Source: Bifidobacterium breve (lineage in GTDB: Bacteria; Actinomycetota; Thermoleophilia; Solirubrobacterales; Solirubrobacteraceae). From it: a stretch of DNA of 53,474 nucleotides. The stretch lies in NCBI GenBank assembly GCA_945878865.1, contig CAMCUD010000028.1:1-53474 (forward strand). Reading direction: 5' to 3'. Of the stretch, positions 1 through 53,474 are shown piece by piece. A program made the translations under genes and the position numbers. The notes below the pieces were generated by a model. It had not been told where the DNA came from. It saw nothing but the letters and a program-made list of their open reading frames with translations, and did no database searches. Position 1 is the stretch's first letter; every line of letters begins with the position of its first letter.

Positions 1-20
1 CGCGTGCGGACCGGCGCGGT

Positions 21-1847
21 GTGCGCGCCTTGGCCGCCGCGCTGCGGCCGCCCGAGGAGGGCGGCCCCGCACCCGCCGACGTCGAGCGCGCGGCGGCGCT
101 GCTGCTCGCCGAGATGCCCCAGACCGCCGCCGCGGCGGTGGGCGCGGCCGGGCTCGCGCTCGACGCCGCGGCGCTGGCCCGGCACCGGCGACGCGTCGAG
201 GCGCTTGCGCCGGACGCGCGCGCCGCGCTGCTCGACGCCGTCGGCGGTGCGGGCGCCGCCGGGGCGATCGCGGTCGACGGCGTCAAGACGCTCCTGCTGC
301 TCGCGGCCGGCGGCGACGGCCACGCCGCCGAGATCGCCGCGGTCGCCCACGCGCACGCACCCGCGCGCGCGGACGGGAAGCTTGACGTGGTCGACGGCAC
401 CGAGCTGGCGCCCCAGGTGCACGCCGACGCGGTCGTGATCGGCTCCGGCGCGGGCGGCGCATTCGCCGCCCGCGAGCTCGCCCGCGCCGGGCGCAGCGTG
501 GTGATCGTCGAGGAGGGGCGGCGATGGGGCGTCGACGAGCTGCGCGCGACGCACCCCGTCGCCCGCTTCGCCGGGCTCTACCGCGCCGGAGGTGCGACGT
601 TCGCCGCGGGTGCGCCGCCTGTCGCGCTGCCGATCGGGCGTGCGGTGGGCGGCACCACGGTCGTCAACTCCGGAACGTGTTACCGGCCGCCCGGGGACGT
701 CCGCGCCGCCTGGCACGCCGAGCACGGGCTGGAGCTCGCCGCGCCCGACCGCCTCGACGCCCGGCTCGACGACGTCGAGGCGACGATCGGCGTCGCGCCG
801 GTTCCGGCGGATGTCCTCGGCCGCAACGGCGCGCTGGCGCTCGCCGGCGCCCGCGCGCTGGGCTGGGACGCGGGGCCGCTGCGCCGTAACGCGCCCGGCT
901 GCCGCGGGGCGTGTCAGTGCGCGCTCGGCTGCCCGAACAACGCGAAGGCCGGCGTCCACCTCACGGCGCTGCCACAGGCGTGCGCAGCCGGAGCGCGGAT
1001 CGCCGCGCGGATCCGGGTCGACTGTGTGCTCGTCGACGACGGCGACGCGGTGGGCGTGCTGGGCCGTGACGCCGACGGCCGCGCCGTTCGCGTCCTGGCG
1101 CCGCTCGTCGTCGTCGCGGCGGGCGCGACCGAGACGCCGACCCTGCTGCGCCGCAGCGGGTTGGGTGGCCACCCACGGCTCGGGCGCAACCTGTCCATCC
1201 ACCCATCCCTCGGCGTCGCCGCGACGTTCGCCGAACCGGTGGTCGCGTGGCGCGGCGTCCTGCAGAGCGCCGGGGTCGAAGAACTTCACGCGCGCGAGGG
1301 GATCCTCATCGAGGCCACGGCGACACCGCCGGGCATGGGCTCGATGATCCTGCCGGGCACCGGAGGGCCGCTCGTGCGCCGCATGGCCCGCGCCGCGCAC
1401 GTCGCGACGCTCGGCGCGATGGTCGCCGACGCGCCGTCGGGCCGGGTGCTCGGCCGCCGCCAGGCGCTCATCGTCTACCGGCTCGCGCGTCAGGACGCGC
1501 AGCGGCTCATCCGCGCGGCCGGCGCCATGGCCGAGGTCCTCCTGGCCGCCGGTGCCGAGGAGGTCGAGCTCGGCGCGGGCGCACCCGCCGTCCACCGTGC
1601 AGCCGATCTCCCCGGCGCGCTGGGCCGGATGCGGCCGCGGCGGCTGCACGTGGCCGCGTTCCATCCCACCGGCACGGCCGCCGCAGGCGCCGATCCGGCC
1701 CGCCACCCCTGCGACCCGTTCGGCGCCCTGCGCGGCGTCCGCGGCGTCGTGGTGGCCGACGCGTCGCTGCTGCCGTCGTGTCCGGGCGTCAACCCGCAGG
1801 TGTCGATCATGGCGCTGGCCTCGGAGGCCGCGGCGTCGTCACTATGA
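21..1847 (+). CDS. GMC-family flavin oxidoreductase (possibly 5' incomplete)
   Basis: FAD-dependent glucose-methanol-choline oxidoreductase, probably oxidising an alcohol. A dinucleotide-binding signature GSGAGG sits at residues 141-146. A cysteine-rich stretch (CRGACQCALGC, about residues 293-303) resembles that of long-chain alcohol oxidases. The C-terminus has the family's HPTGT and NPQVSIMALA motifs, which carry the catalytic His and Asn/His region. About 130 residues precede the FAD domain, as in the long-chain fatty alcohol oxidase branch. The frame is open to the left edge of the window, so the GTG at 21 may not be the true start. The next gene begins 9 bases after the stop. The family is clear; the substrate cannot be read from the sequence. 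Confidence 0.85.
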   Translation: MRALAAALRPPEEGGPAPADVERAAALLLAEMPQTAAAAVGAAGLALDAAALARHRRRVEALAPDARAALLDAVGGAGAAGAIAVDGVKTLLLLAAGGDGHAAEIAAVAHAHAPARADGKLDVVDGTELAPQVHADAVVIGSGAGGAFAARELARAGRSVVIVEEGRRWGVDELRATHPVARFAGLYRAGGATFAAGAPPVALPIGRAVGGTTVVNSGTCYRPPGDVRAAWHAEHGLELAAPDRLDARLDDVEATIGVAPVPADVLGRNGALALAGARALGWDAGPLRRNAPGCRGACQCALGCPNNAKAGVHLTALPQACAAGARIAARIRVDCVLVDDGDAVGVLGRDADGRAVRVLAPLVVVAAGATETPTLLRRSGLGGHPRLGRNLSIHPSLGVAATFAEPVVAWRGVLQSAGVEELHAREGILIEATATPPGMGSMILPGTGGPLVRRMARAAHVATLGAMVADAPSGRVLGRRQALIVYRLARQDAQRLIRAAGAMAEVLLAAGAEEVELGAGAPAVHRAADLPGALGRMRPRRLHVAAFHPTGTAAAGADPARHPCDPFGALRGVRGVVVADASLLPSCPGVNPQVSIMALASEAAASSL

Positions 1848-1848
1848 T
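1843..1848 (+). promoter_or_regulatory. Candidate -10 box TATGAT, leaderless promoter
   Basis: TATGAT lies 8 bases before the ATG at 1857 and overlaps the stop codon of the preceding gene. This spacing would put the transcription start at or within a few bases of the start codon. No convincing -35 is seen. Actinobacteria commonly use such leaderless promoters. Confidence 0.4.
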
Positions 1849-1856
1849 CCGGCGCG

Positions 1857-3038
1857 ATGCCCGTACGAGCCACGAAGCGCGGCGACGCGCGCACCCCGAT
1901 CTCCGGTGATTACGACGTCCTGATCTGCGGCGCGAGCTTCGCCGGCCTCACGGTCGCGCGCGAGCTTGCCGGCACCGGGGCGAACGTCCTGGTGCTCGAC
2001 CGCTACGAGATCGGCGAGCGTCAGACGTCCGCGTGCGCCGCGCCCACGGAGTGGCTCGACAAGCTCGGCCTCGGCCCGGCCGTCAAGCAGACCTTCCAGG
2101 ACTTGCTGGTCCACCGCCCCGCCAAGCACTTCGGCGATCCGCCGCGCGACCATCGCTGGACGCTGCCGTGGACGTTCTCGACGTTCGACTACCGCCACCT
2201 CTGCGCGCTGCTCGCCGAGCAGGGCGAGGCCGAGTTCGACACGGCGAAGGTCGAGCGCCGCGGCGCCGAGGGCGACGGCCAGCTCATCACGGTCGTGACC
2301 GACCGCGGCGAGCTGCGCGCGCCGATCGTCATCGACGCGCTCGGCTGGCGCCGGGTGCTCAGCCAGCGCAGCACGATCCAGCCGCCCAAGGCCACGCTGT
2401 CGCGCGGGCTCGAGGTCCACCCGCCCGCCAATGGCGTCGACCTCGAGCTCTGGCTCGACCCGAAGTACATCGGCCCGGGCTACAGCTGGGCGTTCCCCGC
2501 CGACGACGAGGTCCGCATCGGCGTCGGCTCCTTCGACCCTGCGCTCGACGTCAAGCAGCCCACGCTCGAGCTCGTCGCCGACGAGGGCCTGCCGGCCGAG
2601 GGGTGGCAGGGCAACTACATCCCGCACAAGCTCCGCCGGGCGACCGAGGATGGCGTCTTCTTCGTCGGCGACAGCGCTGGGCACTGCCTGCCGACCACCG
2701 CCGAGGGCATCCGGCCGGCCCTGTACTTCGGCCTGGCGCTCGGCCGCGAGCTGCGCGCCGTGATCGAGGGGCGGCAGAGCCGCGAGCAGGCGCTGCAGCG
2801 CTACGCCGCGTTCCATGACGAGCATCGCTTCGCCTACGACTGGCTGCTGCGCGTCCAGCGGATGGTCGGCTTCGCCAACCCGCGGCCGCTCATGGACACC
2901 GCGATGAAGCTCTTCACCCGCCAGGGGTTCGTGGACTGGTCGTTCAACCACTACCTCGACATCTGCCCGCCGTCGTTCATCGACGACGGAGCCCCGGTCG
3001 CCACGCCGCAGCAGGCGCCGGTCGCCGCCCTCGCCTGA
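1857..3038 (+). CDS. Geranylgeranyl-reductase-like FAD-dependent oxidoreductase
   Basis: Single-domain flavoprotein of 393 residues in the geranylgeranyl reductase / PHBH-like group. The N-terminal FAD site is a variant Rossmann motif (GASFAGLTVARELA, about residues 25-38), followed by an acidic residue that would bind the ribose (VLVLDR). The second FAD motif, FFVGDSAGHCLPTTAEGIRPA, lies near residues 268-288. Relatives reduce isoprenoid double bonds of lipids, quinones or carotenoids, or act as halogenase-like or monooxygenase-like enzymes. The start is the ATG 9 bases after the GMC gene. No Shine-Dalgarno sequence is obvious, but a TATGAT box lies immediately upstream. Partnership with the GMC oxidase is suggested only by adjacency. 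Confidence 0.8.
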   Translation: MPVRATKRGDARTPISGDYDVLICGASFAGLTVARELAGTGANVLVLDRYEIGERQTSACAAPTEWLDKLGLGPAVKQTFQDLLVHRPAKHFGDPPRDHRWTLPWTFSTFDYRHLCALLAEQGEAEFDTAKVERRGAEGDGQLITVVTDRGELRAPIVIDALGWRRVLSQRSTIQPPKATLSRGLEVHPPANGVDLELWLDPKYIGPGYSWAFPADDEVRIGVGSFDPALDVKQPTLELVADEGLPAEGWQGNYIPHKLRRATEDGVFFVGDSAGHCLPTTAEGIRPALYFGLALGRELRAVIEGRQSREQALQRYAAFHDEHRFAYDWLLRVQRMVGFANPRPLMDTAMKLFTRQGFVDWSFNHYLDICPPSFIDDGAPVATPQQAPVAALA

Positions 3039-3057
3039 GATCCTGGCGCCCACCCCG

Positions 3058-3086
3058 CTCAAGTGGGGGTCCCCAGAACCGATGAT
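3058..3086 (+). promoter_or_regulatory. Putative FliA-type (sigma-28) promoter for the chemotaxis receptor
   Basis: CTCA at 3058-3061 and CCGATGAT at 3079-3086 are separated by 17 bases. This resembles the CTCA-N15-17-GCCGAA motility promoters known from flagellated actinobacteria and the TAAA-N15-GCCGATAA class of other bacteria. It lies about 70 bases before the receptor ATG. The sequence between the boxes can also fold (ACCCC/GGGGT), so a terminator for the upstream gene is a competing reading. Confidence 0.5.
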
Positions 3087-3157
3087 GTGAGACAAAGCTT
3101 CTGTCTTGCCTCCCGAGAGCGCCGTGGGCGCGACCGGACGGGAAAGGAATCCCCTGC

Positions 3158-5380
3158 ATGCGCGCACTTCTCCGTGTCGTCCTGGCACCGGCCACCAAGC
3201 TGCTTGACCGGCTGTCACTCGGCCTCAAGCTCGGCCTGATCGCCATCGTGCTCATCGTCCCGACGGTGTTCGTCGGCGCGCAGTACCGCAGCCAGCAGCA
3301 GACGCAGGTCGCGTTCAGCGCCAAGGAGCAGGTGGGCGTGGAGTACCTCCTCCCCGCGGAGGATCTCCTGCGGCGCCTCGTCGACTACCGGTCGGCGGCC
3401 GTCAAGAATTCCGCGGGCATGCGCGGCGCCGACCTCGCCGCCGCGCGCGCCGGCGTGCAAAAGGCCGTCTCGACGCTCGACGGCGTCGACGAGCGCATCG
3501 GCGGCGAGCTGGCGACGACGGAGGCGTGGACGAAGCTGCGGCGCTCGATCGACGCGCTCGGGAACGCGCAGGGCTCGCCCAAGGCGCTCTTCGACGCGCA
3601 TACGAAGGTCAACGCCGACGCCATCGGGCTGATCACGCTCGCGGGCAACAACTCGAACCTCATCCTCGACCCCGACCTCGACACGTACTACCTCATGGAC
3701 GGCGTCGTGGTGAAGCTGCCGACGATCGCCGAGACGGCCGGGCAGGCGGCGGACATGCAGGTCGTCATGACGGCGGACGGCGCCACCCCGACCCAGCGCC
3801 AGCGCATCGACCTGGCGGCAACGGGCGGCGTGCTGAAGTCCACCGTCGACGGGCTCATGGCCGGTCTCGCCACGGCGTACCAGAACACGAAGGACAGCGG
3901 CCTCAAGCCGGCTGTCGCGCCGGCGCAGGCCAAGCTCAAGGCCGCCGCGACGACGCAGAGCGCGCAGGTCGACAAGGCCGTCAACGGGACCGTCGAGCCC
4001 GCGCTCGCCGAGGCCGCGGGCGCCGCGACGAACACGTCGGCGAACGCGCTCTACGCTGAGATGTCCCCGCAGCTCGACCGGCTCATGGGCGTCCGGATCG
4101 ACGGCTTCCAGTCCGCGCAGCGCCGGACGCTCATCATCACCGCCCTCGTGGTGCTCCTGGGCCTCTACCTGTTCCTCGCGCTGTTCCTCGCCACGACCGG
4201 CGCCATGCGCCGGATGGTGCAGGTCGCCGACTCGATCGCCGAAGGCGACACGTCGCAGGACGTCGACGTGCGCAGCCGCGACGAGTTCGGCCGGCTCGGC
4301 GGCGCATTCGACCGGATGAGCGCCTACCTGCGCGACTCCGCCGGCGTCGCCGACCGGATTGCCGACGGCGACCTCACGGTCGAGGCGACCCCGCGCTCCG
4401 AGCGCGACGTGCTCGGCCGCGCGCTCGAGGCGATGATCGAGCGGCTGCGCGACCTCGTCGGCCGGGTCACGGCGTCGGCGTCGACGCTGACCGCCGCGTC
4501 GCGCGACATGGCGGCCACCTCGGACGAGGCGAGCCGCGCGATCGACGAGATCGCCACCGCGATGGAGCAGGTCGCCGTCGGGGCGCGCGACCAGCAGCAG
4601 TCCGTCCAGAGCACCCGGGCGGCGACGGAGTCGATCGCCCAGGCCTCGCGCGACTCCGCCGAGCAGGCCGGGGCGACGAAGACGGCCGCCGAGCAGGCCG
4701 CAGAGGCCGCCAGCGAAGGCCTGCGCGCCGCCGAGGACGCGACCGAGGCGATGCGCACCGTCCGCGAAGCGTCGGCCGACGCGAGCGAGGCGATCTCCAC
4801 CCTCGGTGACCGGTCGCGCGAGATCGGCGGGATCGTCCACACCATCAACGGCATCGCCGAGCAGACGAACCTCCTCGCGCTCAACGCCGCGATCGAGGCG
4901 GCCCGCGCGGGCGAGCACGGACGCGGCTTCGCCGTCGTCGCCGAGGAGGTCCGCCAGCTGGCCGAGGAGTCGCAGCAGGCGACGGCCTCCATCGCGTCGC
5001 TCATCGGTGAGATGCAGGCGCAGACGCAAGCCGCCGTCCAGGCCGTCGATGCCGGCGCCGAGCGCAGCGAGAAGGGCGACGAGACCGTGGCTCGTGCGCG
5101 CGAGGCCTTCGCCGCGATCGAGGCGTCCGTGCGCGGCGTGGCGCAGCGCGTCGACGAGATCGCCGGCGCGATCGGCGCGGTGGTCAGCGGTTCGGAGCAC
5201 GTCCTGGGTGACGTCGACCGGGTCGCCGCCGTCGCCGACCGCTCGACCGAGACGACCGAACACGTCTCGGCCTCCACGCAGCAGACGTCGGCGTCGACGC
5301 AGGAGATCGCCGCCGCGGCCAAGGAGCTGCAGGACACGGCCCGCGCCCTCGAGGACGCCGTCGCCGCGTTCACCGTCTAG
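3158..5380 (+). CDS. Methyl-accepting chemotaxis protein
   Basis: Membrane chemoreceptor of 740 residues. Transmembrane helix 1 is near residues 20-42 and helix 2 near 324-346, enclosing a helical extracytoplasmic sensor of about 280 residues. A HAMP domain follows ([20 protein letters not shown]), then a second HAMP-like segment ([20 protein letters not shown]) and a long coiled coil. The conserved tip [19 protein letters not shown] is near residues 565-583 and contacts CheA/CheW. No C-terminal NWETF-type tether for CheR/CheB is present. The start has a good ribosome site (GGAAAGGA). A sigma-28-like promoter lies upstream. The gene converges on the aminotransferase with a 9-base gap. The ligand is unknown. 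Confidence 0.93.
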
Positions 5381-5389
5381 CGCATCGCC

Positions 5390-6787
5390 TCAGGTGGCGT
5401 ACGCCTCGTCGTACGCCACCTGGATGTCTCTCCCCCGCGTGCGCAGGAACTCGCCGGCGGCCTCGATCGTCCGATCGATGTCCGCGTCGCTGTGGGCGTA
5501 GGACGTGAAGCAGCGGTTGGCGTAGAACGGCTGGATGTAGATGCCGCTGCTCAGCATGTGCCCCTGGAACTCCGCGTCGATGCCGGTGTCCTTCGTCACC
5601 GCGAACGCGGCGATGTCGCGGTAGTCGACGATCTCGCGGTCGGTGAAGTACAGGCACCACATCGACCCGAAGTTCAGGCACTGGGCGGGCAGGCCGAGCC
5701 GCTGCGCCTCGGCGTTGAGCTCGGCGGAGATCCGGTCGCCCACCGCGAACAGGCGCTCGTGGACCGGTTCGCGTTCGAGGATCTCGAGCGTCTTCAGCGC
5801 GGCCGCGACGCAGACGAGCTCGCCGTTGAACGTCCCCGAGTAGGACACCGGCCCCTCCGGCTCCATGAGCGACATGATGTCGTTGCGCCCCGCCAGGCCG
5901 GACACCGGGAACCCGTTCGCCACGGCCTTGCCGAACGTCGTGAGGTCGGGCGTGACGCCGTAGAGCTCCTGGCAGCCGCCGAGCGCGTGGCGGAAGCCGG
6001 TGATCATCTCGTCGAAGATCAGGACGACGCCGTGGCGGTCGCACAGCGCGCGGACGCGTTCGAGGAACCCCGGCTGCGGCAGCAGGACGCCGCAGGCGTG
6101 GCTGATCGGCTCGAGGACGACGCAGGCGACCTCGTCGCCGTGCTCGGCGAGGTAGGCCTCCAGGCCGTCGCCGTCGTTCCAGCGCAGGACCGTCGTGAGC
6201 GCGGTGATCGCCGCCGGCGTCCCCGCCGAGACGGGGACGGTGTGCGGCGCCTCAGGCGGGCCGGCGACGTCCATGGTCGGCTTCAGCGACTGCTGGACCG
6301 CGTCGTGCCAGCCGTGGTAGTGGCCCTCGAACTTCACGACCCGCTCGCGGCCCGTGAACGCCCGGGCGACCCGGACGGCGTGATACGTCGCCTCCGTCCC
6401 GGCGCACGTGAGGATGACCTTCTCGGCGCTCGGGAGGAGCTCGACGACCCGCTCGCACAGCTCGATCTCGGCCTCGTGCGGGAGCGCGAAGAGCACGCCG
6501 CGGTCCATCGCCTCGATCACCGCCTCGCGCACCTCGGGATGGTTCTGGCCGAGCACGGACGGCCCGAACGACGCGTGGTAGTCGATGTACTCGTTGCCGT
6601 CGAGATCCCAGAGGCGGGCGCCTGCGGCCCGGACGATCGTCAGCGGGTACGGGCGCCAGTAGCGCCCGCCGCCGATGACGCCGAGCGGGGCGCTGCGCTG
6701 CGCGCGCTCGTGGAACGCCGCGGACTTCGCCGTGCGGACCGTGAGGTCCTGGCGCTCGGGCACGCGGGCGTGATCCATCTCCAGCAT
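5390..6787 (-). CDS. Class III aminotransferase, glutamate-1-semialdehyde aminomutase-like
   Basis: PLP enzyme of 465 residues in the class III aminotransferase fold, closest in style to glutamate-1-semialdehyde aminomutase (GSAM). Seen: AGTEATYHAVRVAR for phosphate binding, GHYHGWHD, the PLP-ring aspartate in LIFDEMITGFR, and the Schiff-base lysine in FGKAVANGFP (about residue 287). Its setting, last in an operon behind HyuA-HyuB and an ABC importer, argues against a role in tetrapyrrole synthesis. Transfer or 1,2-shift of an amino group on a degradation product, for example a beta-amino acid, is more likely. The ATG overlaps the hyuB stop (TGATG), so the two genes are translationally coupled. 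A paralogue occurs in the divergent operon at 19954. Confidence 0.85.
   Translation of the reverse strand: MLEMDHARVPERQDLTVRTAKSAAFHERAQRSAPLGVIGGGRYWRPYPLTIVRAAGARLWDLDGNEYIDYHASFGPSVLGQNHPEVREAVIEAMDRGVLFALPHEAEIELCERVVELLPSAEKVILTCAGTEATYHAVRVARAFTGRERVVKFEGHYHGWHDAVQQSLKPTMDVAGPPEAPHTVPVSAGTPAAITALTTVLRWNDGDGLEAYLAEHGDEVACVVLEPISHACGVLLPQPGFLERVRALCDRHGVVLIFDEMITGFRHALGGCQELYGVTPDLTTFGKAVANGFPVSGLAGRNDIMSLMEPEGPVSYSGTFNGELVCVAAALKTLEILEREPVHERLFAVGDRISAELNAEAQRLGLPAQCLNFGSMWCLYFTDREIVDYRDIAAFAVTKDTGIDAEFQGHMLSSGIYIQPFYANRCFTSYAHSDADIDRTIEAAGEFLRTRGRDIQVAYDEAYAT
5391..5422. terminator. Perfect 13-bp hairpin between convergent genes
   Basis: CAGGTGGCGTACG at 5391-5403 and its exact complement at 5410-5422 enclose a 6-base loop. 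The hairpin starts 11 bases after the receptor stop and lies inside the last codons of the opposing aminotransferase gene. It could stop transcription from either side. There is no T-run on either strand, so intrinsic termination is not certain. Confidence 0.55.
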
Positions 6788-8553
6788 CAGGCGTCTCCTC
6801 CGCGCAGCGCGGCGGTCGCCGCCTCGTCGATCTCCCCCGCGCCGGTCAGCGCGACGCCGTAGCGCTCGCGGGCGGCCTCCGGCGAGACGTAGCCGGCGCG
6901 CACGTCGCGCGCCACGAGCTCCGGATCGCGCGTGAACGGGTCTCCCATCCCGCCTCCGCCGCCCGACCGGACGACGAACGCGTCGCCGGCGCGCAGCGGG
7001 ACGTTCGTGAACTTCCCGTCGGACTCCAGGCCGAGGTCGCGCATCGTCAGCCGCCGGCCCTCTCGCACGACCGCAAACGTGTTGCTGTCGCCCTCCTGGC
7101 CGCCGCGCGCGCCCCAGGGCGCGGACTTCCAGCGGTCGAGGAAGCCGCTGACGAGCGTCTCGGCGGTGCAGGTGAACACGCGCTCGTCGCCGACGCCGCC
7201 GCGGGTGTGCCCCGGCCCGGCGGAGTCGGTGCGCAGCTCGCGCTTCTCGAAGCGCACGGGGTAGCGCGACTCCCAGACCTCGATGGACTCGTTGCCGCAC
7301 ATCGCCATGCTGTGCCACTGCGTCGTCAGGCCGTCGGCGTGCGCGCGGGCGCCTCCCCCGCCGCCGCCCAGCGCGTACCACATGAACTCGCGGCCGTCCT
7401 CGGTCGTCCCCCACCCCGGGGCGTTCAGCCCGCTGGAGTAGCTGCCCGCGGTGACGCGGTCAGGGAGCACGTCGACGAAGCAGCGCAGCGTCGTCTCGTA
7501 GATCCGCGTCGTGGAGTCCGCGGGCGCGCAGCAGACGGGCGCCGGCCACGTCGGGTTGACGATCGTCCCCTCCGGCGCGGTGATCTCGATGAGGTCGCCG
7601 ACCGCCGAGTTGAACGGCGCCTCGGCGTCGACCACCGCCTTGAGCGCGGTGTAGACCGCCGCCTTCGCGCCCGCGATGGTGCAGTTCGCCGCGCCCGCGG
7701 CCTGCGGCGCGGAGCCCGTGAGGTCGACGTGGATGCGCTCGCCCTCCTTCGTCACCTTCACCACGACCGGGAACGGGCCGTTGCCGAAGCCGTCGTCGTC
7801 AAGCGCGTCGCGCGCCTCGTAGACGCCGTCGGGGATGACCTTCAGCCGCTCGGAGAAGCGCTTGGCCGCATAGGCGAACGAATGCGTGATGCCGGCCTCC
7901 ACCCGCTCGACGCCGTACCGGGCGACGAGGTCGGCGACCCGGTCGGCGGCCACGCGGGCCGAGGCGATCTGCGCCTGGATGTCCGCCCACACCTGGTCGG
8001 GCATCCGGACGTTGCGCAGGATGAACTGCTGGACCTCGCGGTTGAGTTCCCCGCCGCGCATGAGCTTGCACGGCGGGATGATCAGCCCCTCCTGCACGAC
8101 GTGGCGCGCGAGGCCGTAGCCGCCGGCGAACATCGCGCCGATGTCCGACCAGTGCCCGCGGTTGACACTGAAGCCCAGCAGCGTGTCGCCGTGGAACATC
8201 GGGACGCAGACGATGACGTCGGACTGGTGGTCGGCGCCCTCGAACGGATCGTTGTGCATGAGCACGTCGCCGGGCGCGACTGGGCCGACCGCGGCGAGCA
8301 CCGCCTGCAGCTCCTCGTCGAGCGCGCCGATGTGCACGGGGTTGCCGCCGGCCTGCGCGAACAGCCGGCCGTCGGCGTCGAACAGCCCGCACGTGAAGTC
8401 CAGCGCCTCACTGAGGCACGTCGAGTACGCGGCGCGAACCGTCACGTTGATCATCTCGCGCACCGCCGAGAGAAAGGCGTTGCGCAGGATCTCGTCGAGG
8501 AACGGATCCTCGGTCAGCTCATGGGAGCGTGATGCGGATGTTGGCGTGCTCAT
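6787..8553 (-). CDS. hyuB: Hydantoinase B / oxoprolinase-type subunit (copy 1)
   Basis: Large subunit of 588 residues of an ATP-dependent cyclic-amide hydrolase (N-methylhydantoinase, 5-oxoprolinase or acetone-carboxylase-like family). Family hallmarks seen are DFTCGLFDADGRLFAQ, HNDPFEGADHQSD, NRGHWSDIG, QEGLIIPP, the glycine-rich GGVGDERVF and GGGGGMGDPFTRDPE near the C-terminus. HyuB works as a heteromer with HyuA, which phosphorylates the substrate. The gene overlaps hyuA by 35 bases at its 5' end and the aminotransferase by one base at its 3' end. The ATG at 8553 is the only good start before the conserved domain. The family is certain; the substrate is not. Confidence 0.93.
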   Translation of the reverse strand: MSTPTSASRSHELTEDPFLDEILRNAFLSAVREMINVTVRAAYSTCLSEALDFTCGLFDADGRLFAQAGGNPVHIGALDEELQAVLAAVGPVAPGDVLMHNDPFEGADHQSDVIVCVPMFHGDTLLGFSVNRGHWSDIGAMFAGGYGLARHVVQEGLIIPPCKLMRGGELNREVQQFILRNVRMPDQVWADIQAQIASARVAADRVADLVARYGVERVEAGITHSFAYAAKRFSERLKVIPDGVYEARDALDDDGFGNGPFPVVVKVTKEGERIHVDLTGSAPQAAGAANCTIAGAKAAVYTALKAVVDAEAPFNSAVGDLIEITAPEGTIVNPTWPAPVCCAPADSTTRIYETTLRCFVDVLPDRVTAGSYSSGLNAPGWGTTEDGREFMWYALGGGGGGARAHADGLTTQWHSMAMCGNESIEVWESRYPVRFEKRELRTDSAGPGHTRGGVGDERVFTCTAETLVSGFLDRWKSAPWGARGGQEGDSNTFAVVREGRRLTMRDLGLESDGKFTNVPLRAGDAFVVRSGGGGGMGDPFTRDPELVARDVRAGYVSPEAARERYGVALTGAGEIDEAATAALRGGDA

Positions 8554-10504
8554 CGATCATCGCCTCGGCGTCGGTGGGGACATAGGTCGTGCTGTCGCTT
8601 TCCTCGATCAGCGCGGGGCCGTGGAGGCGCACCCCGGCCGCGAGGTCCTCGCGGGCGAACACCGGGGTCGCGCCGTCCGCGGTCTCGGCCATCGCGACGG
8701 GCGCCGGGTCGGCGCGGCCGCCGGTCCAGACCGGCGGCGGCGGCTCGCCGACCACGCCGATCGCGGTGACGCGCAGGTCCACGAGCTCGACGGGATCGCC
8801 CAGCCGCGTGCTGTACCGGTGCTCATGGGCGTCCTCGAACGCGGTGCGGATGGCGTCGGCGTCGAGCGCCTGCAGCGTCACCGGGAGCTCGTGTGACTGG
8901 CCGACGTAGCGCAGGTAGCCGACCCGGGTGACGGCGACGTCCTCGACGACGGGGTCCTCGGTCAGCGACGCGGTCGCCCGCGCTTCGAGCTCCTCGAGGA
9001 CCGCAGCGGCGGAGGCGATGCCCTCCGCGTTGACGGGCGCGAGCACGGTGCGGCTCTCGCTGCGGGCCAGCGACGCGCCGAGCAGGCCGAGCGCGCTGAA
9101 CACCGACGGCATCCACGGGACGATGACGCTGCGCATGCCGACCTCGCGCGCGACCTCGGCGGCGTGCTGCGGGCCGCACCCGCCGAACGCCACGAGGGTG
9201 TGCTCACGCGGGTCGATGCCCTGGAAGACCGTGATCTCCCTGATCGCCTGGGCCATGTTCGCGTTGACCGTCCGGTAGACGCCCCGCGCGAGGTCCAGGA
9301 CCGAGAGGCCGAAGTGCTCGGCCAGCGGCGCCAGCGCACCCTCCGCCAGAGACCGGTCGAGGCGGATGCCGCTCCGGCCCAAGAGGCTGTCCTCGCGCAG
9401 GAGCCCGAGGACGAGGTTCGCGTCGGTGACCGTCGGGCGGGTGCCGCCCAATCCGTAGGACGCCGGGCCGGGCGTGCTGCGCGCGCTCTCCGGCCCGACG
9501 GCCAGCGCACCGCCGGCATCGACGTGCGCGATGCTGCCGCCGCCCGCGCCGATCGCGGAGATGTCGAGCGTCTGCGTGCGGATCGGGACGCCGAACTCCA
9601 GCTCGAGCTCGTCGCGGTCGCCGGCTTCCTGATCGCGGATCACGCAGACGTCCGAGCTCGTCCCGCCGACGTCGAGCGTGATGAGGTGCGGGATGTCCGC
9701 GGCGCGGCCGAGCCGCCGGGCGCCGAGGACGCCGCCGGCCGGGCCGGAGTAGACGAGGTTGACGGGCGCCTTCGCCGCGTCGTCGACGCCCACCACGCCG
9801 CCGCTGGACTGCATGAAGCGCACCTCGGTCTCCAGCCCGAGCCCGTCCTGGAGCCGCTCCGCGTAGGAGGAGAAGGCGGGCAGCGCGTAGGCGTTGACCA
9901 CCGTCGTGCTGGCTCGTGCGTACTCGCGGATCCGCGGGTCGATCTCCGAGGAGCGCGAGATCCGCAGGTGCGGATGGCGCTCGCGGGCGACCTCCTCGAC
10001 GAGCAGCTCGTTCGCGGGGTTGGCGTACGCGTTGAGCAGGCAGATGGCGACCGCGTCGCACCCCTGCTCGACCAGGTCGTCCAGCACCCCGGCGATCTCT
10101 TCGCGTCCCGGCGCGAGGGCCACCTCACCGCTGGCGAGCGTGCGCTCGTCGACCTCGGCGCGCAGCCAGCGCGGCACGAGCGGCTCGACGGGCGACCACT
10201 GCACGTCGTACGGGTTGGGCTTCAGCCCCGACCCGATCTCCAGCAGGTCGCGGAAGCCGCGCGTGGAGACGAGGCCGACGACGGCGCCCTTGCGCTCCAG
10301 CACGAGGTTCGTGACGATCGTCGTCGCGTGCAGGAACAGGCCGATGTCGGCGGGCTCGAGCTCCGCGGCGGCGATCGCCTCGCTCAGCCCGTCGAGCGGG
10401 TCGGGCGTCGACAGCGTCTTGGCCTTCCCGATCGCCTGCGTCGCGTCGTCGAACCACACGAGATCGGTGAACGTCCCGCCGATGTCGATGCCGACCCGCT
10501 TCAT
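8519..10504 (-). CDS. hyuA: Hydantoinase A, ATP-binding subunit (copy 1)
   Basis: ATP-binding partner of HyuB, 661 residues, from the ASKHA-like hydantoinase/oxoprolinase group. The phosphate-binding loop DIGGTFTDLVWFD is at the N-terminus, followed by HATTIVTNLVLERKGA, LDVGGTSSDVCVI, SAIGAGGGSIAHVDAGGAL, DANLVLGLL, NMAQAIREITV and AFGGCGPQHA. The order and length match full-length HyuA. It would activate a cyclic amide by phosphorylation before hydrolysis by HyuB. The ATG at 10504 overlaps the cupin stop (ATGA), supporting this start over any upstream one. A second HyuA, clearly different in sequence, occurs at 21294. Confidence 0.93.
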   Translation of the reverse strand: MKRVGIDIGGTFTDLVWFDDATQAIGKAKTLSTPDPLDGLSEAIAAAELEPADIGLFLHATTIVTNLVLERKGAVVGLVSTRGFRDLLEIGSGLKPNPYDVQWSPVEPLVPRWLRAEVDERTLASGEVALAPGREEIAGVLDDLVEQGCDAVAICLLNAYANPANELLVEEVARERHPHLRISRSSEIDPRIREYARASTTVVNAYALPAFSSYAERLQDGLGLETEVRFMQSSGGVVGVDDAAKAPVNLVYSGPAGGVLGARRLGRAADIPHLITLDVGGTSSDVCVIRDQEAGDRDELELEFGVPIRTQTLDISAIGAGGGSIAHVDAGGALAVGPESARSTPGPASYGLGGTRPTVTDANLVLGLLREDSLLGRSGIRLDRSLAEGALAPLAEHFGLSVLDLARGVYRTVNANMAQAIREITVFQGIDPREHTLVAFGGCGPQHAAEVAREVGMRSVIVPWMPSVFSALGLLGASLARSESRTVLAPVNAEGIASAAAVLEELEARATASLTEDPVVEDVAVTRVGYLRYVGQSHELPVTLQALDADAIRTAFEDAHEHRYSTRLGDPVELVDLRVTAIGVVGEPPPPVWTGGRADPAPVAMAETADGATPVFAREDLAAGVRLHGPALIEESDSTTYVPTDAEAMIDEHANIRITLP

Positions 10505-10890
10505 GTGTCCTCCTGCTGGTAGGGCGTGGGCGGTGGGGGCATGACGACCCACGCGACCCGGTACGGCGACTCGAGCGGCGTGATGTTCACCGTCGAGCCG
10601 AAGCGGATGAGGCACAGTGCGCCCGCCTCCACGACGTCCACGCGCTCCTCCTCGTGGGCCGGGAAGGCGGTGCTGCGGTACTCGGCGCTGCCGGAGATCG
10701 CGTAGTGCATCTCCGTGTGCGGGAAGGGATACGGCACGACCGTCGGCTGGTCGAACTCGATGAATCCGGCCGTCGCCTCGGGGTCGTTGACGGCCCAGTC
10801 GCAGAGAAAGCGGTGCCGTCCGAGCAGCATCGTCTCGCGGCGAAGCCTCGCGGTGTCGAACGCCGCGATCTGCAGTGCGGATCTCGCCAT
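10501..10890 (-). CDS. Small cupin-fold protein
   Basis: 129 residues, about the size of a single beta-barrel cupin domain. PHTEMHYAISGSAEYRS is the first cupin motif, with its His/Glu/His metal ligands, and EAGALCLIRFGSTVNI fits the second, less conserved half. It starts 2 bases after the permease stop and ends overlapping hyuA, so it is an integral part of the operon. Cupins in such places are often isomerases, small dioxygenases or ligand sensors. Nothing in the sequence picks one. Confidence 0.75.
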   Translation of the reverse strand: MARSALQIAAFDTARLRRETMLLGRHRFLCDWAVNDPEATAGFIEFDQPTVVPYPFPHTEMHYAISGSAEYRSTAFPAHEEERVDVVEAGALCLIRFGSTVNITPLESPYRVAWVVMPPPPTPYQQEDT

Positions 10891-10892
10891 CG

Positions 10893-11789
10893 TCACTCGG
10901 CCCAGCGGGTGGCCCAGTCCAGCGCCCGGCTGGCGGCCCACAGGGAGGCCGCGGCGAGGATCAGGGTGATGAACGCCACGAGGGCCAGCAGGTTCGTCCG
11001 GCCGAAGAACTCGGCGCTCTGGACGATCTTCCCCAGCCCGTACTCCTGGCCGAGGTACTCCGAGGCGATGACGGCGCTCCAGCCGAAGCCGACCGAGAGC
11101 AGCACGCCGGCGCGCAGCTGTGGCAGCGCGGCCGGCAGGATCACCTCGACGTAGGTGCGCACCGGCGAGGCGCCGAGGCTCTGGGCGAACTGCGCGTAGT
11201 ACGACGCGACGTTGCCGATCGCGTTGAGCGCGATGGCGAACACCAGCGCGAAGGCGGTGAACGCGACGAAGAGGATCGACCCGTGCTCGGTGTTGCCGAA
11301 CCACAGCCCGAACAGCGGCACCATCGCGAGCAGCGGCAGCATCCGCGCGAAGTGGCCGGGAAGCGTGAAGATGTCGCGCAGGACACGCGACCAGCTCACG
11401 CACACGGCGAGCCCGATGCCCGCGCCGATGCCCAGGAGGAGGCCGACGAGCAGGCGGTACCCGGAGAGGCCGACGTTGTAGAGAAACCCGAGGATGACGC
11501 CCTGCGCCGTGACGTCGCCGCCGACCTTCGTCGCCTCGACACCGAGGCCGCCGCGCCAGTAGTCGGCGAACCGCGGCACGGCGTTGGCGATGTCGACGAT
11601 CGTCGGGACCATCGCCTCGTTGGACTTGTTCTCCCCCGCGATCGCCGAGACCACGTGCCAGAGGATCAGCATCACCCCGACCGACGCGACGACGACCCAC
11701 GGGCGCATCGCCTTCGCGGTGGTCGCCGACGCCGACCCGCCGCCACCCAGGCGGCGCATCGGCGCGCGGCTGACGCTGGCGGCGCTCAT
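10893..11789 (-). CDS. ABC transporter permease (nitrate/taurine/THI5 type), second subunit
   Basis: 298-residue integral membrane protein. A helix near residues 32-48 anchors the N-terminus, and the BPD_transp_1 domain fills the C-terminal two thirds. The cytoplasmic coupling loop (FAQSLGASPVRTYVEVILP) matches the EAA motif that docks the ATPase. It follows the ATPase gene with an ATGA overlap. With the other permease (12562-13437) it would form a heterodimeric channel of the SsuC/TauC/ThiX type. A short extra periplasmic segment (GENKSNEAMVPTIVDIANA) precedes the transporter fold. Confidence 0.88.
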   Translation of the reverse strand: MSAASVSRAPMRRLGGGGSASATTAKAMRPWVVVASVGVMLILWHVVSAIAGENKSNEAMVPTIVDIANAVPRFADYWRGGLGVEATKVGGDVTAQGVILGFLYNVGLSGYRLLVGLLLGIGAGIGLAVCVSWSRVLRDIFTLPGHFARMLPLLAMVPLFGLWFGNTEHGSILFVAFTAFALVFAIALNAIGNVASYYAQFAQSLGASPVRTYVEVILPAALPQLRAGVLLSVGFGWSAVIASEYLGQEYGLGKIVQSAEFFGRTNLLALVAFITLILAAASLWAASRALDWATRWAE

Positions 11790-12574
11790 GCGCTGCGCGC
11801 TCCCAGCTCGAGGTGCTCCAGGATGCGCGTGCGCAGCTCGGTCGCCTCGTCCGTCGCGAGGTCGCCGACGCTGCGCGGGCGCGCGATCTCGATGCGCTCC
11901 TCCATCGCGATCTGGCCGCGGACGACGACGAGGATCCGGTCGGCGAGCGCGAGTGCCTCGTCGACGTCGTGGGTGACGAAGAAGACCGTCGGCCGCGAGC
12001 GCTCCCACAGCTCGAGCAGGACCTCGTGCAGCGTCGCGCGCCGCGCGTAGTCCAGGCCGACGAACGGCTCGTCCATGAGCAGCACCTCCGGCTCATTGGC
12101 GAACACGGCGGCGATCGCCACGCGGCGGCGCATGCCGCCGGAGAGCTGGCGCGGCCACGCGCGGCCGTAGTTCTCCAGGCCGATGATCCGCAGGTAGCGC
12201 TCGACGATCTCGTCACGCTCGGCCTTCGGCACCCCGCGGGCGCGCAGGCCGAACGCGATGTTGTCGGCCACGCGCTTCCACAGGAACAGCGTGTCGCGCT
12301 GGAAGACCACGCCACGGCGCGGGTCGGGCCCGTCGATCGGCGCGCCGGCGCTGTGCAGCTCGCCGGCCGTCGGCTCGGCGAACCCGGCGATCATGTTGAG
12401 CATCGTCGACTTGCCGTGCCCCGACGGGCCCAGCACGCAGACGAACTCGCCCTGGGGCACGGTGAGGGTGACGTCGTTGACGGCGACGACCTCCTCCCCG
12501 GACTCCAGCTGGAAGGTTTTGGTGACGCCCCGCAGCTCAATCGCCGGGGCCGTCTCCACCGCTACTCCTGCCAT
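11786..12574 (-). CDS. ABC transporter ATP-binding protein (SsuB/TauB/NrtD type)
   Basis: 262-residue ATPase that powers the importer in this operon. The Walker A sequence is GPSGHGKST, near residue 49; the His replaces the usual Ser/Cys. The Q-loop is VVFQRD, the signature is LSGGM, Walker B is EVLLMDEPF and the switch histidine is in VTHDVDEA. The length is normal for the taurine/nitrate/sulfonate subfamily. The ATG at 12574 overlaps the end of the first permease gene by 13 bases; the 3' end overlaps the second permease (ATGA). Having the ATPase between two different permeases suggests a heterodimeric channel. Confidence 0.93.
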   Translation of the reverse strand: MAGVAVETAPAIELRGVTKTFQLESGEEVVAVNDVTLTVPQGEFVCVLGPSGHGKSTMLNMIAGFAEPTAGELHSAGAPIDGPDPRRGVVFQRDTLFLWKRVADNIAFGLRARGVPKAERDEIVERYLRIIGLENYGRAWPRQLSGGMRRRVAIAAVFANEPEVLLMDEPFVGLDYARRATLHEVLLELWERSRPTVFFVTHDVDEALALADRILVVVRGQIAMEERIEIARPRSVGDLATDEATELRTRILEHLELGARSA

Positions 12575-13437
12575 CGCACCACCCACGTTCCGACGAGACG
12601 GATGACGGCGTCGACGAGCACGGCGACGATGCCGAGCGCGATGACGGCCGCCATGATGTCGGCGGTCGCCGACAGGCCCTGCATGGTCTGGATGAGCTTG
12701 CCGACGCCCTGGTTGCCGCCGAGCAGCTCCGAGACGGTGGCAAAGCTCCAACCGGCCGCCGCGGCGACGCGGATCCCGCCGATCGCCGCGGGGACGATCG
12801 CCGGCAGGATCACCGCCCGCAGCAGCAGCGAGCGGCGCGCGCCGAGCGACGCCGCGTAGTTCGTGTAGCGCTCGCCCACGTCGAGCGTCGCCTGCTGCGT
12901 GACCGCCGCGACGGTCACCAGCGCGAAGACGATCACCAGGCCGGCCTGCACGATGCGCGCGGTGCCGAACCAGATGGTCAGGAACGGCGCGAGGATGAGC
13001 ACCGGCACGGTGCTCATGACGAACAGCGCCGGGGACAAGGTCTCGCGCGCCAGTCGCGAGCGGCCGAGCAGCGCCCCGACCACGAAGCCGATCGAGGCGC
13101 CGATGCCGACGCCCACGACGACGTTCATCGCGGTGTAGCCGACGGCCTGCTTGATGCCGCCGCTCTGGAACGCGATGAAGCTCAGCGCCGGGATCTCGTT
13201 CCAGTCGTCGATGAGCGCCTGCAGCACGATCTGCGGCGACGGGATGCGCACCGGGTCGGAGCCCAGCGCGATGAGCCACCAGATCCCGACGACGACCCCG
13301 ACTCCCACAAGCGCGAGCAGCGTCGTGACCGCCCACGAGCGCAGGCGGTACGAGGCGCCCGTCGCCGGCCGGCGGGTCGCCGGCCGGCGCGCGGGACGCG
13401 CCAGCGTGGTCGCTGAGGAGGAGACGGGGTCAGCCAC
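12562..13437 (-). CDS. ABC transporter permease (nitrate/taurine/THI5 type), first subunit
   Basis: 291 residues with an N-terminal Arg/Pro/Ala-rich cytoplasmic tail, then about six transmembrane helices and a BPD_transp_1 domain. The EAA-type loop reads YAASLGARRSLLLRAVILPA. It lies 7 bases after the binding-protein stop and before the ATPase gene. It differs in sequence from the other permease in the operon, so the pair is probably an obligate heterodimer. Confidence 0.9.
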   Translation of the reverse strand: MADPVSSSATTLARPARRPATRRPATGASYRLRSWAVTTLLALVGVGVVVGIWWLIALGSDPVRIPSPQIVLQALIDDWNEIPALSFIAFQSGGIKQAVGYTAMNVVVGVGIGASIGFVVGALLGRSRLARETLSPALFVMSTVPVLILAPFLTIWFGTARIVQAGLVIVFALVTVAAVTQQATLDVGERYTNYAASLGARRSLLLRAVILPAIVPAAIGGIRVAAAAGWSFATVSELLGGNQGVGKLIQTMQGLSATADIMAAVIALGIVAVLVDAVIRLVGTWVVRWQE

Positions 13438-13444
13438 GAGAGAC

Positions 13445-14824
13445 TCAGGAAGCGCTCGTGGCGGCCTTCAGCTGGCGGTACGCGTCGAGGTAGTTGCGGG
13501 CCTTGTACTGCGCGGCGGCCTCCTTGGCCAGCGCGGCCTGCGAGCCCGACAGGTCCTTCGCGTCGGGGAGCATCTCGTCGTAGCCCTTGCGCAGCGCGAC
13601 GAGCTGGTCGTAGAAGTCCTTCCCGACGATCGCGTCGTCCGCCGTGTACTTCTTGCCCTTCGGCAGGACGCCGCCCTTCTGGGCGCTGGCGATCTGCGCG
13701 TTGTAGATCGTCTGGTACGAGGTCGGCGCCTTGACGTCAGACCAGTACTGCGTCTGCTCGTCGAAGCCGATGAGCGGGTCGTTGACCTTGTAGATCGTCT
13801 CGAGGTCCTGGACCGACGTCTTCGTGCCGGACACGCTCTCGAGGTAGGGCACCTGATCCGGGAGGTACTTCTTGGGGTCCTCGTGGATCGCGTCGATCGT
13901 CCGGAACATCACGCTGAGGAAGCGCAGCGCGGTCTCACGCTCCTTCTCCAGGAACTCCTCGGACGCCGCCGGGCCCTCGTGGCCGACGGCCGCGACGCTG
14001 CGCGCGTCGCCCGCGGGCAGACCCTTGAGGAGGTCGTCGACGGAGACGAGCGGCTTCCACCCGTCGTTGACGAGCTCGATGTTCTGCGCGGCGCCCTCCG
14101 GGCTCGTGAAGTCCGTCTTGCCGCCCTTGGCGAGCTGGAGGATCTTCGAGTCCGTCGTGGCGACGACGTCGACGTCCTTGTACGTCAGGCCGCCGAGCTG
14201 GAAGGCCTGGTCGAGGAAGTCGCGGTGCTGGCCGGTGTTGCTGAAGGCGACCGGCTGGCCCTTCAGCGCGGCCATCGAGGTCTTGATCGCCTGGTCGAAC
14301 GGCACGCCCTCCGCGACCTGCTCGGAGACGGTCTTCACGTTGACGTCGGGCGAGACGAGGATGTACGTGCCCACGTACGTGTCGCTGAAGCCGAACATCT
14401 TCAGCTGCGGCGCCTTGGCCATCGTGGCGATCTTGCCTGGGCCGTAGAACGTCGCGATGTCGGCCTCGCCGGTGACCATCTTCGTCACGACGTTGTCCGG
14501 GGTGACCTGCACCCCGGTCGGGGCCGGGGCGATCGTGATGCCGACGTCGTCGAACCAGCCCTGCTTCATCGCGATGACGTAGAACGTCGCGTCGGCGAAC
14601 GGCGCCATGCCGAACTTCACGGTCTTCTTCGGGATGTCGCTGCCCGCAGACACCTTGAGCGCGTCACCGCTGCCGGCGGTCGTGGAGGCGGCGGTGCTGG
14701 CCGACTCGTCGTCATCGCCGCACGCGATCAGGAACGTCGGCAGGGTCAGTGCGGCGGCGCCGCCGCCCGCGACCTTGAGCAAGGTCCGCCGGGAGTGCGG
14801 TCGACCGAGATTGGTGGTGTCCAC
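13445..14824 (-). CDS. THI5/NMT1-like ABC substrate-binding lipoprotein with Tat signal
   Basis: First gene of operon A; it captures the imported compound. From the GTG at 14824 the protein has 459 residues. It begins with a twin-arginine signal (SRRTLLKVAGGGAAAL) running into a lipobox (LIAC), so it should be exported folded by Tat and lipid-anchored. The mature part resembles the NMT1/THI5 pyrimidine-precursor and nitrate/sulfonate binding group (MKQGWFDDVGITI, VTKMVTGEADIATFY). GTG 14824 is chosen because GGAAGG lies about 10 bases upstream and puts the Tat motif near the N-terminus. An ATG in frame at 14929 is possible. The ligand may be a heterocycle, but this is inferred from the neighbours. 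Confidence 0.85.
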   Translation of the reverse strand: MDTTNLGRPHSRRTLLKVAGGGAAALTLPTFLIACGDDDESASTAASTTAGSGDALKVSAGSDIPKKTVKFGMAPFADATFYVIAMKQGWFDDVGITIAPAPTGVQVTPDNVVTKMVTGEADIATFYGPGKIATMAKAPQLKMFGFSDTYVGTYILVSPDVNVKTVSEQVAEGVPFDQAIKTSMAALKGQPVAFSNTGQHRDFLDQAFQLGGLTYKDVDVVATTDSKILQLAKGGKTDFTSPEGAAQNIELVNDGWKPLVSVDDLLKGLPAGDARSVAAVGHEGPAASEEFLEKERETALRFLSVMFRTIDAIHEDPKKYLPDQVPYLESVSGTKTSVQDLETIYKVNDPLIGFDEQTQYWSDVKAPTSYQTIYNAQIASAQKGGVLPKGKKYTADDAIVGKDFYDQLVALRKGYDEMLPDAKDLSGSQAALAKEAAAQYKARNYLDAYRQLKAATSAS

Positions 14825-15148
14825 GGCCAGGAGGTCCTTCCGTTTGCGCTGCGTTGCTTGGCTCCGGGGCCCCGAACGCGTCACGCGACGGGGTGCAGTC
14901 CATGATCCGGTGGACCGGGTGGCGGACATAGCGCCCGCCGGGCCAAGGCGGTCCGGGGGGCGCTTCGCCACGTTGTCCAGTTCGGCGGTGCCTTTTCCGT
15001 CAGAAGGAAGACCGGCGCCCAAACCCGCACGATCGTTCCACTGAGCGAAAGCGCGTTCCCGGAGTTGGACGAACCGGCGAGATCACCCGGCGGCGTCCCC
15101 GACGCCGCGTCGATAGCTGCCGGGGCGCCGCGCGCGCACCATGACGGC
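14825..15148. promoter_or_regulatory. Divergent regulatory region of operons A and B
   Basis: 324 bases with no gene separate the binding-protein gene (minus) from the CodA-like amidohydrolase (plus). Two 15-bp elements of the same design occur: TTCCGTCAGAAGGAA at 14995-15009, with perfect TTCC/GGAA ends, and TTCCACTGAGCGAAA at 15036-15050. Their starts are 41 bases apart. Related elements stand in the other regulatory regions of the island, near the IclR gene's own operon. No clear -35/-10 pair could be assigned. Confidence 0.5.
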
Positions 15149-16396
15149 ATGCCCGTCGACCTCCTCCTGCGCGACGTTCGCCGCCGCGGCGACCGCGACC
15201 CGGTGGACATCGCGATCGACGGCGGCCGCGTCGCGCGGGTCGGCCCGGCGCTCGACATCGAGGCGGCCACGGTCCTCGCGGGCGAGGGCGGCCTCGCGCT
15301 GCCCGGCCTCGTCAACGCGCACCAGCATCTCGACAAGACGTGCATCGGCGACGCGGTGCGCCCGGCGCGCTGGCCGGGCTGGGACGGCATGTGGGAGGTC
15401 AACCGCGCGCACCGCGCCACGTACACGGTCGACGAGGTGACCGAGCGGGCGTCCGCGGTCGTCGAGCGGGCGCTGCTGCACGGCACGACGCGCATGCGCG
15501 CCTTCGCCGACGTCGAAGCGGTCGCCGGGACGACCGGCACCCGCGCGCTCGTCGCGCTGCGCGAGCGCTGGGCGGGCGAGGTGGAGCTGCAGGTGTGCGT
15601 CTTCCCGCAGGACCTCCTGTACGCCGACGCCGGGGGCGAGCGGCGCTTCGAGGAGGCGATGGAAGCGGGCGCCGACGTCGTCGGCGGGCTGCCCGCGGGC
15701 GAAGCCACGCAGGAGCGCATGCGCCGCCACGTCGACTTCGTCCTCGATCTGGCCCGCCGCCGCGACGCCGACGCGCATCTGCTCGTCGACGACAGCGACG
15801 ACCCCGCCCAGCGCAGTCTCGAATACCTCGCGCACCGGACGATCGAGACCGGCTGGGAGGGTCGCGTCACCGTGTCGCACGCGGGCGCGCTGGCCGCCTA
15901 CGACGAGCCGTACGCCGCGCACGTGGTCGCCCTCGTCGCGGCCGCCGGCATCTCGGTGTGCACGAACCCGCAGATCTCGATGCTGCTGCACGGCCGCCAC
16001 GACCGCGGCCTCGTCCGCCGTGGCACCACGCGCGTGCGCGAGCTGCTCGACGCGGGCGTCAACGTCCTCGCCGCGCAGGACGACGTCGACGACCCCTACT
16101 ACCCCCTCGGCCGCCCCGACCAGCTGGAGGTCGCGTCCTTCGTCGCGCACGCCTGCCAGCTGGCCTGGCCCGACGAGCTGGAGACCGTCATGGACATGAT
16201 CACCGTCAACGCCGCCCGCGCGATGCGTGTCGGAGACGGCTACGGCCTGGAACCCGGAGCCCGCGCCGACGTCGTCGTCGTGCCCGTCCCCGACGTCCGC
16301 GCGGCCGTCGCCGAGCAGCCGCCGAGGCGGTTCGTCATCAGCCACGGACGGCTCGCCGCCGAGGCCCGGGTGCAGCGCACGAGGCACACGCGATGA
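15149..16396 (+). CDS. Cytosine-deaminase-like amidohydrolase
   Basis: 415-residue metal-dependent hydrolase resembling CodA-type cytosine/isocytosine/creatinine deaminases. Seen: the first metal motif NAHQHLDKT, the His of VTVSHAGAL, and the catalytic Asp region AQDDVDDPYYPLGRPDQLE, which is very close to the CodA form. The segment corresponding to the His-x-Asp-Glu motif reads LLVDDSDDP here, so a metal His and the catalytic Glu appear to be replaced (alignment by eye). The ATG at 15149 gives the usual N-terminus; an upstream in-frame ATG at 15065 would add a Pro/Ala-rich extension. It is first in operon B and overlaps the next gene by ATGA. Deamination or amide hydrolysis of a heterocycle is likely. 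Confidence 0.85.
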   Translation: MPVDLLLRDVRRRGDRDPVDIAIDGGRVARVGPALDIEAATVLAGEGGLALPGLVNAHQHLDKTCIGDAVRPARWPGWDGMWEVNRAHRATYTVDEVTERASAVVERALLHGTTRMRAFADVEAVAGTTGTRALVALRERWAGEVELQVCVFPQDLLYADAGGERRFEEAMEAGADVVGGLPAGEATQERMRRHVDFVLDLARRRDADAHLLVDDSDDPAQRSLEYLAHRTIETGWEGRVTVSHAGALAAYDEPYAAHVVALVAAAGISVCTNPQISMLLHGRHDRGLVRRGTTRVRELLDAGVNVLAAQDDVDDPYYPLGRPDQLEVASFVAHACQLAWPDELETVMDMITVNAARAMRVGDGYGLEPGARADVVVVPVPDVRAAVAEQPPRRFVISHGRLAAEARVQRTRHTR

Positions 16397-17739
16397 CGGC
16401 GGCACTGGAGATCACCGACGCGCTGCTCGTCACCCCGCAGGGCACGCGCCCCGGGACGATCGTCGTCGATGCCGACGGACGCATCGACGCGCTGCGCGAC
16501 GCGCCCTCGGGCCGCGCTGCGCGAACCATCGACGCGGACGGCCTCGTCGCGCTGCCCGGCATGGTCGACCAGCACGTCCACTTCATGGAACCCGGCCCGA
16601 CCGCCCGCGAGGACTTCGCGCACGGCTCGTCGGCCGCAGTGGCGGCGGGCGTGACGTGCGTGGCCGAGCACACGCACGGCTGGCCGGTGACGACGCCCGC
16701 GCAGTTGCGCGAGAAGGTCGGCCATCTCGAGGCGCGTTCCGTCGTGGACTACGCGCTCGGCGCCCACGCGACGCCGGACACGCTGGAAGACGCAGGAGCG
16801 CTGCGCGAAGCCGGCGTCGCGTTCGTCAAGGCGTTCACCTGCACGACCCACGGCATCGACGGCCTGGACCCGGACATGCAGCTGCGGCTCCTGCGCGCGT
16901 GCGCGGGCGCGGACATGCGGGTGCTGGCCCACTGCGAGGACGAGTCGATCACCGCAGGCGCGGAGCGCCGGCTGCGCGCCGCGATGCGCGAGGATTTCGG
17001 CGTGCTCCCGGCGTGGCGGTCGAGCGAGGCGGAGCTCACGGCCGTCGTCGTGACCGCCCTGCTGACGCGGCTGACCGGCGCACGCGTCACCCTCGCGCAC
17101 GCCAGTCAGCCGGAGGTCGTCGAGCTCGCACTGCGCGAGCGTGCGCGCGGGGCGCGCATCGACGTCGAGACCTGCCCGCAGTACCTCCTGCTCGATGAGG
17201 CCGAGGTCGTCGCCCACGGCCCGACCCGCAAGTTCACCCCGCCGGCCCGGCCCGCACCCGCCGGCGCGGAGCTCTGGGAGCACGTGCGCTCCGGCGCGGT
17301 CGCGATCCTCTCCAGCGACCACGCGCCGTCGACGCTGGCCCAGAAGGCCGAGGGCGACATCTTCGACTGCCCGTTCGGCCTGCCCGGCATCGACACGACG
17401 ATGCCGCTGCTCCTCGACGCCGTCGCGGCCGGCGATCTGGACTGGGCGCGCCTCGTCGAGGTGTACAGCGCGGCACCCGCCGCGGCGCTCGGGCTGGCCG
17501 ATCGCAAGGGCGCCCTGGCGCCCGGGATGGACGCCGACATCGTCCTCGTCGACCCGGCGGCGCGGCGGACGCTGCGCTCCGCTGACGTCCGGTCGAAGGC
17601 GGGATGGACGCCCTACGACGGCCGCGAGGTCCGCGGCGTCGTGGCGATGACGTTCGTCCGCGGGACGCTCGCCGCGCAGGACGGCGAGGTCGTCGCCGAG
17701 CTCGGGACGGGGCAGTGGCAGCGCCCACGGTTGCGCTGA
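16393..17739 (+). CDS. Allantoinase/dihydroorotase-like cyclic amidohydrolase
   Basis: 448 residues of the dihydroorotase-allantoinase-hydantoinase branch, which open cyclic amides without ATP. The binuclear site is complete: DQHVHFMEPG (HxH), the lysine to be carboxylated in FVKAFTCTTHG, HCEDES, LAHASQPE and the catalytic Asp in SSDHAPSTL. CPQYLLLD and the C-terminal small beta domain (KGALAPGMDADIVLVDP) are also present. The start codon overlaps the stop of the preceding gene (ATGA). The spacing HFMEPG is nearer to allantoinase/dihydroorotase than to bacterial D-hydantoinase, but the substrate is undecided. Confidence 0.88.
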   Translation: MTAALEITDALLVTPQGTRPGTIVVDADGRIDALRDAPSGRAARTIDADGLVALPGMVDQHVHFMEPGPTAREDFAHGSSAAVAAGVTCVAEHTHGWPVTTPAQLREKVGHLEARSVVDYALGAHATPDTLEDAGALREAGVAFVKAFTCTTHGIDGLDPDMQLRLLRACAGADMRVLAHCEDESITAGAERRLRAAMREDFGVLPAWRSSEAELTAVVVTALLTRLTGARVTLAHASQPEVVELALRERARGARIDVETCPQYLLLDEAEVVAHGPTRKFTPPARPAPAGAELWEHVRSGAVAILSSDHAPSTLAQKAEGDIFDCPFGLPGIDTTMPLLLDAVAAGDLDWARLVEVYSAAPAAALGLADRKGALAPGMDADIVLVDPAARRTLRSADVRSKAGWTPYDGREVRGVVAMTFVRGTLAAQDGEVVAELGTGQWQRPRLR

Positions 17740-17744
17740 ACGGA

Positions 17745-17785
17745 AAGGCGCGGCCTCGGCTCGACCGAGTGGCCAACCGCGCCTT
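17745..17785 (+). promoter_or_regulatory. Nested stem-loop inside operon B
   Basis: AAGGCGCGG at 17745-17753 pairs perfectly with CCGCGCCTT at 17777-17785. A second stem, CTCGG/CCGAG (17755-17759 with 17765-17769), sits inside. It fills the only sizeable gap (106 bases) in operon B, between the allantoinase-like gene and the dimethylformamidase-like gene. It may be an RNA stabiliser or a partial terminator. No T-run follows. Confidence 0.45.
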
Positions 17786-17845
17786 GGACGACGTGGCCAG
17801 GGCGGCGCTACCGAGAGCAGCCGCCGACGATCAGCCTGTTCTTGC

Positions 17846-19957
17846 GTGCGGAACTCCCCTCCACCCAGCGGAACCCTCTTCGGCTACGCCGACCGGCTGA
17901 GCGCCCGGCCCGGCGAGCGGCTCGACCTCATGGTCAGCGGCGACACCGGCGACGTGGCGATCGACGTCGTGCGGCTGTACTGCGGCGACGAGCACCCGGA
18001 CGGCCCGGGGGCGCGGAGCGCCGAGGTGGCGATGCCCGGAGCGGGCACGTACCCCATCGCCCTGCAACCGGTCCCGCGCGGCTCGTTCGCCACCGGTGCG
18101 CTGCCCGGCCCCGTCGAGCTCGGCGCCTTCGCCTTCGAGATCTGGATCTGGCCGACGACCCCCGCGATCGGTCGCGAGCAGGCGATCGCCGCCTGCCCGC
18201 GCTTCACCCTCCTGCTCGACGCCGAGGGCGCCGTCATCCTGCGGGCCGGCGATGACGAGCTGCGCGCCGACGCGCCACCGGCCGGCCGATGGACGCGCGT
18301 GGTCGCGGCCGACACCTTCCTCGAGACCGAAACGCGCGGCTGGCCGCCGTACGGCACGCGGGTCGAGGGCGAGCTCGGCGGCGCTGCCTCGGTCAGCGCG
18401 CTGACGTTCGCGGCCAGCGGGCCGGGCGAGGACCTGTTCAACGGCAAGCTCGAGGCGCCGCGGCTCTCCGGCGCCGACGGCGAGCTCGCCGTATGGGAAC
18501 TCGGCGCCGGCCCGGCCGCCGCCCCGGTGACGTTCCATCACCTGCCCAGCCGGCCCGCGACCGGGCACGCGTTCACCGGCGCGGCGAACCACCCCGACCT
18601 CGCGCCCGGCCACTACGGCGCGTGCCACTTCCACGAGGACGATCTCGACGACTGCCGGTGGCCGATCACCGCCACGCTCGAGCTCCCGCTTGATGTGCCC
18701 AGCGGGGTCTACGGCGCCCGTTTGCGCGCCGGCGGGCTCGAGGACGTCGTCCCGTTCTTCGTCCTGCCGCCGGCCGGCACGGCGACCGCGGACGTCGCGA
18801 TGCTCTTCCCCACCGTCTCGTACGGCGCGTACGCCAACGAGCGGATGCAGGAGCGGGAGTTCGTCCACGAGCCCGGCGTCATGGGCATGGAGATCCTCCC
18901 CGACCGCGGCGACCTGCTCCTGCGGAAGCACCCGGAGCTCGGCTCGTCGCTGTACGACACGCACACCGACGGCAGCGGCATCGCGTTCTCGAGCTTCCGC
19001 CGGCCGGTGCTGAACATGCGGCCCTGGCACCGCAACTGGCAGACGCACGCGCCGCGGGCGTTCAGCGCCGACCTCTACGTCGTCGACTGGCTCGACCGCG
19101 AGGGCATCACCGCAGACACGCTCACCGACCACGACCTGCACGCCGAAGGCGCCGACCTGCTCTCCCCCTACAGCGTCCTCATCACCGGGTGCCACCCGGA
19201 GTACTGGACCGCGGCGATGATGGACGCGCTCGAAGCGTGGCTGGACGCCGGCGGCCGGCTGATGTACCTCGGCGGCAACGGCTTCTACTGGGTCACGAGC
19301 ATCGACCCGGAGCGCCCGCACGTCGTCGAGATCCGGCGCGGCGTCTGCGGCATCCGCTGCTGGGAGTCGGCCGCGGGCGAGATGCACCACACGTCGACGG
19401 GCGAGTTGGGCGGGCTGTGGCGAAACCGTGGGCGGTCTCCCAACGCGCTCGTCGGCGTGGGATTCGCCGCGCAGGGCTTCGACCCCGACGCGCCGGGCTA
19501 CCACCAGCTCCCGGACGCCCGCGACCCCCGCGCCGCGTTCGTCTTCGACGGCATCGGCGAGGACGAGATCATCGGGGCGTTCGGTTTCTCGATGGGCGGC
19601 GCGGCGTCGGACGAGATCGACCGCCACGACGTCCGCTACGGCAGCCCGCCCGAGGCGCTCGTGCTCGCGACATCGCAAGGCGGGCACAGCGACTTCGTGC
19701 TGCTGGTGTGCGAGGACGTGCCCGTCACGCACCTGCGCCTCGGCGGCACGACGTGCGACGACGTGCGCGCCGACATCACCCTGATGCCGACGGCGAATGG
19801 TGGCGGCGTGTTCAGCGTCGGCTCGATCGGCTGGACGGCCGCGATGGCGTTCGAGCGCTACGACAACAACGTCGCTCGCATGTCCCTGAACGTGCTGCGC
19901 CGGTTCCTCGACCCGGCGCCCCTTGAGTTGACACCCGCCCACCAGGAGATGGCATGA
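17846..19957 (+). CDS. N,N-dimethylformamidase large-subunit-like protein
   Basis: 703-residue protein of the DMFase beta/large subunit family, which hydrolyses N-substituted formamides and related amides with a mononuclear iron. Recognisable stretches are the C-terminal FPTVSYGAYANERM, ITGCHPEYWTAAMMDAL and GGRLMYLGGNGFYWVTS, which hold conserved tyrosines and acidic residues of the type used as iron ligands in DMFase. The N-terminal 180 residues look like the jelly-roll/lectin-like half. The known enzyme needs a small subunit of about 130 residues, and no clear homologue is beside it. The GTG at 17846 is chosen because the conserved N-terminus (SGTLFGYADRLSARPGE) follows at once; other start codons nearby cannot be excluded. 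Its 3' end overlaps the aminotransferase (ATGA). Confidence 0.8.
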   Translation: MRNSPPPSGTLFGYADRLSARPGERLDLMVSGDTGDVAIDVVRLYCGDEHPDGPGARSAEVAMPGAGTYPIALQPVPRGSFATGALPGPVELGAFAFEIWIWPTTPAIGREQAIAACPRFTLLLDAEGAVILRAGDDELRADAPPAGRWTRVVAADTFLETETRGWPPYGTRVEGELGGAASVSALTFAASGPGEDLFNGKLEAPRLSGADGELAVWELGAGPAAAPVTFHHLPSRPATGHAFTGAANHPDLAPGHYGACHFHEDDLDDCRWPITATLELPLDVPSGVYGARLRAGGLEDVVPFFVLPPAGTATADVAMLFPTVSYGAYANERMQEREFVHEPGVMGMEILPDRGDLLLRKHPELGSSLYDTHTDGSGIAFSSFRRPVLNMRPWHRNWQTHAPRAFSADLYVVDWLDREGITADTLTDHDLHAEGADLLSPYSVLITGCHPEYWTAAMMDALEAWLDAGGRLMYLGGNGFYWVTSIDPERPHVVEIRRGVCGIRCWESAAGEMHHTSTGELGGLWRNRGRSPNALVGVGFAAQGFDPDAPGYHQLPDARDPRAAFVFDGIGEDEIIGAFGFSMGGAASDEIDRHDVRYGSPPEALVLATSQGGHSDFVLLVCEDVPVTHLRLGGTTCDDVRADITLMPTANGGGVFSVGSIGWTAAMAFERYDNNVARMSLNVLRRFLDPAPLELTPAHQEMA

Positions 19958-21297
19958 CGCTCGTGGACACCAGTCGATCCGAGGAGATGCTCGCGCACCG
20001 CCAGGCGCTGCTGCCGCGCGGCGTGACCGGCGCGGGCCGGTGGGAGGACCCGTACCCGATCGTCTTCACGCGCGCGCGGGGGCAGTTCATCGAGGACGTC
20101 GACGGGACGGAGTACCTCGACTACCACGGCGGCTACGGCACGGCACTCCTGGGCTACTCCCATCCCGGTGTCGACGGCGCGGTGGCGCGCGCCATGGCCG
20201 ACGGGCAGACGTTCGTCGGCTGCGCCCAGGTCCATGAGGCCATCCTCGCCGAGCGGCTGGTGGACCTGCTGCCCGAGGCCGACCGCATCGCGTTCTGCGG
20301 CGGTGGCGGCAGCGACCCGCTCTACCACGCCGTCCGTGTCGCCCGGGCGGCGACGGGCCGGCGCAAGATCGTCAAGGTCGAAGGCGGCTACCAGGGCTGG
20401 CATTCGGACTTCGGGGCGAGCACCGTGCCGCCCGCGGCGGACATCTCCCCCACGCACACGCCGCCCACGGTGCCGAACTCCACGGGGGTCCTGCCCGAGG
20501 TCACGGAGGCGATCCTCGCGGTCACCGCCAACGACATCGCGTCGCTGGAGGAGCGGTTCGCGGCCGAGGGCGACGAGATCGCCGCGGTGTTCGTCGAGCC
20601 GGCGCTCTACTCCAGCGGCGTCATCCCGGTCGACCACGACTACCTGCGGGCCGCGCGGGACCTCTGCGACCGCCACGGCGCCGTCCTGGTCTTCGACGAG
20701 ATCATCTGCGGCTTTCGCTCGCGCATCGGCGGCGCGGCGGTCCCGAGCGGCGTCGTCCCGGACCTCGCCGCGTACGGCAAGGCGATCGCCAACGGCCACG
20801 TCTTCGCCCTGCTCGCGGGCAAGGCCGAGCTCATGGACCTGCTCGCCCCCAACGGCGGCGTCTTCTTCAGCGGCACGTTCAACGGCGGGCCGATCGGGGT
20901 CGCGGCCGCGACGGCCGTGCTCGACGAGCTCGAGTCGACCGACGCGATGGCCCGGGCGGTGCGCGCGTGCGAGCGCCTGGCCGTCGGCATCAACGCGGCG
21001 ATCTGCGCGCGCGGCCTCAACGCGGTGGTCCAGCACCACGGCTCGGCGTGGAACCTCTACTTCCACACCCGCAAGGTGCGCGACGTCCGTGACCTCGCCG
21101 CGTCGCTGGCCCACGACACCGAGGCGCTGAACCTCGCGTTCCGCCATCACCTGCGCGACCAGGCGATCTTCATGCAGCGCCGTGTCGGGACGCTGCGCGG
21201 GTTCGTCTCGGCGGCGCATACCGACGCGGACATCGATCGCACCATCGACGTGGTCGAGGCGTTCCTCGACCAGCACGAGGAGACGCTGAAGGCATGA
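19954..21297 (+). CDS. Class III aminotransferase, GSAM-like (second copy)
   Basis: 447-residue PLP enzyme paralogous to the one at 5390. The Schiff-base lysine is in YGKAIANGH (residue 276) and the PLP aspartate in LVFDEIICGFRSR. The phosphate-binding region that normally reads (S)G(S/T)EA reads GGGGSDPLYHAVRVAR here, a clear departure. This argues for altered substrate or cofactor geometry rather than a true glutamate-1-semialdehyde aminomutase. It lies between the dimethylformamidase-like gene and hyuA, with 4-base overlaps on both sides. Transamination of an amine or beta-amino acid released by the upstream hydrolases is the likely role. Confidence 0.85.
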   Translation: MTLVDTSRSEEMLAHRQALLPRGVTGAGRWEDPYPIVFTRARGQFIEDVDGTEYLDYHGGYGTALLGYSHPGVDGAVARAMADGQTFVGCAQVHEAILAERLVDLLPEADRIAFCGGGGSDPLYHAVRVARAATGRRKIVKVEGGYQGWHSDFGASTVPPAADISPTHTPPTVPNSTGVLPEVTEAILAVTANDIASLEERFAAEGDEIAAVFVEPALYSSGVIPVDHDYLRAARDLCDRHGAVLVFDEIICGFRSRIGGAAVPSGVVPDLAAYGKAIANGHVFALLAGKAELMDLLAPNGGVFFSGTFNGGPIGVAAATAVLDELESTDAMARAVRACERLAVGINAAICARGLNAVVQHHGSAWNLYFHTRKVRDVRDLAASLAHDTEALNLAFRHHLRDQAIFMQRRVGTLRGFVSAAHTDADIDRTIDVVEAFLDQHEETLKA

Positions 21298-23282
21298 AGG
21301 TGGGATGCGACGTCGGCGGGACCTTCACGGATCTGGTCGCGCTCGGCGAGGACGGCGTCATGCGCCTGGGCAAGGCGCTGAACAGCGGCACCGGCCCCGC
21401 CGAGGGCACGCTCACCGCGCTGCGGGCGGCCGGGGCCCAGCCCGAGGAGGTCACCGAGTTCAGCCACGGCACGACCACGGTGACCAACCTGCTCATCGAA
21501 CGGACCGGCGCGACGGTCGGTCTCATCACCACCCGGGGGTTCCGCGACATCCTCGAGATCCAGTACTCGTTCCGCGAGCGGACGTTCGCCGCGCACTACC
21601 GCAAGGAGCCGGCGCTCGTGCCGCGCCACCTGCGCCTGGAGGTCGGCGGGCGCATCGAGCGGGACGGGACCGAATCGGAGCCGCTGGACCGGGCGGAGGT
21701 CGAGGCCGCGTGCCGCGCCCTGCTCGACGCCGGCGTGGAGTGCCTGGCCGTCTCGCTCTACAACGCGTACGCCAACCCGGCCCACGAGCGGGCGGTCGCC
21801 GACGTGTGGCGCGAGGTCGCGCCCGGCCGCCCGGTGACGGTCGCCACGGAGGTCGACGCGCGGATGGGCGAGTACGAGCGCGTGTCGACGGCGACCCTGA
21901 ACGCCAGCGCCGTCCCCGCGATGCGCGCCTACGCAGAGGAGCTGTGCGGCGCGATCTCGGCGCCCACGCTGTACATGCACTCCGCCGGCGGAGTGGTCAC
22001 CCCGCCCGACGCGGCGGAGCGGCCGATCCAGCTCGCGCTCAGCGGCCCGGCCGCCGGCGTGCTCGCCGCCCGGCAGGTCGCCCGTGAGCTCGGGATCGGC
22101 GACGTCATCACGCTCGACATGGGCGGCACGAGCTGCGACGTCTGCCTCATCCGCGACGGCGAGCTGCGCGAGCGCGACACGTTCGACGTGGCGTTCGGCG
22201 TGCCCGCCCGCGTGCGGTCGATCGACATCTCGACGGTCGGTGCGGGCGGCGGCTCGATCGGCTGGGTCGACAGCGGCGGCGCGCTGCAGGTCGGCCCGCG
22301 CTCGGCGGGGGCGCTTCCGGGGCCGGCCTGTTACGGGCGCGGAGGCATCGAGCCGACGGTGACCGACGCGAACCTCGTCCTCGGGATCCTCGGCGGCGAA
22401 GGCCTCCTCGGCGGCCGGCTGGCCCTCGACCGCGACGCAGCTGAGACGGCGCTTCAGGGCCTCGGCGCGCACTTCGGCGTCGACGCGGTCGGCGCCGCCA
22501 AGGCCATCCACCAGATCGTCAACGCGAACATGGCCCAGGCCGTCCGGCAGGTGACCGTCAGGCACGGCATCGACCCGCGCAGCTGCGCGCTCGTCGCCTT
22601 CGGGGGCGCGGGCGGTCAGCACGCCACCGGCGTCGCCGACGAGCTCGGGATCGCCACGGTCGTCATCCCCGCCCACTCCAGCGTCCTGTCGGCCGTCGGC
22701 CTCTTGACCGCCGACGTCCGCGTCTCGGAGACCCGCACGCTGCTCGAGCCCGTCGCGTTCGTCGCGACCGCCGAGGCCGACGCGGTGTTCGAGGAGCTCC
22801 GCAGCGAGGCCGCCGCGCGGCTCGCCGACACCGACGTCCCCGACCTCCTCACCGAGCGCTGGGTCGGTGTGCGCTACGCCGATCAGTGGCACGAGCTGCC
22901 GCTGCCCGTCGCCGGCGATCCCGGCTCGCTGGCCGAGCGCTTCGAGGCCGAGCACGAGCGCCGGTTCGGCACCCGCCTGGCCGACCCCGTCGAGGTCGTC
23001 GACTGCTGGGTGACGCTCGTGGGCCTGCGCCCCGACGTCGCGATCGGCACCGCCGCGTCGGCGGAGGCCCCACCGCCCAGCGCCGCCTCCACCCGCGAGC
23101 TGCAGCTCGTCGGCGCGGAGGTCCCTGTCGTGACACGCGACGACCTCGCCGCCGCCGACGCGACGGGGATCGCCGGACCGCTGCTCGTCGAGGAGGGATC
23201 GACGGTCACCGTCGTCCCCTCCGCCCGCCGCGCGTTCCTCCGCGCTGGCCACGTCCTCATCACGACCGGACCGACACCATGA
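21294..23282 (+). CDS. hyuA: Hydantoinase A, ATP-binding subunit (copy 2)
   Basis: 662-residue HyuA, nearly the same length as copy 1 but well diverged. DVGGTFTDLV opens the ATP site, followed by HGTTTVTNLLIERTGA, LDMGGTSCDVCLI, STVGAGGGSIGWVDSGGAL, DANLVLGIL and NMAQAVRQVTV. It starts with ATG overlapping the aminotransferase stop and ends overlapping hyuB, so A and B are made together. It would phosphorylate a cyclic amide or ureide for HyuB. Two distinct HyuAB pairs in one island imply two different ring-opening substrates, or a substrate plus an intermediate. Confidence 0.93.
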   Translation: MKVGCDVGGTFTDLVALGEDGVMRLGKALNSGTGPAEGTLTALRAAGAQPEEVTEFSHGTTTVTNLLIERTGATVGLITTRGFRDILEIQYSFRERTFAAHYRKEPALVPRHLRLEVGGRIERDGTESEPLDRAEVEAACRALLDAGVECLAVSLYNAYANPAHERAVADVWREVAPGRPVTVATEVDARMGEYERVSTATLNASAVPAMRAYAEELCGAISAPTLYMHSAGGVVTPPDAAERPIQLALSGPAAGVLAARQVARELGIGDVITLDMGGTSCDVCLIRDGELRERDTFDVAFGVPARVRSIDISTVGAGGGSIGWVDSGGALQVGPRSAGALPGPACYGRGGIEPTVTDANLVLGILGGEGLLGGRLALDRDAAETALQGLGAHFGVDAVGAAKAIHQIVNANMAQAVRQVTVRHGIDPRSCALVAFGGAGGQHATGVADELGIATVVIPAHSSVLSAVGLLTADVRVSETRTLLEPVAFVATAEADAVFEELRSEAAARLADTDVPDLLTERWVGVRYADQWHELPLPVAGDPGSLAERFEAEHERRFGTRLADPVEVVDCWVTLVGLRPDVAIGTAASAEAPPPSAASTRELQLVGAEVPVVTRDDLAAADATGIAGPLLVEEGSTVTVVPSARRAFLRAGHVLITTGPTP

Positions 23283-24988
23283 GCACGATCGAGACCGACG
23301 CCTTCACCGCGGAGATCCTGCGGTCCTACCTCGTGAACACCGTCAAGGAAATGGTGATCACGACGACCCGCACCGCGTACTCGACGTGCTTCTGCCACGG
23401 CGAGGACTTCACGTGCGGCATCTTCGACGCCGACGGGCGCATGATCGCCCAGGACCAGGGTGTCGGCGTCCACGCCGGCGGGCTCGAGCTCGCGATCGCC
23501 GCGGTGATGCGCGAGGCGGCCGGCCCGTCGAAGCCCGGCGACGTCTACCTGCACAACGACCCCTACGACGGCGGCACCCACCAGGCCGACGTCTGCGTCG
23601 TCCGGCCGATCTTCGCCGAGGGCGTGCACGTGGGTTTCGCGACGAACCGCGGACACTGGAGCGACGTCGGCGGGATGGCGCCGGGCGGCTGGTCCGGCGT
23701 CGCCCAGGACATCGTCCAGGAGGGGCTGCTGCTGCCCGCCGTCCAGCTCTACGACGGCGGCGAGCTCCGTGAGGACGTGCGCCGGATGGTGCTGCGCAAC
23801 GTCCGGATGAAGCATCAGTGCTGGGGCGACATGCAGGCGCAGATCGCCTCCGCGATCGCCGCCGAGCGTCGGATCCAGGCGCTTGTCGAGCGCAACGGCA
23901 TGGCGGGCTACGAGGCGGCGATCGAGGCCGCGCTGTCCTACAGCCGCCGCCGGTTCCTCGCGGCGGCCGAGCAGCTCCCCGCCCGGGCGGCGACCGGCGA
24001 GGACGTCATGGAGGACACGGCGACCGGCGAGGGCCCGTTCCCCATCCGCGTGCGGATCGAGCAGCTGCCCGACGGCACGGTCGTCGCCGACTTCGCGGGG
24101 ACGTCGCCGCAGGCGCTCGCGCCGATCAACTGCACGTACGCCAGCACGCGGGCGGCGGTCATCGGCTCGCTCATCACGATGCTCGACCCCGACCTGCCGC
24201 TCAACGCCGGGGTCACCCAGCTCATCGACGTGCGCGCGCCGCTGGGCTGCATGGTCAACCCCGTCTACCCCGCCCCGTGCTTCGGCACGACGGCCGACCC
24301 GGCCGCGCGTGCCGCCGAGGTCGTCCTGCGCGCCCTCTCCGACCTCCTGCCCGACCGCGCCGTCGCCGGCTCGTACTCGACCGGGCAGAACGTCACGGGC
24401 GGCGGCCAGCGCCCCGGCGGAGAGGGCGAGTTCCTCTGGTACAGCTACCAGGCGGGCGGGTGCGGGGCCTTCGCCGGCGGCGACGGCAACAGCGCCATGT
24501 GGCACATCATGGCCAACTCGAAGAACGAGTCCTGCGAAGCGTGGGAGGCGCGGTATCCCATCCGCTACCGCGCGTTCGCCCTGCGCGAGGGCTCGGCTGG
24601 CGCCGGGCGCTGGCGCGGCGGGCTGGGCACCGAGCGGCGCTGGGAGGTCGAGGTTCCGACCCGCCTGAGCGCCACCAGCGGCCACCACCGCCTCGAGGCC
24701 CACGGGCTCGACGGCGGGCGCGGCGGCGCGCCCAACGGCTTCGCGATCGAGCGCGGCGGCGAGCAACTCGCCGTCCAGGAGCGCTACGGCCTGGCGTCGC
24801 CGTCGAAGTTCGCCAACCTCCCGCTGCAGGCCGGCGACGTCTTCGTCTCCCTGCAGGGCGGCGGCGGCGGGTTCGGCGACCCGCGCGAGCGCGACCGCGA
24901 CGCCATCGCGGCAGATCTTCTGGCGGGCTACATCACGCCCGAGGAGGCACGTGACGTGTACGGCTACGAGGAGGAACCCCGCGCATGA
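23279..24988 (+). CDS. hyuB: Hydantoinase B / oxoprolinase-type subunit (copy 2)
   Basis: 569-residue HyuB. Seen: DFTCGIFDADGRMIAQ, HNDPYDGGTHQADV, NRGHWSDVGG, QEGLLLPA and the C-terminal GGGGGFGDPRERDRD. It aligns throughout with copy 1, and the substitutions around the DFTCG and HNDP regions (for example DGGTHQAD against EGADHQSD) suggest a different ligand. The ATG at 23279 lies in an ATGA overlap with hyuA; upstream in-frame codons belong to the hyuA overlap. The downstream HapK-like gene also overlaps by ATGA. Confidence 0.92.
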   Translation: MSTIETDAFTAEILRSYLVNTVKEMVITTTRTAYSTCFCHGEDFTCGIFDADGRMIAQDQGVGVHAGGLELAIAAVMREAAGPSKPGDVYLHNDPYDGGTHQADVCVVRPIFAEGVHVGFATNRGHWSDVGGMAPGGWSGVAQDIVQEGLLLPAVQLYDGGELREDVRRMVLRNVRMKHQCWGDMQAQIASAIAAERRIQALVERNGMAGYEAAIEAALSYSRRRFLAAAEQLPARAATGEDVMEDTATGEGPFPIRVRIEQLPDGTVVADFAGTSPQALAPINCTYASTRAAVIGSLITMLDPDLPLNAGVTQLIDVRAPLGCMVNPVYPAPCFGTTADPAARAAEVVLRALSDLLPDRAVAGSYSTGQNVTGGGQRPGGEGEFLWYSYQAGGCGAFAGGDGNSAMWHIMANSKNESCEAWEARYPIRYRAFALREGSAGAGRWRGGLGTERRWEVEVPTRLSATSGHHRLEAHGLDGGRGGAPNGFAIERGGEQLAVQERYGLASPSKFANLPLQAGDVFVSLQGGGGGFGDPRERDRDAIAADLLAGYITPEEARDVYGYEEEPRA

Positions 24989-25305
24989 CCATGGTCATCA
25001 TCACCTACGACCTCGCCGAGGGCGTGACCCGCGAGCAGTACCGCGAGTGGTCGGCCACGGTCGACCAGGTCGTGGGCGGCAGCCAGCCCGGCATCACGCG
25101 CTACGAGGTCTTCGAGATGGACCGCTCGACGAGCGGCGACATCGCCTACGACATCCTCGAGGTCATTGAGGCCGACAGCGTCGAGGCGTGGGAGAAGGTC
25201 AACGACTATCCCGAGATGAAGCCGGTCTACGAGCAGTGGCTGAAGATCGCCAACCCGGACTCGGTCAAGCTGCACTACGGCAGCGTCATCCCGATCGCCT
25301 CGTGA
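24985..25305 (+). CDS. Small HapK/REDY-like alpha-beta protein
   Basis: 106 residues with the pattern of a ferredoxin-like dimeric alpha/beta barrel: a strand (MTMVIITYDLAE), a helix (TREQYREWSATVDQVVG), strands (ITRYEVFEM, IAYDILEVIEA) and a helix (SVEAWEKVNDYPEMKPVYEQW). This matches the REDY-like/HapK style of small protein, which binds or condenses small aromatic intermediates in prodigiosin synthesis; its role in catabolism is unknown. It overlaps hyuB by ATGA and the DUF3830 gene by GTGA. Assignment is by fold pattern only. Confidence 0.6.
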   Translation: MTMVIITYDLAEGVTREQYREWSATVDQVVGGSQPGITRYEVFEMDRSTSGDIAYDILEVIEADSVEAWEKVNDYPEMKPVYEQWLKIANPDSVKLHYGSVIPIAS

Positions 25306-25718
25306 TCGAACGCCTGACGATCGAGGCGGGCGCCTGGACGTTCGGCGCCCGGCTCGAGCTTGACGCCGCACCGAAGACGTGTGCGGCGTTCGTCTCGCGG
25401 CTGCCGTTCGAGGGCCGGCTCGTCCACGTGCGCTGGAGCGGCGAGGCGTCGTGGATCCCGCTCGGCGACTTCGACTTCGAGGTCGGCGCCGAGCACGCCA
25501 CGAGCCACCCCGCGAAGGGCGAGGTCCTGCTCTACCCGGGCGGGCTGAGCGAGACGGAGGTGCTCGTCCCGTACGGGCCGACGCTCTTCTCCAGCGTCGT
25601 CGGCCAACTCGCAGGCAACCACTTCCTCACGATCGACGAGGGCCTCGAGCACCTGCGCGCGCTCGGCGAGGCGACCCTGTGGCAGGGCGCCCAGCCGATC
25701 CGCTTCACAGCGTCGTGA
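25302..25718 (+). CDS. DUF3830 family cyclophilin-like protein
   Basis: 138 residues resembling DUF3830, a cyclophilin-like barrel often found near amidohydrolases and amide transporters. Typical pieces are the N-terminal ELDAAPKTCAAFVSRLPFEG, with a short strand-helix pattern like cyclophilin, GEVLLYPGG and LAGNHFLTI. The GTG at 25302 overlaps the previous stop (GTGA), which fixes the start. The last 14 bases overlap the end of the convergent dihydropyrimidinase gene. The biochemical role of the family is not known; it could bind a ring-opened amide or assist assembly of a hydrolase. Confidence 0.7.
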   Translation: MIERLTIEAGAWTFGARLELDAAPKTCAAFVSRLPFEGRLVHVRWSGEASWIPLGDFDFEVGAEHATSHPAKGEVLLYPGGLSETEVLVPYGPTLFSSVVGQLAGNHFLTIDEGLEHLRALGEATLWQGAQPIRFTAS

Positions 25719-27090
25719 CGGCATCCGGCGCCGGCGCGTAGAGCGCGTCGGCGAACGGGCCGGTCGCCAGGAACGTCCCGGCGGGCCGGTCGTCGACGAG
25801 CTCGCCGTCGCGCACGATCGTCCGCCCGCCGGCCATCGTCAGCCGCAGGGCGCCGCGGACCTCCTTGCCCTCGTAGAGCGAGTACCCCGAGTTCGTGTGC
25901 TCGCTGGCCGCCCCGAGCGTCCGGGTGGCCGCGGGGTCGACGAGCACGAGGTCGGCGTCCGCCCCCGGAGCGACGACGCCCTTGCGCGGGAAGAGGCCGA
26001 ACGCGCGCGCCGGGTGCTCGCAGAGCACCTGCACGAGCCGCGGAAGCGTGATGCGCCCCCGCAGCGCGCCGTCGAGCACGATCGGCAGCATCGTCTCGAT
26101 CGACGGCGCGCCGAAGCCGGCTTCGAGCAGGGGCAGATCGCGCTCGGCCACGAGCTTCTTGGGAACGTGGTCCGAGCCGACGGTCTGCAGCGCGCCGTCC
26201 GCCAGGCCGGCCCAGAGCGCCTCGTTGTCGTCGGCGGTGCGCAGCGGCGGTCCGATCTTCGCCAGCGCGCCCCACTCGCGGACGGCCTCGCCGGTGAGCG
26301 CGAGGTACTGCGGGCACGTCTCGGCGATGAGGAACTGGCCCCGACCGCGCGCGGCGCGCACCACGTCGAGCGCCCGGCGGGAGGTCACGTGGACGATGAA
26401 GACGGGCACCTCGAGGGCCTCCGCGACCGCAGCGACCCGGTAGACCGCTTCGGCCTCCAACACATCGGGGCGGCTGCGAAGCAGCGCATCGACCGGATCC
26501 TCGGCCAGGCGGCCGGCGGCGGCTTCGGCCTCCAGCACGTCGATGACCGGCCCGTTCTCGCAGTGCACGAGCACGAGGCCGCCCACGTCACGCGACGTCC
26601 GCAGCACATCGACGAGTGCGGCGTCATCGGTCATCCATCCCTGCGCGGCGTACGCGAGGAAGATCTTGAACGTCCGCACGCCCGTCGCCGCGACGGCCGC
26701 CATCTCGTCGACCTGGCGCGGCGCGTCGAACATCCCCGCGTGGATCGTGTAGTCGAGCACCGATCCCTGCTCGCACCGGGCGCGCAGCGCCTCGACCTCC
26801 TCGAGCAGCGACTGGCCAGGATGGGCGTAGGCGAAGCCCATCATCGTCGTGACGCCGCCGTACGCGCCGACGATCGACGTCTCGCGCGGGTCGTCGTGGT
26901 AGATCGGGTGGACGTGCTCGTCGATGATGCCCGGCAGCACGAGCAGCCCATCCGCGTCGATCGTCTCGCGCGCCGGTCCGAGATCGTCGCCGACGGCGAC
27001 GATCCTGCCCCCGTCGACCGCGACGTCCGCGCGGGTCTCCCCCGCGCCCGACACCACGACACCGCCGCGCACAAGGACGTCGAACTTCAC
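25705..27090 (-). CDS. Dihydropyrimidinase / hydantoinase-like amidohydrolase
   Basis: 461-residue cyclic-imide hydrolase. The full binuclear metal set is visible: DEHVHPIYHDD (HxH), the carboxylated lysine in TFKIFLAYAAQG, VHCENGP, FIVHVTS and GSDHVPKKL. CPQYLALTGE and the terminal KGVVAPGADADLVLVDP are also typical. It would open dihydropyrimidines or hydantoins to N-carbamoyl amino acids, the substrate class of the M20 enzyme upstream in operon C. The start is the GTG at 27090, because VKFDVLVRGG is the family N-terminus. It has no Shine-Dalgarno sequence of its own but overlaps the stop of a nine-codon frame that does (see the leader at 27087). The gene lies 202 bases after the MFS gene. 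Confidence 0.87.
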   Translation of the reverse strand: MKFDVLVRGGVVVSGAGETRADVAVDGGRIVAVGDDLGPARETIDADGLLVLPGIIDEHVHPIYHDDPRETSIVGAYGGVTTMMGFAYAHPGQSLLEEVEALRARCEQGSVLDYTIHAGMFDAPRQVDEMAAVAATGVRTFKIFLAYAAQGWMTDDAALVDVLRTSRDVGGLVLVHCENGPVIDVLEAEAAAGRLAEDPVDALLRSRPDVLEAEAVYRVAAVAEALEVPVFIVHVTSRRALDVVRAARGRGQFLIAETCPQYLALTGEAVREWGALAKIGPPLRTADDNEALWAGLADGALQTVGSDHVPKKLVAERDLPLLEAGFGAPSIETMLPIVLDGALRGRITLPRLVQVLCEHPARAFGLFPRKGVVAPGADADLVLVDPAATRTLGAASEHTNSGYSLYEGKEVRGALRLTMAGGRTIVRDGELVDDRPAGTFLATGPFADALYAPAPDAVTTL

Positions 27091-27116
27091 GGGAGCGGGG
27101 CGATCGGGGCAAGCAT
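27087..27116 (-). CDS. Nine-codon leader frame MLAPIAPLP
   Basis: ATG at 27116 is preceded at ideal distance (6 bases) by GAAGGA, the best ribosome site in this gap. The frame reads MLAPIAPLP and stops with TGA overlapping the GTG start of the dihydropyrimidinase (GTGA). Ribosomes would finish the leader and restart at once. Four hydrophobic/proline pairs in nine codons could pause translation. Whether the peptide matters or only loads ribosomes is unknown; a base error joining the two frames is the alternative. Confidence 0.45.
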   Translation of the reverse strand: MLAPIAPLP

Positions 27117-27292
27117 GACGGGTCCTTCGGTGGTGTCCGTACCGCGCGGGGCGCGCTGACCGAACCCTTCCATCCGGTGCGCGGCGCGCCCATCGCCACC
27201 CCGGCCAATCCGCCGCCGTGGACCCGCGCCACGCGGTCGGCAGCACGCCGATTCGTTCCGTGCAGCGGAAGCGACGGCCCTGTCCCTTCCGC
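27117..27292. promoter_or_regulatory. Regulatory gap before the dihydropyrimidinase, with operator-like sites
   Basis: This gene-free stretch carries TTCCGTGCAGCGGAA at 27256-27270, with perfect TTCCG/CGGAA arms and flanking bases (CG before, GCG after) matching the site at 15036. A weaker relative, TTCCGCTCAGCGAA, lies at 27287-27300 across the MFS stop codon. They suggest that the dihydropyrimidinase has its own promoter controlled by the same regulator as operons A and B. No convincing -10/-35 was found. Confidence 0.5.
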
Positions 27293-28654
27293 TCAGCGAA
27301 CCGCGCCGGACGCGGCCACGCGAGCTGCGGGAACCGCCAGCGCGGTGACGGCCGCGCAGCCGACGACCGCCGTGCCGAGCGAGGTCGCGTCGACCAGCGC
27401 GCCCGCGAACGCGGCGCCGATCGCGCCACCCGTGACGAAGATGAGGTTGAACACGCCGATGGCGATCCCCCGGTCGCCCGCGGGCACCAGATCGGCCAGC
27501 CGGTCGAGCAGCGCCACCTGCGCGCCGGCGAAGCCCGCCGTCGCGGCGGCGGAGCCCACCACGACGCACGGCGCCAGCCCGTGCCCGACCCCGGCGACGA
27601 GCATCCCGCCGCACGCCGCGACACCGAGGGCCGCGAGGATGCGCTCGGCCGAGATCCTTGCGCGCAGGCGGCCCACCGCCGTGGCCGTCGCGGCGGCCGC
27701 GAACGCCGCGGGCAGGAGGATGACCCCGACCTCCAGCGCCGGACGATCGACGCCGTCGGTCAAGAGCAGCGGCGCGAGGAATCCCATGGCGAGGAACCCG
27801 GCCATGAGCGCGGCCGCGCCGAGCGACAGCGCGACGAAGACCGGGTTGCGCACGACCGTCAGCGGCAGGAACCCGTTCGGTGCGCGGCGCACGTGGCGCG
27901 TGAGCGTCGCCGCCGCGCCCATCGTGATCGCGGCGACCGCGGCGATGAGCGGCGCGCTCAGATGTGTCGTGCGCGCCTGCAGCAGCACGGAGCAGCCGGC
28001 GCCGACCGCGAGCACCAGTCCGGCGCCCGGCAGGTCCAGCCGCGCCTCGGCGCCGGCCAGCGGCGGTGCCGCCAGCCGTGCCAGGGCGGGAGCGGCCAGG
28101 AGCATGATCACGCTGAGCGCGAGCGCCGCCCTCCAGCCCGCGAGCGCCTCCGCGGCGGCGCCGAACAGCGGCCCGGAGCCGAGGGTCAGCGCCGCCAGCG
28201 CGGTCATGATCCCCAGCGCATGGGCCCGCGCCGCGCCGTCGAGACGGTGGGCGGGCAGCGCGAACGCGACGATCGACAGCCCACTGGACGCGCCGCCCTG
28301 CAGGAAGCGGCCGACGAGCAGCACCGGAAGCGACGGCGCGAGCAGGACGATCGACGTGCCGAGCAGCGCGCACGCGGACGCGATCCCGACAACGCGCCGC
28401 CCGCCGTGCAGGTCGGCCAGGCGCCCGAACACCGGCGTCATGACCGCGATGCCGAGCGAGAACAGCGCGAGCACCCAGGCGGTCTGCGCGGTCGAGATGG
28501 CGAGGTCGTCGGCGACCTGGCGGCTCACGATCGGGGCGCCCGCGAGCCCGAGCCCGCTCGTGCCGGCCACGTACCCGAGCAGCAGCCCGAGGCGCACCGG
28601 CCCGATCGCGCGTCTGGGCGGGGCCGCACCGGTGCCGGCGCGGGCCGCGGTCAC
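27293..28654 (-). CDS. MFS transporter
   Basis: About 453 residues with 12 to 14 predicted transmembrane helices. The loop FGRLADLHGGRRVVGIAS matches the conserved GxLaDrxGrr signature between helices 2 and 3 of the major facilitator superfamily, and the overall pattern resembles drug:H+ antiporter members. It would export or import a small solute, perhaps a pathway substrate or end product. The GTG at 28654 overlaps the IclR stop (GTGA), the joint used across this operon; a GTG at 28657 is equally possible and adds one residue. It is the last gene before a 202-base gap. Confidence 0.88.
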   Translation of the reverse strand: MTAARAGTGAAPPRRAIGPVRLGLLLGYVAGTSGLGLAGAPIVSRQVADDLAISTAQTAWVLALFSLGIAVMTPVFGRLADLHGGRRVVGIASACALLGTSIVLLAPSLPVLLVGRFLQGGASSGLSIVAFALPAHRLDGAARAHALGIMTALAALTLGSGPLFGAAAEALAGWRAALALSVIMLLAAPALARLAAPPLAGAEARLDLPGAGLVLAVGAGCSVLLQARTTHLSAPLIAAVAAITMGAAATLTRHVRRAPNGFLPLTVVRNPVFVALSLGAAALMAGFLAMGFLAPLLLTDGVDRPALEVGVILLPAAFAAAATATAVGRLRARISAERILAALGVAACGGMLVAGVGHGLAPCVVVGSAAATAGFAGAQVALLDRLADLVPAGDRGIAIGVFNLIFVTGGAIGAAFAGALVDATSLGTAVVGCAAVTALAVPAARVAASGAVR

Positions 28655-29424
28655 CACGTCATCGCACGGGCGGGCGTGGTCCCCATCGCCGCCGACAGAT
28701 CCTCCGCGGCGCTCAGCAGCGCGTCGAGCAGGCCTGTGCCGATGCGTGATCCCAGCCGCTCGCGATGTCCGATGACCCCGAGGCTGCGCGGGGCCTCACC
28801 AGGCGGGCCGGGGATCGCGGCCGCGTACGCCGCGACCCCGAGCTCGATCTCCTGGTCGCACACCGCAAAGCCACGGTCCCGGGTCGCGGCGAGGTCCCCG
28901 AGGATCTCGTCGATCGTCGTCATCGTGTACTGCGTGAACTGCTCGAGCTGGACGCTGGCGAGCAGCTGCCGCGCCTCGTCCTCGGTCAGGTGCGCGAGGA
29001 TCGCCTTCGCCGCCGCGGACGCGTGGAGCGTCATGCGCCGTCCGAGCGGGACCCGGACGCTCATGCGGTGCGGCTCCGTCGTCTCCACCGACCGCACGCA
29101 CACGACCTCGCCGTCGGTGAGGTTGCTGAAGTAGAAGCACTCCTGCCAGCGGTCGCGCAGCGACGCCAGCACCGGGTCGACCAGCGCGCCGTAGCCGGCC
29201 GCGGGACTCACCGAGCTTGCGATCCGCACGAGTCCGATGCCCGGGCGCCACCGCTTGGTCGTGTCGTCGCGCTCGACCATCCCCGACGCCGACAGGGAAC
29301 GCAGCAGCCGGTGGCAGGTCGCCGGCGCGAGCCCGGTCTGGCGCGACAGCTCGGACAGCGTCACGCCGCCGGGCGCCTCGGCGACCCGCTGCATGATGCT
29401 GACGACACGATCGATGGTCTGCAT
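28651..29424 (-). CDS. IclR-family transcriptional regulator
   Basis: 257 residues: an N-terminal winged helix-turn-helix (VTLSELSRQTGLAPATCHRLLRSL as a whole; recognition part PATCHRLLRSL) and a C-terminal ligand-binding domain with the typical GRRMTLHASAAAKAILA stretch. It lies 3 bases after the M20 gene and is co-transcribed with the catabolic genes. IclR proteins usually bind 14-15-bp palindromes and respond to a pathway intermediate. The TTCC-N7-GAA elements near operons A, B and C are its best candidate targets. AllR, which controls allantoin use, belongs to this family, in keeping with the local enzymes. Confidence 0.9.
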   Translation of the reverse strand: MQTIDRVVSIMQRVAEAPGGVTLSELSRQTGLAPATCHRLLRSLSASGMVERDDTTKRWRPGIGLVRIASSVSPAAGYGALVDPVLASLRDRWQECFYFSNLTDGEVVCVRSVETTEPHRMSVRVPLGRRMTLHASAAAKAILAHLTEDEARQLLASVQLEQFTQYTMTTIDEILGDLAATRDRGFAVCDQEIELGVAAYAAAIPGPPGEAPRSLGVIGHRERLGSRIGTGLLDALLSAAEDLSAAMGTTPARAMTW

Positions 29425-29427
29425 GGC

Positions 29428-30681
29428 TCAGCCCTCGGGGGTGGTCGTGGTGAGATCGGGGTCGGCGACGCCGCGCGCGTCCCGGTCCAGGCGACGCAGC
29501 GCGCGCGCCACGACGGCGCAGGCGACGGCGACGTCCTCGGTGCGACACGCCTCGTCAGGCGTGTGGCTGCGGCCGTTCGGCGTCGGCACGAAGAGCAGCG
29601 CTGACGGCGCGGTGTGGGCGACGACCGCCGCGTCGTGGCCGGCCCCGGACGGCAGGACGCGGAAGGGCAGACGCTCCTCCCCGCAGGCCTGCGCCAGCGC
29701 GAGGCGCGGCCACGCGCTGAGCATCACCGGCGCGCGCGACGCCAGCTCGCGGATCTCGACCGGCGTGCCGCGGGCCCCGGCGATGCGCGTGATCGCGGCG
29801 CGGACGGCGGCGGCCGCCTCGTCCTGGCGACCGGCGTCGACGTCGCGCACGTCGACGACGAGCCGGACCCCGCCGGGGACCGTCGTCACGCTGTTGGGGT
29901 GCACGTCGAGGCGGCCGACGGTTGCGACGCCGTGGCGCGCCTCGCGCCCGATCCGCTCGACTTCGAGGACGACCTCCGCCGCCGCGGTGAGGGCGTCGAG
30001 TCGGTCGTCCATGGGCGTCGTGCCGCTGTGCTCGGGCCGGCCCCCCAGCTCGACCTCGAGCCGCGCTGCGCCGGCGATCACGTCGACCACGCCCAGCCGC
30101 ACACGCTCGCGCTCGAGCACACGGCCCTGCTCGATGTGCACCTCCAGGTACGCGGCGACCTCCGGAGCCCGCAGCCACGGCGGGCACGCCTCGGGCCGCA
30201 GTCCGCTCTCATGCGCCACGTCCGCGGCGCTGCGCCCTTCGCCGTCGCGCAGGCCGTCGAGCAGCCCGTCGGGCGCCGCGCCCGTCGCCAGCTCGCTGCC
30301 GAGGCACGGCCGGCCGAACCGCGCGCCCTCCTCGGCGCTGAAGATCACGACGCGCATCCCGAGCTCCAGCTCGGACGCCACGCTCGCGGCCGCCTCCATC
30401 CCGGCGAGCACACCGACGGTGCCGTCGTAGCGGCCGCCCTCCGGGACGCTGTCGAGATGCGAGCCGACGAGCAGGTACGGCTCACCCTCGCCGTAGATCA
30501 ACACGGTGTTGCCGGCCGGGTCGGTCTCCGCGCGCGCGCCGTCCTGCGCCGCCCACGCCGCGACCTGGGCGTGCGCATCGCGTTCCAGCGCGCCGAACGA
30601 CGGTCGGGTGACGCCCGGGCCGCCGGCGGAGATCTCCGCGAGCGCGGCGAGGCGCGTGTCGAGCCGCTCGGCCACCGTCAC
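29428..30681 (-). CDS. M20-family N-carbamoyl amino acid / allantoate amidohydrolase
   Basis: 417-residue metallo-amidohydrolase that removes a carbamoyl group from ring-opened ureides. Metal-site motifs: VGSHLDSVPEGGRYDG, FSAEEGARFGRPCLGSE and, near the end, SHTPDEAC. SGTTPMDDRLDAL belongs to the dimerisation/lid region, and GAGHDAAVV carries the substrate-binding part. Relatives are hydantoin-utilisation carbamoylase, allantoate amidohydrolase and beta-ureidopropionase. The GTG at 30681 overlaps the phosphoribosyltransferase stop (GTGA). It is the logical next step after the hydantoinases of this island. Confidence 0.88.
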   Translation of the reverse strand: MTVAERLDTRLAALAEISAGGPGVTRPSFGALERDAHAQVAAWAAQDGARAETDPAGNTVLIYGEGEPYLLVGSHLDSVPEGGRYDGTVGVLAGMEAAASVASELELGMRVVIFSAEEGARFGRPCLGSELATGAAPDGLLDGLRDGEGRSAADVAHESGLRPEACPPWLRAPEVAAYLEVHIEQGRVLERERVRLGVVDVIAGAARLEVELGGRPEHSGTTPMDDRLDALTAAAEVVLEVERIGREARHGVATVGRLDVHPNSVTTVPGGVRLVVDVRDVDAGRQDEAAAAVRAAITRIAGARGTPVEIRELASRAPVMLSAWPRLALAQACGEERLPFRVLPSGAGHDAAVVAHTAPSALLFVPTPNGRSHTPDEACRTEDVAVACAVVARALRRLDRDARGVADPDLTTTTPEG

Positions 30682-31178
30682 GGCAGCAGCTCCCGCTCGC
30701 GGTACAGCACGGTCACCGGGACCCCGGCCTCCTCGACGGCGTACGCGCCGCCGGCCTCGCGGTCGACGACGGCGAGGACCCGCCGCACGTCGAGGTGCGC
30801 ATCGCGCAGCCGCGCGACGGACTCCAGCGCGTGCGCGCCGGTCATCACGACGTCCTCGACGAGCACGACGCGCGCACCCGGGAAGGCGTCCCCGGCGAAG
30901 CCGCCCTCGTCGCGTTCGAGCATGAGCGTGAGGTCGGTGCGCAGGGCGAGCGCCGTGGCGAGCGCGACGGCGACCGGTCCTCGAGCGGCCAGCCGGTCGG
31001 CGTCGGCGTCGACCGCGCCGGCGAGCAGGTCCGCGCACCGCGCCAGGACGCCGGGACGCGCGAGCACCATCTCGGTCTGAAACCAGTGGCTCGCGCCGTG
31101 CGCGAAGGTCCCGCGCAGGTAGCCGCCGCGACCCAGGTCGCCGGCGAGCGCGTCCCGATCGACCGTCGCCGCGCTCAT
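30678..31178 (-). CDS. Short orotate-phosphoribosyltransferase-like protein
   Basis: 166 residues of the type I phosphoribosyltransferase fold. The PRPP-binding motif VVLVEDVVMTGA is near residues 110-121, and a flexible loop segment (ERDEGGFAGDAFPGA) precedes it. True orotate phosphoribosyltransferases have about 210 residues, so the N-terminal hood is short. Found inside a catabolic operon, it may salvage a released base or act on a related heterocycle rather than serve pyrimidine synthesis. The ATG overlaps the cupin stop and its 3' end overlaps the M20 gene. Confidence 0.75.
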   Translation of the reverse strand: MSAATVDRDALAGDLGRGGYLRGTFAHGASHWFQTEMVLARPGVLARCADLLAGAVDADADRLAARGPVAVALATALALRTDLTLMLERDEGGFAGDAFPGARVVLVEDVVMTGAHALESVARLRDAHLDVRRVLAVVDREAGGAYAVEEAGVPVTVLYRERELLP

Positions 31179-31849
31179 GCGTAGTTGCGCACCTCCACGC
31201 AGGTGTAGCCCTCGGAGGTCAGGAACGGCCCATGGTCGACACCCGGCCCCTTGGCGGTGAACGTCCCCGCGGGGTGGAACTCGTCGCCCATCTTGTAGGA
31301 CCCCTCGAGGATCATCACTTCCTCGCTGTGGTCGTGGTTGAACACGCCCGTGGCGATGCCCGGCTCGACCCACAGCAGCCGTGTCGCCGAGCCGGACGGC
31401 CCGATCGTCAGCAGCTTCTCCCACACGCCCTCAGGGGAGCCCTCGGGCCGCGTCCACGGCATCTGCTCGATGTCGATCGGGTAGAGCCGGACGGCGGGCT
31501 TGTCCATGGACGGCCCGTGGTAGTCACGGAACTCCAGGCACGTGTAGCCCTCGACGGTGGAGAACGGCCCGTGCGGCACGCCCGGCCCCTTGCAGGTGAA
31601 CGTCCCGGCCGGGTGGAACTCCTCGCCCATCTTGTAGGAGCCCTCAAGGATGAGGACCTCCTCCCAGTGGTCGTGCGTGAAGACGCCGGTGCCCACGCCT
31701 GGTTCGACGCGCAGCAGCCGCGTCACCGACCCGGTCTCGGGGTCGAGGGCGAGGACCTTCTCCCACACGCCGTCGGGTGCGCCGTCGGGCCGCACCCATT
31801 CCATGAGCTCGACGTCGATGGGATACAGGCGGGTCAGGGGCTTGGGCAC
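31175..31849 (-). CDS. Tandem-duplicated cupin protein
   Basis: 224 residues made of two nearly identical cupin units of about 110 residues. Each contains RLYPID(V/I)E, GVWEK, the metal motif HDH(W/S)EEV, ILEGSYKMG(E/D)EFHPAGTF and GPGV(P/D)HGPF. The repeated unit is so alike that the duplication or its homogenisation must be recent. The GTG at 31849 has AGGAG five bases upstream, overlapping the stop of the preceding amidohydrolase. Cupins of this ChrR-like type can be dioxygenases, isomerases or metal-binding sensors; the reaction is unknown. The ATGA joint to the phosphoribosyltransferase gene shows it belongs to the operon. Confidence 0.82.
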   Translation of the reverse strand: MPKPLTRLYPIDVELMEWVRPDGAPDGVWEKVLALDPETGSVTRLLRVEPGVGTGVFTHDHWEEVLILEGSYKMGEEFHPAGTFTCKGPGVPHGPFSTVEGYTCLEFRDYHGPSMDKPAVRLYPIDIEQMPWTRPEGSPEGVWEKLLTIGPSGSATRLLWVEPGIATGVFNHDHSEEVMILEGSYKMGDEFHPAGTFTAKGPGVDHGPFLTSEGYTCVEVRNYA

Positions 31850-31857
31850 GGAGGCTC

Positions 31858-33294
31858 CTACGCGACGGTGGTCTGCGGAACGGTGGAAGACAGGAGCGCC
31901 GCGAGCCGGTCGGCCAGCGGCTGCTGCTCGGCGGTCGCGGCAGCAAGGGCGGGCTGCAGCTCGGCGGCGCGGGCGGCGATCGCACCGAGGTCGACGTGCA
32001 GCGGCAGGCCGTCGCGCAGCACGGGACGGCCGGCGACCCACGCCTCGCGCAGCCCGTGGCCGAGGCCGCCCATCACGAGCTGCATGGGCAGGTCGACGCC
32101 GTCGATGATCCCGGCGGCGAGCGGGTCGACGAGCAGGAGGTCGGCGTGCGCGCCCGGAGCCAGCACGCCGAGCTCGTCGCCGAGCCCGATCGCCGCGGCG
32201 CCACCGGCGGCGGCGAGCGCCCACACGTCGCCGGGCGTCAGCCACGCCGCGGCGGGCTCCTCCGGGCGCGTGTTGTGCAGCGCCAGGCGCGCTTGGGCCA
32301 GCGGGTCCTGCGGACCGCCGGTGGTCCAGCTGTCGCACCCCAGGCCGACGGTCACCCCGGCCTCCAGGACGGCGCGCAGGTCCAGCCGGCCGCTGCCGAG
32401 GCTGAGGTTGCTCAGCGGGTTGTGGACGAGCGCCGCGCCGGCCTCGTGCAGGCGCGCGAGGTCCGCGGCATCGAGGTGCACCCCGTGCGCCACGGATAGC
32501 CCGGCGCGCAGCAGGCCGTGGTCGGCGAGGATCCCGAGCGAGTCGCCGCCGGCGCGCTGCTGCGGCGTCTCGAGCAGATGGACGTGCAGGCCGAGCCCGT
32601 GCTCCGCGGCGAGCGCGGCGACCGCGTCGAGCAGCGCGCCGCTGCAGCGCTCGGGCGTCGAGGGCCCCAGCAGGACCGTGATCCGATCGTGCCCGGCGGC
32701 GGCCTCGATGAGCTCGCGGCAGCGCAGGATCTGGCTCTCGGTCGTCGGCGCGCCGCGCGTGTCGGCCGCCGCCACGTCGGCGCGCACGTCCGGCGCCACC
32801 CCGTGGAGGCTGTCGGCGAACGCCACGTCCTGGACCTGCGCGGCGAGGGCGACCCGCGCGCCCACCGCGCTGTAGGCGTCGACGAGCGCCTGCGCGTGTC
32901 CCTCGCCGAGCGTGGCGTGATCGAGCGTCGTCGTGGCGCCGTGGCGCAGCGCGTCGACGGCGCTCAGCGTGGCCGCGACCGCGGCGCCCTCGGCGGTGAG
33001 CCCCGCGCCGCTGGCCACCGCGCCGGGGAGCCACGGCTCGAGGCGGTCGGTCGCCAGGCCGTGACGGCACAGCTGCGCGTAGGAGTGCGTGTGCGCGTCG
33101 ACGAGGCCGGGCAGCACGAGCAGGCCGTCGGCGCGGACGGTGTGGGCGGCCGCGGGTCCCTCGCCCGGCTCGGCGAGGTCCGCGATCCGCCCGCCGGCCA
33201 GCAGGAGATCGGCGTCGGCAGGCCCGTCCTGCGTCAGGACACGGCCGCCGGCGATGCGGACGTCGGCTTTTCGCTCATCGGGAAGGGTTTTCAT
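31858..33294 (-). CDS. TrzA/AtzA-type amidohydrolase (heterocycle deaminase-like)
   Basis: 478-residue mononuclear-metal hydrolase heading operon C. The metal ligands are visible in DAHTHSYAQLCRHG, HVHLLET, VAHGVHL and the catalytic Asp region LGCDSWTTGG. The C-terminal beta domain reads LGVLAPGAHADLLLVDP. Family members deaminate or dechlorinate triazines, guanine, 8-oxoguanine or methylthioadenosine. It is distinct from the CodA-like enzyme at 15149 and the two cyclic amidohydrolases, giving four amidohydrolase-superfamily members in the island. The ATG at 33294 is preceded by a 108-base non-coding stretch. Confidence 0.87.
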   Translation of the reverse strand: MKTLPDERKADVRIAGGRVLTQDGPADADLLLAGGRIADLAEPGEGPAAAHTVRADGLLVLPGLVDAHTHSYAQLCRHGLATDRLEPWLPGAVASGAGLTAEGAAVAATLSAVDALRHGATTTLDHATLGEGHAQALVDAYSAVGARVALAAQVQDVAFADSLHGVAPDVRADVAAADTRGAPTTESQILRCRELIEAAAGHDRITVLLGPSTPERCSGALLDAVAALAAEHGLGLHVHLLETPQQRAGGDSLGILADHGLLRAGLSVAHGVHLDAADLARLHEAGAALVHNPLSNLSLGSGRLDLRAVLEAGVTVGLGCDSWTTGGPQDPLAQARLALHNTRPEEPAAAWLTPGDVWALAAAGGAAAIGLGDELGVLAPGAHADLLLVDPLAAGIIDGVDLPMQLVMGGLGHGLREAWVAGRPVLRDGLPLHVDLGAIAARAAELQPALAAATAEQQPLADRLAALLSSTVPQTTVA

Positions 33295-33402
33295 CTGCGG
33301 GCCATAGCGTCGCCCGCCGCCGCGCCCGGAGGTATCGACACCACGCCCACATCGCAGCGGCTTCGACCCGACAGAAGGGCCGAACTGACCGCTGGGTGGA
33401 AA
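33295..33402 (-). promoter_or_regulatory. Upstream region of operon C with operator-like site
   Basis: On the minus strand TTCCACCCAGCGGTC (33401 to 33387) shares TTCCAC--AGCG with the element at 15036. Its second half is degenerate. It stands about 95 bases before the amidohydrolase ATG. No -10/-35 pair was identified with confidence. Confidence 0.35.
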
Positions 33403-33849
33403 TCAGTCCCGCGCCACGATCAACCAGGTGCCCGCGGCGAGCAGCGCGATGCCGAGCAGCGTGGAGAGCGTCACCGGCCGTCTGTCGGCCCCGAGCCAGC
33501 CGAACCGGTCCGCGACGACCGACATCGTCAGCTGTCCGGTGATCGTCGCGGCGACGACGCCCGCCGCTCCCAGCGTGCGGACCGTCAGCAGCGCGCACAC
33601 GATGTACGCGGCGCCCATGAGACCGCCGATCAGCCCGTACCACGGCACGCCGCCGATGCTGCCGAGCGCGCCGTAGCCGCCCGAGGCGAACACGACGAGG
33701 ACGGCCAGCGCCACCGTCCCGACGCAGAACGACACGAGCGCCGCCTGCAGCGTCCCGACCTGCTTGCCCAGCAGCGAGTTGACGAGCGGCTGCAACGCGA
33801 CGACGCCGCCGGCCGCGGCCGTCACCGCCAGCGCGACCCCGCGATCCAT
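33403..33849 (-). CDS. Half-size DMT-superfamily transporter (DUF606/YdcZ-like)
   Basis: 148 residues with about five hydrophobic helices, which is the size of the half-length DMT transporters of the DUF606/YdcZ family that work as dimers or in pairs. Typical parts are QPLVNSLLGKQVG, SFCVGTVAL, YGLIGGLMGAAYIV and GVVAATITGQL. It starts 2 bases after the polA stop, so it may ride on the polA transcript. Only one half-gene is present, so a homodimer is expected. The substrate is unknown. Confidence 0.78.
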   Translation of the reverse strand: MDRGVALAVTAAAGGVVALQPLVNSLLGKQVGTLQAALVSFCVGTVALAVLVVFASGGYGALGSIGGVPWYGLIGGLMGAAYIVCALLTVRTLGAAGVVAATITGQLTMSVVADRFGWLGADRRPVTLSTLLGIALLAAGTWLIVARD

Positions 33850-33851
33850 CG

Positions 33852-36425
33852 CTACTTGGCCTCCAGCCAGGTCTTCCCCACGCCCGCGTCGACCTCCAGC
33901 GGAGGCGTGAACTCCCACACACCGACCATCTCGGCGACGATCTTCGGCTGCAGCTCGGCGATCGCCTCGGCCGGCCCTTCGAAGAGCAGCTCGTCGTGGA
34001 CGGTGAGGATCGGGCGCACGGCCGTGCCCTCGCACACCCTCGCGGTGCGGATCATCGCGAGCTTGAGGATGTCCGCCGCGGTGCCCTGGATCGGCGTGTT
34101 GACCGCCAGGCGCTCGCCGAGCGAGCGGACCTGCCAGTTGCGCGCCTTCAGCTCGGGGATCTGCCGGCGCCGCCCCCACATCGTCAGGACGAACCCGTGC
34201 TCGCGCGCCTGCTCGATCGTCGTGTCGATGTACACCTTCACCGCGGGGAACCGGGCGAAGTACGCGTCGATGAACTCCTTGGCCTCGTCGCGCTCGATCC
34301 CGAGCCGGTCGGCCATGCCGTAGTCGGTGAGGCCGTAGACGATGCCGTAGTTGACCATCTTCGCCTTCGAGCGCTGCCCGACGTCGAGCTGGTCCGGCGG
34401 GATGCCGAACACCTGTGAAGCCGTCGCGCTGTGCACGTCTTCGCCGCGCACGAAGATCTCCTTGAGCACCGGCTCGTCGGCGATGTGCGCGAGCACGCGC
34501 AGCTCGATCTGCGAATAGTCGATGCTCAGCAGGACGTTGCCGTCAGCCGCCTCGAAGCACCCGCGGATCTCCCGGCCCAGCGCGGTGCGCACAGGGACGT
34601 TCTGCATGTTCGGGTCCTTCGACGCGAGGCGGCCGGTCTGCGCGACGGCCTGCTCGAACGTCGTGTGGATCCGTGACGCCTGGTCGACGAGCGACGGCAG
34701 CACGTCGAGGTAGGTCTTCGTCAGCTGGTTGAGCTCGCGCCAGCGCTCGATCTTGGGAACGATCGGGTGCTCGTCGCGGATGGCCTGCAGCACGCGCGCG
34801 TCGGTGGAGAACCCCGTCTTGCCGCGCCGCTTGCGCGAGAGGCCGAGCTTCTCGAAGAGGATCGCGCCGAGCTGCTGGGGCGAGCCGATGACGAACTCCT
34901 CGTCGGCGAGGTCCCAGATCTCGCGCTCGAGCGTGTGGATCTCGTCGCGCACGCGCGTACCCACCTCGTTGAGGCGCTCGACGTTCAAGCGCACACCCGC
35001 GAGCTCCATGTCGCGCAGCACCGGGATGAGCGGCAGCTCCATCTCGTGCAGGAGGTGCGTGAGCTGGCGGTCGTCGAGCTGCTCGCGCTGCCACGCGGTG
35101 AGCGCCTGGGTGAGCAGCGCGGTGTCGGCCAGCTCGTCGCCGGTCTCCGCCGCGATCCCGCGCTCGGAGCACAGCTCGGCGAACGGGTAGCCGCGGCGCG
35201 CGGGCTCGAGGAGGTAGGCGCCGATGAGCGTGTCGTGCGCGATCGCCGGCGGGATGCGCCGCAGCGCCTTGACGTCGTGGGCGGTGACCGGCCGGTCGCC
35301 GAGCGCGTCGACGAGCGCCTCGGGCGTCTCCACGTGGCCGACGACCACCCGGTCGCCGCACGCCACCGCGAAGCGCCAGCGCTCCTCGACGGCCAGCAGC
35401 TGCCCCTCCTCGATCTCGGGCGGGAGCACGGCGACGGCGAGTTCGTCACCCGGCAGCGCGGCGGCGTCGGCGACCTCGCCCTCGACGACCGTCGCCGTGA
35501 GCTTCACGGCCGAGTCCTCGACGGGCGCCGCGCCGTCCTCGCCGAAGACCTCCTCGAGGCGCCGCAGCGGGTCGCGCAGCTCGAACTCGCGAAAGACCTC
35601 GCGCAGCTTCGAGCGGTCCGGCTCGCGGCCCAGCTCGTGCTCGACGTCGACGTCGACGGGCACGTCGCGCTGGATCGTCGCAAGCGCCTTGCTCATCCGC
35701 GCGTCGTCGGCGTGGTTCGTGAGGTTCTCCTTGCGCTTGGCGCCGGAGATGTCGTCGATGTGGCTGAGCACGCCGTCGAGGTCCCCCCACGCCTGCAGCA
35801 GCTGCGCGGCGGTCTTGTCCCCGATGCCCGGGACGCCCGGGATGTTGTCCGACGTGTCGCCCTTCAGCCCGTAGAAGTCGGGGATGAGCTCCGGCGCGAT
35901 GCCGTACCGGTCGATGACGGCCTGGTGGTCGTAGAGCTTCGTCTCGGTGATGCCGCGAGAGGTCGCCATGACGGTGACGACGCCCTCGGGATCGATGAGC
36001 TGGAACGCGTCGCGGTCGCCGGTGACGATCGTCGAGCGGATGCCCTTCTCGCGGGCGCGCTCGGCGATCGACGCGATGACGTCGTCGGCCTCGTAGCCCT
36101 CGACGGACACGTTCTTGTAGCCGAACGCGTCGACGAGCGGCGCGAAGTGCGGCCACTGCTCCTTCAGCAGATCCGGCCGGCTGGAGCGCTGCGCCTTGTA
36201 GTCCTGCGAGATCTCCTTGCGGCCGGACAGGCCGGCGTCCCAGACGACGATCGTGGGCTGCACGCCGTGCTCGGTGAGGATCTTGACGAGCATCGACGCG
36301 AAGCCGAAGATCGCGTTCGTGGGCTGGCCCGTGGACGTGGCGATCGACTCGGGCAGCGCGAAGAAGGCGCGATACACGAGCGAGTTGCCGTCGATGAGGA
36401 AGAGGCGCTCGGGACGGTCGGACAT
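33852..36425 (-). CDS. polA: DNA polymerase I
   Basis: 857-residue repair and Okazaki-processing polymerase. The N-terminal 5'-3' nuclease is intact (LIDGNSLVYRAF, YEADDVIA, TGDRDAFQL, GLKGDTSDNIPGVPGIG). The middle domain keeps the fold (HDTLIGAYLLEPARRGYPF) but lacks the DxE and tyrosine-aspartate residues of an active 3'-5' exonuclease, so it should not proofread. The polymerase domain has motif A (DYSQIELR), motif B (RSKAKMVNYGIVYG) and motif C (VHDELLFE). The aromatic residue of motif B is Tyr rather than the Phe of E. coli. A TAGGGT box ends 9 bases before the ATG at 36425. Confidence 0.97.
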   Translation of the reverse strand: MSDRPERLFLIDGNSLVYRAFFALPESIATSTGQPTNAIFGFASMLVKILTEHGVQPTIVVWDAGLSGRKEISQDYKAQRSSRPDLLKEQWPHFAPLVDAFGYKNVSVEGYEADDVIASIAERAREKGIRSTIVTGDRDAFQLIDPEGVVTVMATSRGITETKLYDHQAVIDRYGIAPELIPDFYGLKGDTSDNIPGVPGIGDKTAAQLLQAWGDLDGVLSHIDDISGAKRKENLTNHADDARMSKALATIQRDVPVDVDVEHELGREPDRSKLREVFREFELRDPLRRLEEVFGEDGAAPVEDSAVKLTATVVEGEVADAAALPGDELAVAVLPPEIEEGQLLAVEERWRFAVACGDRVVVGHVETPEALVDALGDRPVTAHDVKALRRIPPAIAHDTLIGAYLLEPARRGYPFAELCSERGIAAETGDELADTALLTQALTAWQREQLDDRQLTHLLHEMELPLIPVLRDMELAGVRLNVERLNEVGTRVRDEIHTLEREIWDLADEEFVIGSPQQLGAILFEKLGLSRKRRGKTGFSTDARVLQAIRDEHPIVPKIERWRELNQLTKTYLDVLPSLVDQASRIHTTFEQAVAQTGRLASKDPNMQNVPVRTALGREIRGCFEAADGNVLLSIDYSQIELRVLAHIADEPVLKEIFVRGEDVHSATASQVFGIPPDQLDVGQRSKAKMVNYGIVYGLTDYGMADRLGIERDEAKEFIDAYFARFPAVKVYIDTTIEQAREHGFVLTMWGRRRQIPELKARNWQVRSLGERLAVNTPIQGTAADILKLAMIRTARVCEGTAVRPILTVHDELLFEGPAEAIAELQPKIVAEMVGVWEFTPPLEVDAGVGKTWLEAK

Positions 36426-36434
36426 CGGCCGACC

Positions 36435-36440
36435 ACCCTA
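36435..36440 (-). promoter_or_regulatory. Candidate -10 box TAGGGT before polA
   Basis: TAGGGT on the minus strand stands 9 bases from the polA ATG, with no Shine-Dalgarno sequence between. The same hexamer recurs before the TetR and the second binding-protein genes. This is consistent with leaderless transcription of polA independent of the upstream peptidase gene. Confidence 0.45.
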
Positions 36441-36457
36441 CCCGCCAGGTGGACGGC

Positions 36458-38953
36458 TCAGCAGCGGCGGTAGGTGCGCGAGACCGAACCCGTGCGCCCG
36501 TCGGCCAGTGTCACGGTGACCCTCACCGTCACCTTCCTGCGCCCGAGCTTCGGCAGCGTGATGGCGCCGGCCTTCGTGCGGGTCACGAGCTTCTTGACGC
36601 CGGTGATCCTCACCCGGACGAGCGTGACCCGACCGGAGGTCGGCGGCGCGATCCTGAGCTTGAGCCGCCTGGTCCTCTTCACGCACGCGCGGGTGGACGG
36701 CATCGCGATGAGCGCGGACGGGCTGACCTTCCTGCCCACACTCGTGATCGCATCCGTCGCGGCGGGCGCGACGGTGTAGGTCAGCGTCGATGTGCTCCTC
36801 AGGCCGGCGTTGTCCGTGGCGGTCGCGGTCAGGGTGTGGGTGCCCGGGCTCGCGTCGTAGCCGGTCACGACGCAGGAGCTCAGCCCGGAGGTCGCATCGC
36901 TCGATGCGCACGAGATCGCGCTCGGCGCGGGCAGCGCGCCCGCGGCGTACGTCGTCGCGCCGATGCCCTGGATCGAGGGCGCGGCGGGCGGCACGGTGTC
37001 GCGGCGGATCGTGGCGTTCGTGGTCGTCGTCCCGCCGGCGCTGCGCACCTGGCAGCTGCGCGTCGTCTCCCCGTCGCTCGTCACGGTGAACGGGGCGCAG
37101 CCGCTGAGCACTTCCGTCGGCGACTGCGCGTCGGTCGCGCTCCACCCGACGTTCAGGTCGCTCGTGGCCCACGCGCCGGGCGCCGGGGCGCCGGTCGGGC
37201 CGACGACCGGCGGCGTGGTGTCCTGCGCCATCGCGACGGCCGTGTCGGCGAAGACGAAGCCCCAGCCGCAGTCGAGGTCGGGCAGGCCGGCACCGGTGCA
37301 GTCGCTGGTGGTCCGGGGGTCGGTCATGATCGCCCGCAGCAGGCTGTACGGGATCGACGGCCGCGCCGACAGGACGAGCGCGGCGACGCCCGCGGCGGCC
37401 GGTGCCGCGGCGCTCGTCCCGCTGAAGGTCAGGAAGCCGGGAACGCTCGTCGCGACGCGGTTGGCCGCCGCGACGTCTGGCTTCTGGCGGACCTCAGGCG
37501 TCCCGAGCCGGGCCCCCGTGGCGTCGAACAGGCGGGTCTTCGGGCCGCGGGAGCTGAAGCCCGTGGCGCTGTTCAGCCCGATGTCGTCCCAGTTGACCGC
37601 CGCGACGGCCAGCGCGCCGCGCGACGACGCGGCGTCGGGGTTGATGGCGTCAGACGACGTCGCGTACTCGCCGACTCCGAACGTGCCGAAGTCGCCGTTG
37701 GCGATGTACTTCAGGGTCGTGACGGCGGGGCCGCCGCTCGCCGTGCCGACGTAGCGGATCCGGAGGCCCACGGACACGTCGGCGCCCGTGGTGTTCGTCC
37801 ACGACACGTTCTCGCGCGGGATGCCGGTCGTCGCGTTGTTCGTGACGGCACTCATGAGCGTCGCCGCGCTGGCGGCGTTGACCAGCGTCGTGTCGATGTT
37901 CGTCTTCGCCGCGCCCCACGATTCGTCCCATTGCAGGAAGACGGTGAGCGTCTTGCCGTCGGGGACGGTGACGAGGGTCTGCGTCGTGTCGGTCCCCGCG
38001 CCGGGGTCGAAGTCGTGGAACGTCCCCGCGCCCGAGAACCGCGGGGCGCTCTCGTAGCTCTGGCGCCCGCGGTTGCCCGCCGAGGCGAAGTACAGGACCC
38101 CGGCCGCGCGGGCGCGGTCGGCCGCCTGCGCGATGGCGCCGTCCTGGAAGAACGGCTCCGAGAGGAACGCGATGTCGTCGGCGATGATCTTCGCGCCCGC
38201 CGCCACGAGGCCGTCGATCGCGTTGACCTTGCCGGCCGAGCCGCCGGCGGTCCCCGACCCGAAGGCCATCTGCGTGATGCCCGGCGCGGTGTCGTAGATG
38301 ATCTCGCTCATCGCCCGGCCCTCGTCCGAGCCGCCCGTCTGGTCGCTGATGACCGCGACGCTCGCCGGGAGCTCGCCGCCGGCCTGCGACGCGGCGATGC
38401 CGGTGAACGGCGTGCCGCCGACGCTCTGGGAGACCTGGTTGATCGAGTCGCTGATCACGCCGACCTTCACGCCGGCGCCGGTCGCGCCGAGGGCCCGCGC
38501 CTGCGGTCCGCGGTGCGCCGCGTCGCCTTCGCTGAGGACGGTGCCCGTGTCGGCGATCATGCCCTGGACGGGCAGGACGGCGCGCACCCCATCGGCACCG
38601 GCGACGGCGTCGAGCTCGTCCACCGGGACCCACGCAGTGGCGACGGACAGCGCGCCGGGCCCGGGCGCGGAGGCGATGACGTCGACACCGTCGCCGGCGC
38701 CGTCGATCCGGCGCTCGGCAGTGGCCGGCGCCGTCGACGTGTAGACCTCGGCGAGCACCCGCCCACCGGGAGAGACCGTCACCGCGTGCGCGGCCGCGGC
38801 GTCTTTGACTGGCTGCCCCGCGTCATCGGCTCGGACGACCTGCGCGAGCCCGCTGTCGAGCTTCGGCGAAGGCGCGGCGTGCGCACCTGCCGGGGCGGCC
38901 AGCGCGACGGCTGCGGTGAGGGTGACCGTCCACCGGCCGAGCAACGGGCGCAT
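36458..38953 (-). CDS. Secreted S8 (subtilisin-like) peptidase homologue lacking the usual His motif
   Basis: 831 residues from the ATG at 38953, with a Sec signal peptide (TLTAAVALAAPAGAHA). The subtilase core shows Asp169 (VGVISDS), the oxyanion-hole Asn294 (FASAGN) and Ser514 (SGTSAAAP). At the place of the usual HGTHVAG the sequence is SDEGRAMSEII (residues 209-219), without His. The C-terminal 250 residues are Ig-like or bacterial surface-type repeats (DTTPPVVGPTG, DTVPPAAPSI) ending in a basic beta-rich tail. It may be an inactive or glutamate-using variant of surface proteases. An ATG at 38980 would extend the signal peptide by nine residues. The gene is divergent from the malic enzyme gene. 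Confidence 0.85.
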   Translation of the reverse strand: MRPLLGRWTVTLTAAVALAAPAGAHAAPSPKLDSGLAQVVRADDAGQPVKDAAAAHAVTVSPGGRVLAEVYTSTAPATAERRIDGAGDGVDVIASAPGPGALSVATAWVPVDELDAVAGADGVRAVLPVQGMIADTGTVLSEGDAAHRGPQARALGATGAGVKVGVISDSINQVSQSVGGTPFTGIAASQAGGELPASVAVISDQTGGSDEGRAMSEIIYDTAPGITQMAFGSGTAGGSAGKVNAIDGLVAAGAKIIADDIAFLSEPFFQDGAIAQAADRARAAGVLYFASAGNRGRQSYESAPRFSGAGTFHDFDPGAGTDTTQTLVTVPDGKTLTVFLQWDESWGAAKTNIDTTLVNAASAATLMSAVTNNATTGIPRENVSWTNTTGADVSVGLRIRYVGTASGGPAVTTLKYIANGDFGTFGVGEYATSSDAINPDAASSRGALAVAAVNWDDIGLNSATGFSSRGPKTRLFDATGARLGTPEVRQKPDVAAANRVATSVPGFLTFSGTSAAAPAAAGVAALVLSARPSIPYSLLRAIMTDPRTTSDCTGAGLPDLDCGWGFVFADTAVAMAQDTTPPVVGPTGAPAPGAWATSDLNVGWSATDAQSPTEVLSGCAPFTVTSDGETTRSCQVRSAGGTTTTNATIRRDTVPPAAPSIQGIGATTYAAGALPAPSAISCASSDATSGLSSCVVTGYDASPGTHTLTATATDNAGLRSTSTLTYTVAPAATDAITSVGRKVSPSALIAMPSTRACVKRTRRLKLRIAPPTSGRVTLVRVRITGVKKLVTRTKAGAITLPKLGRRKVTVRVTVTLADGRTGSVSRTYRRC

Positions 38954-39039
38954 CACCGGAAAGTGTGCCGGTGGATTCATCACACCGCAACCCGGTGTTC
39001 CGATGGCACAGGCGCACCTCCCCGCACGCCCGACCGTCG

Positions 39040-39045
39040 TATCCT
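39040..39045 (+). promoter_or_regulatory. Candidate -10 box TATCCT before the malic enzyme
   Basis: TATCCT lies 11 bases before the ATG at 39057. No clear -35 is visible in the 103-base divergent gap. With a start about 7 bases downstream, the mRNA leader would be only a few bases long. Confidence 0.35.
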
Positions 39046-39056
39046 CAACGGGGCTC

Positions 39057-40529
39057 ATGTCCGTGACCCCCAGCGCCCAGTACTCCCTCACGATCCGCGT
39101 CGAGATCGACAACACGCCCGGCATGCTCGGGCGCGTAGCCTCCGCGATCGGCGAAGCGGGCGGCGTCATCGGCGCCGTCGACCTCATCGAGGTCGAGGAC
39201 GACCGGCTGGTACGCGACATCACGGTCGACGCCGCGGACCAGTCGCATTGGGACGCCATCGTCGCCGGGATCAACGGCCTGGACGGCGCGTCGGTCATCG
39301 ACACGACCGACCGCACGTTCCTCATCCACATGGGCGGCAAGATCGAGCAGCACAACCGCGTGCCGGTCAAGACGCGCGACGACCTCTCGATGGCCTACAC
39401 GCCCGGCGTCGCCCGCGTCTGCCAGGCGATCGCCGACGATCCGGCGAAGGCCTTCCAGTACACGATCAAGCGCAACACCGTGGCCGTCGTCTCCGACGGC
39501 ACCGCGGTCCTCGGCATGGGCGACATCGGCCCCGAGGCGGCGATGCCCGTCATGGAGGGCAAGGCGATGCTCTTCAAGGAGTTCGCCGGCGTCGACGCCT
39601 TCCCGATCTGCCTGAACACGAAGGACCCCGACGAGATCATCGAGACCGTCGTGCGCCTGTCCCCCACGTTCGGCGGCATCAACCTCGAGGACATCAGCGC
39701 GCCACGCTGCTTCGAGATCGAGGACCGCCTGAAAGAACGGCTGGACATCCCGGTCTTCCACGACGACCAGCACGGCACCGCCGTCGTCGTCCTCGCCGCG
39801 GTGCTCAACGCGGTGAAGATCACCGGCAAGAAGCTCGAGGATCTGCGCGTCCTGTGCATCGGCCTCGGCGCGGCCGGCGTCGCGGTCACGAAGATCCTCA
39901 TCGAGGCCGGCGTCCCGCACGTCATCGGCTGCGACTCGAAGGGCGTGCTGTCGACCGAGCGCGAGGACTACCTCGACGGCTCGATGAACAGCATGAAGCG
40001 CTGGTACGCGGAGATCTCGAACCCCGAGAAGCTCACCGGCAAGCCCGCCGACGTCATCGACGGCATGGACCTCTTCATCGGCCTGTCGGGCGCGAAGGTC
40101 TTCCCGGCCGAGGCGCTCGCGCGGATGAACAAGGACGCGATGGTCTTCGCGATGGCCAATCCCACGCCCGAGGTCGCGCCCGAGGAGGCCGCCCCGTACG
40201 CGCGGATCATCGCGACGGGCCGCTCGGACTACCCGAACCAGATCAACAACGTCCTCGCCTTCCCGGGGATCTTCCGCGGCGCGCTGGACACGCGCGCCCC
40301 GCAGATCACCGAGGAGATGAAGCTCGCCGCTGCGCGGGCGATCGCCGAGGTCGTCGCCGAGCACGAGTTGCGCGAGGACTACATCATCCCGTCGGTCTTC
40401 AACCGCGACGTCGCGCCGGCCGTGGCCGCCGCGGTCGCCGAGGAGGCCCGTCGCTCCGGCGCGGCGAAGGGCGGCAACACCATCGGGTTCGCCGCGGTCG
40501 ACGCCGAGCGGCTGCACGCGGGCGCCTGA
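39057..40529 (+). CDS. NAD-dependent malic enzyme with N-terminal ACT domain
   Basis: 490-residue enzyme that decarboxylates malate to pyruvate. Residues 1-80 form an ACT domain (YSLTIRVEIDNTPGMLGRVA), a likely allosteric site for an amino acid or metabolite. The malic N-domain follows (AYTPGVARVCQAI, GDIGPEAAMPVMEGKA), then FHDDQHGTA and the NAD-binding Rossmann motif (CIGLGAAGVAV). The ACT-malic enzyme arrangement is common in Actinobacteria and Firmicutes. ATG 39057 is chosen because the ACT domain begins immediately after it. It is followed after 64 bases by a TIGR01777 gene and may be monocistronic. Confidence 0.93.
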   Translation: MSVTPSAQYSLTIRVEIDNTPGMLGRVASAIGEAGGVIGAVDLIEVEDDRLVRDITVDAADQSHWDAIVAGINGLDGASVIDTTDRTFLIHMGGKIEQHNRVPVKTRDDLSMAYTPGVARVCQAIADDPAKAFQYTIKRNTVAVVSDGTAVLGMGDIGPEAAMPVMEGKAMLFKEFAGVDAFPICLNTKDPDEIIETVVRLSPTFGGINLEDISAPRCFEIEDRLKERLDIPVFHDDQHGTAVVVLAAVLNAVKITGKKLEDLRVLCIGLGAAGVAVTKILIEAGVPHVIGCDSKGVLSTEREDYLDGSMNSMKRWYAEISNPEKLTGKPADVIDGMDLFIGLSGAKVFPAEALARMNKDAMVFAMANPTPEVAPEEAAPYARIIATGRSDYPNQINNVLAFPGIFRGALDTRAPQITEEMKLAAARAIAEVVAEHELREDYIIPSVFNRDVAPAVAAAVAEEARRSGAAKGGNTIGFAAVDAERLHAGA

Positions 40530-40593
40530 TCCACGGAGCGCTTCTTGCGCGTAGCGTCTACGTGACGCGTACGACCCGAGGAGCTCTCCCAGC

Positions 40594-41499
40594 ATGAAGG
40601 TGACCCTGACCGGAGCGACCGGCCGCATCGGCAGCCGACTGGTGGCCGCGCTCCTCGAGCGCGGTGACGAGGTCACCGTCCTGACCCGATCGCCCGACAA
40701 GGCGCGCGCGGCGCTGGGCGACGTGCAGGCGTTCGCCTGGGACCTCAAGACGCAGCCGGCGCCCGCCGAGGCCCTGAACGGGCGCGACGCTGTCGTGCAC
40801 CTCGCCGGCGAGGACGTCGGCCAGCGATGGAACGCGAAGGTCAAGCAGGAGATCCGCGACTCGCGCGAGCTGGGCACCCGCAATCTCGTCGCGGGAATCG
40901 CGGCCGCGGCGGAGAAGCCGCCGCTCCTGGTCTCCGGGTCGGCGTCGGGCTACTACGGGCCGCGCGGCGACGAGCGCGTCGACGAGAAGGAGCCGCCCGG
41001 CACGGACTTCCTCGCGGAGGTGTGCGTCGCGTGGGAACGTGAGGCCGAGCGCGCCGCCGAGCTCGGCACACGGGTTATCCGGGTCCGCACCGGCATCGTC
41101 CTCGACAAGGACGGCGGCGCGCTGTCGAAGATGCTCACGCCGTTCAAGCTCGGCGTGGGCGGCCCGATCGGCGGCGGCAAGCAGTACATGCCGTGGATCT
41201 CGCTCGACGACGAGGTCGGCATCCTGCTCGCGGCGATCGACTCGACCTCGTTCTCGGGGCCGATCAACGCGAGCGCGCCGGCGCCGGTGACGAACAAGGC
41301 GTTCGGCAAGGCGCTCGGCGGCGCGCTGCATCGCCCCTCGTTCAACCCGACCCCGGGGTTCGCGATCAAGGCGCTCTACGGCGAGATGGCGATCATCGTG
41401 CTGACCGGGGTGAACATGGTCCCCGGCCGCGCGCCGGAGCTCGGGTACACGTTCCAGCACCCGGACCTCGACGAGGCGCTCGCGGCGGCCCTGGCCTGA
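40594..41499 (+). CDS. TIGR01777 family NAD(P)-binding epimerase-like protein
   Basis: 301-residue short-chain dehydrogenase of the extended type (YfcH/SulA-like). The dinucleotide site is TGATGRIGSRLV at the N-terminus. HLAGEDVGQRWNAKVK, SGSASGYYGPRG and the terminal NPTPGFAIKALYGEM are typical of TIGR01777. Cellular function is not established for the family. GAGGAG about 10 bases upstream supports the ATG at 40594. A large palindrome follows the stop. Confidence 0.9.
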   Translation: MKVTLTGATGRIGSRLVAALLERGDEVTVLTRSPDKARAALGDVQAFAWDLKTQPAPAEALNGRDAVVHLAGEDVGQRWNAKVKQEIRDSRELGTRNLVAGIAAAAEKPPLLVSGSASGYYGPRGDERVDEKEPPGTDFLAEVCVAWEREAERAAELGTRVIRVRTGIVLDKDGGALSKMLTPFKLGVGGPIGGGKQYMPWISLDDEVGILLAAIDSTSFSGPINASAPAPVTNKAFGKALGGALHRPSFNPTPGFAIKALYGEMAIIVLTGVNMVPGRAPELGYTFQHPDLDEALAAALA

Positions 41500-41511
41500 C
41501 CGCCGCGACGG

Positions 41512-41557
41512 ATCGGGTCGAGTTTTGGGTGCCAGACACCCCGGAACTCGACCCGAT
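41512..41557. terminator. Large palindrome between convergent genes
   Basis: ATCGGGTCGAGTT (41512-41524) pairs with AACTCGACCCGAT (41545-41557), 13 perfect base pairs. After a small internal loop, GGGTG pairs with CACCC around a CCAGA loop. It fills the 69-base gap between the TIGR01777 gene and the acyl-CoA dehydrogenase gene, which run towards each other. A bidirectional terminator is the plain reading. The inner GGTGCCAGACACC looks like a dispersed intergenic repeat, so a REP-type element is possible. Confidence 0.6.
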
Positions 41558-41568
41558 GTCCGTGGTGG

Positions 41569-42597
41569 CTACGCCGTGACGGCCTCGCGGGCATGCACCG
41601 CCGCCAGCCGCGCGATCCGCGCGCGATGCGCGCCGGCGCCGCCGAGCAGCACCGCGTCGATCTGCGCGCGCTTGTAGCGCCAGTGCACGTCGGCCTCCCA
41701 GGTGAACCCGATCCCGCCGTGCGCCTGGATCGCGCTCGCGGTGACCTCGCGGCCCGCGTCGCTCGCGGCGGCCTTCGCCATCGCGGCGGCTTCGTGCAGG
41801 CGGTCGGGCGCGGCGTCGGCGCTCCACGCGGCCTGGCTCGTCAGTGCGCGCGCCCGCTCGGTGTCGAGCAGCATCTGCGCGCACCGGTGGCTGACGGCCT
41901 GGAACGCGCCGACGGGGGTGCCGAACTGCTTGCGCTCCTTCACGTAGGCGACCGTCATCTCGACGCTTCCTGAGCAGACGCCGACGAGCTCGGCGGCGGT
42001 CGCCACGAGCGCGCGGTCGACACCGCCGGACACGTCACCGGGCAGCGCCTCGGGGTTCCCGCCGTGGATGCGCGCGGCCGGGCGGGTCGGGTCGATCGCG
42101 TCGATCGGCTCGACCGTCGCGTCGGCGGTGGCCAGGACGCTGCCGGCCTGGTGCCAGCGGTCGACGAGCACGACCACGTCCGCGTCGGCCCCGCCCACGA
42201 CGAGTCCCGAACCGCCCTCGTGGTCGAGCGTGGCGACCGCGCCGATCGCGCGGCCGGCGGCCAGCTCGGGCAGCCAGCGCGTCTTCTGCTCGTCGCTGCC
42301 GCCCTGCTCGATGATCGCCGCGGCGGCGACCGTGGGCAGGAACGGCACCGGCGCGATGGTGCGCCCGAGCTCCTCGCTGAGGATCGCGAGCTCCACCGCG
42401 CCGAGCCCCTGGCCGCCGTGCGCCTCGCCGATGGCGATGCCCGGCCAGCCGATCTCGCCGAGCTCGGCCCACAGCTCGCGGTCGGTCTCCTTGCGCTCGG
42501 CGTGCTCGCGAACCCGCTCGGCGCTTGCGCGCTCGGCGAGCATGTCGCGCGCGGCACGCTGGATGTCCTTCTGGTCGTCGGTCAGTCCGAAGTCCAT
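41569..42597 (-). CDS. Acyl-CoA dehydrogenase, short subunit-like
   Basis: 342-residue flavoprotein of the acyl-CoA dehydrogenase fold (MDFGLTDDQKDIQRAARDML, GGQGLGAVELAILSEELGR, QFGTPVGAFQAVSHRCAQM, QAHGGIGFTWEADVHWRYKR). It is shorter than the usual 380-400 residues and looks like the partner subunit of heteromeric actinobacterial FadE pairs, which act on bulky acyl-CoA such as steroid side chains. It lies 16 bases after the larger dehydrogenase gene, in the same operon. Which subunit holds the catalytic Glu cannot be settled by eye. Confidence 0.88.
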   Translation of the reverse strand: MDFGLTDDQKDIQRAARDMLAERASAERVREHAERKETDRELWAELGEIGWPGIAIGEAHGGQGLGAVELAILSEELGRTIAPVPFLPTVAAAAIIEQGGSDEQKTRWLPELAAGRAIGAVATLDHEGGSGLVVGGADADVVVLVDRWHQAGSVLATADATVEPIDAIDPTRPAARIHGGNPEALPGDVSGGVDRALVATAAELVGVCSGSVEMTVAYVKERKQFGTPVGAFQAVSHRCAQMLLDTERARALTSQAAWSADAAPDRLHEAAAMAKAAASDAGREVTASAIQAHGGIGFTWEADVHWRYKRAQIDAVLLGGAGAHRARIARLAAVHAREAVTA

Positions 42598-42613
42598 GAC
42601 TGGTGCTCCTCCC

Positions 42614-43765
42614 CTACGCCGCGGTCTTCTGCCGGGGCAGGCCGAGCACCCGCTCGGCGACGATGTTCTTCAGGATCTCCGTCGTGCCGCCCTCGATGGT
42701 GTTGCCGCGGGCGCGCAGAAGCTCGTAGCTCCAGGCGTTTCCGTAGGTCAGCGCCTCGGGGCCGACGATGTCGGCGGCCAGCTGGGTGGCCTGCTGGTTC
42801 GTGTCGGACCACAGCCACTTCACGAGCGAGCCCTCGGGCCCGGGCTGGCCGTACTTCTCGACGTCGGTCAGGCCCTTCCACGCCAGCAGGCGGATCGCCT
42901 CGCAGCGCGTGTGCAGGTCGGCGAGCTTGTCGGCGTACGCGGCGTCCTCCAGCAGGCCACGCTCGTCGGCGGCGGCGAACAGGTCGTCGAGGTACTGGCG
43001 CAGACGCACCTGCAGGGCGAAGCCGAGCCCGGCGCGCTCGTTCATGAGCGTGGTGAGCGCGACCTTCCAGCCGTTGCCCACGCCGCCGACGACGTTCGCG
43101 TCGGGAATGCGCGCCTCCTCGAGGAAGAGCTCGTTGAACTCCGCCTCGCCGGTGATCTGCTTGAGCGGGCGCACCGTCACGCCGGGCTGCTCCATGTCGA
43201 GCAGGAAGTACGTGAGGCCCTTGTGCTTGGGCGCGTCGCCGTCGGTCCGCGTGACGAGCATGCACCACTTGCTCCACTGCGCGGCGCTCGTCCACACCTT
43301 CTGCCCGGTGACGACCCACTCGTCGCCGTCCTTGACGGCCTTCGTCTGCAGGCTTGCGAGGTCGCTGCCGGCGCCCGGCTCGGAGAAGCCCTGGCACCAG
43401 ATCTCCTCGCCGGTGAGGATCGGCGGCAGGTAGCGCTCCTTCTGCTCCGGGGTCCCCCACACCATGAGCGTGGGGCCGCCGAGGAGGATGCCGAGCACGT
43501 TGGCGGGCAGCGGCACGCGCGCCCGGCCGAACTCCTCGAAGTAGATGGCGGATTCCGTGAGCGTCGCGCCTCGGCCGCCGTACTCGGCGGGCCACGCCGG
43601 GGCGACCCAGCCGGCCTCCGACAGGGTGCGCTGCCAGTCGCGCCGCCAGGCGAAGCCCGCCTCGTCCCCGCCTTCGGTGGGCTCGGGCGGCGGCGGGTGC
43701 TCGGCCAGCCAGGTCCGCAGCTCGTCGCGGAACGCGAGTTCGCTGTCGCTGAACGTCAGGTCCAT
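42614..43765 (-). CDS. Acyl-CoA dehydrogenase, large subunit-like
   Basis: 383 residues with a complete fold: YGGRGATLTESAIYFEEFGR, the FAD/substrate segment CQGFSEPGAGSDLAS, VTGQKVWTSAAQWSKW and the C-terminal IEGGTTEILKNIVAERVLG. Oxidises an acyl-CoA to the enoyl-CoA. With the 342-residue gene downstream it probably forms a heterotetramer. The ATG at 43765 overlaps the TetR gene by 10 bases, so the regulator gene and both dehydrogenases form one unit. Confidence 0.92.
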   Translation of the reverse strand: MDLTFSDSELAFRDELRTWLAEHPPPPEPTEGGDEAGFAWRRDWQRTLSEAGWVAPAWPAEYGGRGATLTESAIYFEEFGRARVPLPANVLGILLGGPTLMVWGTPEQKERYLPPILTGEEIWCQGFSEPGAGSDLASLQTKAVKDGDEWVVTGQKVWTSAAQWSKWCMLVTRTDGDAPKHKGLTYFLLDMEQPGVTVRPLKQITGEAEFNELFLEEARIPDANVVGGVGNGWKVALTTLMNERAGLGFALQVRLRQYLDDLFAAADERGLLEDAAYADKLADLHTRCEAIRLLAWKGLTDVEKYGQPGPEGSLVKWLWSDTNQQATQLAADIVGPEALTYGNAWSYELLRARGNTIEGGTTEILKNIVAERVLGLPRQKTAA

Positions 43766-44361
43766 GGTTCCTCCTCCGCGGCGAACCGCACGGCGCAGCC
43801 CACCAGGGTGTCTTCGAGGTCGGTGACGTCGCGCCCGGCGCGAATCGCGGCGTGCGCGAGCTCATCCACGCCGGCGGCGAGGACGAACAGGGCGTCGTCG
43901 GGGGGCTTGGGGCGCCCCGACTTCTTCATGCTGAGTCCGTAGCGCGTGGCGAAGCGGCGGATCACGTCGTCGCGTTCCTGCGCGATCGCGCGGGTCTCGG
44001 TGAGGAACACGAGCGCGAAGCGCGGCTCCTCCACGAACGCGGTGAGGTACGCACGGATGCCGAGCCGCAGTTCCTCGCGCCAGTCGGCGGCGTCCTGCAC
44101 CGCCTCGTCGACTCGCTGCTCGAGCACCTCGCTGCCGAGCACGTACGCGGCCGCAAAACACGCGCGCTTGCTGTCGAACAGCTCATAGAACGTCCCGCGG
44201 GACACTCGCGCGACCTTCACGATGTCCGCCACGGTCGCCGCGTCGTACCCCTTGGCGGCGACGACGTCGACGATCGCGTCGAGCAGCCGGGCGCGCTGCA
44301 CGGACTGCCCGAGCAACGGCCGAACCTCCGGGTGCACCCCGACGAGCGTTCGCTCCTCCAC
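43756..44361 (-). CDS. TetR-family transcriptional regulator
   Basis: Regulator of 201 residues from the GTG at 44361. The helix-turn-helix reads ATVADIVKVARVSRGTFYELF, with the first helix RARLLDAIVDVVAAKGYD before it. The C-terminal ligand domain is helical and poorly conserved, as expected. It overlaps the acyl-CoA dehydrogenase gene and probably represses this operon until an acyl-CoA or its precursor binds. The GTG at 44361 is supported by a TAGGGT box 8 bases upstream (leaderless). An in-frame codon upstream at 44412 would read through the promoter. Confidence 0.88.
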   Translation of the reverse strand: MEERTLVGVHPEVRPLLGQSVQRARLLDAIVDVVAAKGYDAATVADIVKVARVSRGTFYELFDSKRACFAAAYVLGSEVLEQRVDEAVQDAADWREELRLGIRAYLTAFVEEPRFALVFLTETRAIAQERDDVIRRFATRYGLSMKKSGRPKPPDDALFVLAAGVDELAHAAIRAGRDVTDLEDTLVGCAVRFAAEEEPWT

Positions 44362-44369
44362 GCCTCCGT

Positions 44370-44375
44370 ACCCTA
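44370..44375 (-). promoter_or_regulatory. Candidate -10 box TAGGGT before the TetR gene
   Basis: TAGGGT on the minus strand lies 8 bases before the GTG at 44361. It fits the same pattern as the boxes before polA and the second binding-protein gene, and would give an almost leaderless mRNA. Confidence 0.45.
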
Positions 44376-44405
44376 CAGGTCCGCCACCGTACCCGCCGAG
44401 TACAG

Positions 44406-44467
44406 CCGCCACCCCCGGGTGAACGTTGGTTCACCGGGGTTCCAGCCCCGCAGGACGTACGCTCGGC
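44406..44467 (-). repeat. REP-like palindromic repeat, copy 1 (minus orientation)
   Basis: Read on the minus strand it contains GAGCGTACGTCCTGCGGGG, a 6-base loop, CCCCG and then CCAACGTTCACCC-GGGGGTG. This matches copy 3 downstream of the DUF559 gene almost base for base in the arms (CGTACGTC-TGCGGGG; ACGTTC; GGGTG). The core hairpin is CGGGG/CCCCG at 44435-44439 and 44446-44450. It fills the gap between the TetR and DUF559 genes. Confidence 0.6.
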
Positions 44468-44511
44468 CCGGGTTGGGGGCGAGTTCGGCGGCGCCGCGCC
44501 CTACCGGGGGC

Positions 44512-45396
44512 ATGACCCATCCGCTCGTCGAGCGCCGCCTCTCCACCCAGGAAGGCCTCGTGTCGTCCTGGCAGCTCCGGGGCGACGGCGCCTCCCCCGA
44601 TGCCATCCGCCACGCGATCAAGGGCCTGCGCGAGGTCCATGACGGCGTGCACGCCAGCGGCCACGCCGCCCTCAGCGAGCTCCAGCGGTGGCGGGCAGCC
44701 ACGCTCACCGCGCCGAACACCGCGCTCGCGTTCGTCTCTGCTGGCGCGTTCCACGGGTTCTTCGAACACCGAGGGCCCGCGGTGACCGTGGTCCGCCCCG
44801 GCAGTGGCGGACCGCAGCAGTTCGGGCGGCTGCTCGTCTGCCGGTCGAACCGCCTCGCCGGCGACGTCGCGTCGTACGACGGGATGCCGGTGACCACCCC
44901 CGCACGGACCGCGCTCGATCTCATCGGGACCGTCGCCCGCACGCGCGGAGACCGCATCGTCCGCGAAGCACTGCGGATCGGCGCGGTCACCGACGAGGAC
45001 CTGGTGCGCGCGGTCATCCGCCACAAGGGCCGGCGCGGCGTCGCTGCGTTGCGCGCGTTCGCCGCCGAGTACTCCGGTCTGCCCGCCACCCGGTGTCGCA
45101 GCGACGCCGAACTGCTCGGCCTCGCGATCCTTCGCCATGCCGGGCTGGAGCTGCCCGGGGTCAACGTGAAGATCGCCGGCCACGCCGCCGACTACTCGTG
45201 GCCCGACCGCCGCGTGATCATCGAGCTCGACGGCCCCGACTTCCACCGGTACCCGACGCACGACCTGCGCATCCAACGGAAGTGGGAGCGCGCTGGCTGG
45301 ACGGTGTACCGGCTGTCGACGGACGACGTGTACCACCGGCCCGACCTCCTCATCGCCCTCGCCGTGCGAGCGAACGTACGTCGTGCGGGGCCATAG
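44512..45396 (+). CDS. DUF559 nuclease-like protein with AbiEi-like N-terminal half
   Basis: 294 residues. The N-terminal half (LSTQEGLVSSWQLRGDGAS, GVHASGHAALSELQRWRAA, TTPARTALDLIGTV) resembles the AbiEi/type IV antitoxin-like proteins common in actinobacteria. The C-terminal half carries a VSR/DUF559-type PD-(D/E)xK signature: DYSWPDRRVIIELDG, DLRIQRKWERAGWTVYRLS. The last codons lie inside repeat copy 2, whose loop provides the stop codon. No separate AbiEii-type partner toxin gene is next to it. The start is the ATG at 44512; no strong ribosome site is seen. Function unknown: possibly a nuclease connected with its flanking repeats, or an orphan regulator. Confidence 0.75.
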   Translation: MTHPLVERRLSTQEGLVSSWQLRGDGASPDAIRHAIKGLREVHDGVHASGHAALSELQRWRAATLTAPNTALAFVSAGAFHGFFEHRGPAVTVVRPGSGGPQQFGRLLVCRSNRLAGDVASYDGMPVTTPARTALDLIGTVARTRGDRIVREALRIGAVTDEDLVRAVIRHKGRRGVAALRAFAAEYSGLPATRCRSDAELLGLAILRHAGLELPGVNVKIAGHAADYSWPDRRVIIELDGPDFHRYPTHDLRIQRKWERAGWTVYRLSTDDVYHRPDLLIALAVRANVRRAGP

Positions 45397-45419
45397 GCCC
45401 GCAATCCCGACGCTCGGCC
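45366..45419 (+). repeat. REP-like palindromic repeat, copy 2 (plus orientation)
   Basis: GCGAGCGAACG then CGTACGTCGTGCGGGG, loop CCATAG, then CCCGCA and a degenerate right arm (CCCGACGCTCGGCC). It overlaps the 3' end of the DUF559 gene, whose TAG stop is in the loop. It shares 16 consecutive bases with copy 3. Confidence 0.6.
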
Positions 45420-45430
45420 GCGGCGGGCTG

Positions 45431-45492
45431 GCGAGCGTACGTCGTGCGGGGCTCTGACCCCGCACGACCGACGTTCGCGCCCGAGGGTGCGG
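45431..45492 (+). repeat. REP-like palindromic repeat, copy 3 (plus orientation)
   Basis: The most complete copy. TCGTGCGGGG (45442-45451) and CCCCGCACGA (45458-45467) form a perfect 10-bp stem with loop CTCTGA. Outside it, GCGAGCGTACG and CGACGTTCGC extend the dyad imperfectly. The sequence CCCGAGGGTGCGG follows, as in copy 1. It can also serve as a transcription terminator for the DUF559 gene. Confidence 0.6.
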
Positions 45493-45500
45493 ACGCGGGG

Positions 45501-45522
45501 GCGGCGCCGCGTGCGGCGCCGC
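45501..45522. terminator. Doubled GC palindrome before the second binding-protein gene end
   Basis: Two identical self-complementary decamers GCGGCGCCGC (45501-45510 and 45513-45522) lie between the repeat region and the stop codon of the minus-strand binding protein. They could form alternative hairpins that end transcription from either side. No T-run. Confidence 0.3.
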
Positions 45523-45525
45523 GCG

Positions 45526-46767
45526 CTACTTCGGCGCCGGCGCCTCGACCGACCGGTCGAAGACGGCCTCGCCCTGCCGGACCTCCCACACGCCGTAGCG
45601 CCGGCGCGAGGTGTCGCCCTGCCGGTCGATCGCGTACGGGCCGAGCGCCGACGAGCCCATGCGCAGCGCGAGCATCTGCTCGGTCACCGCGTCACGATCG
45701 TTGCCCTGCTCCTGCGCCTCCTTGACCGCCGCCATCACGGCCTGCATGGCCGCGTACGCGTAGATCGCCATCGGCGCGGGCGGATGGCCGAACTTCCCCT
45801 CGAACCGCTGGGCGAAGCGCACGCCCTGAGGCGGATAGTCGCCCTGGTCGACGGCGGGGGACGTCAGCACGAGGTTCTTCGCCGCCCGGTCGCCGATCAC
45901 GCTGGTGAACGACTGCAGCAGCAGGGCATCTCCGCCGATCAGCGGCAGGTTGGGGTTCGCCGCCGCGACGTCCTTGAACACCTGCACCGCCCCGTTGCGC
46001 ACCGACCCGCCGAACATGAAGCCCTGCGCTCCAGACGACCGCACCTTCTTCCCCAGCGACGCGTAGTCGTCGGCCGAGGGCTGCAGCGCGTCGTCACCGA
46101 CGATCTCGATCCCCGCCGCCTCGGCCTGCGTGCGCACCTGCGCCGCCAGCCCCTTGCCGTAGAGCGACCGGTCGTTGGCGAGATAGAGCGCGCGCACCCC
46201 GCGCGAGCGGAGCGTCGCCACCATCACCGCACCCTGGAGGTCGTCCGCCGGCACGACCCGCGCGAAGTTCCGGCTCCCCGAGGGGTAGTACTTCTCCGGC
46301 TCGCCCTTCGACACGCCGCCCGCCCGGGTGAGGCCGACGTACGTGCTCGCGGGGCTGACCTGCAGGAGCTCGGCCTCGTTGAGGATGGGGATCGACAGCG
46401 CGGACGCGTCGGAATCCCACTCGCCGATCATCGCGATCGCGTTGCGGTCGCGCGCGGCGGTCGTGGCGTTGTCGATCGTCGCGTCGCGGTCCCAGCCGCC
46501 GGCCTCGGCCGTCGCGTCGTCGAGCACCGCGAGGCTGATCGTGAACGCGCCGACCCGGCCCCCGGCATCCGCGAGCGCGAGCTTGATCGCGTTGACCGAG
46601 TCGATCGACTCCTCGCGCTGCTCACCCTGCAGGGGCACGCTCGCGTACACCGTGAGCGTGCGGCTGCCCTTCACGCCGTCGTCGGGCGTGGGTGTGTCGT
46701 CGGACCCGCATCCGGCGGCCAGCACGACGGCCGCCAGGGCGAGGAGGAGCGCGGCTACCCGGAACAT
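45526..46767 (-). CDS. Branched-chain amino acid/amide ABC binding lipoprotein (second copy)
   Basis: 413-residue periplasmic-type binding protein (type I fold) with a lipoprotein signal (VAALLLALAAVVLAAGC). It is clearly paralogous to the operon's first binding protein: both have the (L/P)LQG opening, SIPILNEA, SPA(S/N)T-VGLT, KGEP-KYYP-G and DYPPQG. The last gene of the liv cluster in direction of transcription, but with its own TAGGGT box 10 bases before the ATG, suggesting leaderless independent expression. Having two binding proteins for one transporter widens ligand range. The ligand may be an amino acid, amide or urea; not decidable. Confidence 0.9.
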   Translation of the reverse strand: MFRVAALLLALAAVVLAAGCGSDDTPTPDDGVKGSRTLTVYASVPLQGEQREESIDSVNAIKLALADAGGRVGAFTISLAVLDDATAEAGGWDRDATIDNATTAARDRNAIAMIGEWDSDASALSIPILNEAELLQVSPASTYVGLTRAGGVSKGEPEKYYPSGSRNFARVVPADDLQGAVMVATLRSRGVRALYLANDRSLYGKGLAAQVRTQAEAAGIEIVGDDALQPSADDYASLGKKVRSSGAQGFMFGGSVRNGAVQVFKDVAAANPNLPLIGGDALLLQSFTSVIGDRAAKNLVLTSPAVDQGDYPPQGVRFAQRFEGKFGHPPAPMAIYAYAAMQAVMAAVKEAQEQGNDRDAVTEQMLALRMGSSALGPYAIDRQGDTSRRRYGVWEVRQGEAVFDRSVEAPAPK

Positions 46768-46777
46768 CGAACCCGCG

Positions 46778-46804
46778 ACCCTAGTGGATCGACCCGCCGG
46801 GTCG
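46778..46804 (-). promoter_or_regulatory. Leaderless-type promoter (TAGGGT) and adjacent palindrome
   Basis: TAGGGT (46783 to 46778 on the minus strand) is 10 bases from the ATG at 46767. Just upstream, CGACCC-GCC-GGGTCG at 46790-46804 is a perfect 6-bp-arm palindrome. It stands 10 bases after the stop of the small membrane protein and could be its terminator or an operator for the binding-protein gene. Confidence 0.4.
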
Positions 46805-46813
46805 CCGGGCGCC

Positions 46814-47041
46814 CTATCCGTCGATGAGCGGCTTGCGCGCCGACCCTTCCTTGGCGAACCCGGCCCAGATGACGATCCACACCACGAGGCCCGCGACGTA
46901 GAAGATCATCCCCGTCGCCAGCCCGGTCTTCTCCTGGAAGCCGGACTGCTTGGCCAGCCATCCGCAGGCGATGGCGATCGCCAGCCACGAGAACAGCAGG
47001 TAGAGGGCCGTGACCCCGATCTCGGCAAGGATGGGGGTCAT
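46814..47041 (-). CDS. Small two-helix membrane protein of the liv operon
   Basis: 75 residues with two strong hydrophobic helices (VTALYLLFSWLAIAIACGWL and ATGMIFYVAGLVVWIVIW) and a charged tail (FAKEGSARKPLIDG). The ATG at 47041 overlaps the livF stop (ATGA), so it is co-translated with the ABC transporter. It is too small for a permease and may be an accessory or assembly factor. No family recognised. Confidence 0.65.
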   Translation of the reverse strand: MTPILAEIGVTALYLLFSWLAIAIACGWLAKQSGFQEKTGLATGMIFYVAGLVVWIVIWAGFAKEGSARKPLIDG

Positions 47042-47741
47042 GCGCCCAGGTACGCCTTCTGCACGTCGGGGTTCTCCCTCAGCTTCGAGGACTCGTCACT
47101 GAGCACGACGGCGCCCGTCTCGAGCACGTACGCCCGCTGGGAGACGCCCAGCGCGAAGTTGGCGTTCTGCTCGACGAGCAGGATCGTCGTGCCCTGCTGG
47201 TTGATCTCGGCGATCGTCTCGTAGATGCGCTCCACGAGGATCGGCGCGATGCCCATGCTCGGCTCGTCGAGGAGCAGGAGCTTGGGCCGCGCCATGAGCG
47301 CCCGGCCGATCGCGAGCATCTGCTGCTCGCCGCCGGACATCGTGCCCGCCTTCTGCTTCGCGCGTTCCTCCAGCCGGGGGAAGAGCTCGTACACGCGGTT
47401 GCGGTCCTGCTCGATCTCCTTGTCCCGGCGCAGGTACGCGCCCATGTCGAGGTTCTCGGCGACGGTCATCCGCTGGAAGCAGCGCCGGCCCTCCGGGGAT
47501 TGCGAGATCCCCAGGGAGACGATGTCCTGCGGCGCCATGCGGCCGATCTCCTTGCCCTCGAAGCGGATCGACCCGCGCCGCGGCGGAGTCAGCCCGCTCA
47601 CCGAGCGCAGCGTCGTCGACTTCCCCGCGCCGTTGGAGCCGATGAGCGTGACGCACTCGCCCTCCTCCACGGTGAGCGAGACGCCCTTGAGCGCCTGGAT
47701 GTTGCCGTAGAACGTCTGGACGTTCTCGAGGACGAGCATGC

Positions 47742-47745
<4 letters not shown>
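47038..47745 (-). CDS. livF: Branched-chain amino acid ABC transporter ATPase LivF
   Basis: 235-residue ATPase. Walker A is GSNGAGKST, the signature is MSGGEQQ, Walker B is LLLLDEPSMGIAP, and the switch is LLVEQNANFAL, the form special to LivF. The GTG at 47745 overlaps the livG stop (GTGA); an ATG two codons later is the alternative start. It pairs with LivG in the heterodimeric motor. Confidence 0.95.
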
Positions 47746-48532
<787 letters not shown>

Positions 48533-48536
<4 letters not shown>

Positions 48537-49665
48537 GGCTCGACGAGCTCCAGTTCGGTGTCGCCGGCCCCGATGCCCTCTTCGAGCTCCATCTGGCGCC
48601 TTCGCTCGGGAATGAGCCCCTCGGGTCTGAGCACCATCATCACGACGAGCAGGAACCCGAAGATGCCGAACGACAGCTCGGTCAGGTCGAAGTCCAGCCC
48701 GACCTTGTTCGGCACGTCGTTGAGCACGTCGGGGATGAGCCGGTAGTTGATGAACGTCAGCGCAACCGATCCGAGGACGACGCCCCAGATCGAGCCCAGC
48801 CCGCCGAGGATCACCATCGCCAGGACGAAGATCGAGAAGCTGAACTGGAACTGGTCGGCGTTGACCGTGTTGAGGTAGCTGGCCAGGAACGCGCCGCTGA
48901 TCCCGCCGAACGCCGCGCCGGTGCCGTACGCGAAGAGCTTCGTCTTCACGGCCGGGATGCCCATCGAGATCGCCGCGACCTCGTCCTCGCGCAGCGCGAT
49001 CCACGCGCGGCCCAGCCGGCTGTCGCGCAGCCGGAAGTTGACGAACAGCACCACGAGCACGAGCCCGAGCGCCACCCAGTACCAGGGCCGCAGGTTCAGC
49101 GAGGTGAACTGGTCGACGAACGGCAGGTCGATCTTGTCCACCGGCGTGATGCCCTGCCGGCCGTTGGTCAGCGGGAAGCCCTCGGAGAACTTGATCTCGT
49201 CGCCGTTGATCGCGACGCGGCCGATGATCTCGCCGAACGCCAGCGTGACGATCGCGATGTAGTCGCCACGCAGGCGCAGCGTGGGCAGGCCGATGATGAT
49301 GCCGGCGATCGTGGTGAACACCATCGCCGCGATGAGCACGAGGAAGAAGTTCAGGTGGATCCCGGGCAGGTTCTCCGCGAAGCCCGTAACGCCGATGTGG
49401 ATGTCGGCGTCGGCGTAGAACCCTGACGCCAGCCACCCCATCGTGTACGCCCCGATCGCGTAGAACGCGACGTAGCCGAGGTCAAGCAGCCCCGCGAAGC
49501 CCACGATGATGTTCAGCCCGAGCGCCATCGTGATGTACGCCAGCGCGAGGGTGCAGTCGTCGACGAAGCCGCTCGCCGGATTGAAGAACAGCGGCAGGAC
49601 GATGATGCCCGCCAGGACAACGATGAAGATCGCGACCTGGGTCCGGCGCTGCTGCAGAGCGGTGC

Positions 49666-49669
<4 letters not shown>
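48533..49669 (-). CDS. livM: Branched-chain amino acid ABC transporter permease LivM
   Basis: 378 residues with about nine to ten transmembrane helices. LivM hallmarks are ALAYITMALGLNIIVGFAGLLDLGYVAFYAIGAY as a region, LRLRGDYIAIVTLAFGEI and the coupling loop RAWIALREDEVAAISMGI. An acidic tail (ELEEGIGAGDTELELVEP) follows the last helix. The ATG overlaps the livH stop. Forms the channel with LivH. Confidence 0.94.
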
Positions 49670-50724
<1,055 letters not shown>

Positions 50725-50750
50725 GAAAGACCTGGGAGGCGGTGGCCGCA

Positions 50751-50777
50751 CCGCCCGGGGCTGACGGCCCCGGGCGG
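50751..50777 (-). terminator. 11-bp hairpin between the binding-protein gene and livH
   Basis: CCGCCCGGGGC (50751-50761) and GCCCCGGGCGG (50767-50777) pair perfectly around a 5-base loop. No T-run follows on the minus strand. This is the usual place for a structure that protects the 3' end of the abundant binding-protein mRNA and lets only part of transcription continue into the permease genes. Confidence 0.6.
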
Positions 50778-50790
50778 CGCGACCGACGGA

Positions 50791-52059
50791 TCAGCCGCCC
50801 GTCTCCGCCTTGATCGTCTTGTCGAACTCCAGCTCGCCGTCGTTGACCGTGTAGAGGCCGTAGTCGGTGAGCGTCGTGTCGCCGTTCTCGTCGATCGAGT
50901 ACGTGCCGAGCACGGACTCACGGTCCTTCGTGGCGAACAGCGCCTCGAGGATCTTCTCCTTGTCCGCCGAGCCGGCCCGCTGGATCGCGTCGAGCGCGAG
51001 GTTCATCGCCTCGTAGCCGTAGATCGCGTACGGGTCCGGGTTCTTGTCGCCGTAGGTGTCCTCGAAGTCCGAGAAGAACTCCTGGCCCTGCGGCGGGTAG
51101 TCGTCCGGCGAGAGGGTCGCGACCGTGACCTTGACGTTCTTGGACACGGACGTCGGCAGGCCGCCCTCCTTGGGGTCGACGAAGCCGGACTCGGCCACGC
51201 CGTCACCGCCGTACATCTTCAGGCCGGGGATCGCCGCCGCGAAGTCCTTGTACAGCTGGACCGCGTTGTTGGCGGTGATGCCCGCGTAGATGAAGCAGTC
51301 GGCGCCCTCGCCCTTGGCCTTGGAGGCCAGGGAGCGGTAGTTCGGCGCCTTCGGGTCGATGCCCTCGTTGAAGAGGATCGCCACGTCCTGCTGCTGGGCG
51401 GCGAGCTGGACGTTGCGGCTCAGACCCGCGCCGTAGACCTCCTTGTCGTTGGTCATGGCGACCTTCGTGCAGCCGTCCTGCTTCATGGTCGTCGCCAGCG
51501 CCGCGCCCTGGATCGTGTCGATCGGGACGATGCGCGTGTACGTGCGCTTGCCGGTCGGGTAGTACTTGTCCGGCTCGCCCTTGTCGGCGCCCGGCTCGTC
51601 CGTGGTCAGACCGACCGCGGTGTTGGCCGGGGAGATCTGCGGCACGCCCGCCTCGTTGAGGATCGGGATCGAGACCGCCGAGGCGCCCGAGTTGAACTCG
51701 CCGATGTAGACACCGGCCTTGTCGTCCTGGGCGACCTTGCGCGCGTTCTGCGACGTGGCCTCAGGCGTCCAGTTGCCGGCCTGCGCGGTCGAGTCGTCCA
51801 GGGACGTGTACTTGATGGTGAAATCGCCGGCCTTGTTGTTGGCCTGCTGGAGCGCGAGCTTGATGCCGTTGACCATCGCGGTCGTCTGCGGGCGCGACGC
51901 GCCCTGCAGCGGCAGGCTCGAGTAGATGTTGATGGTCCCGCCGGAGGCACTGTCCGACGTGGAGCTGCCGCCGCTGTCGTCGTCACTGCCGCACGCGGCA
52001 ACGCCGAGCGACAACGCGGCTACCAGGCAACCTGCGGCTGCCCATTGACGTGAACGCAA
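50791..52059 (-). CDS. livK: Branched-chain amino acid/amide ABC binding lipoprotein (first copy)
   Basis: 422-residue lipoprotein; the signal ends in the lipobox VAAC followed by a Gly/Ser/Asp linker. The mature fold is the type I leucine/isoleucine/valine-amide binding kind (LPLQGASRPQTTAMVNGIKLA as a region, SIPILNEAGVPQISPANT, DYPPQG). The start is a TTG at 52059, decided by a strong GGAGGG ribosome site 6-7 bases upstream and by the signal peptide beginning there. First gene of the liv operon. A promoter (TTGCGG / TAGGGT) lies about 40 bases upstream. Confidence 0.93.
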   Translation of the reverse strand: MRSRQWAAAGCLVAALSLGVAACGSDDDSGGSSTSDSASGGTINIYSSLPLQGASRPQTTAMVNGIKLALQQANNKAGDFTIKYTSLDDSTAQAGNWTPEATSQNARKVAQDDKAGVYIGEFNSGASAVSIPILNEAGVPQISPANTAVGLTTDEPGADKGEPDKYYPTGKRTYTRIVPIDTIQGAALATTMKQDGCTKVAMTNDKEVYGAGLSRNVQLAAQQQDVAILFNEGIDPKAPNYRSLASKAKGEGADCFIYAGITANNAVQLYKDFAAAIPGLKMYGGDGVAESGFVDPKEGGLPTSVSKNVKVTVATLSPDDYPPQGQEFFSDFEDTYGDKNPDPYAIYGYEAMNLALDAIQRAGSADKEKILEALFATKDRESVLGTYSIDENGDTTLTDYGLYTVNDGELEFDKTIKAETGG

Positions 52060-52095
52060 CTTCGTCCCTCCTCAGGGATCGCTTGGTGCACCAGC

Positions 52096-52125
52096 ACCCT
52101 AGACCTGGGTCCGGAAGCACCGCAA
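52096..52125 (-). promoter_or_regulatory. Promoter of the liv operon
   Basis: On the minus strand TTGCGG (52125-52120) and TAGGGT (52101-52096) are separated by 18 bases. The expected start near 52089 leaves a 30-base leader with a good ribosome site. A perfect 10-bp palindrome, TGGTGCACCA at 52084-52093, overlaps that start and is a possible operator. Confidence 0.55.
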
Positions 52126-52207
52126 CAGCGAACCGTCCGACGAAAGGCGCATCGGTTCCTACACCGTGTCGAGCGAGCTCGCGCCGGGCAGGTGGTAGAA
52201 CCGGACC

Positions 52208-53248
52208 ATGCGCGTGGGAATCCTGACCGCCGGGGGCGACTGCCCCGGCCTGAATGCCGTGATCAGAGCCGCCTCGAGGCGCCTGATGAGCAAGGGCCAC
52301 CAGCCCGTCGGCCTGCTCCGCGGCTACCGCGGCCTGGCCGAGCCGGAGCTGCGGATGGAGCTCGATGACCGCGCAGTCTCGGGGATTCTGCACCTCGGCG
52401 GGACCATCGTCTCGACCTCGTCGTTCGACCCGTTCATGGAGCCGCAGGGGGTCGAGCGCGTCCTGGCCGCCCAGCAGTCACACCCGCTGGACGCCGTCAT
52501 CGGCATCGGCGGCGAGCACACCCAGATGATCACCGCCAAGCTCCACGCCGAGCTGGGCCTGCCCGTCGTCGGGGTCCCGAAGACCATCGACAACGACGTC
52601 GTCGGCACCGATTACACCTTCGGGTTCGACACGGCCGTCCAGGTCGCCACCGACGCCATCGACCGCCTCCACACCACCGCGCAGTCGCACGATCGCGTGA
52701 TGATCGTCGAGGTCATGGGCCGCAACAGCGGCTGGATCGCGCTCTACTCGGGCCTGGCCGGCGGCGCCGACGGGATCCTCGTCCCGGAGATCGACACGAC
52801 GGTCGAAGAGCTGACCGCGACGATCGAGCGCCGCCACCAGCGGGGCAAGAACTTCTCGATCATCGTCGTCGCCGAGGGCGCAAAGCTCGTCTTCGAGGGC
52901 CAGGAGGGCGAGCAGATCCTCGCCTCGGAGGAGACCGACGAGTACGGCTACGTCCGCCTGGGCGGCATCGGCACGCTGCTGGCCAAGGAGCTGGAGAAGC
53001 GCACCGGCTTCGAGACCCGGATCACCGTGCTCGGGCATGTCCAGCGGGGCGGGACGCCGACGGCGACCGACCGCGTGCTGGCCACCCGTTACGGCATCAA
53101 GGCGGCCGACATGGTGATGGCAAGCGAGTTCGGCCGGATGGCGGCGCTGCGCGGCGACGAGCTGACGAGCATCCCGCTGACCGACGTCGACGGGGTCAAG
53201 CCGATCGACTTCGCCTTGCTCGACGAAGCGAAGGTCTTCTTCGGCTAG
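52208..53248 (+). CDS. pfkA: 6-phosphofructokinase (group III-like), atypical donor-site residues
   Basis: 346-residue kinase of fructose 6-phosphate. ILTAGGDCPGLNAVIRA forms the phosphate-donor loop. The catalytic Asp128 is in PKTIDND and the substrate loop is VEVMGRNSGWIA. GHVQRGGTPTATDR completes the active site. Two positions that separate ATP from pyrophosphate enzymes are unusual: residues 103-104 are Glu-His instead of Asp-Gly (ATP) or Asp-Asp (PPi), and Lys125 stands where pyrophosphate and group III enzymes have Lys. Donor use is therefore uncertain. The ATG at 52208 begins the conserved domain. The gene is divergent from the liv operon; its stop overlaps a convergent gene by 4 bases. 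Confidence 0.93.
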   Translation: MRVGILTAGGDCPGLNAVIRAASRRLMSKGHQPVGLLRGYRGLAEPELRMELDDRAVSGILHLGGTIVSTSSFDPFMEPQGVERVLAAQQSHPLDAVIGIGGEHTQMITAKLHAELGLPVVGVPKTIDNDVVGTDYTFGFDTAVQVATDAIDRLHTTAQSHDRVMIVEVMGRNSGWIALYSGLAGGADGILVPEIDTTVEELTATIERRHQRGKNFSIIVVAEGAKLVFEGQEGEQILASEETDEYGYVRLGGIGTLLAKELEKRTGFETRITVLGHVQRGGTPTATDRVLATRYGIKAADMVMASEFGRMAALRGDELTSIPLTDVDGVKPIDFALLDEAKVFFG

Positions 53249-53474
53249 GACGTCTCCGGGGCCGCCTGCGTCTCGCTCGGGGCCGGTTCGGGTGCAGGCG
53301 CGCTGGCCGGCTCCTCGGCGGCTGGCGCGCTCGTCGTCGCAGGTGCGTCCGCCACCGGCGTCGAGGACGCCGCGGGCGCCGGGCGTTCCGCGCGGGCCGG
53401 CCGCGGCGGCCCCGCCGGCCGGGCCGGCGCCGCAGCCGGAACCGGGCCCGACTCGGGGGCTGGCGGCGTGTCGG
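53245..53474 (-). CDS. C-terminal Pro/Ala-rich tail of an incomplete gene
   Basis: An open frame enters from the right edge on the minus strand and ends in TAG at 53245, overlapping the phosphofructokinase stop. The 75 visible residues are almost only Ala, Pro, Glu, Ser and Thr (for example DTPPAPESGPVPAAAPARPA, ending APSETQAAPETS). This composition without internal stops is typical of a disordered C-terminal tail of an actinobacterial protein. The folded part is outside the window, so no function can be given. Confidence 0.5.
   Translation of the reverse strand, partial: DTPPAPESGPVPAAAPARPAGPPRPARAERPAPAASSTPVADAPATTSAPAAEEPASAPAPEPAPSETQAAPETS

What the first reader, a model, noticed from the sequence alone, without database searches (positions are those of the whole stretch)
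5390..33294. A 28-kb island with two HyuAB pairs, four amidohydrolases and two class III aminotransferases
Three coupled operons hold two distinct ATP-dependent HyuA-HyuB hydrolases, an M20 carbamoylase, CodA-like, allantoinase-like, dihydropyrimidinase-like and TrzA-like amidohydrolases, a dimethylformamidase-like subunit, two GSAM-like aminotransferases, a THI5-type importer and an IclR regulator. The divergent operons A and B both carry the HyuA-HyuB-aminotransferase trio in different order. No single described pathway (Rut, reductive pyrimidine, allantoin, creatinine, hydantoin) uses this whole set. A deamination, ring opening, decarbamoylation and amino-transfer route for a substituted N-heterocycle is inferred. 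Dihydropyrimidine dehydrogenase and sarcosine oxidase are not in the window.
Basis: partly seen in the sequence, partly recalled or inferred. Interest (0 to 1): 0.72.

Follow-up and report, generated by a model that had tools for sequence, protein, structure and literature searches.

The report
Genus-specific cyclic-amide breakdown gene island
This 28-kb stretch of an actinobacterial chromosome is a real, conserved set of import and degradation genes that most likely takes up ring-shaped nitrogen compounds, opens the ring, strips off the attached urea or acyl group and recovers the amino nitrogen; the parts are known kinds but this combination has not been described as one pathway.

Summary
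In detail: two HyuA-HyuB pairs, two class III aminotransferases (AT), four amidohydrolases, an M20 carbamoylase, a dimethylformamidase-like (DMF) protein, an NMT1/THI5-type importer, MFS and IclR. The whole order, with flanks, is collinear in two other members of the genus (Svornostia, Solirubrobacterales), and partly in another genus. HyuA1/HyuA2 and HyuB1/HyuB2 are sister pairs, AT1/AT2 probably so: the trio duplicated within this lineage. It was not found elsewhere. DUF3830 is a recurrent neighbour of hydantoinase/dihydropyrimidinase and M20 genes in bacteria and archaea; DMF-like genes recur beside class III ATs or HyuAB. Best reading: a chromosomal catabolic island for cyclic ureides/lactams (import, ring opening, decarbamoylation or deacylation, transamination). 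No substrate is shown. Reductive pyrimidine and uric-acid routes lack their entry enzyme in the genome by the single profiles tried. CodA has a changed metal site, so the deamination step is doubtful.

The parts
5390..6787 (-). AT1, class III aminotransferase, GSAM-like but without GSAM's C-terminal Glu (..YANRCF..); PLP Lys present
6787..8553 (-). HyuB1 (CapB-like); Asp, HxxD, His metal residues present
8519..10504 (-). HyuA1 (CapA-like); phosphate motifs present, adenosine loop RSTPGP instead of GxxPGP
10501..10890 (-). 129-aa ORF of unknown family, ATGA overlap with HyuA1; this spacer is far shorter in G010
10893..11789 (-). ABC permease
11786..12559 (-). ABC ATPase (SaoA/TauB/NtrCD type)
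12562..13437 (-). ABC permease
13445..14824 (-). NMT1/THI5-type binding protein, Tat-type lipoprotein leader
14928..14946 (-). 19-bp element TTGGCCCGGCGGGCGCTAT in the divergent promoter of operons A and B (candidate operator)
15149..16396 (+). CodA-like amidohydrolase with altered metal site (HLLVDDSDD)
16393..17739 (+). DHO, cyclic amidohydrolase; nearest solved relative L-hydantoinase 1gkr
17793..17811 (+). second copy of the element, GTGGCCAGGGCGGCGCTAC, before DMF
17846..19957 (+). DMF: DMFase large-subunit/N-acetyl-(R)-beta-phenylalanine acylase-like; Fe ligands Tyr, Tyr, Glu conserved
19954..21297 (+). AT2, class III aminotransferase, GSAM-like, Glu replaced (..TLRGF..)
21294..23282 (+). 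HyuA2 (CapA / N-methylhydantoinase-like), all three ATP motifs present
23279..24988 (+). HyuB2 (CapB-like), metal residues present
24985..25305 (+). ~105-aa small protein, weak REDY/HapK (dimeric barrel) similarity
25302..25718 (+). DUF3830 protein (relative of 3kop), neighbour of cyclic-ureide genes elsewhere
25705..27090 (-). DHP, D-hydantoinase/dihydropyrimidinase-like (357 bits; equivalog cut-off 393)
27186..27211 (-). weaker copy of the element in the MFS-DHP spacer
27293..28657 (-). MFS transporter
28651..29424 (-). IclR-family regulator
29428..30681 (-). M20 N-carbamoyl-amino-acid hydrolase-like
30678..31172 (-). PyrE-like phosphoribosyltransferase (TIGR00336 46 bits, below cut-off)
31175..31849 (-). 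double ChrR-type cupin
31858..33294 (-). TrzN/AtzA/8-oxoguanine-deaminase-like amidohydrolase, metal residues present

Best explanation
The island is a chromosomal, vertically maintained, probably co-regulated catabolic unit for cyclic amides (cyclic ureides such as hydantoins/dihydropyrimidines, and related lactams) as nitrogen and probably carbon source. An NMT1/THI5-type ABC importer and the MFS bring in the ring compound. Metal-dependent cyclic amidohydrolases (DHP, DHO) and the ATP-dependent HyuAB pairs open the ring. M20 removes the carbamoyl group, and the iron-dependent DMF-like enzyme removes an acyl or formyl group. The freed amino acid, plausibly beta- or omega-type, is transaminated by AT1/AT2. 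The two HyuAB-AT trios arose by duplication and probably serve two related substrates or successive steps. Shown: gene identities, most catalytic motifs, synteny, duplication of HyuAB, neighbourhood associations. Inferred: substrate class, order of steps, co-regulation by IclR.
For: Family assignments and motifs. Whole-order synteny in the genus. DUF3830 next to dihydropyrimidinase in Azospirillum and Aureimonas, M20 in Halorubrum and Natrinema, AllE and M20 in Paracoccus, amidohydrolases and an Asp/Glu racemase in Rhizobium, and M20-amidohydrolase-DUF3830-IclR in other genera of the window's family. Congeneric islands carry a dihydropyrimidinase over the equivalog cut-off (TIGR02033, 573 bits, cut-off 393). 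DMF-like genes beside a class III AT and an ABC importer in Variovorax and Roseomonas, and beside HyuB-HyuA in G040. The best characterised non-GSAM relative of AT1 is 6k8h, the beta/gamma-amino-acid transaminase StoTA (PMC10589169). AT1's sister clade sits beside an enolase-superfamily protein and an AstE/AspA deacylase. HyuAB-AT logic precedent: caprolactamase pathway (PMC6061476). A matrix built from the A/B promoter alone ranks the DHO-DMF spacer second in all three genomes.
Against: No substrate, expression or enzyme data. CodA has lost the E. coli-type metal His and catalytic Glu. DMF lacks the adjacent small ORF seen next to several DMF-like genes; the Paracoccus large subunit is inactive without its small subunit (PMC7686228). 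AT1/AT2 do not meet the aromatic beta-transaminase motif at V43 or E75. PRTase, cupins, DUF3830 and the small ORF have no assigned step. The cluster differs by single genes within the genus.
Confidence: 0.55

Rival explanations
1. Several unrelated salvage operons lie side by side: operon C (Trz-cupin-PRTase-M20-IclR-MFS-DHP) is one cyclic-ureide module, while operons A/B (importer, HyuAB-AT trios, DMF) serve another class of substrate such as lactams or N-acyl amines.
For: M20-amidohydrolase-DUF3830-IclR modules occur alone in other genera. The same genome has a Trz-M20-DHP-ABC cluster without HyuAB on C2 and HyuAB clusters without detected M20 on C14. DMF-like genes elsewhere pair with AT and importer only.
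Against: All three operons stay together in order across the genus; DUF3830, the usual partner of M20/DHP, lies in operon B; the shared element occurs at the A/B promoter and inside B, with a weaker copy in C.
Confidence: 0.3
2. The class III enzymes are racemases or epimerases of the ring-opened or free amino acid (the role of the Asp/Glu-type hydantoin racemase) rather than transaminases.
For: HyuAB and DUF3830 clusters elsewhere often carry an Asp/Glu racemase; no such family was hit in the island's scanned ORFs. Class III includes racemases among AT1's more distant PDB matches.
Against: Nearest solved relatives are GSAM, D-phenylglycine AT and beta-transaminases; racemases score far lower.
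Confidence: 0.12
3. It is a reductive pyrimidine or purine/allantoin salvage cluster.
For: Dihydropyrimidinase- and allantoate amidohydrolase-like genes, a PyrE-like PRTase, a Trz near 8-oxoguanine deaminase.
Against: No match over cut-off to the DPD profile tried and no uricase (PF01014) in the genome; AllB and AllC cut-offs not met.
Confidence: 0.12

Closest known systems
Caprolactam pathway of Pseudomonas jessenii (CapAB plus omega-aminotransferase; PMC6061476, PMC8453981)
   Same: ATP-dependent HyuA/HyuB-type ring amide hydrolase followed by a class III aminotransferase; HyuA/HyuB best NCBIfam hits are CapA/CapB
   Different: Scores far below the CapA/CapB cut-offs (433-438 and 255-262 of 1000); AT is GSAM-like; no aldehyde dehydrogenase found in the island; many amidohydrolases added
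Hydantoinase-carbamoylase system
   Same: Cyclic amidohydrolases plus M20 N-carbamoyl-amino-acid hydrolase; DUF3830 is a neighbour of such genes
   Different: No Asp/Glu-type hydantoin racemase found; two ATP-dependent HyuAB pairs and two AT genes added
Dimethylformamidase / N-acetyl-(R)-beta-phenylalanine acylase
   Same: Fe ligands Tyr399, Tyr440, Glu521 and the nearby His519 conserved in DMF
   Different: 703 aa instead of ~775; no adjacent small ORF; amide substrate unknown
GSAM-like beta/gamma-amino-acid transaminases (StoTA 6k8h, VpAT 4ao9)
   Same: Same class III subgroup; PLP Lys and carboxylate Arg present; GSAM Glu lost
   Different: VpAT V43 and E75 positions differ (W/E and S/G)

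Membership tests
ATP-dependent hydantoinase/oxoprolinase (HyuAB) | HyuA ATP motifs DxGGTxTD, D(V/M)GGT, GxxPGP | tested here: met
   HyuA2 all three; HyuA1 first two, but RSTPGP in place of GxxPGP in all three orthologues
ATP-dependent hydantoinase/oxoprolinase (HyuAB) | HyuB metal residues Asp, His-x-x-Asp, His | tested here: met
   present in HyuB1 and HyuB2; motif from PMC8453981
Caprolactamase CapAB | NCBIfam equivalog cut-off 1000 bits | tested here: not met
   CapA 433-438, CapB 255-262 bits
Caprolactam pathway | adjacent semialdehyde dehydrogenase | tested here: not met
   no aldehyde dehydrogenase family among the scanned island ORFs
GSAM (HemL) | hemL equivalog cut-off; C-terminal Glu (E406, recalled numbering) | tested here: not met
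   AT1 385.5 and AT2 278.3 of 527.3; Glu replaced in all island ATs, kept in the HemL-like clade
Class III aminotransferase | Aminotran_3 family with PLP-binding Lys | tested here: met
   GK motif aligned
Aromatic beta-transaminase (VpAT type) | R41, V43, E75, Y76 (PMC9850050) | tested here: not met
   R present; V43 is W/E; E75 is S/G; Y76 is F/Y, read by hand from the alignments
Dimethylformamidase large subunit family | Fe ligands Y399, Y440, E521 | tested here: met
   alignment; residues from PMC7686228
Dimethylformamidase | small subunit | tested here: not met
   no small ORF directly upstream of DMF, unlike Variovorax, Rhodococcus and Rhizobium loci
Dihydropyrimidinase (TIGR02033) | equivalog cut-off 393 | tested here: not met
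   window DHP 357; the extra copy in S. abyssi, 573, meets it
Hydantoinase/carbamoylase family amidase (TIGR01879) | subfamily cut-off 204 | tested here: met
   M20 297 bits
Cytosine deaminase CodA | metal ligand His214 and catalytic Glu217 (recalled numbering) | tested here: not met
   aligned positions are L and D; G031 and G010 orthologues also lack them
Reductive pyrimidine pathway | dihydropyrimidine dehydrogenase in the genome | tested here: not met
   NF006183 (recalled to be DPD) 33.7 of 335 bits
Uric acid/allantoin pathway | uricase; AllB and AllC cut-offs | tested here: not met
   PF01014 absent; AllB 267 of 358, AllC 201 of 598
Any of these | substrate and activity | not testable with these tools
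   needs assays

The most novel reading that the evidence does not exclude
A not yet described catabolic route in which duplicated ATP-dependent ring hydrolase plus GSAM-like PLP enzyme trios, an iron-dependent DMFase-like acylase and an M20 carbamoylase act on one family of cyclic amides, with the GSAM-like enzyme carrying out a beta- or omega-amino acid transamination (or replacing the usual hydantoin racemase).
Probability: 0.3. Interest if true: 0.6.

Novelty: new variant of a known kind. Interest (0 to 1): 0.38.

Why it matters
If confirmed, it would give a substrate class to GSAM-like class III aminotransferases and DMFase-like acylases of catabolic clusters, and would establish DUF3830, which no paper in the held library mentions, as a part of cyclic-ureide catabolism with a testable role. 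The HyuAB-AT trio could also supply enzymes for making non-natural amino acids from lactams or dihydropyrimidines.

Tried and rejected
Recent horizontal gain: rejected (even GC; flanking genes collinear in the genus). AT1/AT2 as haem-pathway GSAM: rejected (cut-offs and Glu position). Trio as a widespread unit: not found; AT2 has no match at E<=1e-80 in 395 other genomes sampled from the phylum, AT1 homologues lack HyuAB nearby, and the six plasmid AT1- or HyuA-like loci examined show no trio. Caprolactam pathway as such: no dehydrogenase, low scores. Reductive pyrimidine and uric acid routes: entry enzymes not found. The shared element as a genome-wide regulon: with two mismatches the pattern is at or below its control count; only the two island sites match exactly, but the pattern was written from them, so only the matrix test is independent. 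Literature: no paper on DUF3830 and none that holds dimethylformamidase, hydantoinase and aminotransferase together. The DMF relatives scan of genome contigs gave only three loci. Structure prediction was not used: few homologues were eligible for an alignment, and the main folds are known from sequence.
Full report
What is there. The window is a whole 53-kb contig (C28) of a 4.96-Mb draft genome in the same genus as Svornostia abyssi J379, Solirubrobacterales. Between 5390 and 33294 codon-position statistics and family scans give three runs of genes. Operon A (minus): binding protein, permease, ATPase, permease, a 129-aa ORF, HyuA1, HyuB1, AT1. Operon B (plus): CodA-like, DHO (L-hydantoinase-like), DMF, AT2, HyuA2, HyuB2, small dimeric-barrel-like protein, DUF3830. 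Operon C (minus): Trz, double cupin, PyrE-like PRTase, M20, IclR, MFS, DHP. Gene ends overlap by a few bases at many joints (for example DMF-AT2-HyuA2-HyuB2), as expected of operons.

Conservation. The complete order, with the MCP/FAD genes on one side and polA on the other, is collinear in S. abyssi and in a Solirubrobacteraceae MAG at 65-91% amino-acid identity. A third genome, of another genus, has DMF-AT2-HyuA2, DHO and the importer in the same arrangement on a short contig, without CodA between DHO and the binding protein. Two differences exist inside the genus. The relatives carry one more amidohydrolase between the small ORF and DUF3830, which is a dihydropyrimidinase by NCBI's own cut-off in S. 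abyssi (573 against 393 bits) and is missing here; the nearest copy in this genome is a 63% identical gene on C2. The window has a 129-aa ORF between permease and HyuA1 whose place is taken by a much shorter spacer in S. abyssi.

The trio. HyuA1 and HyuA2 are sisters among the 24 HyuA rows sampled (support 100/99), HyuB1 and HyuB2 likewise among 36 rows (100/99); AT1 and AT2 group with weaker support (90/84). The tree program warns that the long branches of HyuA1 and HyuA2 meet. So the two trios most simply come from one duplication, followed by a change of order. No other genome sampled has the trio: AT2 has no close relative in 395 other phylum genomes, AT1 relatives at 40-50% are not beside HyuAB, and HyuAB pairs on plasmids go with Asp/Glu racemase, M20 or cupin genes.

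Catalytic competence. HyuB1 and HyuB2 keep the Asp/His/Asp/His metal residues and HyuA2 all ATP motifs described for CapAB (PMC8453981); HyuA1 has Arg for Gly in the adenosine loop in all three orthologues. DMF keeps the iron ligands Tyr399, Tyr440 and Glu521 and the nearby His519 of Paracoccus dimethylformamidase (PMC7686228); another solved relative is an N-acetyl-(R)-beta-phenylalanine acylase. M20 is closest to N-carbamoyl-L-amino acid hydrolase. DHO, DHP and Trz keep their metal residues in the alignments shown. CodA does not: the position of the E. coli metal His is Leu, and the catalytic Glu is Asp; a His two residues earlier is conserved in the orthologues. A deamination step by CodA is therefore doubtful. 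AT1 and AT2 have lost GSAM's C-terminal Glu and carry an Arg next to that position. The best characterised non-GSAM relative of AT1 is 6k8h, the beta/gamma-amino-acid transaminase StoTA (PMC10589169). They do not meet the aromatic beta-transaminase motif at V43 and E75 (PMC9850050).

Neighbourhood evidence for the substrate class. DUF3830 sits beside dihydropyrimidinase in Azospirillum and Aureimonas, between M20 and a hydroxyacid dehydrogenase in Halorubrum and Natrinema, near AllE and M20 in Paracoccus, near amidohydrolases and an Asp/Glu racemase in Rhizobium, and beside an acetamidase and a ring-opening amidohydrolase in Skermanella (one locus, Thalassospira, shows no such context). In other genera of the window's own family it sits in an M20-amidohydrolase-DUF3830-IclR group. 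DMF-like genes sit beside a class III aminotransferase and an ABC importer in Variovorax and Roseomonas, near aminotransferases in two Rhizobium plasmids, and beside HyuB-HyuA in G040; in several other genomes neither is nearby. AT1's sister clade sits between an enolase-superfamily protein and an AstE/AspA deacylase. Together these point to removal of an N-carbamoyl or N-acyl group followed by amino transfer.

Coupling of the operons. A position matrix built only from the divergent A/B promoter of four genomes ranks the DHO-DMF spacer second, after the training site itself, in the window, S. abyssi and G031; the MFS-DHP spacer ranks fourth in the window. In the whole genome the IUPAC form has exact matches only at the two island sites, though it was written from them, and mismatch-level hits are at background. 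This is moderate evidence for a shared operator; the IclR protein is the obvious candidate.

Comparison with what is known. That appears true of the whole set, but the core logic, ATP-dependent lactam opening by a HyuA/HyuB pair followed by a class III aminotransferase, is described for caprolactam in Pseudomonas jessenii (PMC6061476). The hydantoinase-carbamoylase route and its dihydropyrimidine variant giving beta-amino acids are also described (PMC3281772). The island is not the caprolactam pathway (scores far below cut-off, no aldehyde dehydrogenase found), nor by the profiles tried a reductive pyrimidine or uric acid pathway (that NF006183 stands for dihydropyrimidine dehydrogenase is from memory).

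Verdict. A real, genus-specific catabolic island with a new combination of known enzyme families. Its substrate and the roles of the PRTase, cupins, DUF3830 and small ORFs are open. Interest is moderate.

Noticed in passing
G000:C14:45000-89999 (L054, L055, L151): A second HyuAB-rich region holds eight of the genome's eleven HyuB genes but only two of its five HyuA genes, with its own NMT1-type importer (39-67% identical to the window's) and MFS. Many HyuB paralogues with few HyuA is unusual.
   Followed up: partly
G000:C2:18000-29000 (L150): ABC importer, amidase, polysaccharide-deacetylase family protein, SnoaL-like protein, Trz, M20 and dihydropyrimidinase in one run: a second, simpler cyclic-ureide cluster in the same genome.
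   Followed up: partly
window 8519-10504: HyuA1 and its orthologues carry Arg in place of Gly in the GxxPGP adenosine loop, unlike HyuA2.
   Followed up: no
window 15149-16396: CodA-like subfamily with HLLVDDSDD where cytosine deaminase has HCDEIDD: an amidohydrolase with a displaced metal ligand.
   Followed up: partly
window 10501-10890: 129-aa ORF without Pfam match, its stop overlapping the HyuA1 start; the corresponding spacer in S. abyssi is far shorter.
   Followed up: no
L099:8173-11680 (G109): AT1's sister-clade aminotransferase lies between an enolase-superfamily protein and AstE/AspA-family deacylases, a layout shared by several other genomes of the class; it may be an undescribed N-acyl amino acid pathway.
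   Followed up: partly

Follow-up and report, generated by a model that had tools for sequence, protein, structure and literature searches.

What relation does a little-studied DUF559 nuclease-like gene have to the palindromes that stand on both sides of it? The locus that raises this question lies in a window of 53,474 nucleotides, the whole stretch of DNA that was analysed, which corresponds to contig 28 in a genome of 4.96 Mb (G000) placed in the same genus as Svornostia abyssi J379 (G001). Sequence comparison shows well that DUF559 genes are associated with palindromes of their own. The explanation that we consider somewhat likelier to be right than wrong is that gene and palindromes are one selfish two-part system, in which a nuclease with a two-fold double-stranded target would spread by way of break repair; the mechanism of spread itself has about an even chance of being the one proposed here.

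The gene and its flanking palindromes

The locus consists of the following features.

44421..44464, no strand assigned: upstream 44-bp palindrome, with arm variant X on the left and Y on the right
44465..44511, plus strand: leader from the palindrome to the ATG, GGGGGCGAG...CCTA..GGGGGC, which recurs 5' of the ATG in related genes (seen by eye, without a statistic)
44512..45396, plus strand: gene of 294 aa, with an AbiEi-like region at about aa 12-176 and a DUF559 nuclease domain at about aa 195-292
45372..45415, no strand assigned: first downstream palindrome, which holds the last codons and stop of the gene
45416..45432, no strand assigned: doublet linker of 17 bp
45433..45476, no strand assigned: second downstream palindrome, which forms a 105-bp doublet with the copy at 45372..45415

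Each palindrome unit is 44 bp long and consists of a 19-nt arm, a 6-nt centre, and another 19-nt arm, the upstream unit (44421-44464) reading GAACGTTGGTTCACCGGGG-TTCCAG-CCCCGCAGGACGTACGCTC. The palindromes that the original prediction placed around one DUF559 gene are real, as the units at 44421, 45372, and 45433 bracket an intact 294-aa gene, and it was also right that the last codons and stop lie inside one copy: the stop codon TAG (45394-45396) falls within the centre CCATAG of the 45372-45415 copy. Its reading of the copies as terminal inverted repeats, based on their minus and plus orientation, is not established, because each unit is nearly symmetric and orientation therefore means little; strict transposon ends in the outer copies and a unit mobile today are likewise unsupported, and the GGGTG that it took as the repeat end is flank, outside the 44-bp unit. 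The two downstream copies are one doublet of the genome-wide kind described below, 61 bp apart from start to start.

Within the window, the inverted pair I2/I14 is 45 nt long (80%), and the short core CGTACGTCGTGCGGGG occurs 7 times at up to 3 mismatches versus 4.0 expected, so that the short core alone has no significance there and the case rests on the genome and its relatives. No Rfam match comes near a gathering score, and no GTAG or CGTC tag lies beside a short (20-40 bp) hairpin, the units being 44 bp long with GARC/GYTC ends.

The only models that match the window protein are DUF559 (E 3e-5, above the model cut-off), MTES_1575, and AbiEi, the last through PADLOC models that match aa 12-176 with a best E of 1.5e-10. 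The neighbouring genes encode a TetR regulator and a periplasmic binding protein (Peripla_BP_6), and no AbiEii nucleotidyltransferase is found beside the gene. In structural alignment, the nuclease domain (aa 195-292) is closest to 3hrl (Z 11.5) and to the catalytic domain of I-Bth0305I (Z 10.6; rmsd 2.3 with 87 aligned positions and a weak Foldseek E-value of 0.03), with the next rows at 8 or below, and the sequence profile of the protein also finds 3hrl (E 7e-6). The AF2 model was made from four sequences only and is poor outside the nuclease domain, and the fold list, for which the query covered residues 193-294 only, contains no AbiEi structures. An alignment of 13 proteins shows no variation at E200, D227, E238, D240, and H245 and very little at D251. 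The modelled nuclease domain has the catalytic-domain fold of the EDxHD homing endonuclease family, near that of I-Bth0305I.

Gene-specific palindromes and their dispersed copies

DUF559/AbiEi-like proteins occur in 81 of 246 sampled Actinomycetota genomes, often in several copies, and the G000 genome has seven DUF559 matches (Pfam, E<=1). Among close relatives of the window gene, those in G000, G001, G002, and G022 are bracketed by a palindrome that is the same on the two sides of one gene and differs between genes; for those in G024 and G016, and for part of those in G037, one side or neither has it. Some genes of the close subfamily look broken, as L069, L070, and L082 are split over two frames and L083 gives a partial match.

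Bracketing was measured as local similarity between the upstream and downstream flanks of one gene, with flanks paired across genes as controls. Own-flank similarity reaches at least 20 in 35 of 109 genes of the class versus 4 of 2180 cross-pairings, and at least 18 in 41 of 109 versus 12 of 2180, with orthologues included in both set and controls. At the latter threshold, 12 of 24 genes from other Actinomycetota classes match versus 0 of 552 cross-pairings, and so do 3 of 247 ordinary genes taken from S. abyssi and from the window; the match is missing in 68 of the 109 class genes and 12 of the 24 others. Furthermore, a hairpin of at least 12 is found in either flank of 58 of the 109 genes, in 3 of 218 shuffled flanks, and in 1 of 109 gene interiors. 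Among 53 genes with matched flanks, 29 have the stop codon within the downstream repeat, 19 ahead of it, and 5 beyond it, these last five rows being unreliable, since for some (L072, L080) the search match overran the true stop. The flank matches bear out the pairing of palindrome and DUF559 genes that had been predicted. In many distant relatives, the upstream palindrome is near the gene start, and in many (for example, L120, L146, L162, and L179) an ATG that may be the start codon sits at its centre (CATATG or TCATGG).

Copies of the palindrome are also dispersed through the genome. The 16-nt core at up to 2 mismatches has 62 matches in G000 versus 11 for the reversed control. The G000 loci that were read comprise 34 window-type units, mostly paired exactly 61 bp apart, and one unit of another type; C77-type copies are mostly single. 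Exact 105-bp doublets of the pattern GARC-N36-GYTC-N17-GARC-N36-GYTC number 19 in G000, 2 in S. abyssi, and 1 in G022, with none in the remaining 38 of the 41 genomes and 0 for the reversed control in all 41. The dispersed doublets differ in type just as the orthologous genes do: the doublet sequence is GGTCGTCGG in S. abyssi versus CGTACGTC in the window genome, and both S. abyssi doublets are GGTCGTCGGTGGCCG, which also flanks L068, the S. abyssi orthologue of the window gene, itself adjoining the same binding-protein gene.

A covariance model (R1) built from 22 palindromes, most of them flanking genes, matches on both strands at least 141 times in G000, at least 79 in G001, at least 110 in G002, at least 91 in G022, and at least 8 in G024; among the matches listed, there is none in G010, G023, or G120. 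Its pairing counts are circular, since being a palindrome was the criterion by which units were chosen. The 40 model-found S. abyssi sites among the matches listed all fall into five gene types by arm similarity, a count that leans to those types because R1 was built mostly from gene-flanking palindromes. Thirty-two of these have the types of the three close DUF559 genes of S. abyssi (13, 9, and 10 sites, one of the 10 matching at only 15/19), and the other eight (5 and 3, one of the 3 tying with another type) have types whose gene is in the sister genome G002. Scanned without regard to sequence, 400 kb of S. abyssi gave 21 hairpins, only 3 of which are of these types. In three cases from other genera, model-free searches with arm patterns taken from gene flanks found 15 sites in G010 (nothing better than 2 mismatches in four other genomes), 17 in G226 (none in four other genomes), and 10 in G373 (3-mismatch hits only in other genomes), the gene's own flanks making up 2 sites of each count. 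The outcome that had been set against the prediction, a palindrome found all over the genome without bias to DUF559 genes, thus applies in its first part only: copies are genome-wide, and the bias is strong and gene-specific.

Assembly contigs end at or near DUF559 units (C44 and C77 in G000, also L082 and L081), so that the repeats may interrupt assembly and the true copy numbers may be higher. A second S. abyssi family (GTGTGACCCGAA, GAGTTGACCCGG, and GTGTGAGCATCC) was predicted to flank four more distant DUF559 genes, and this prediction failed, as none of the four further genes tested adjoins the GTGTGACCCGAA family. Long palindromes of 49-57 bp (GTGTGACCCGAA.., GTGTGAGCATCC.., GAGTTGACCCGG..) are present at L264:18795, L266:9466, L272:16843, and L274:8782 of S. 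abyssi, with no cognate DUF559 gene among those tested.

Positions, changes between species, and half-sites

By rough ORF calls, 44 of 53 dispersed sites are within -25 to +37 nt of a gene 3' end, and the 53 comprise 25 sites between convergent genes, 17 in tandem, 2 between divergent genes, and 9 called intragenic. Presence varies between species. Three loci with both flanks aligned (L210/L269, L010/L246, and L001/L264) are empty in S. abyssi and filled in G000; the insertion ends are inexact there, the differences exceeding the palindrome. No target-site duplication was seen at the compared empty sites, where the flanks have diverged. Type also varies: L014/L245 has the window doublet in one species versus a type A single in the other, and L256/L249 has C77 versus C, in both cases the types of orthologous genes. 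A windowed comparison of three orthologous genes, made to learn if a single part of the gene follows type, is uninformative because the whole gene differs. The ortholog pairs L004/L252, L015/L234, and L020/L259 were left out because their sites did not correspond, and L254/L263, L005/L239, L016/L251, L023/L281, and L084/L225, which align on one side only, were excluded from the counts.

At L025/L283, where G000 has a doublet, G002 has an entire DUF559 unit from another subfamily, and the one-sided pairs L023/L281 and L084/L225 likewise combine a palindrome on the side of one species with a DUF559 gene from a different subfamily in the other. Some gene ends thus look as if they were hot spots for palindromes and DUF559 genes. 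In one case, the L071 unit of G002, a half-site of the unit's own type lies 30 bp outside it to the left and to the right, which looks like an insertion into the middle of an older palindrome of that type.

If the palindrome were kept as a hairpin, matching within a unit should be better than matching across units, and it is not. In none of six unit sets (the sixth being a subset of the fifth) does the similarity of paired arms exceed that of re-dealt ones: the match within units (of 19) is 15.0, 15.6, 15.7, 18.0, 13.2, and 14.1, and the re-dealt means in the same order are 15.2, 15.7, 16.5, 18.0, 14.4, and 15.1. This lack of coupling argues against a hairpin element like that of REPs, which had been claimed for the palindrome. 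Units tend to combine two different arms: among the 34, 15 are X-Y, and X-X units number 0 versus 1.7 expected, X and Y pairing badly. Of 82 units from seven unit sets, 56 have a centre that agrees with YCAKRG or its complement versus a background of 0.2%, a pattern chosen on these same data. Arms that vary with the gene around a constant centre are what an enzyme would show in which different parts recognise and cut the DNA. Because the arms are uncoupled and a polar centre is common to the types, a two-fold double-stranded target is preferred over a hairpin, a terminator, or a REP/RAYT transposon.

Possible modes of spread and known systems

In the proposed two-part system, a nuclease gene would be flanked by copies of its own recognition site, and gene-less copies of this site would be spread through the genome, mostly just 3' of genes. 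The protein would bind double-stranded DNA as a homodimer, one subunit per 19-nt arm by way of the AbiEi-like region, and its DUF559 (Vsr/EDxHD-like) domain would cut at the conserved polar centre. If the break were then repaired from another copy, palindromes or the whole gene unit would be copied, including entry at new sites, and all copies of one type would stay alike. According to a review, I-Bth0305I dimerises on a target that is unusually long, at nearly 60 bp (PMC3943268), which would suit a 44-bp two-fold site.

A closely parallel arrangement is that of REP/REPIN elements with RAYT (TnpA-REP), for which two papers describe a gene between its own short palindromes, intergenic cognate copies, doublets, orphan types, and type switches at orthologous genes (PMC3686654, PMC3116915). 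All of these recur here, the cognate copies being dispersed in the same genome and mostly extragenic, and the likeness that had been claimed, with a DUF559 protein in place of the Y1 transposase, holds as far as the own flanking repeats, the cognate copies, and the lack of a PF01797 match go. A mechanism of the same kind, in which the protein would read a single-stranded hairpin and move doublets, the nuclease taking the Y1 role, is nevertheless unlikely. The fixed 61-bp spacing of doublets, the own-repeat flanking, the orphan types, and the type switches known from RAYTs would follow from it, but not the uncoupled arms, the many X-Y and missing X-X units despite bad pairing of X with Y, or the mostly single C77-type copies. 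In addition, the G000 genome has no Y1 (HuH) gene, with no PF01797 match at E<=1. REP/RAYT systems combine a Y1/HuH enzyme with short GTAG-tagged hairpins, whereas the present units are 44-bp two-arm sites with GARC..GYTC ends and without Y1, and their arms act as independent half-sites, unlike REPs.

AbiEi antitoxins bind to inverted repeats in the promoter that drives their own expression. It is therefore conceivable, though improbable, that the AbiEi-like protein represses its own gene, with the dispersed palindromes serving as operators or forming a regulon, as the upstream palindrome near the gene start of many distant relatives would suggest; however, dispersed sites lie at gene 3' ends and only rarely between divergent genes, copies also stand 3' of the gene, and sites present in one congener are absent in the next. 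The position 3' of genes, with 25 of 53 sites convergent, would suit a family of bidirectional host terminators used by DUF559 genes as by others, which we regard as very improbable in view of gene-specific types on both sides of each gene, the position of the stop codon within the downstream repeat for 29 of the 53 genes with matched flanks, the missing arm coupling, and the absence of a T-run after the hairpin at the window palindromes, as read by eye. Another enzyme might move the palindromes, with DUF559 genes as passengers at the same hot spots 3' of genes. The L025/L283 junction, which holds a doublet or a DUF559 unit of another subfamily depending on the species, is what such passengers would produce, but this account, also improbable, leaves unexplained why palindrome type tracks the DUF559 genes of the genome.

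For the two-part nuclease system, it is an evenly balanced question whether it represents a phylum-wide selfish or mobile class in Actinomycetota, in which AbiEi-DUF559 nucleases bracketed by their own long two-fold site would spread gene-less copies, as a counterpart of REP/RAYT that acts on double-stranded DNA with an unrelated enzyme. Orthologous nucleases of such a class would switch target, taking the whole repeat population along. The window protein shares its predicted nuclease fold with the EDxHD homing endonuclease I-Bth0305I, but its gene is outside any intron or intein, has its own target on both sides and many gene-less copies, and includes an AbiEi-like region. That region is shared with AbiE type IV toxin-antitoxin systems, which differ in that the AbiEii partner is not adjacent here. 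CGTC-tagged REPs, said to lack a dedicated transposase, are likewise dispersed palindromes without an associated Y1 gene but have stems of 8-9 bp and occur mostly in alpha-proteobacteria (PMC3733652). In the literature searched, which covers few subscription journals and no bioRxiv preprints, neither a description of such a system nor a link of DUF559/AbiEi-like proteins to palindromes was found.

If the proposed explanation is true, DUF559/AbiEi-like proteins gain a role and a large set of palindromic repeats gains a maker, and the spread of short palindromes in bacterial genomes would have a second explanation unrelated to the first. Since each gene carries its own predicted target, specificity is directly testable, and this set of nucleases may be a source of long-site nucleases. 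Elsewhere in the window, a tandem repeat of 215 nt (80%) with 339-nt spacing occupies positions 31181-31852, probably within a gene.
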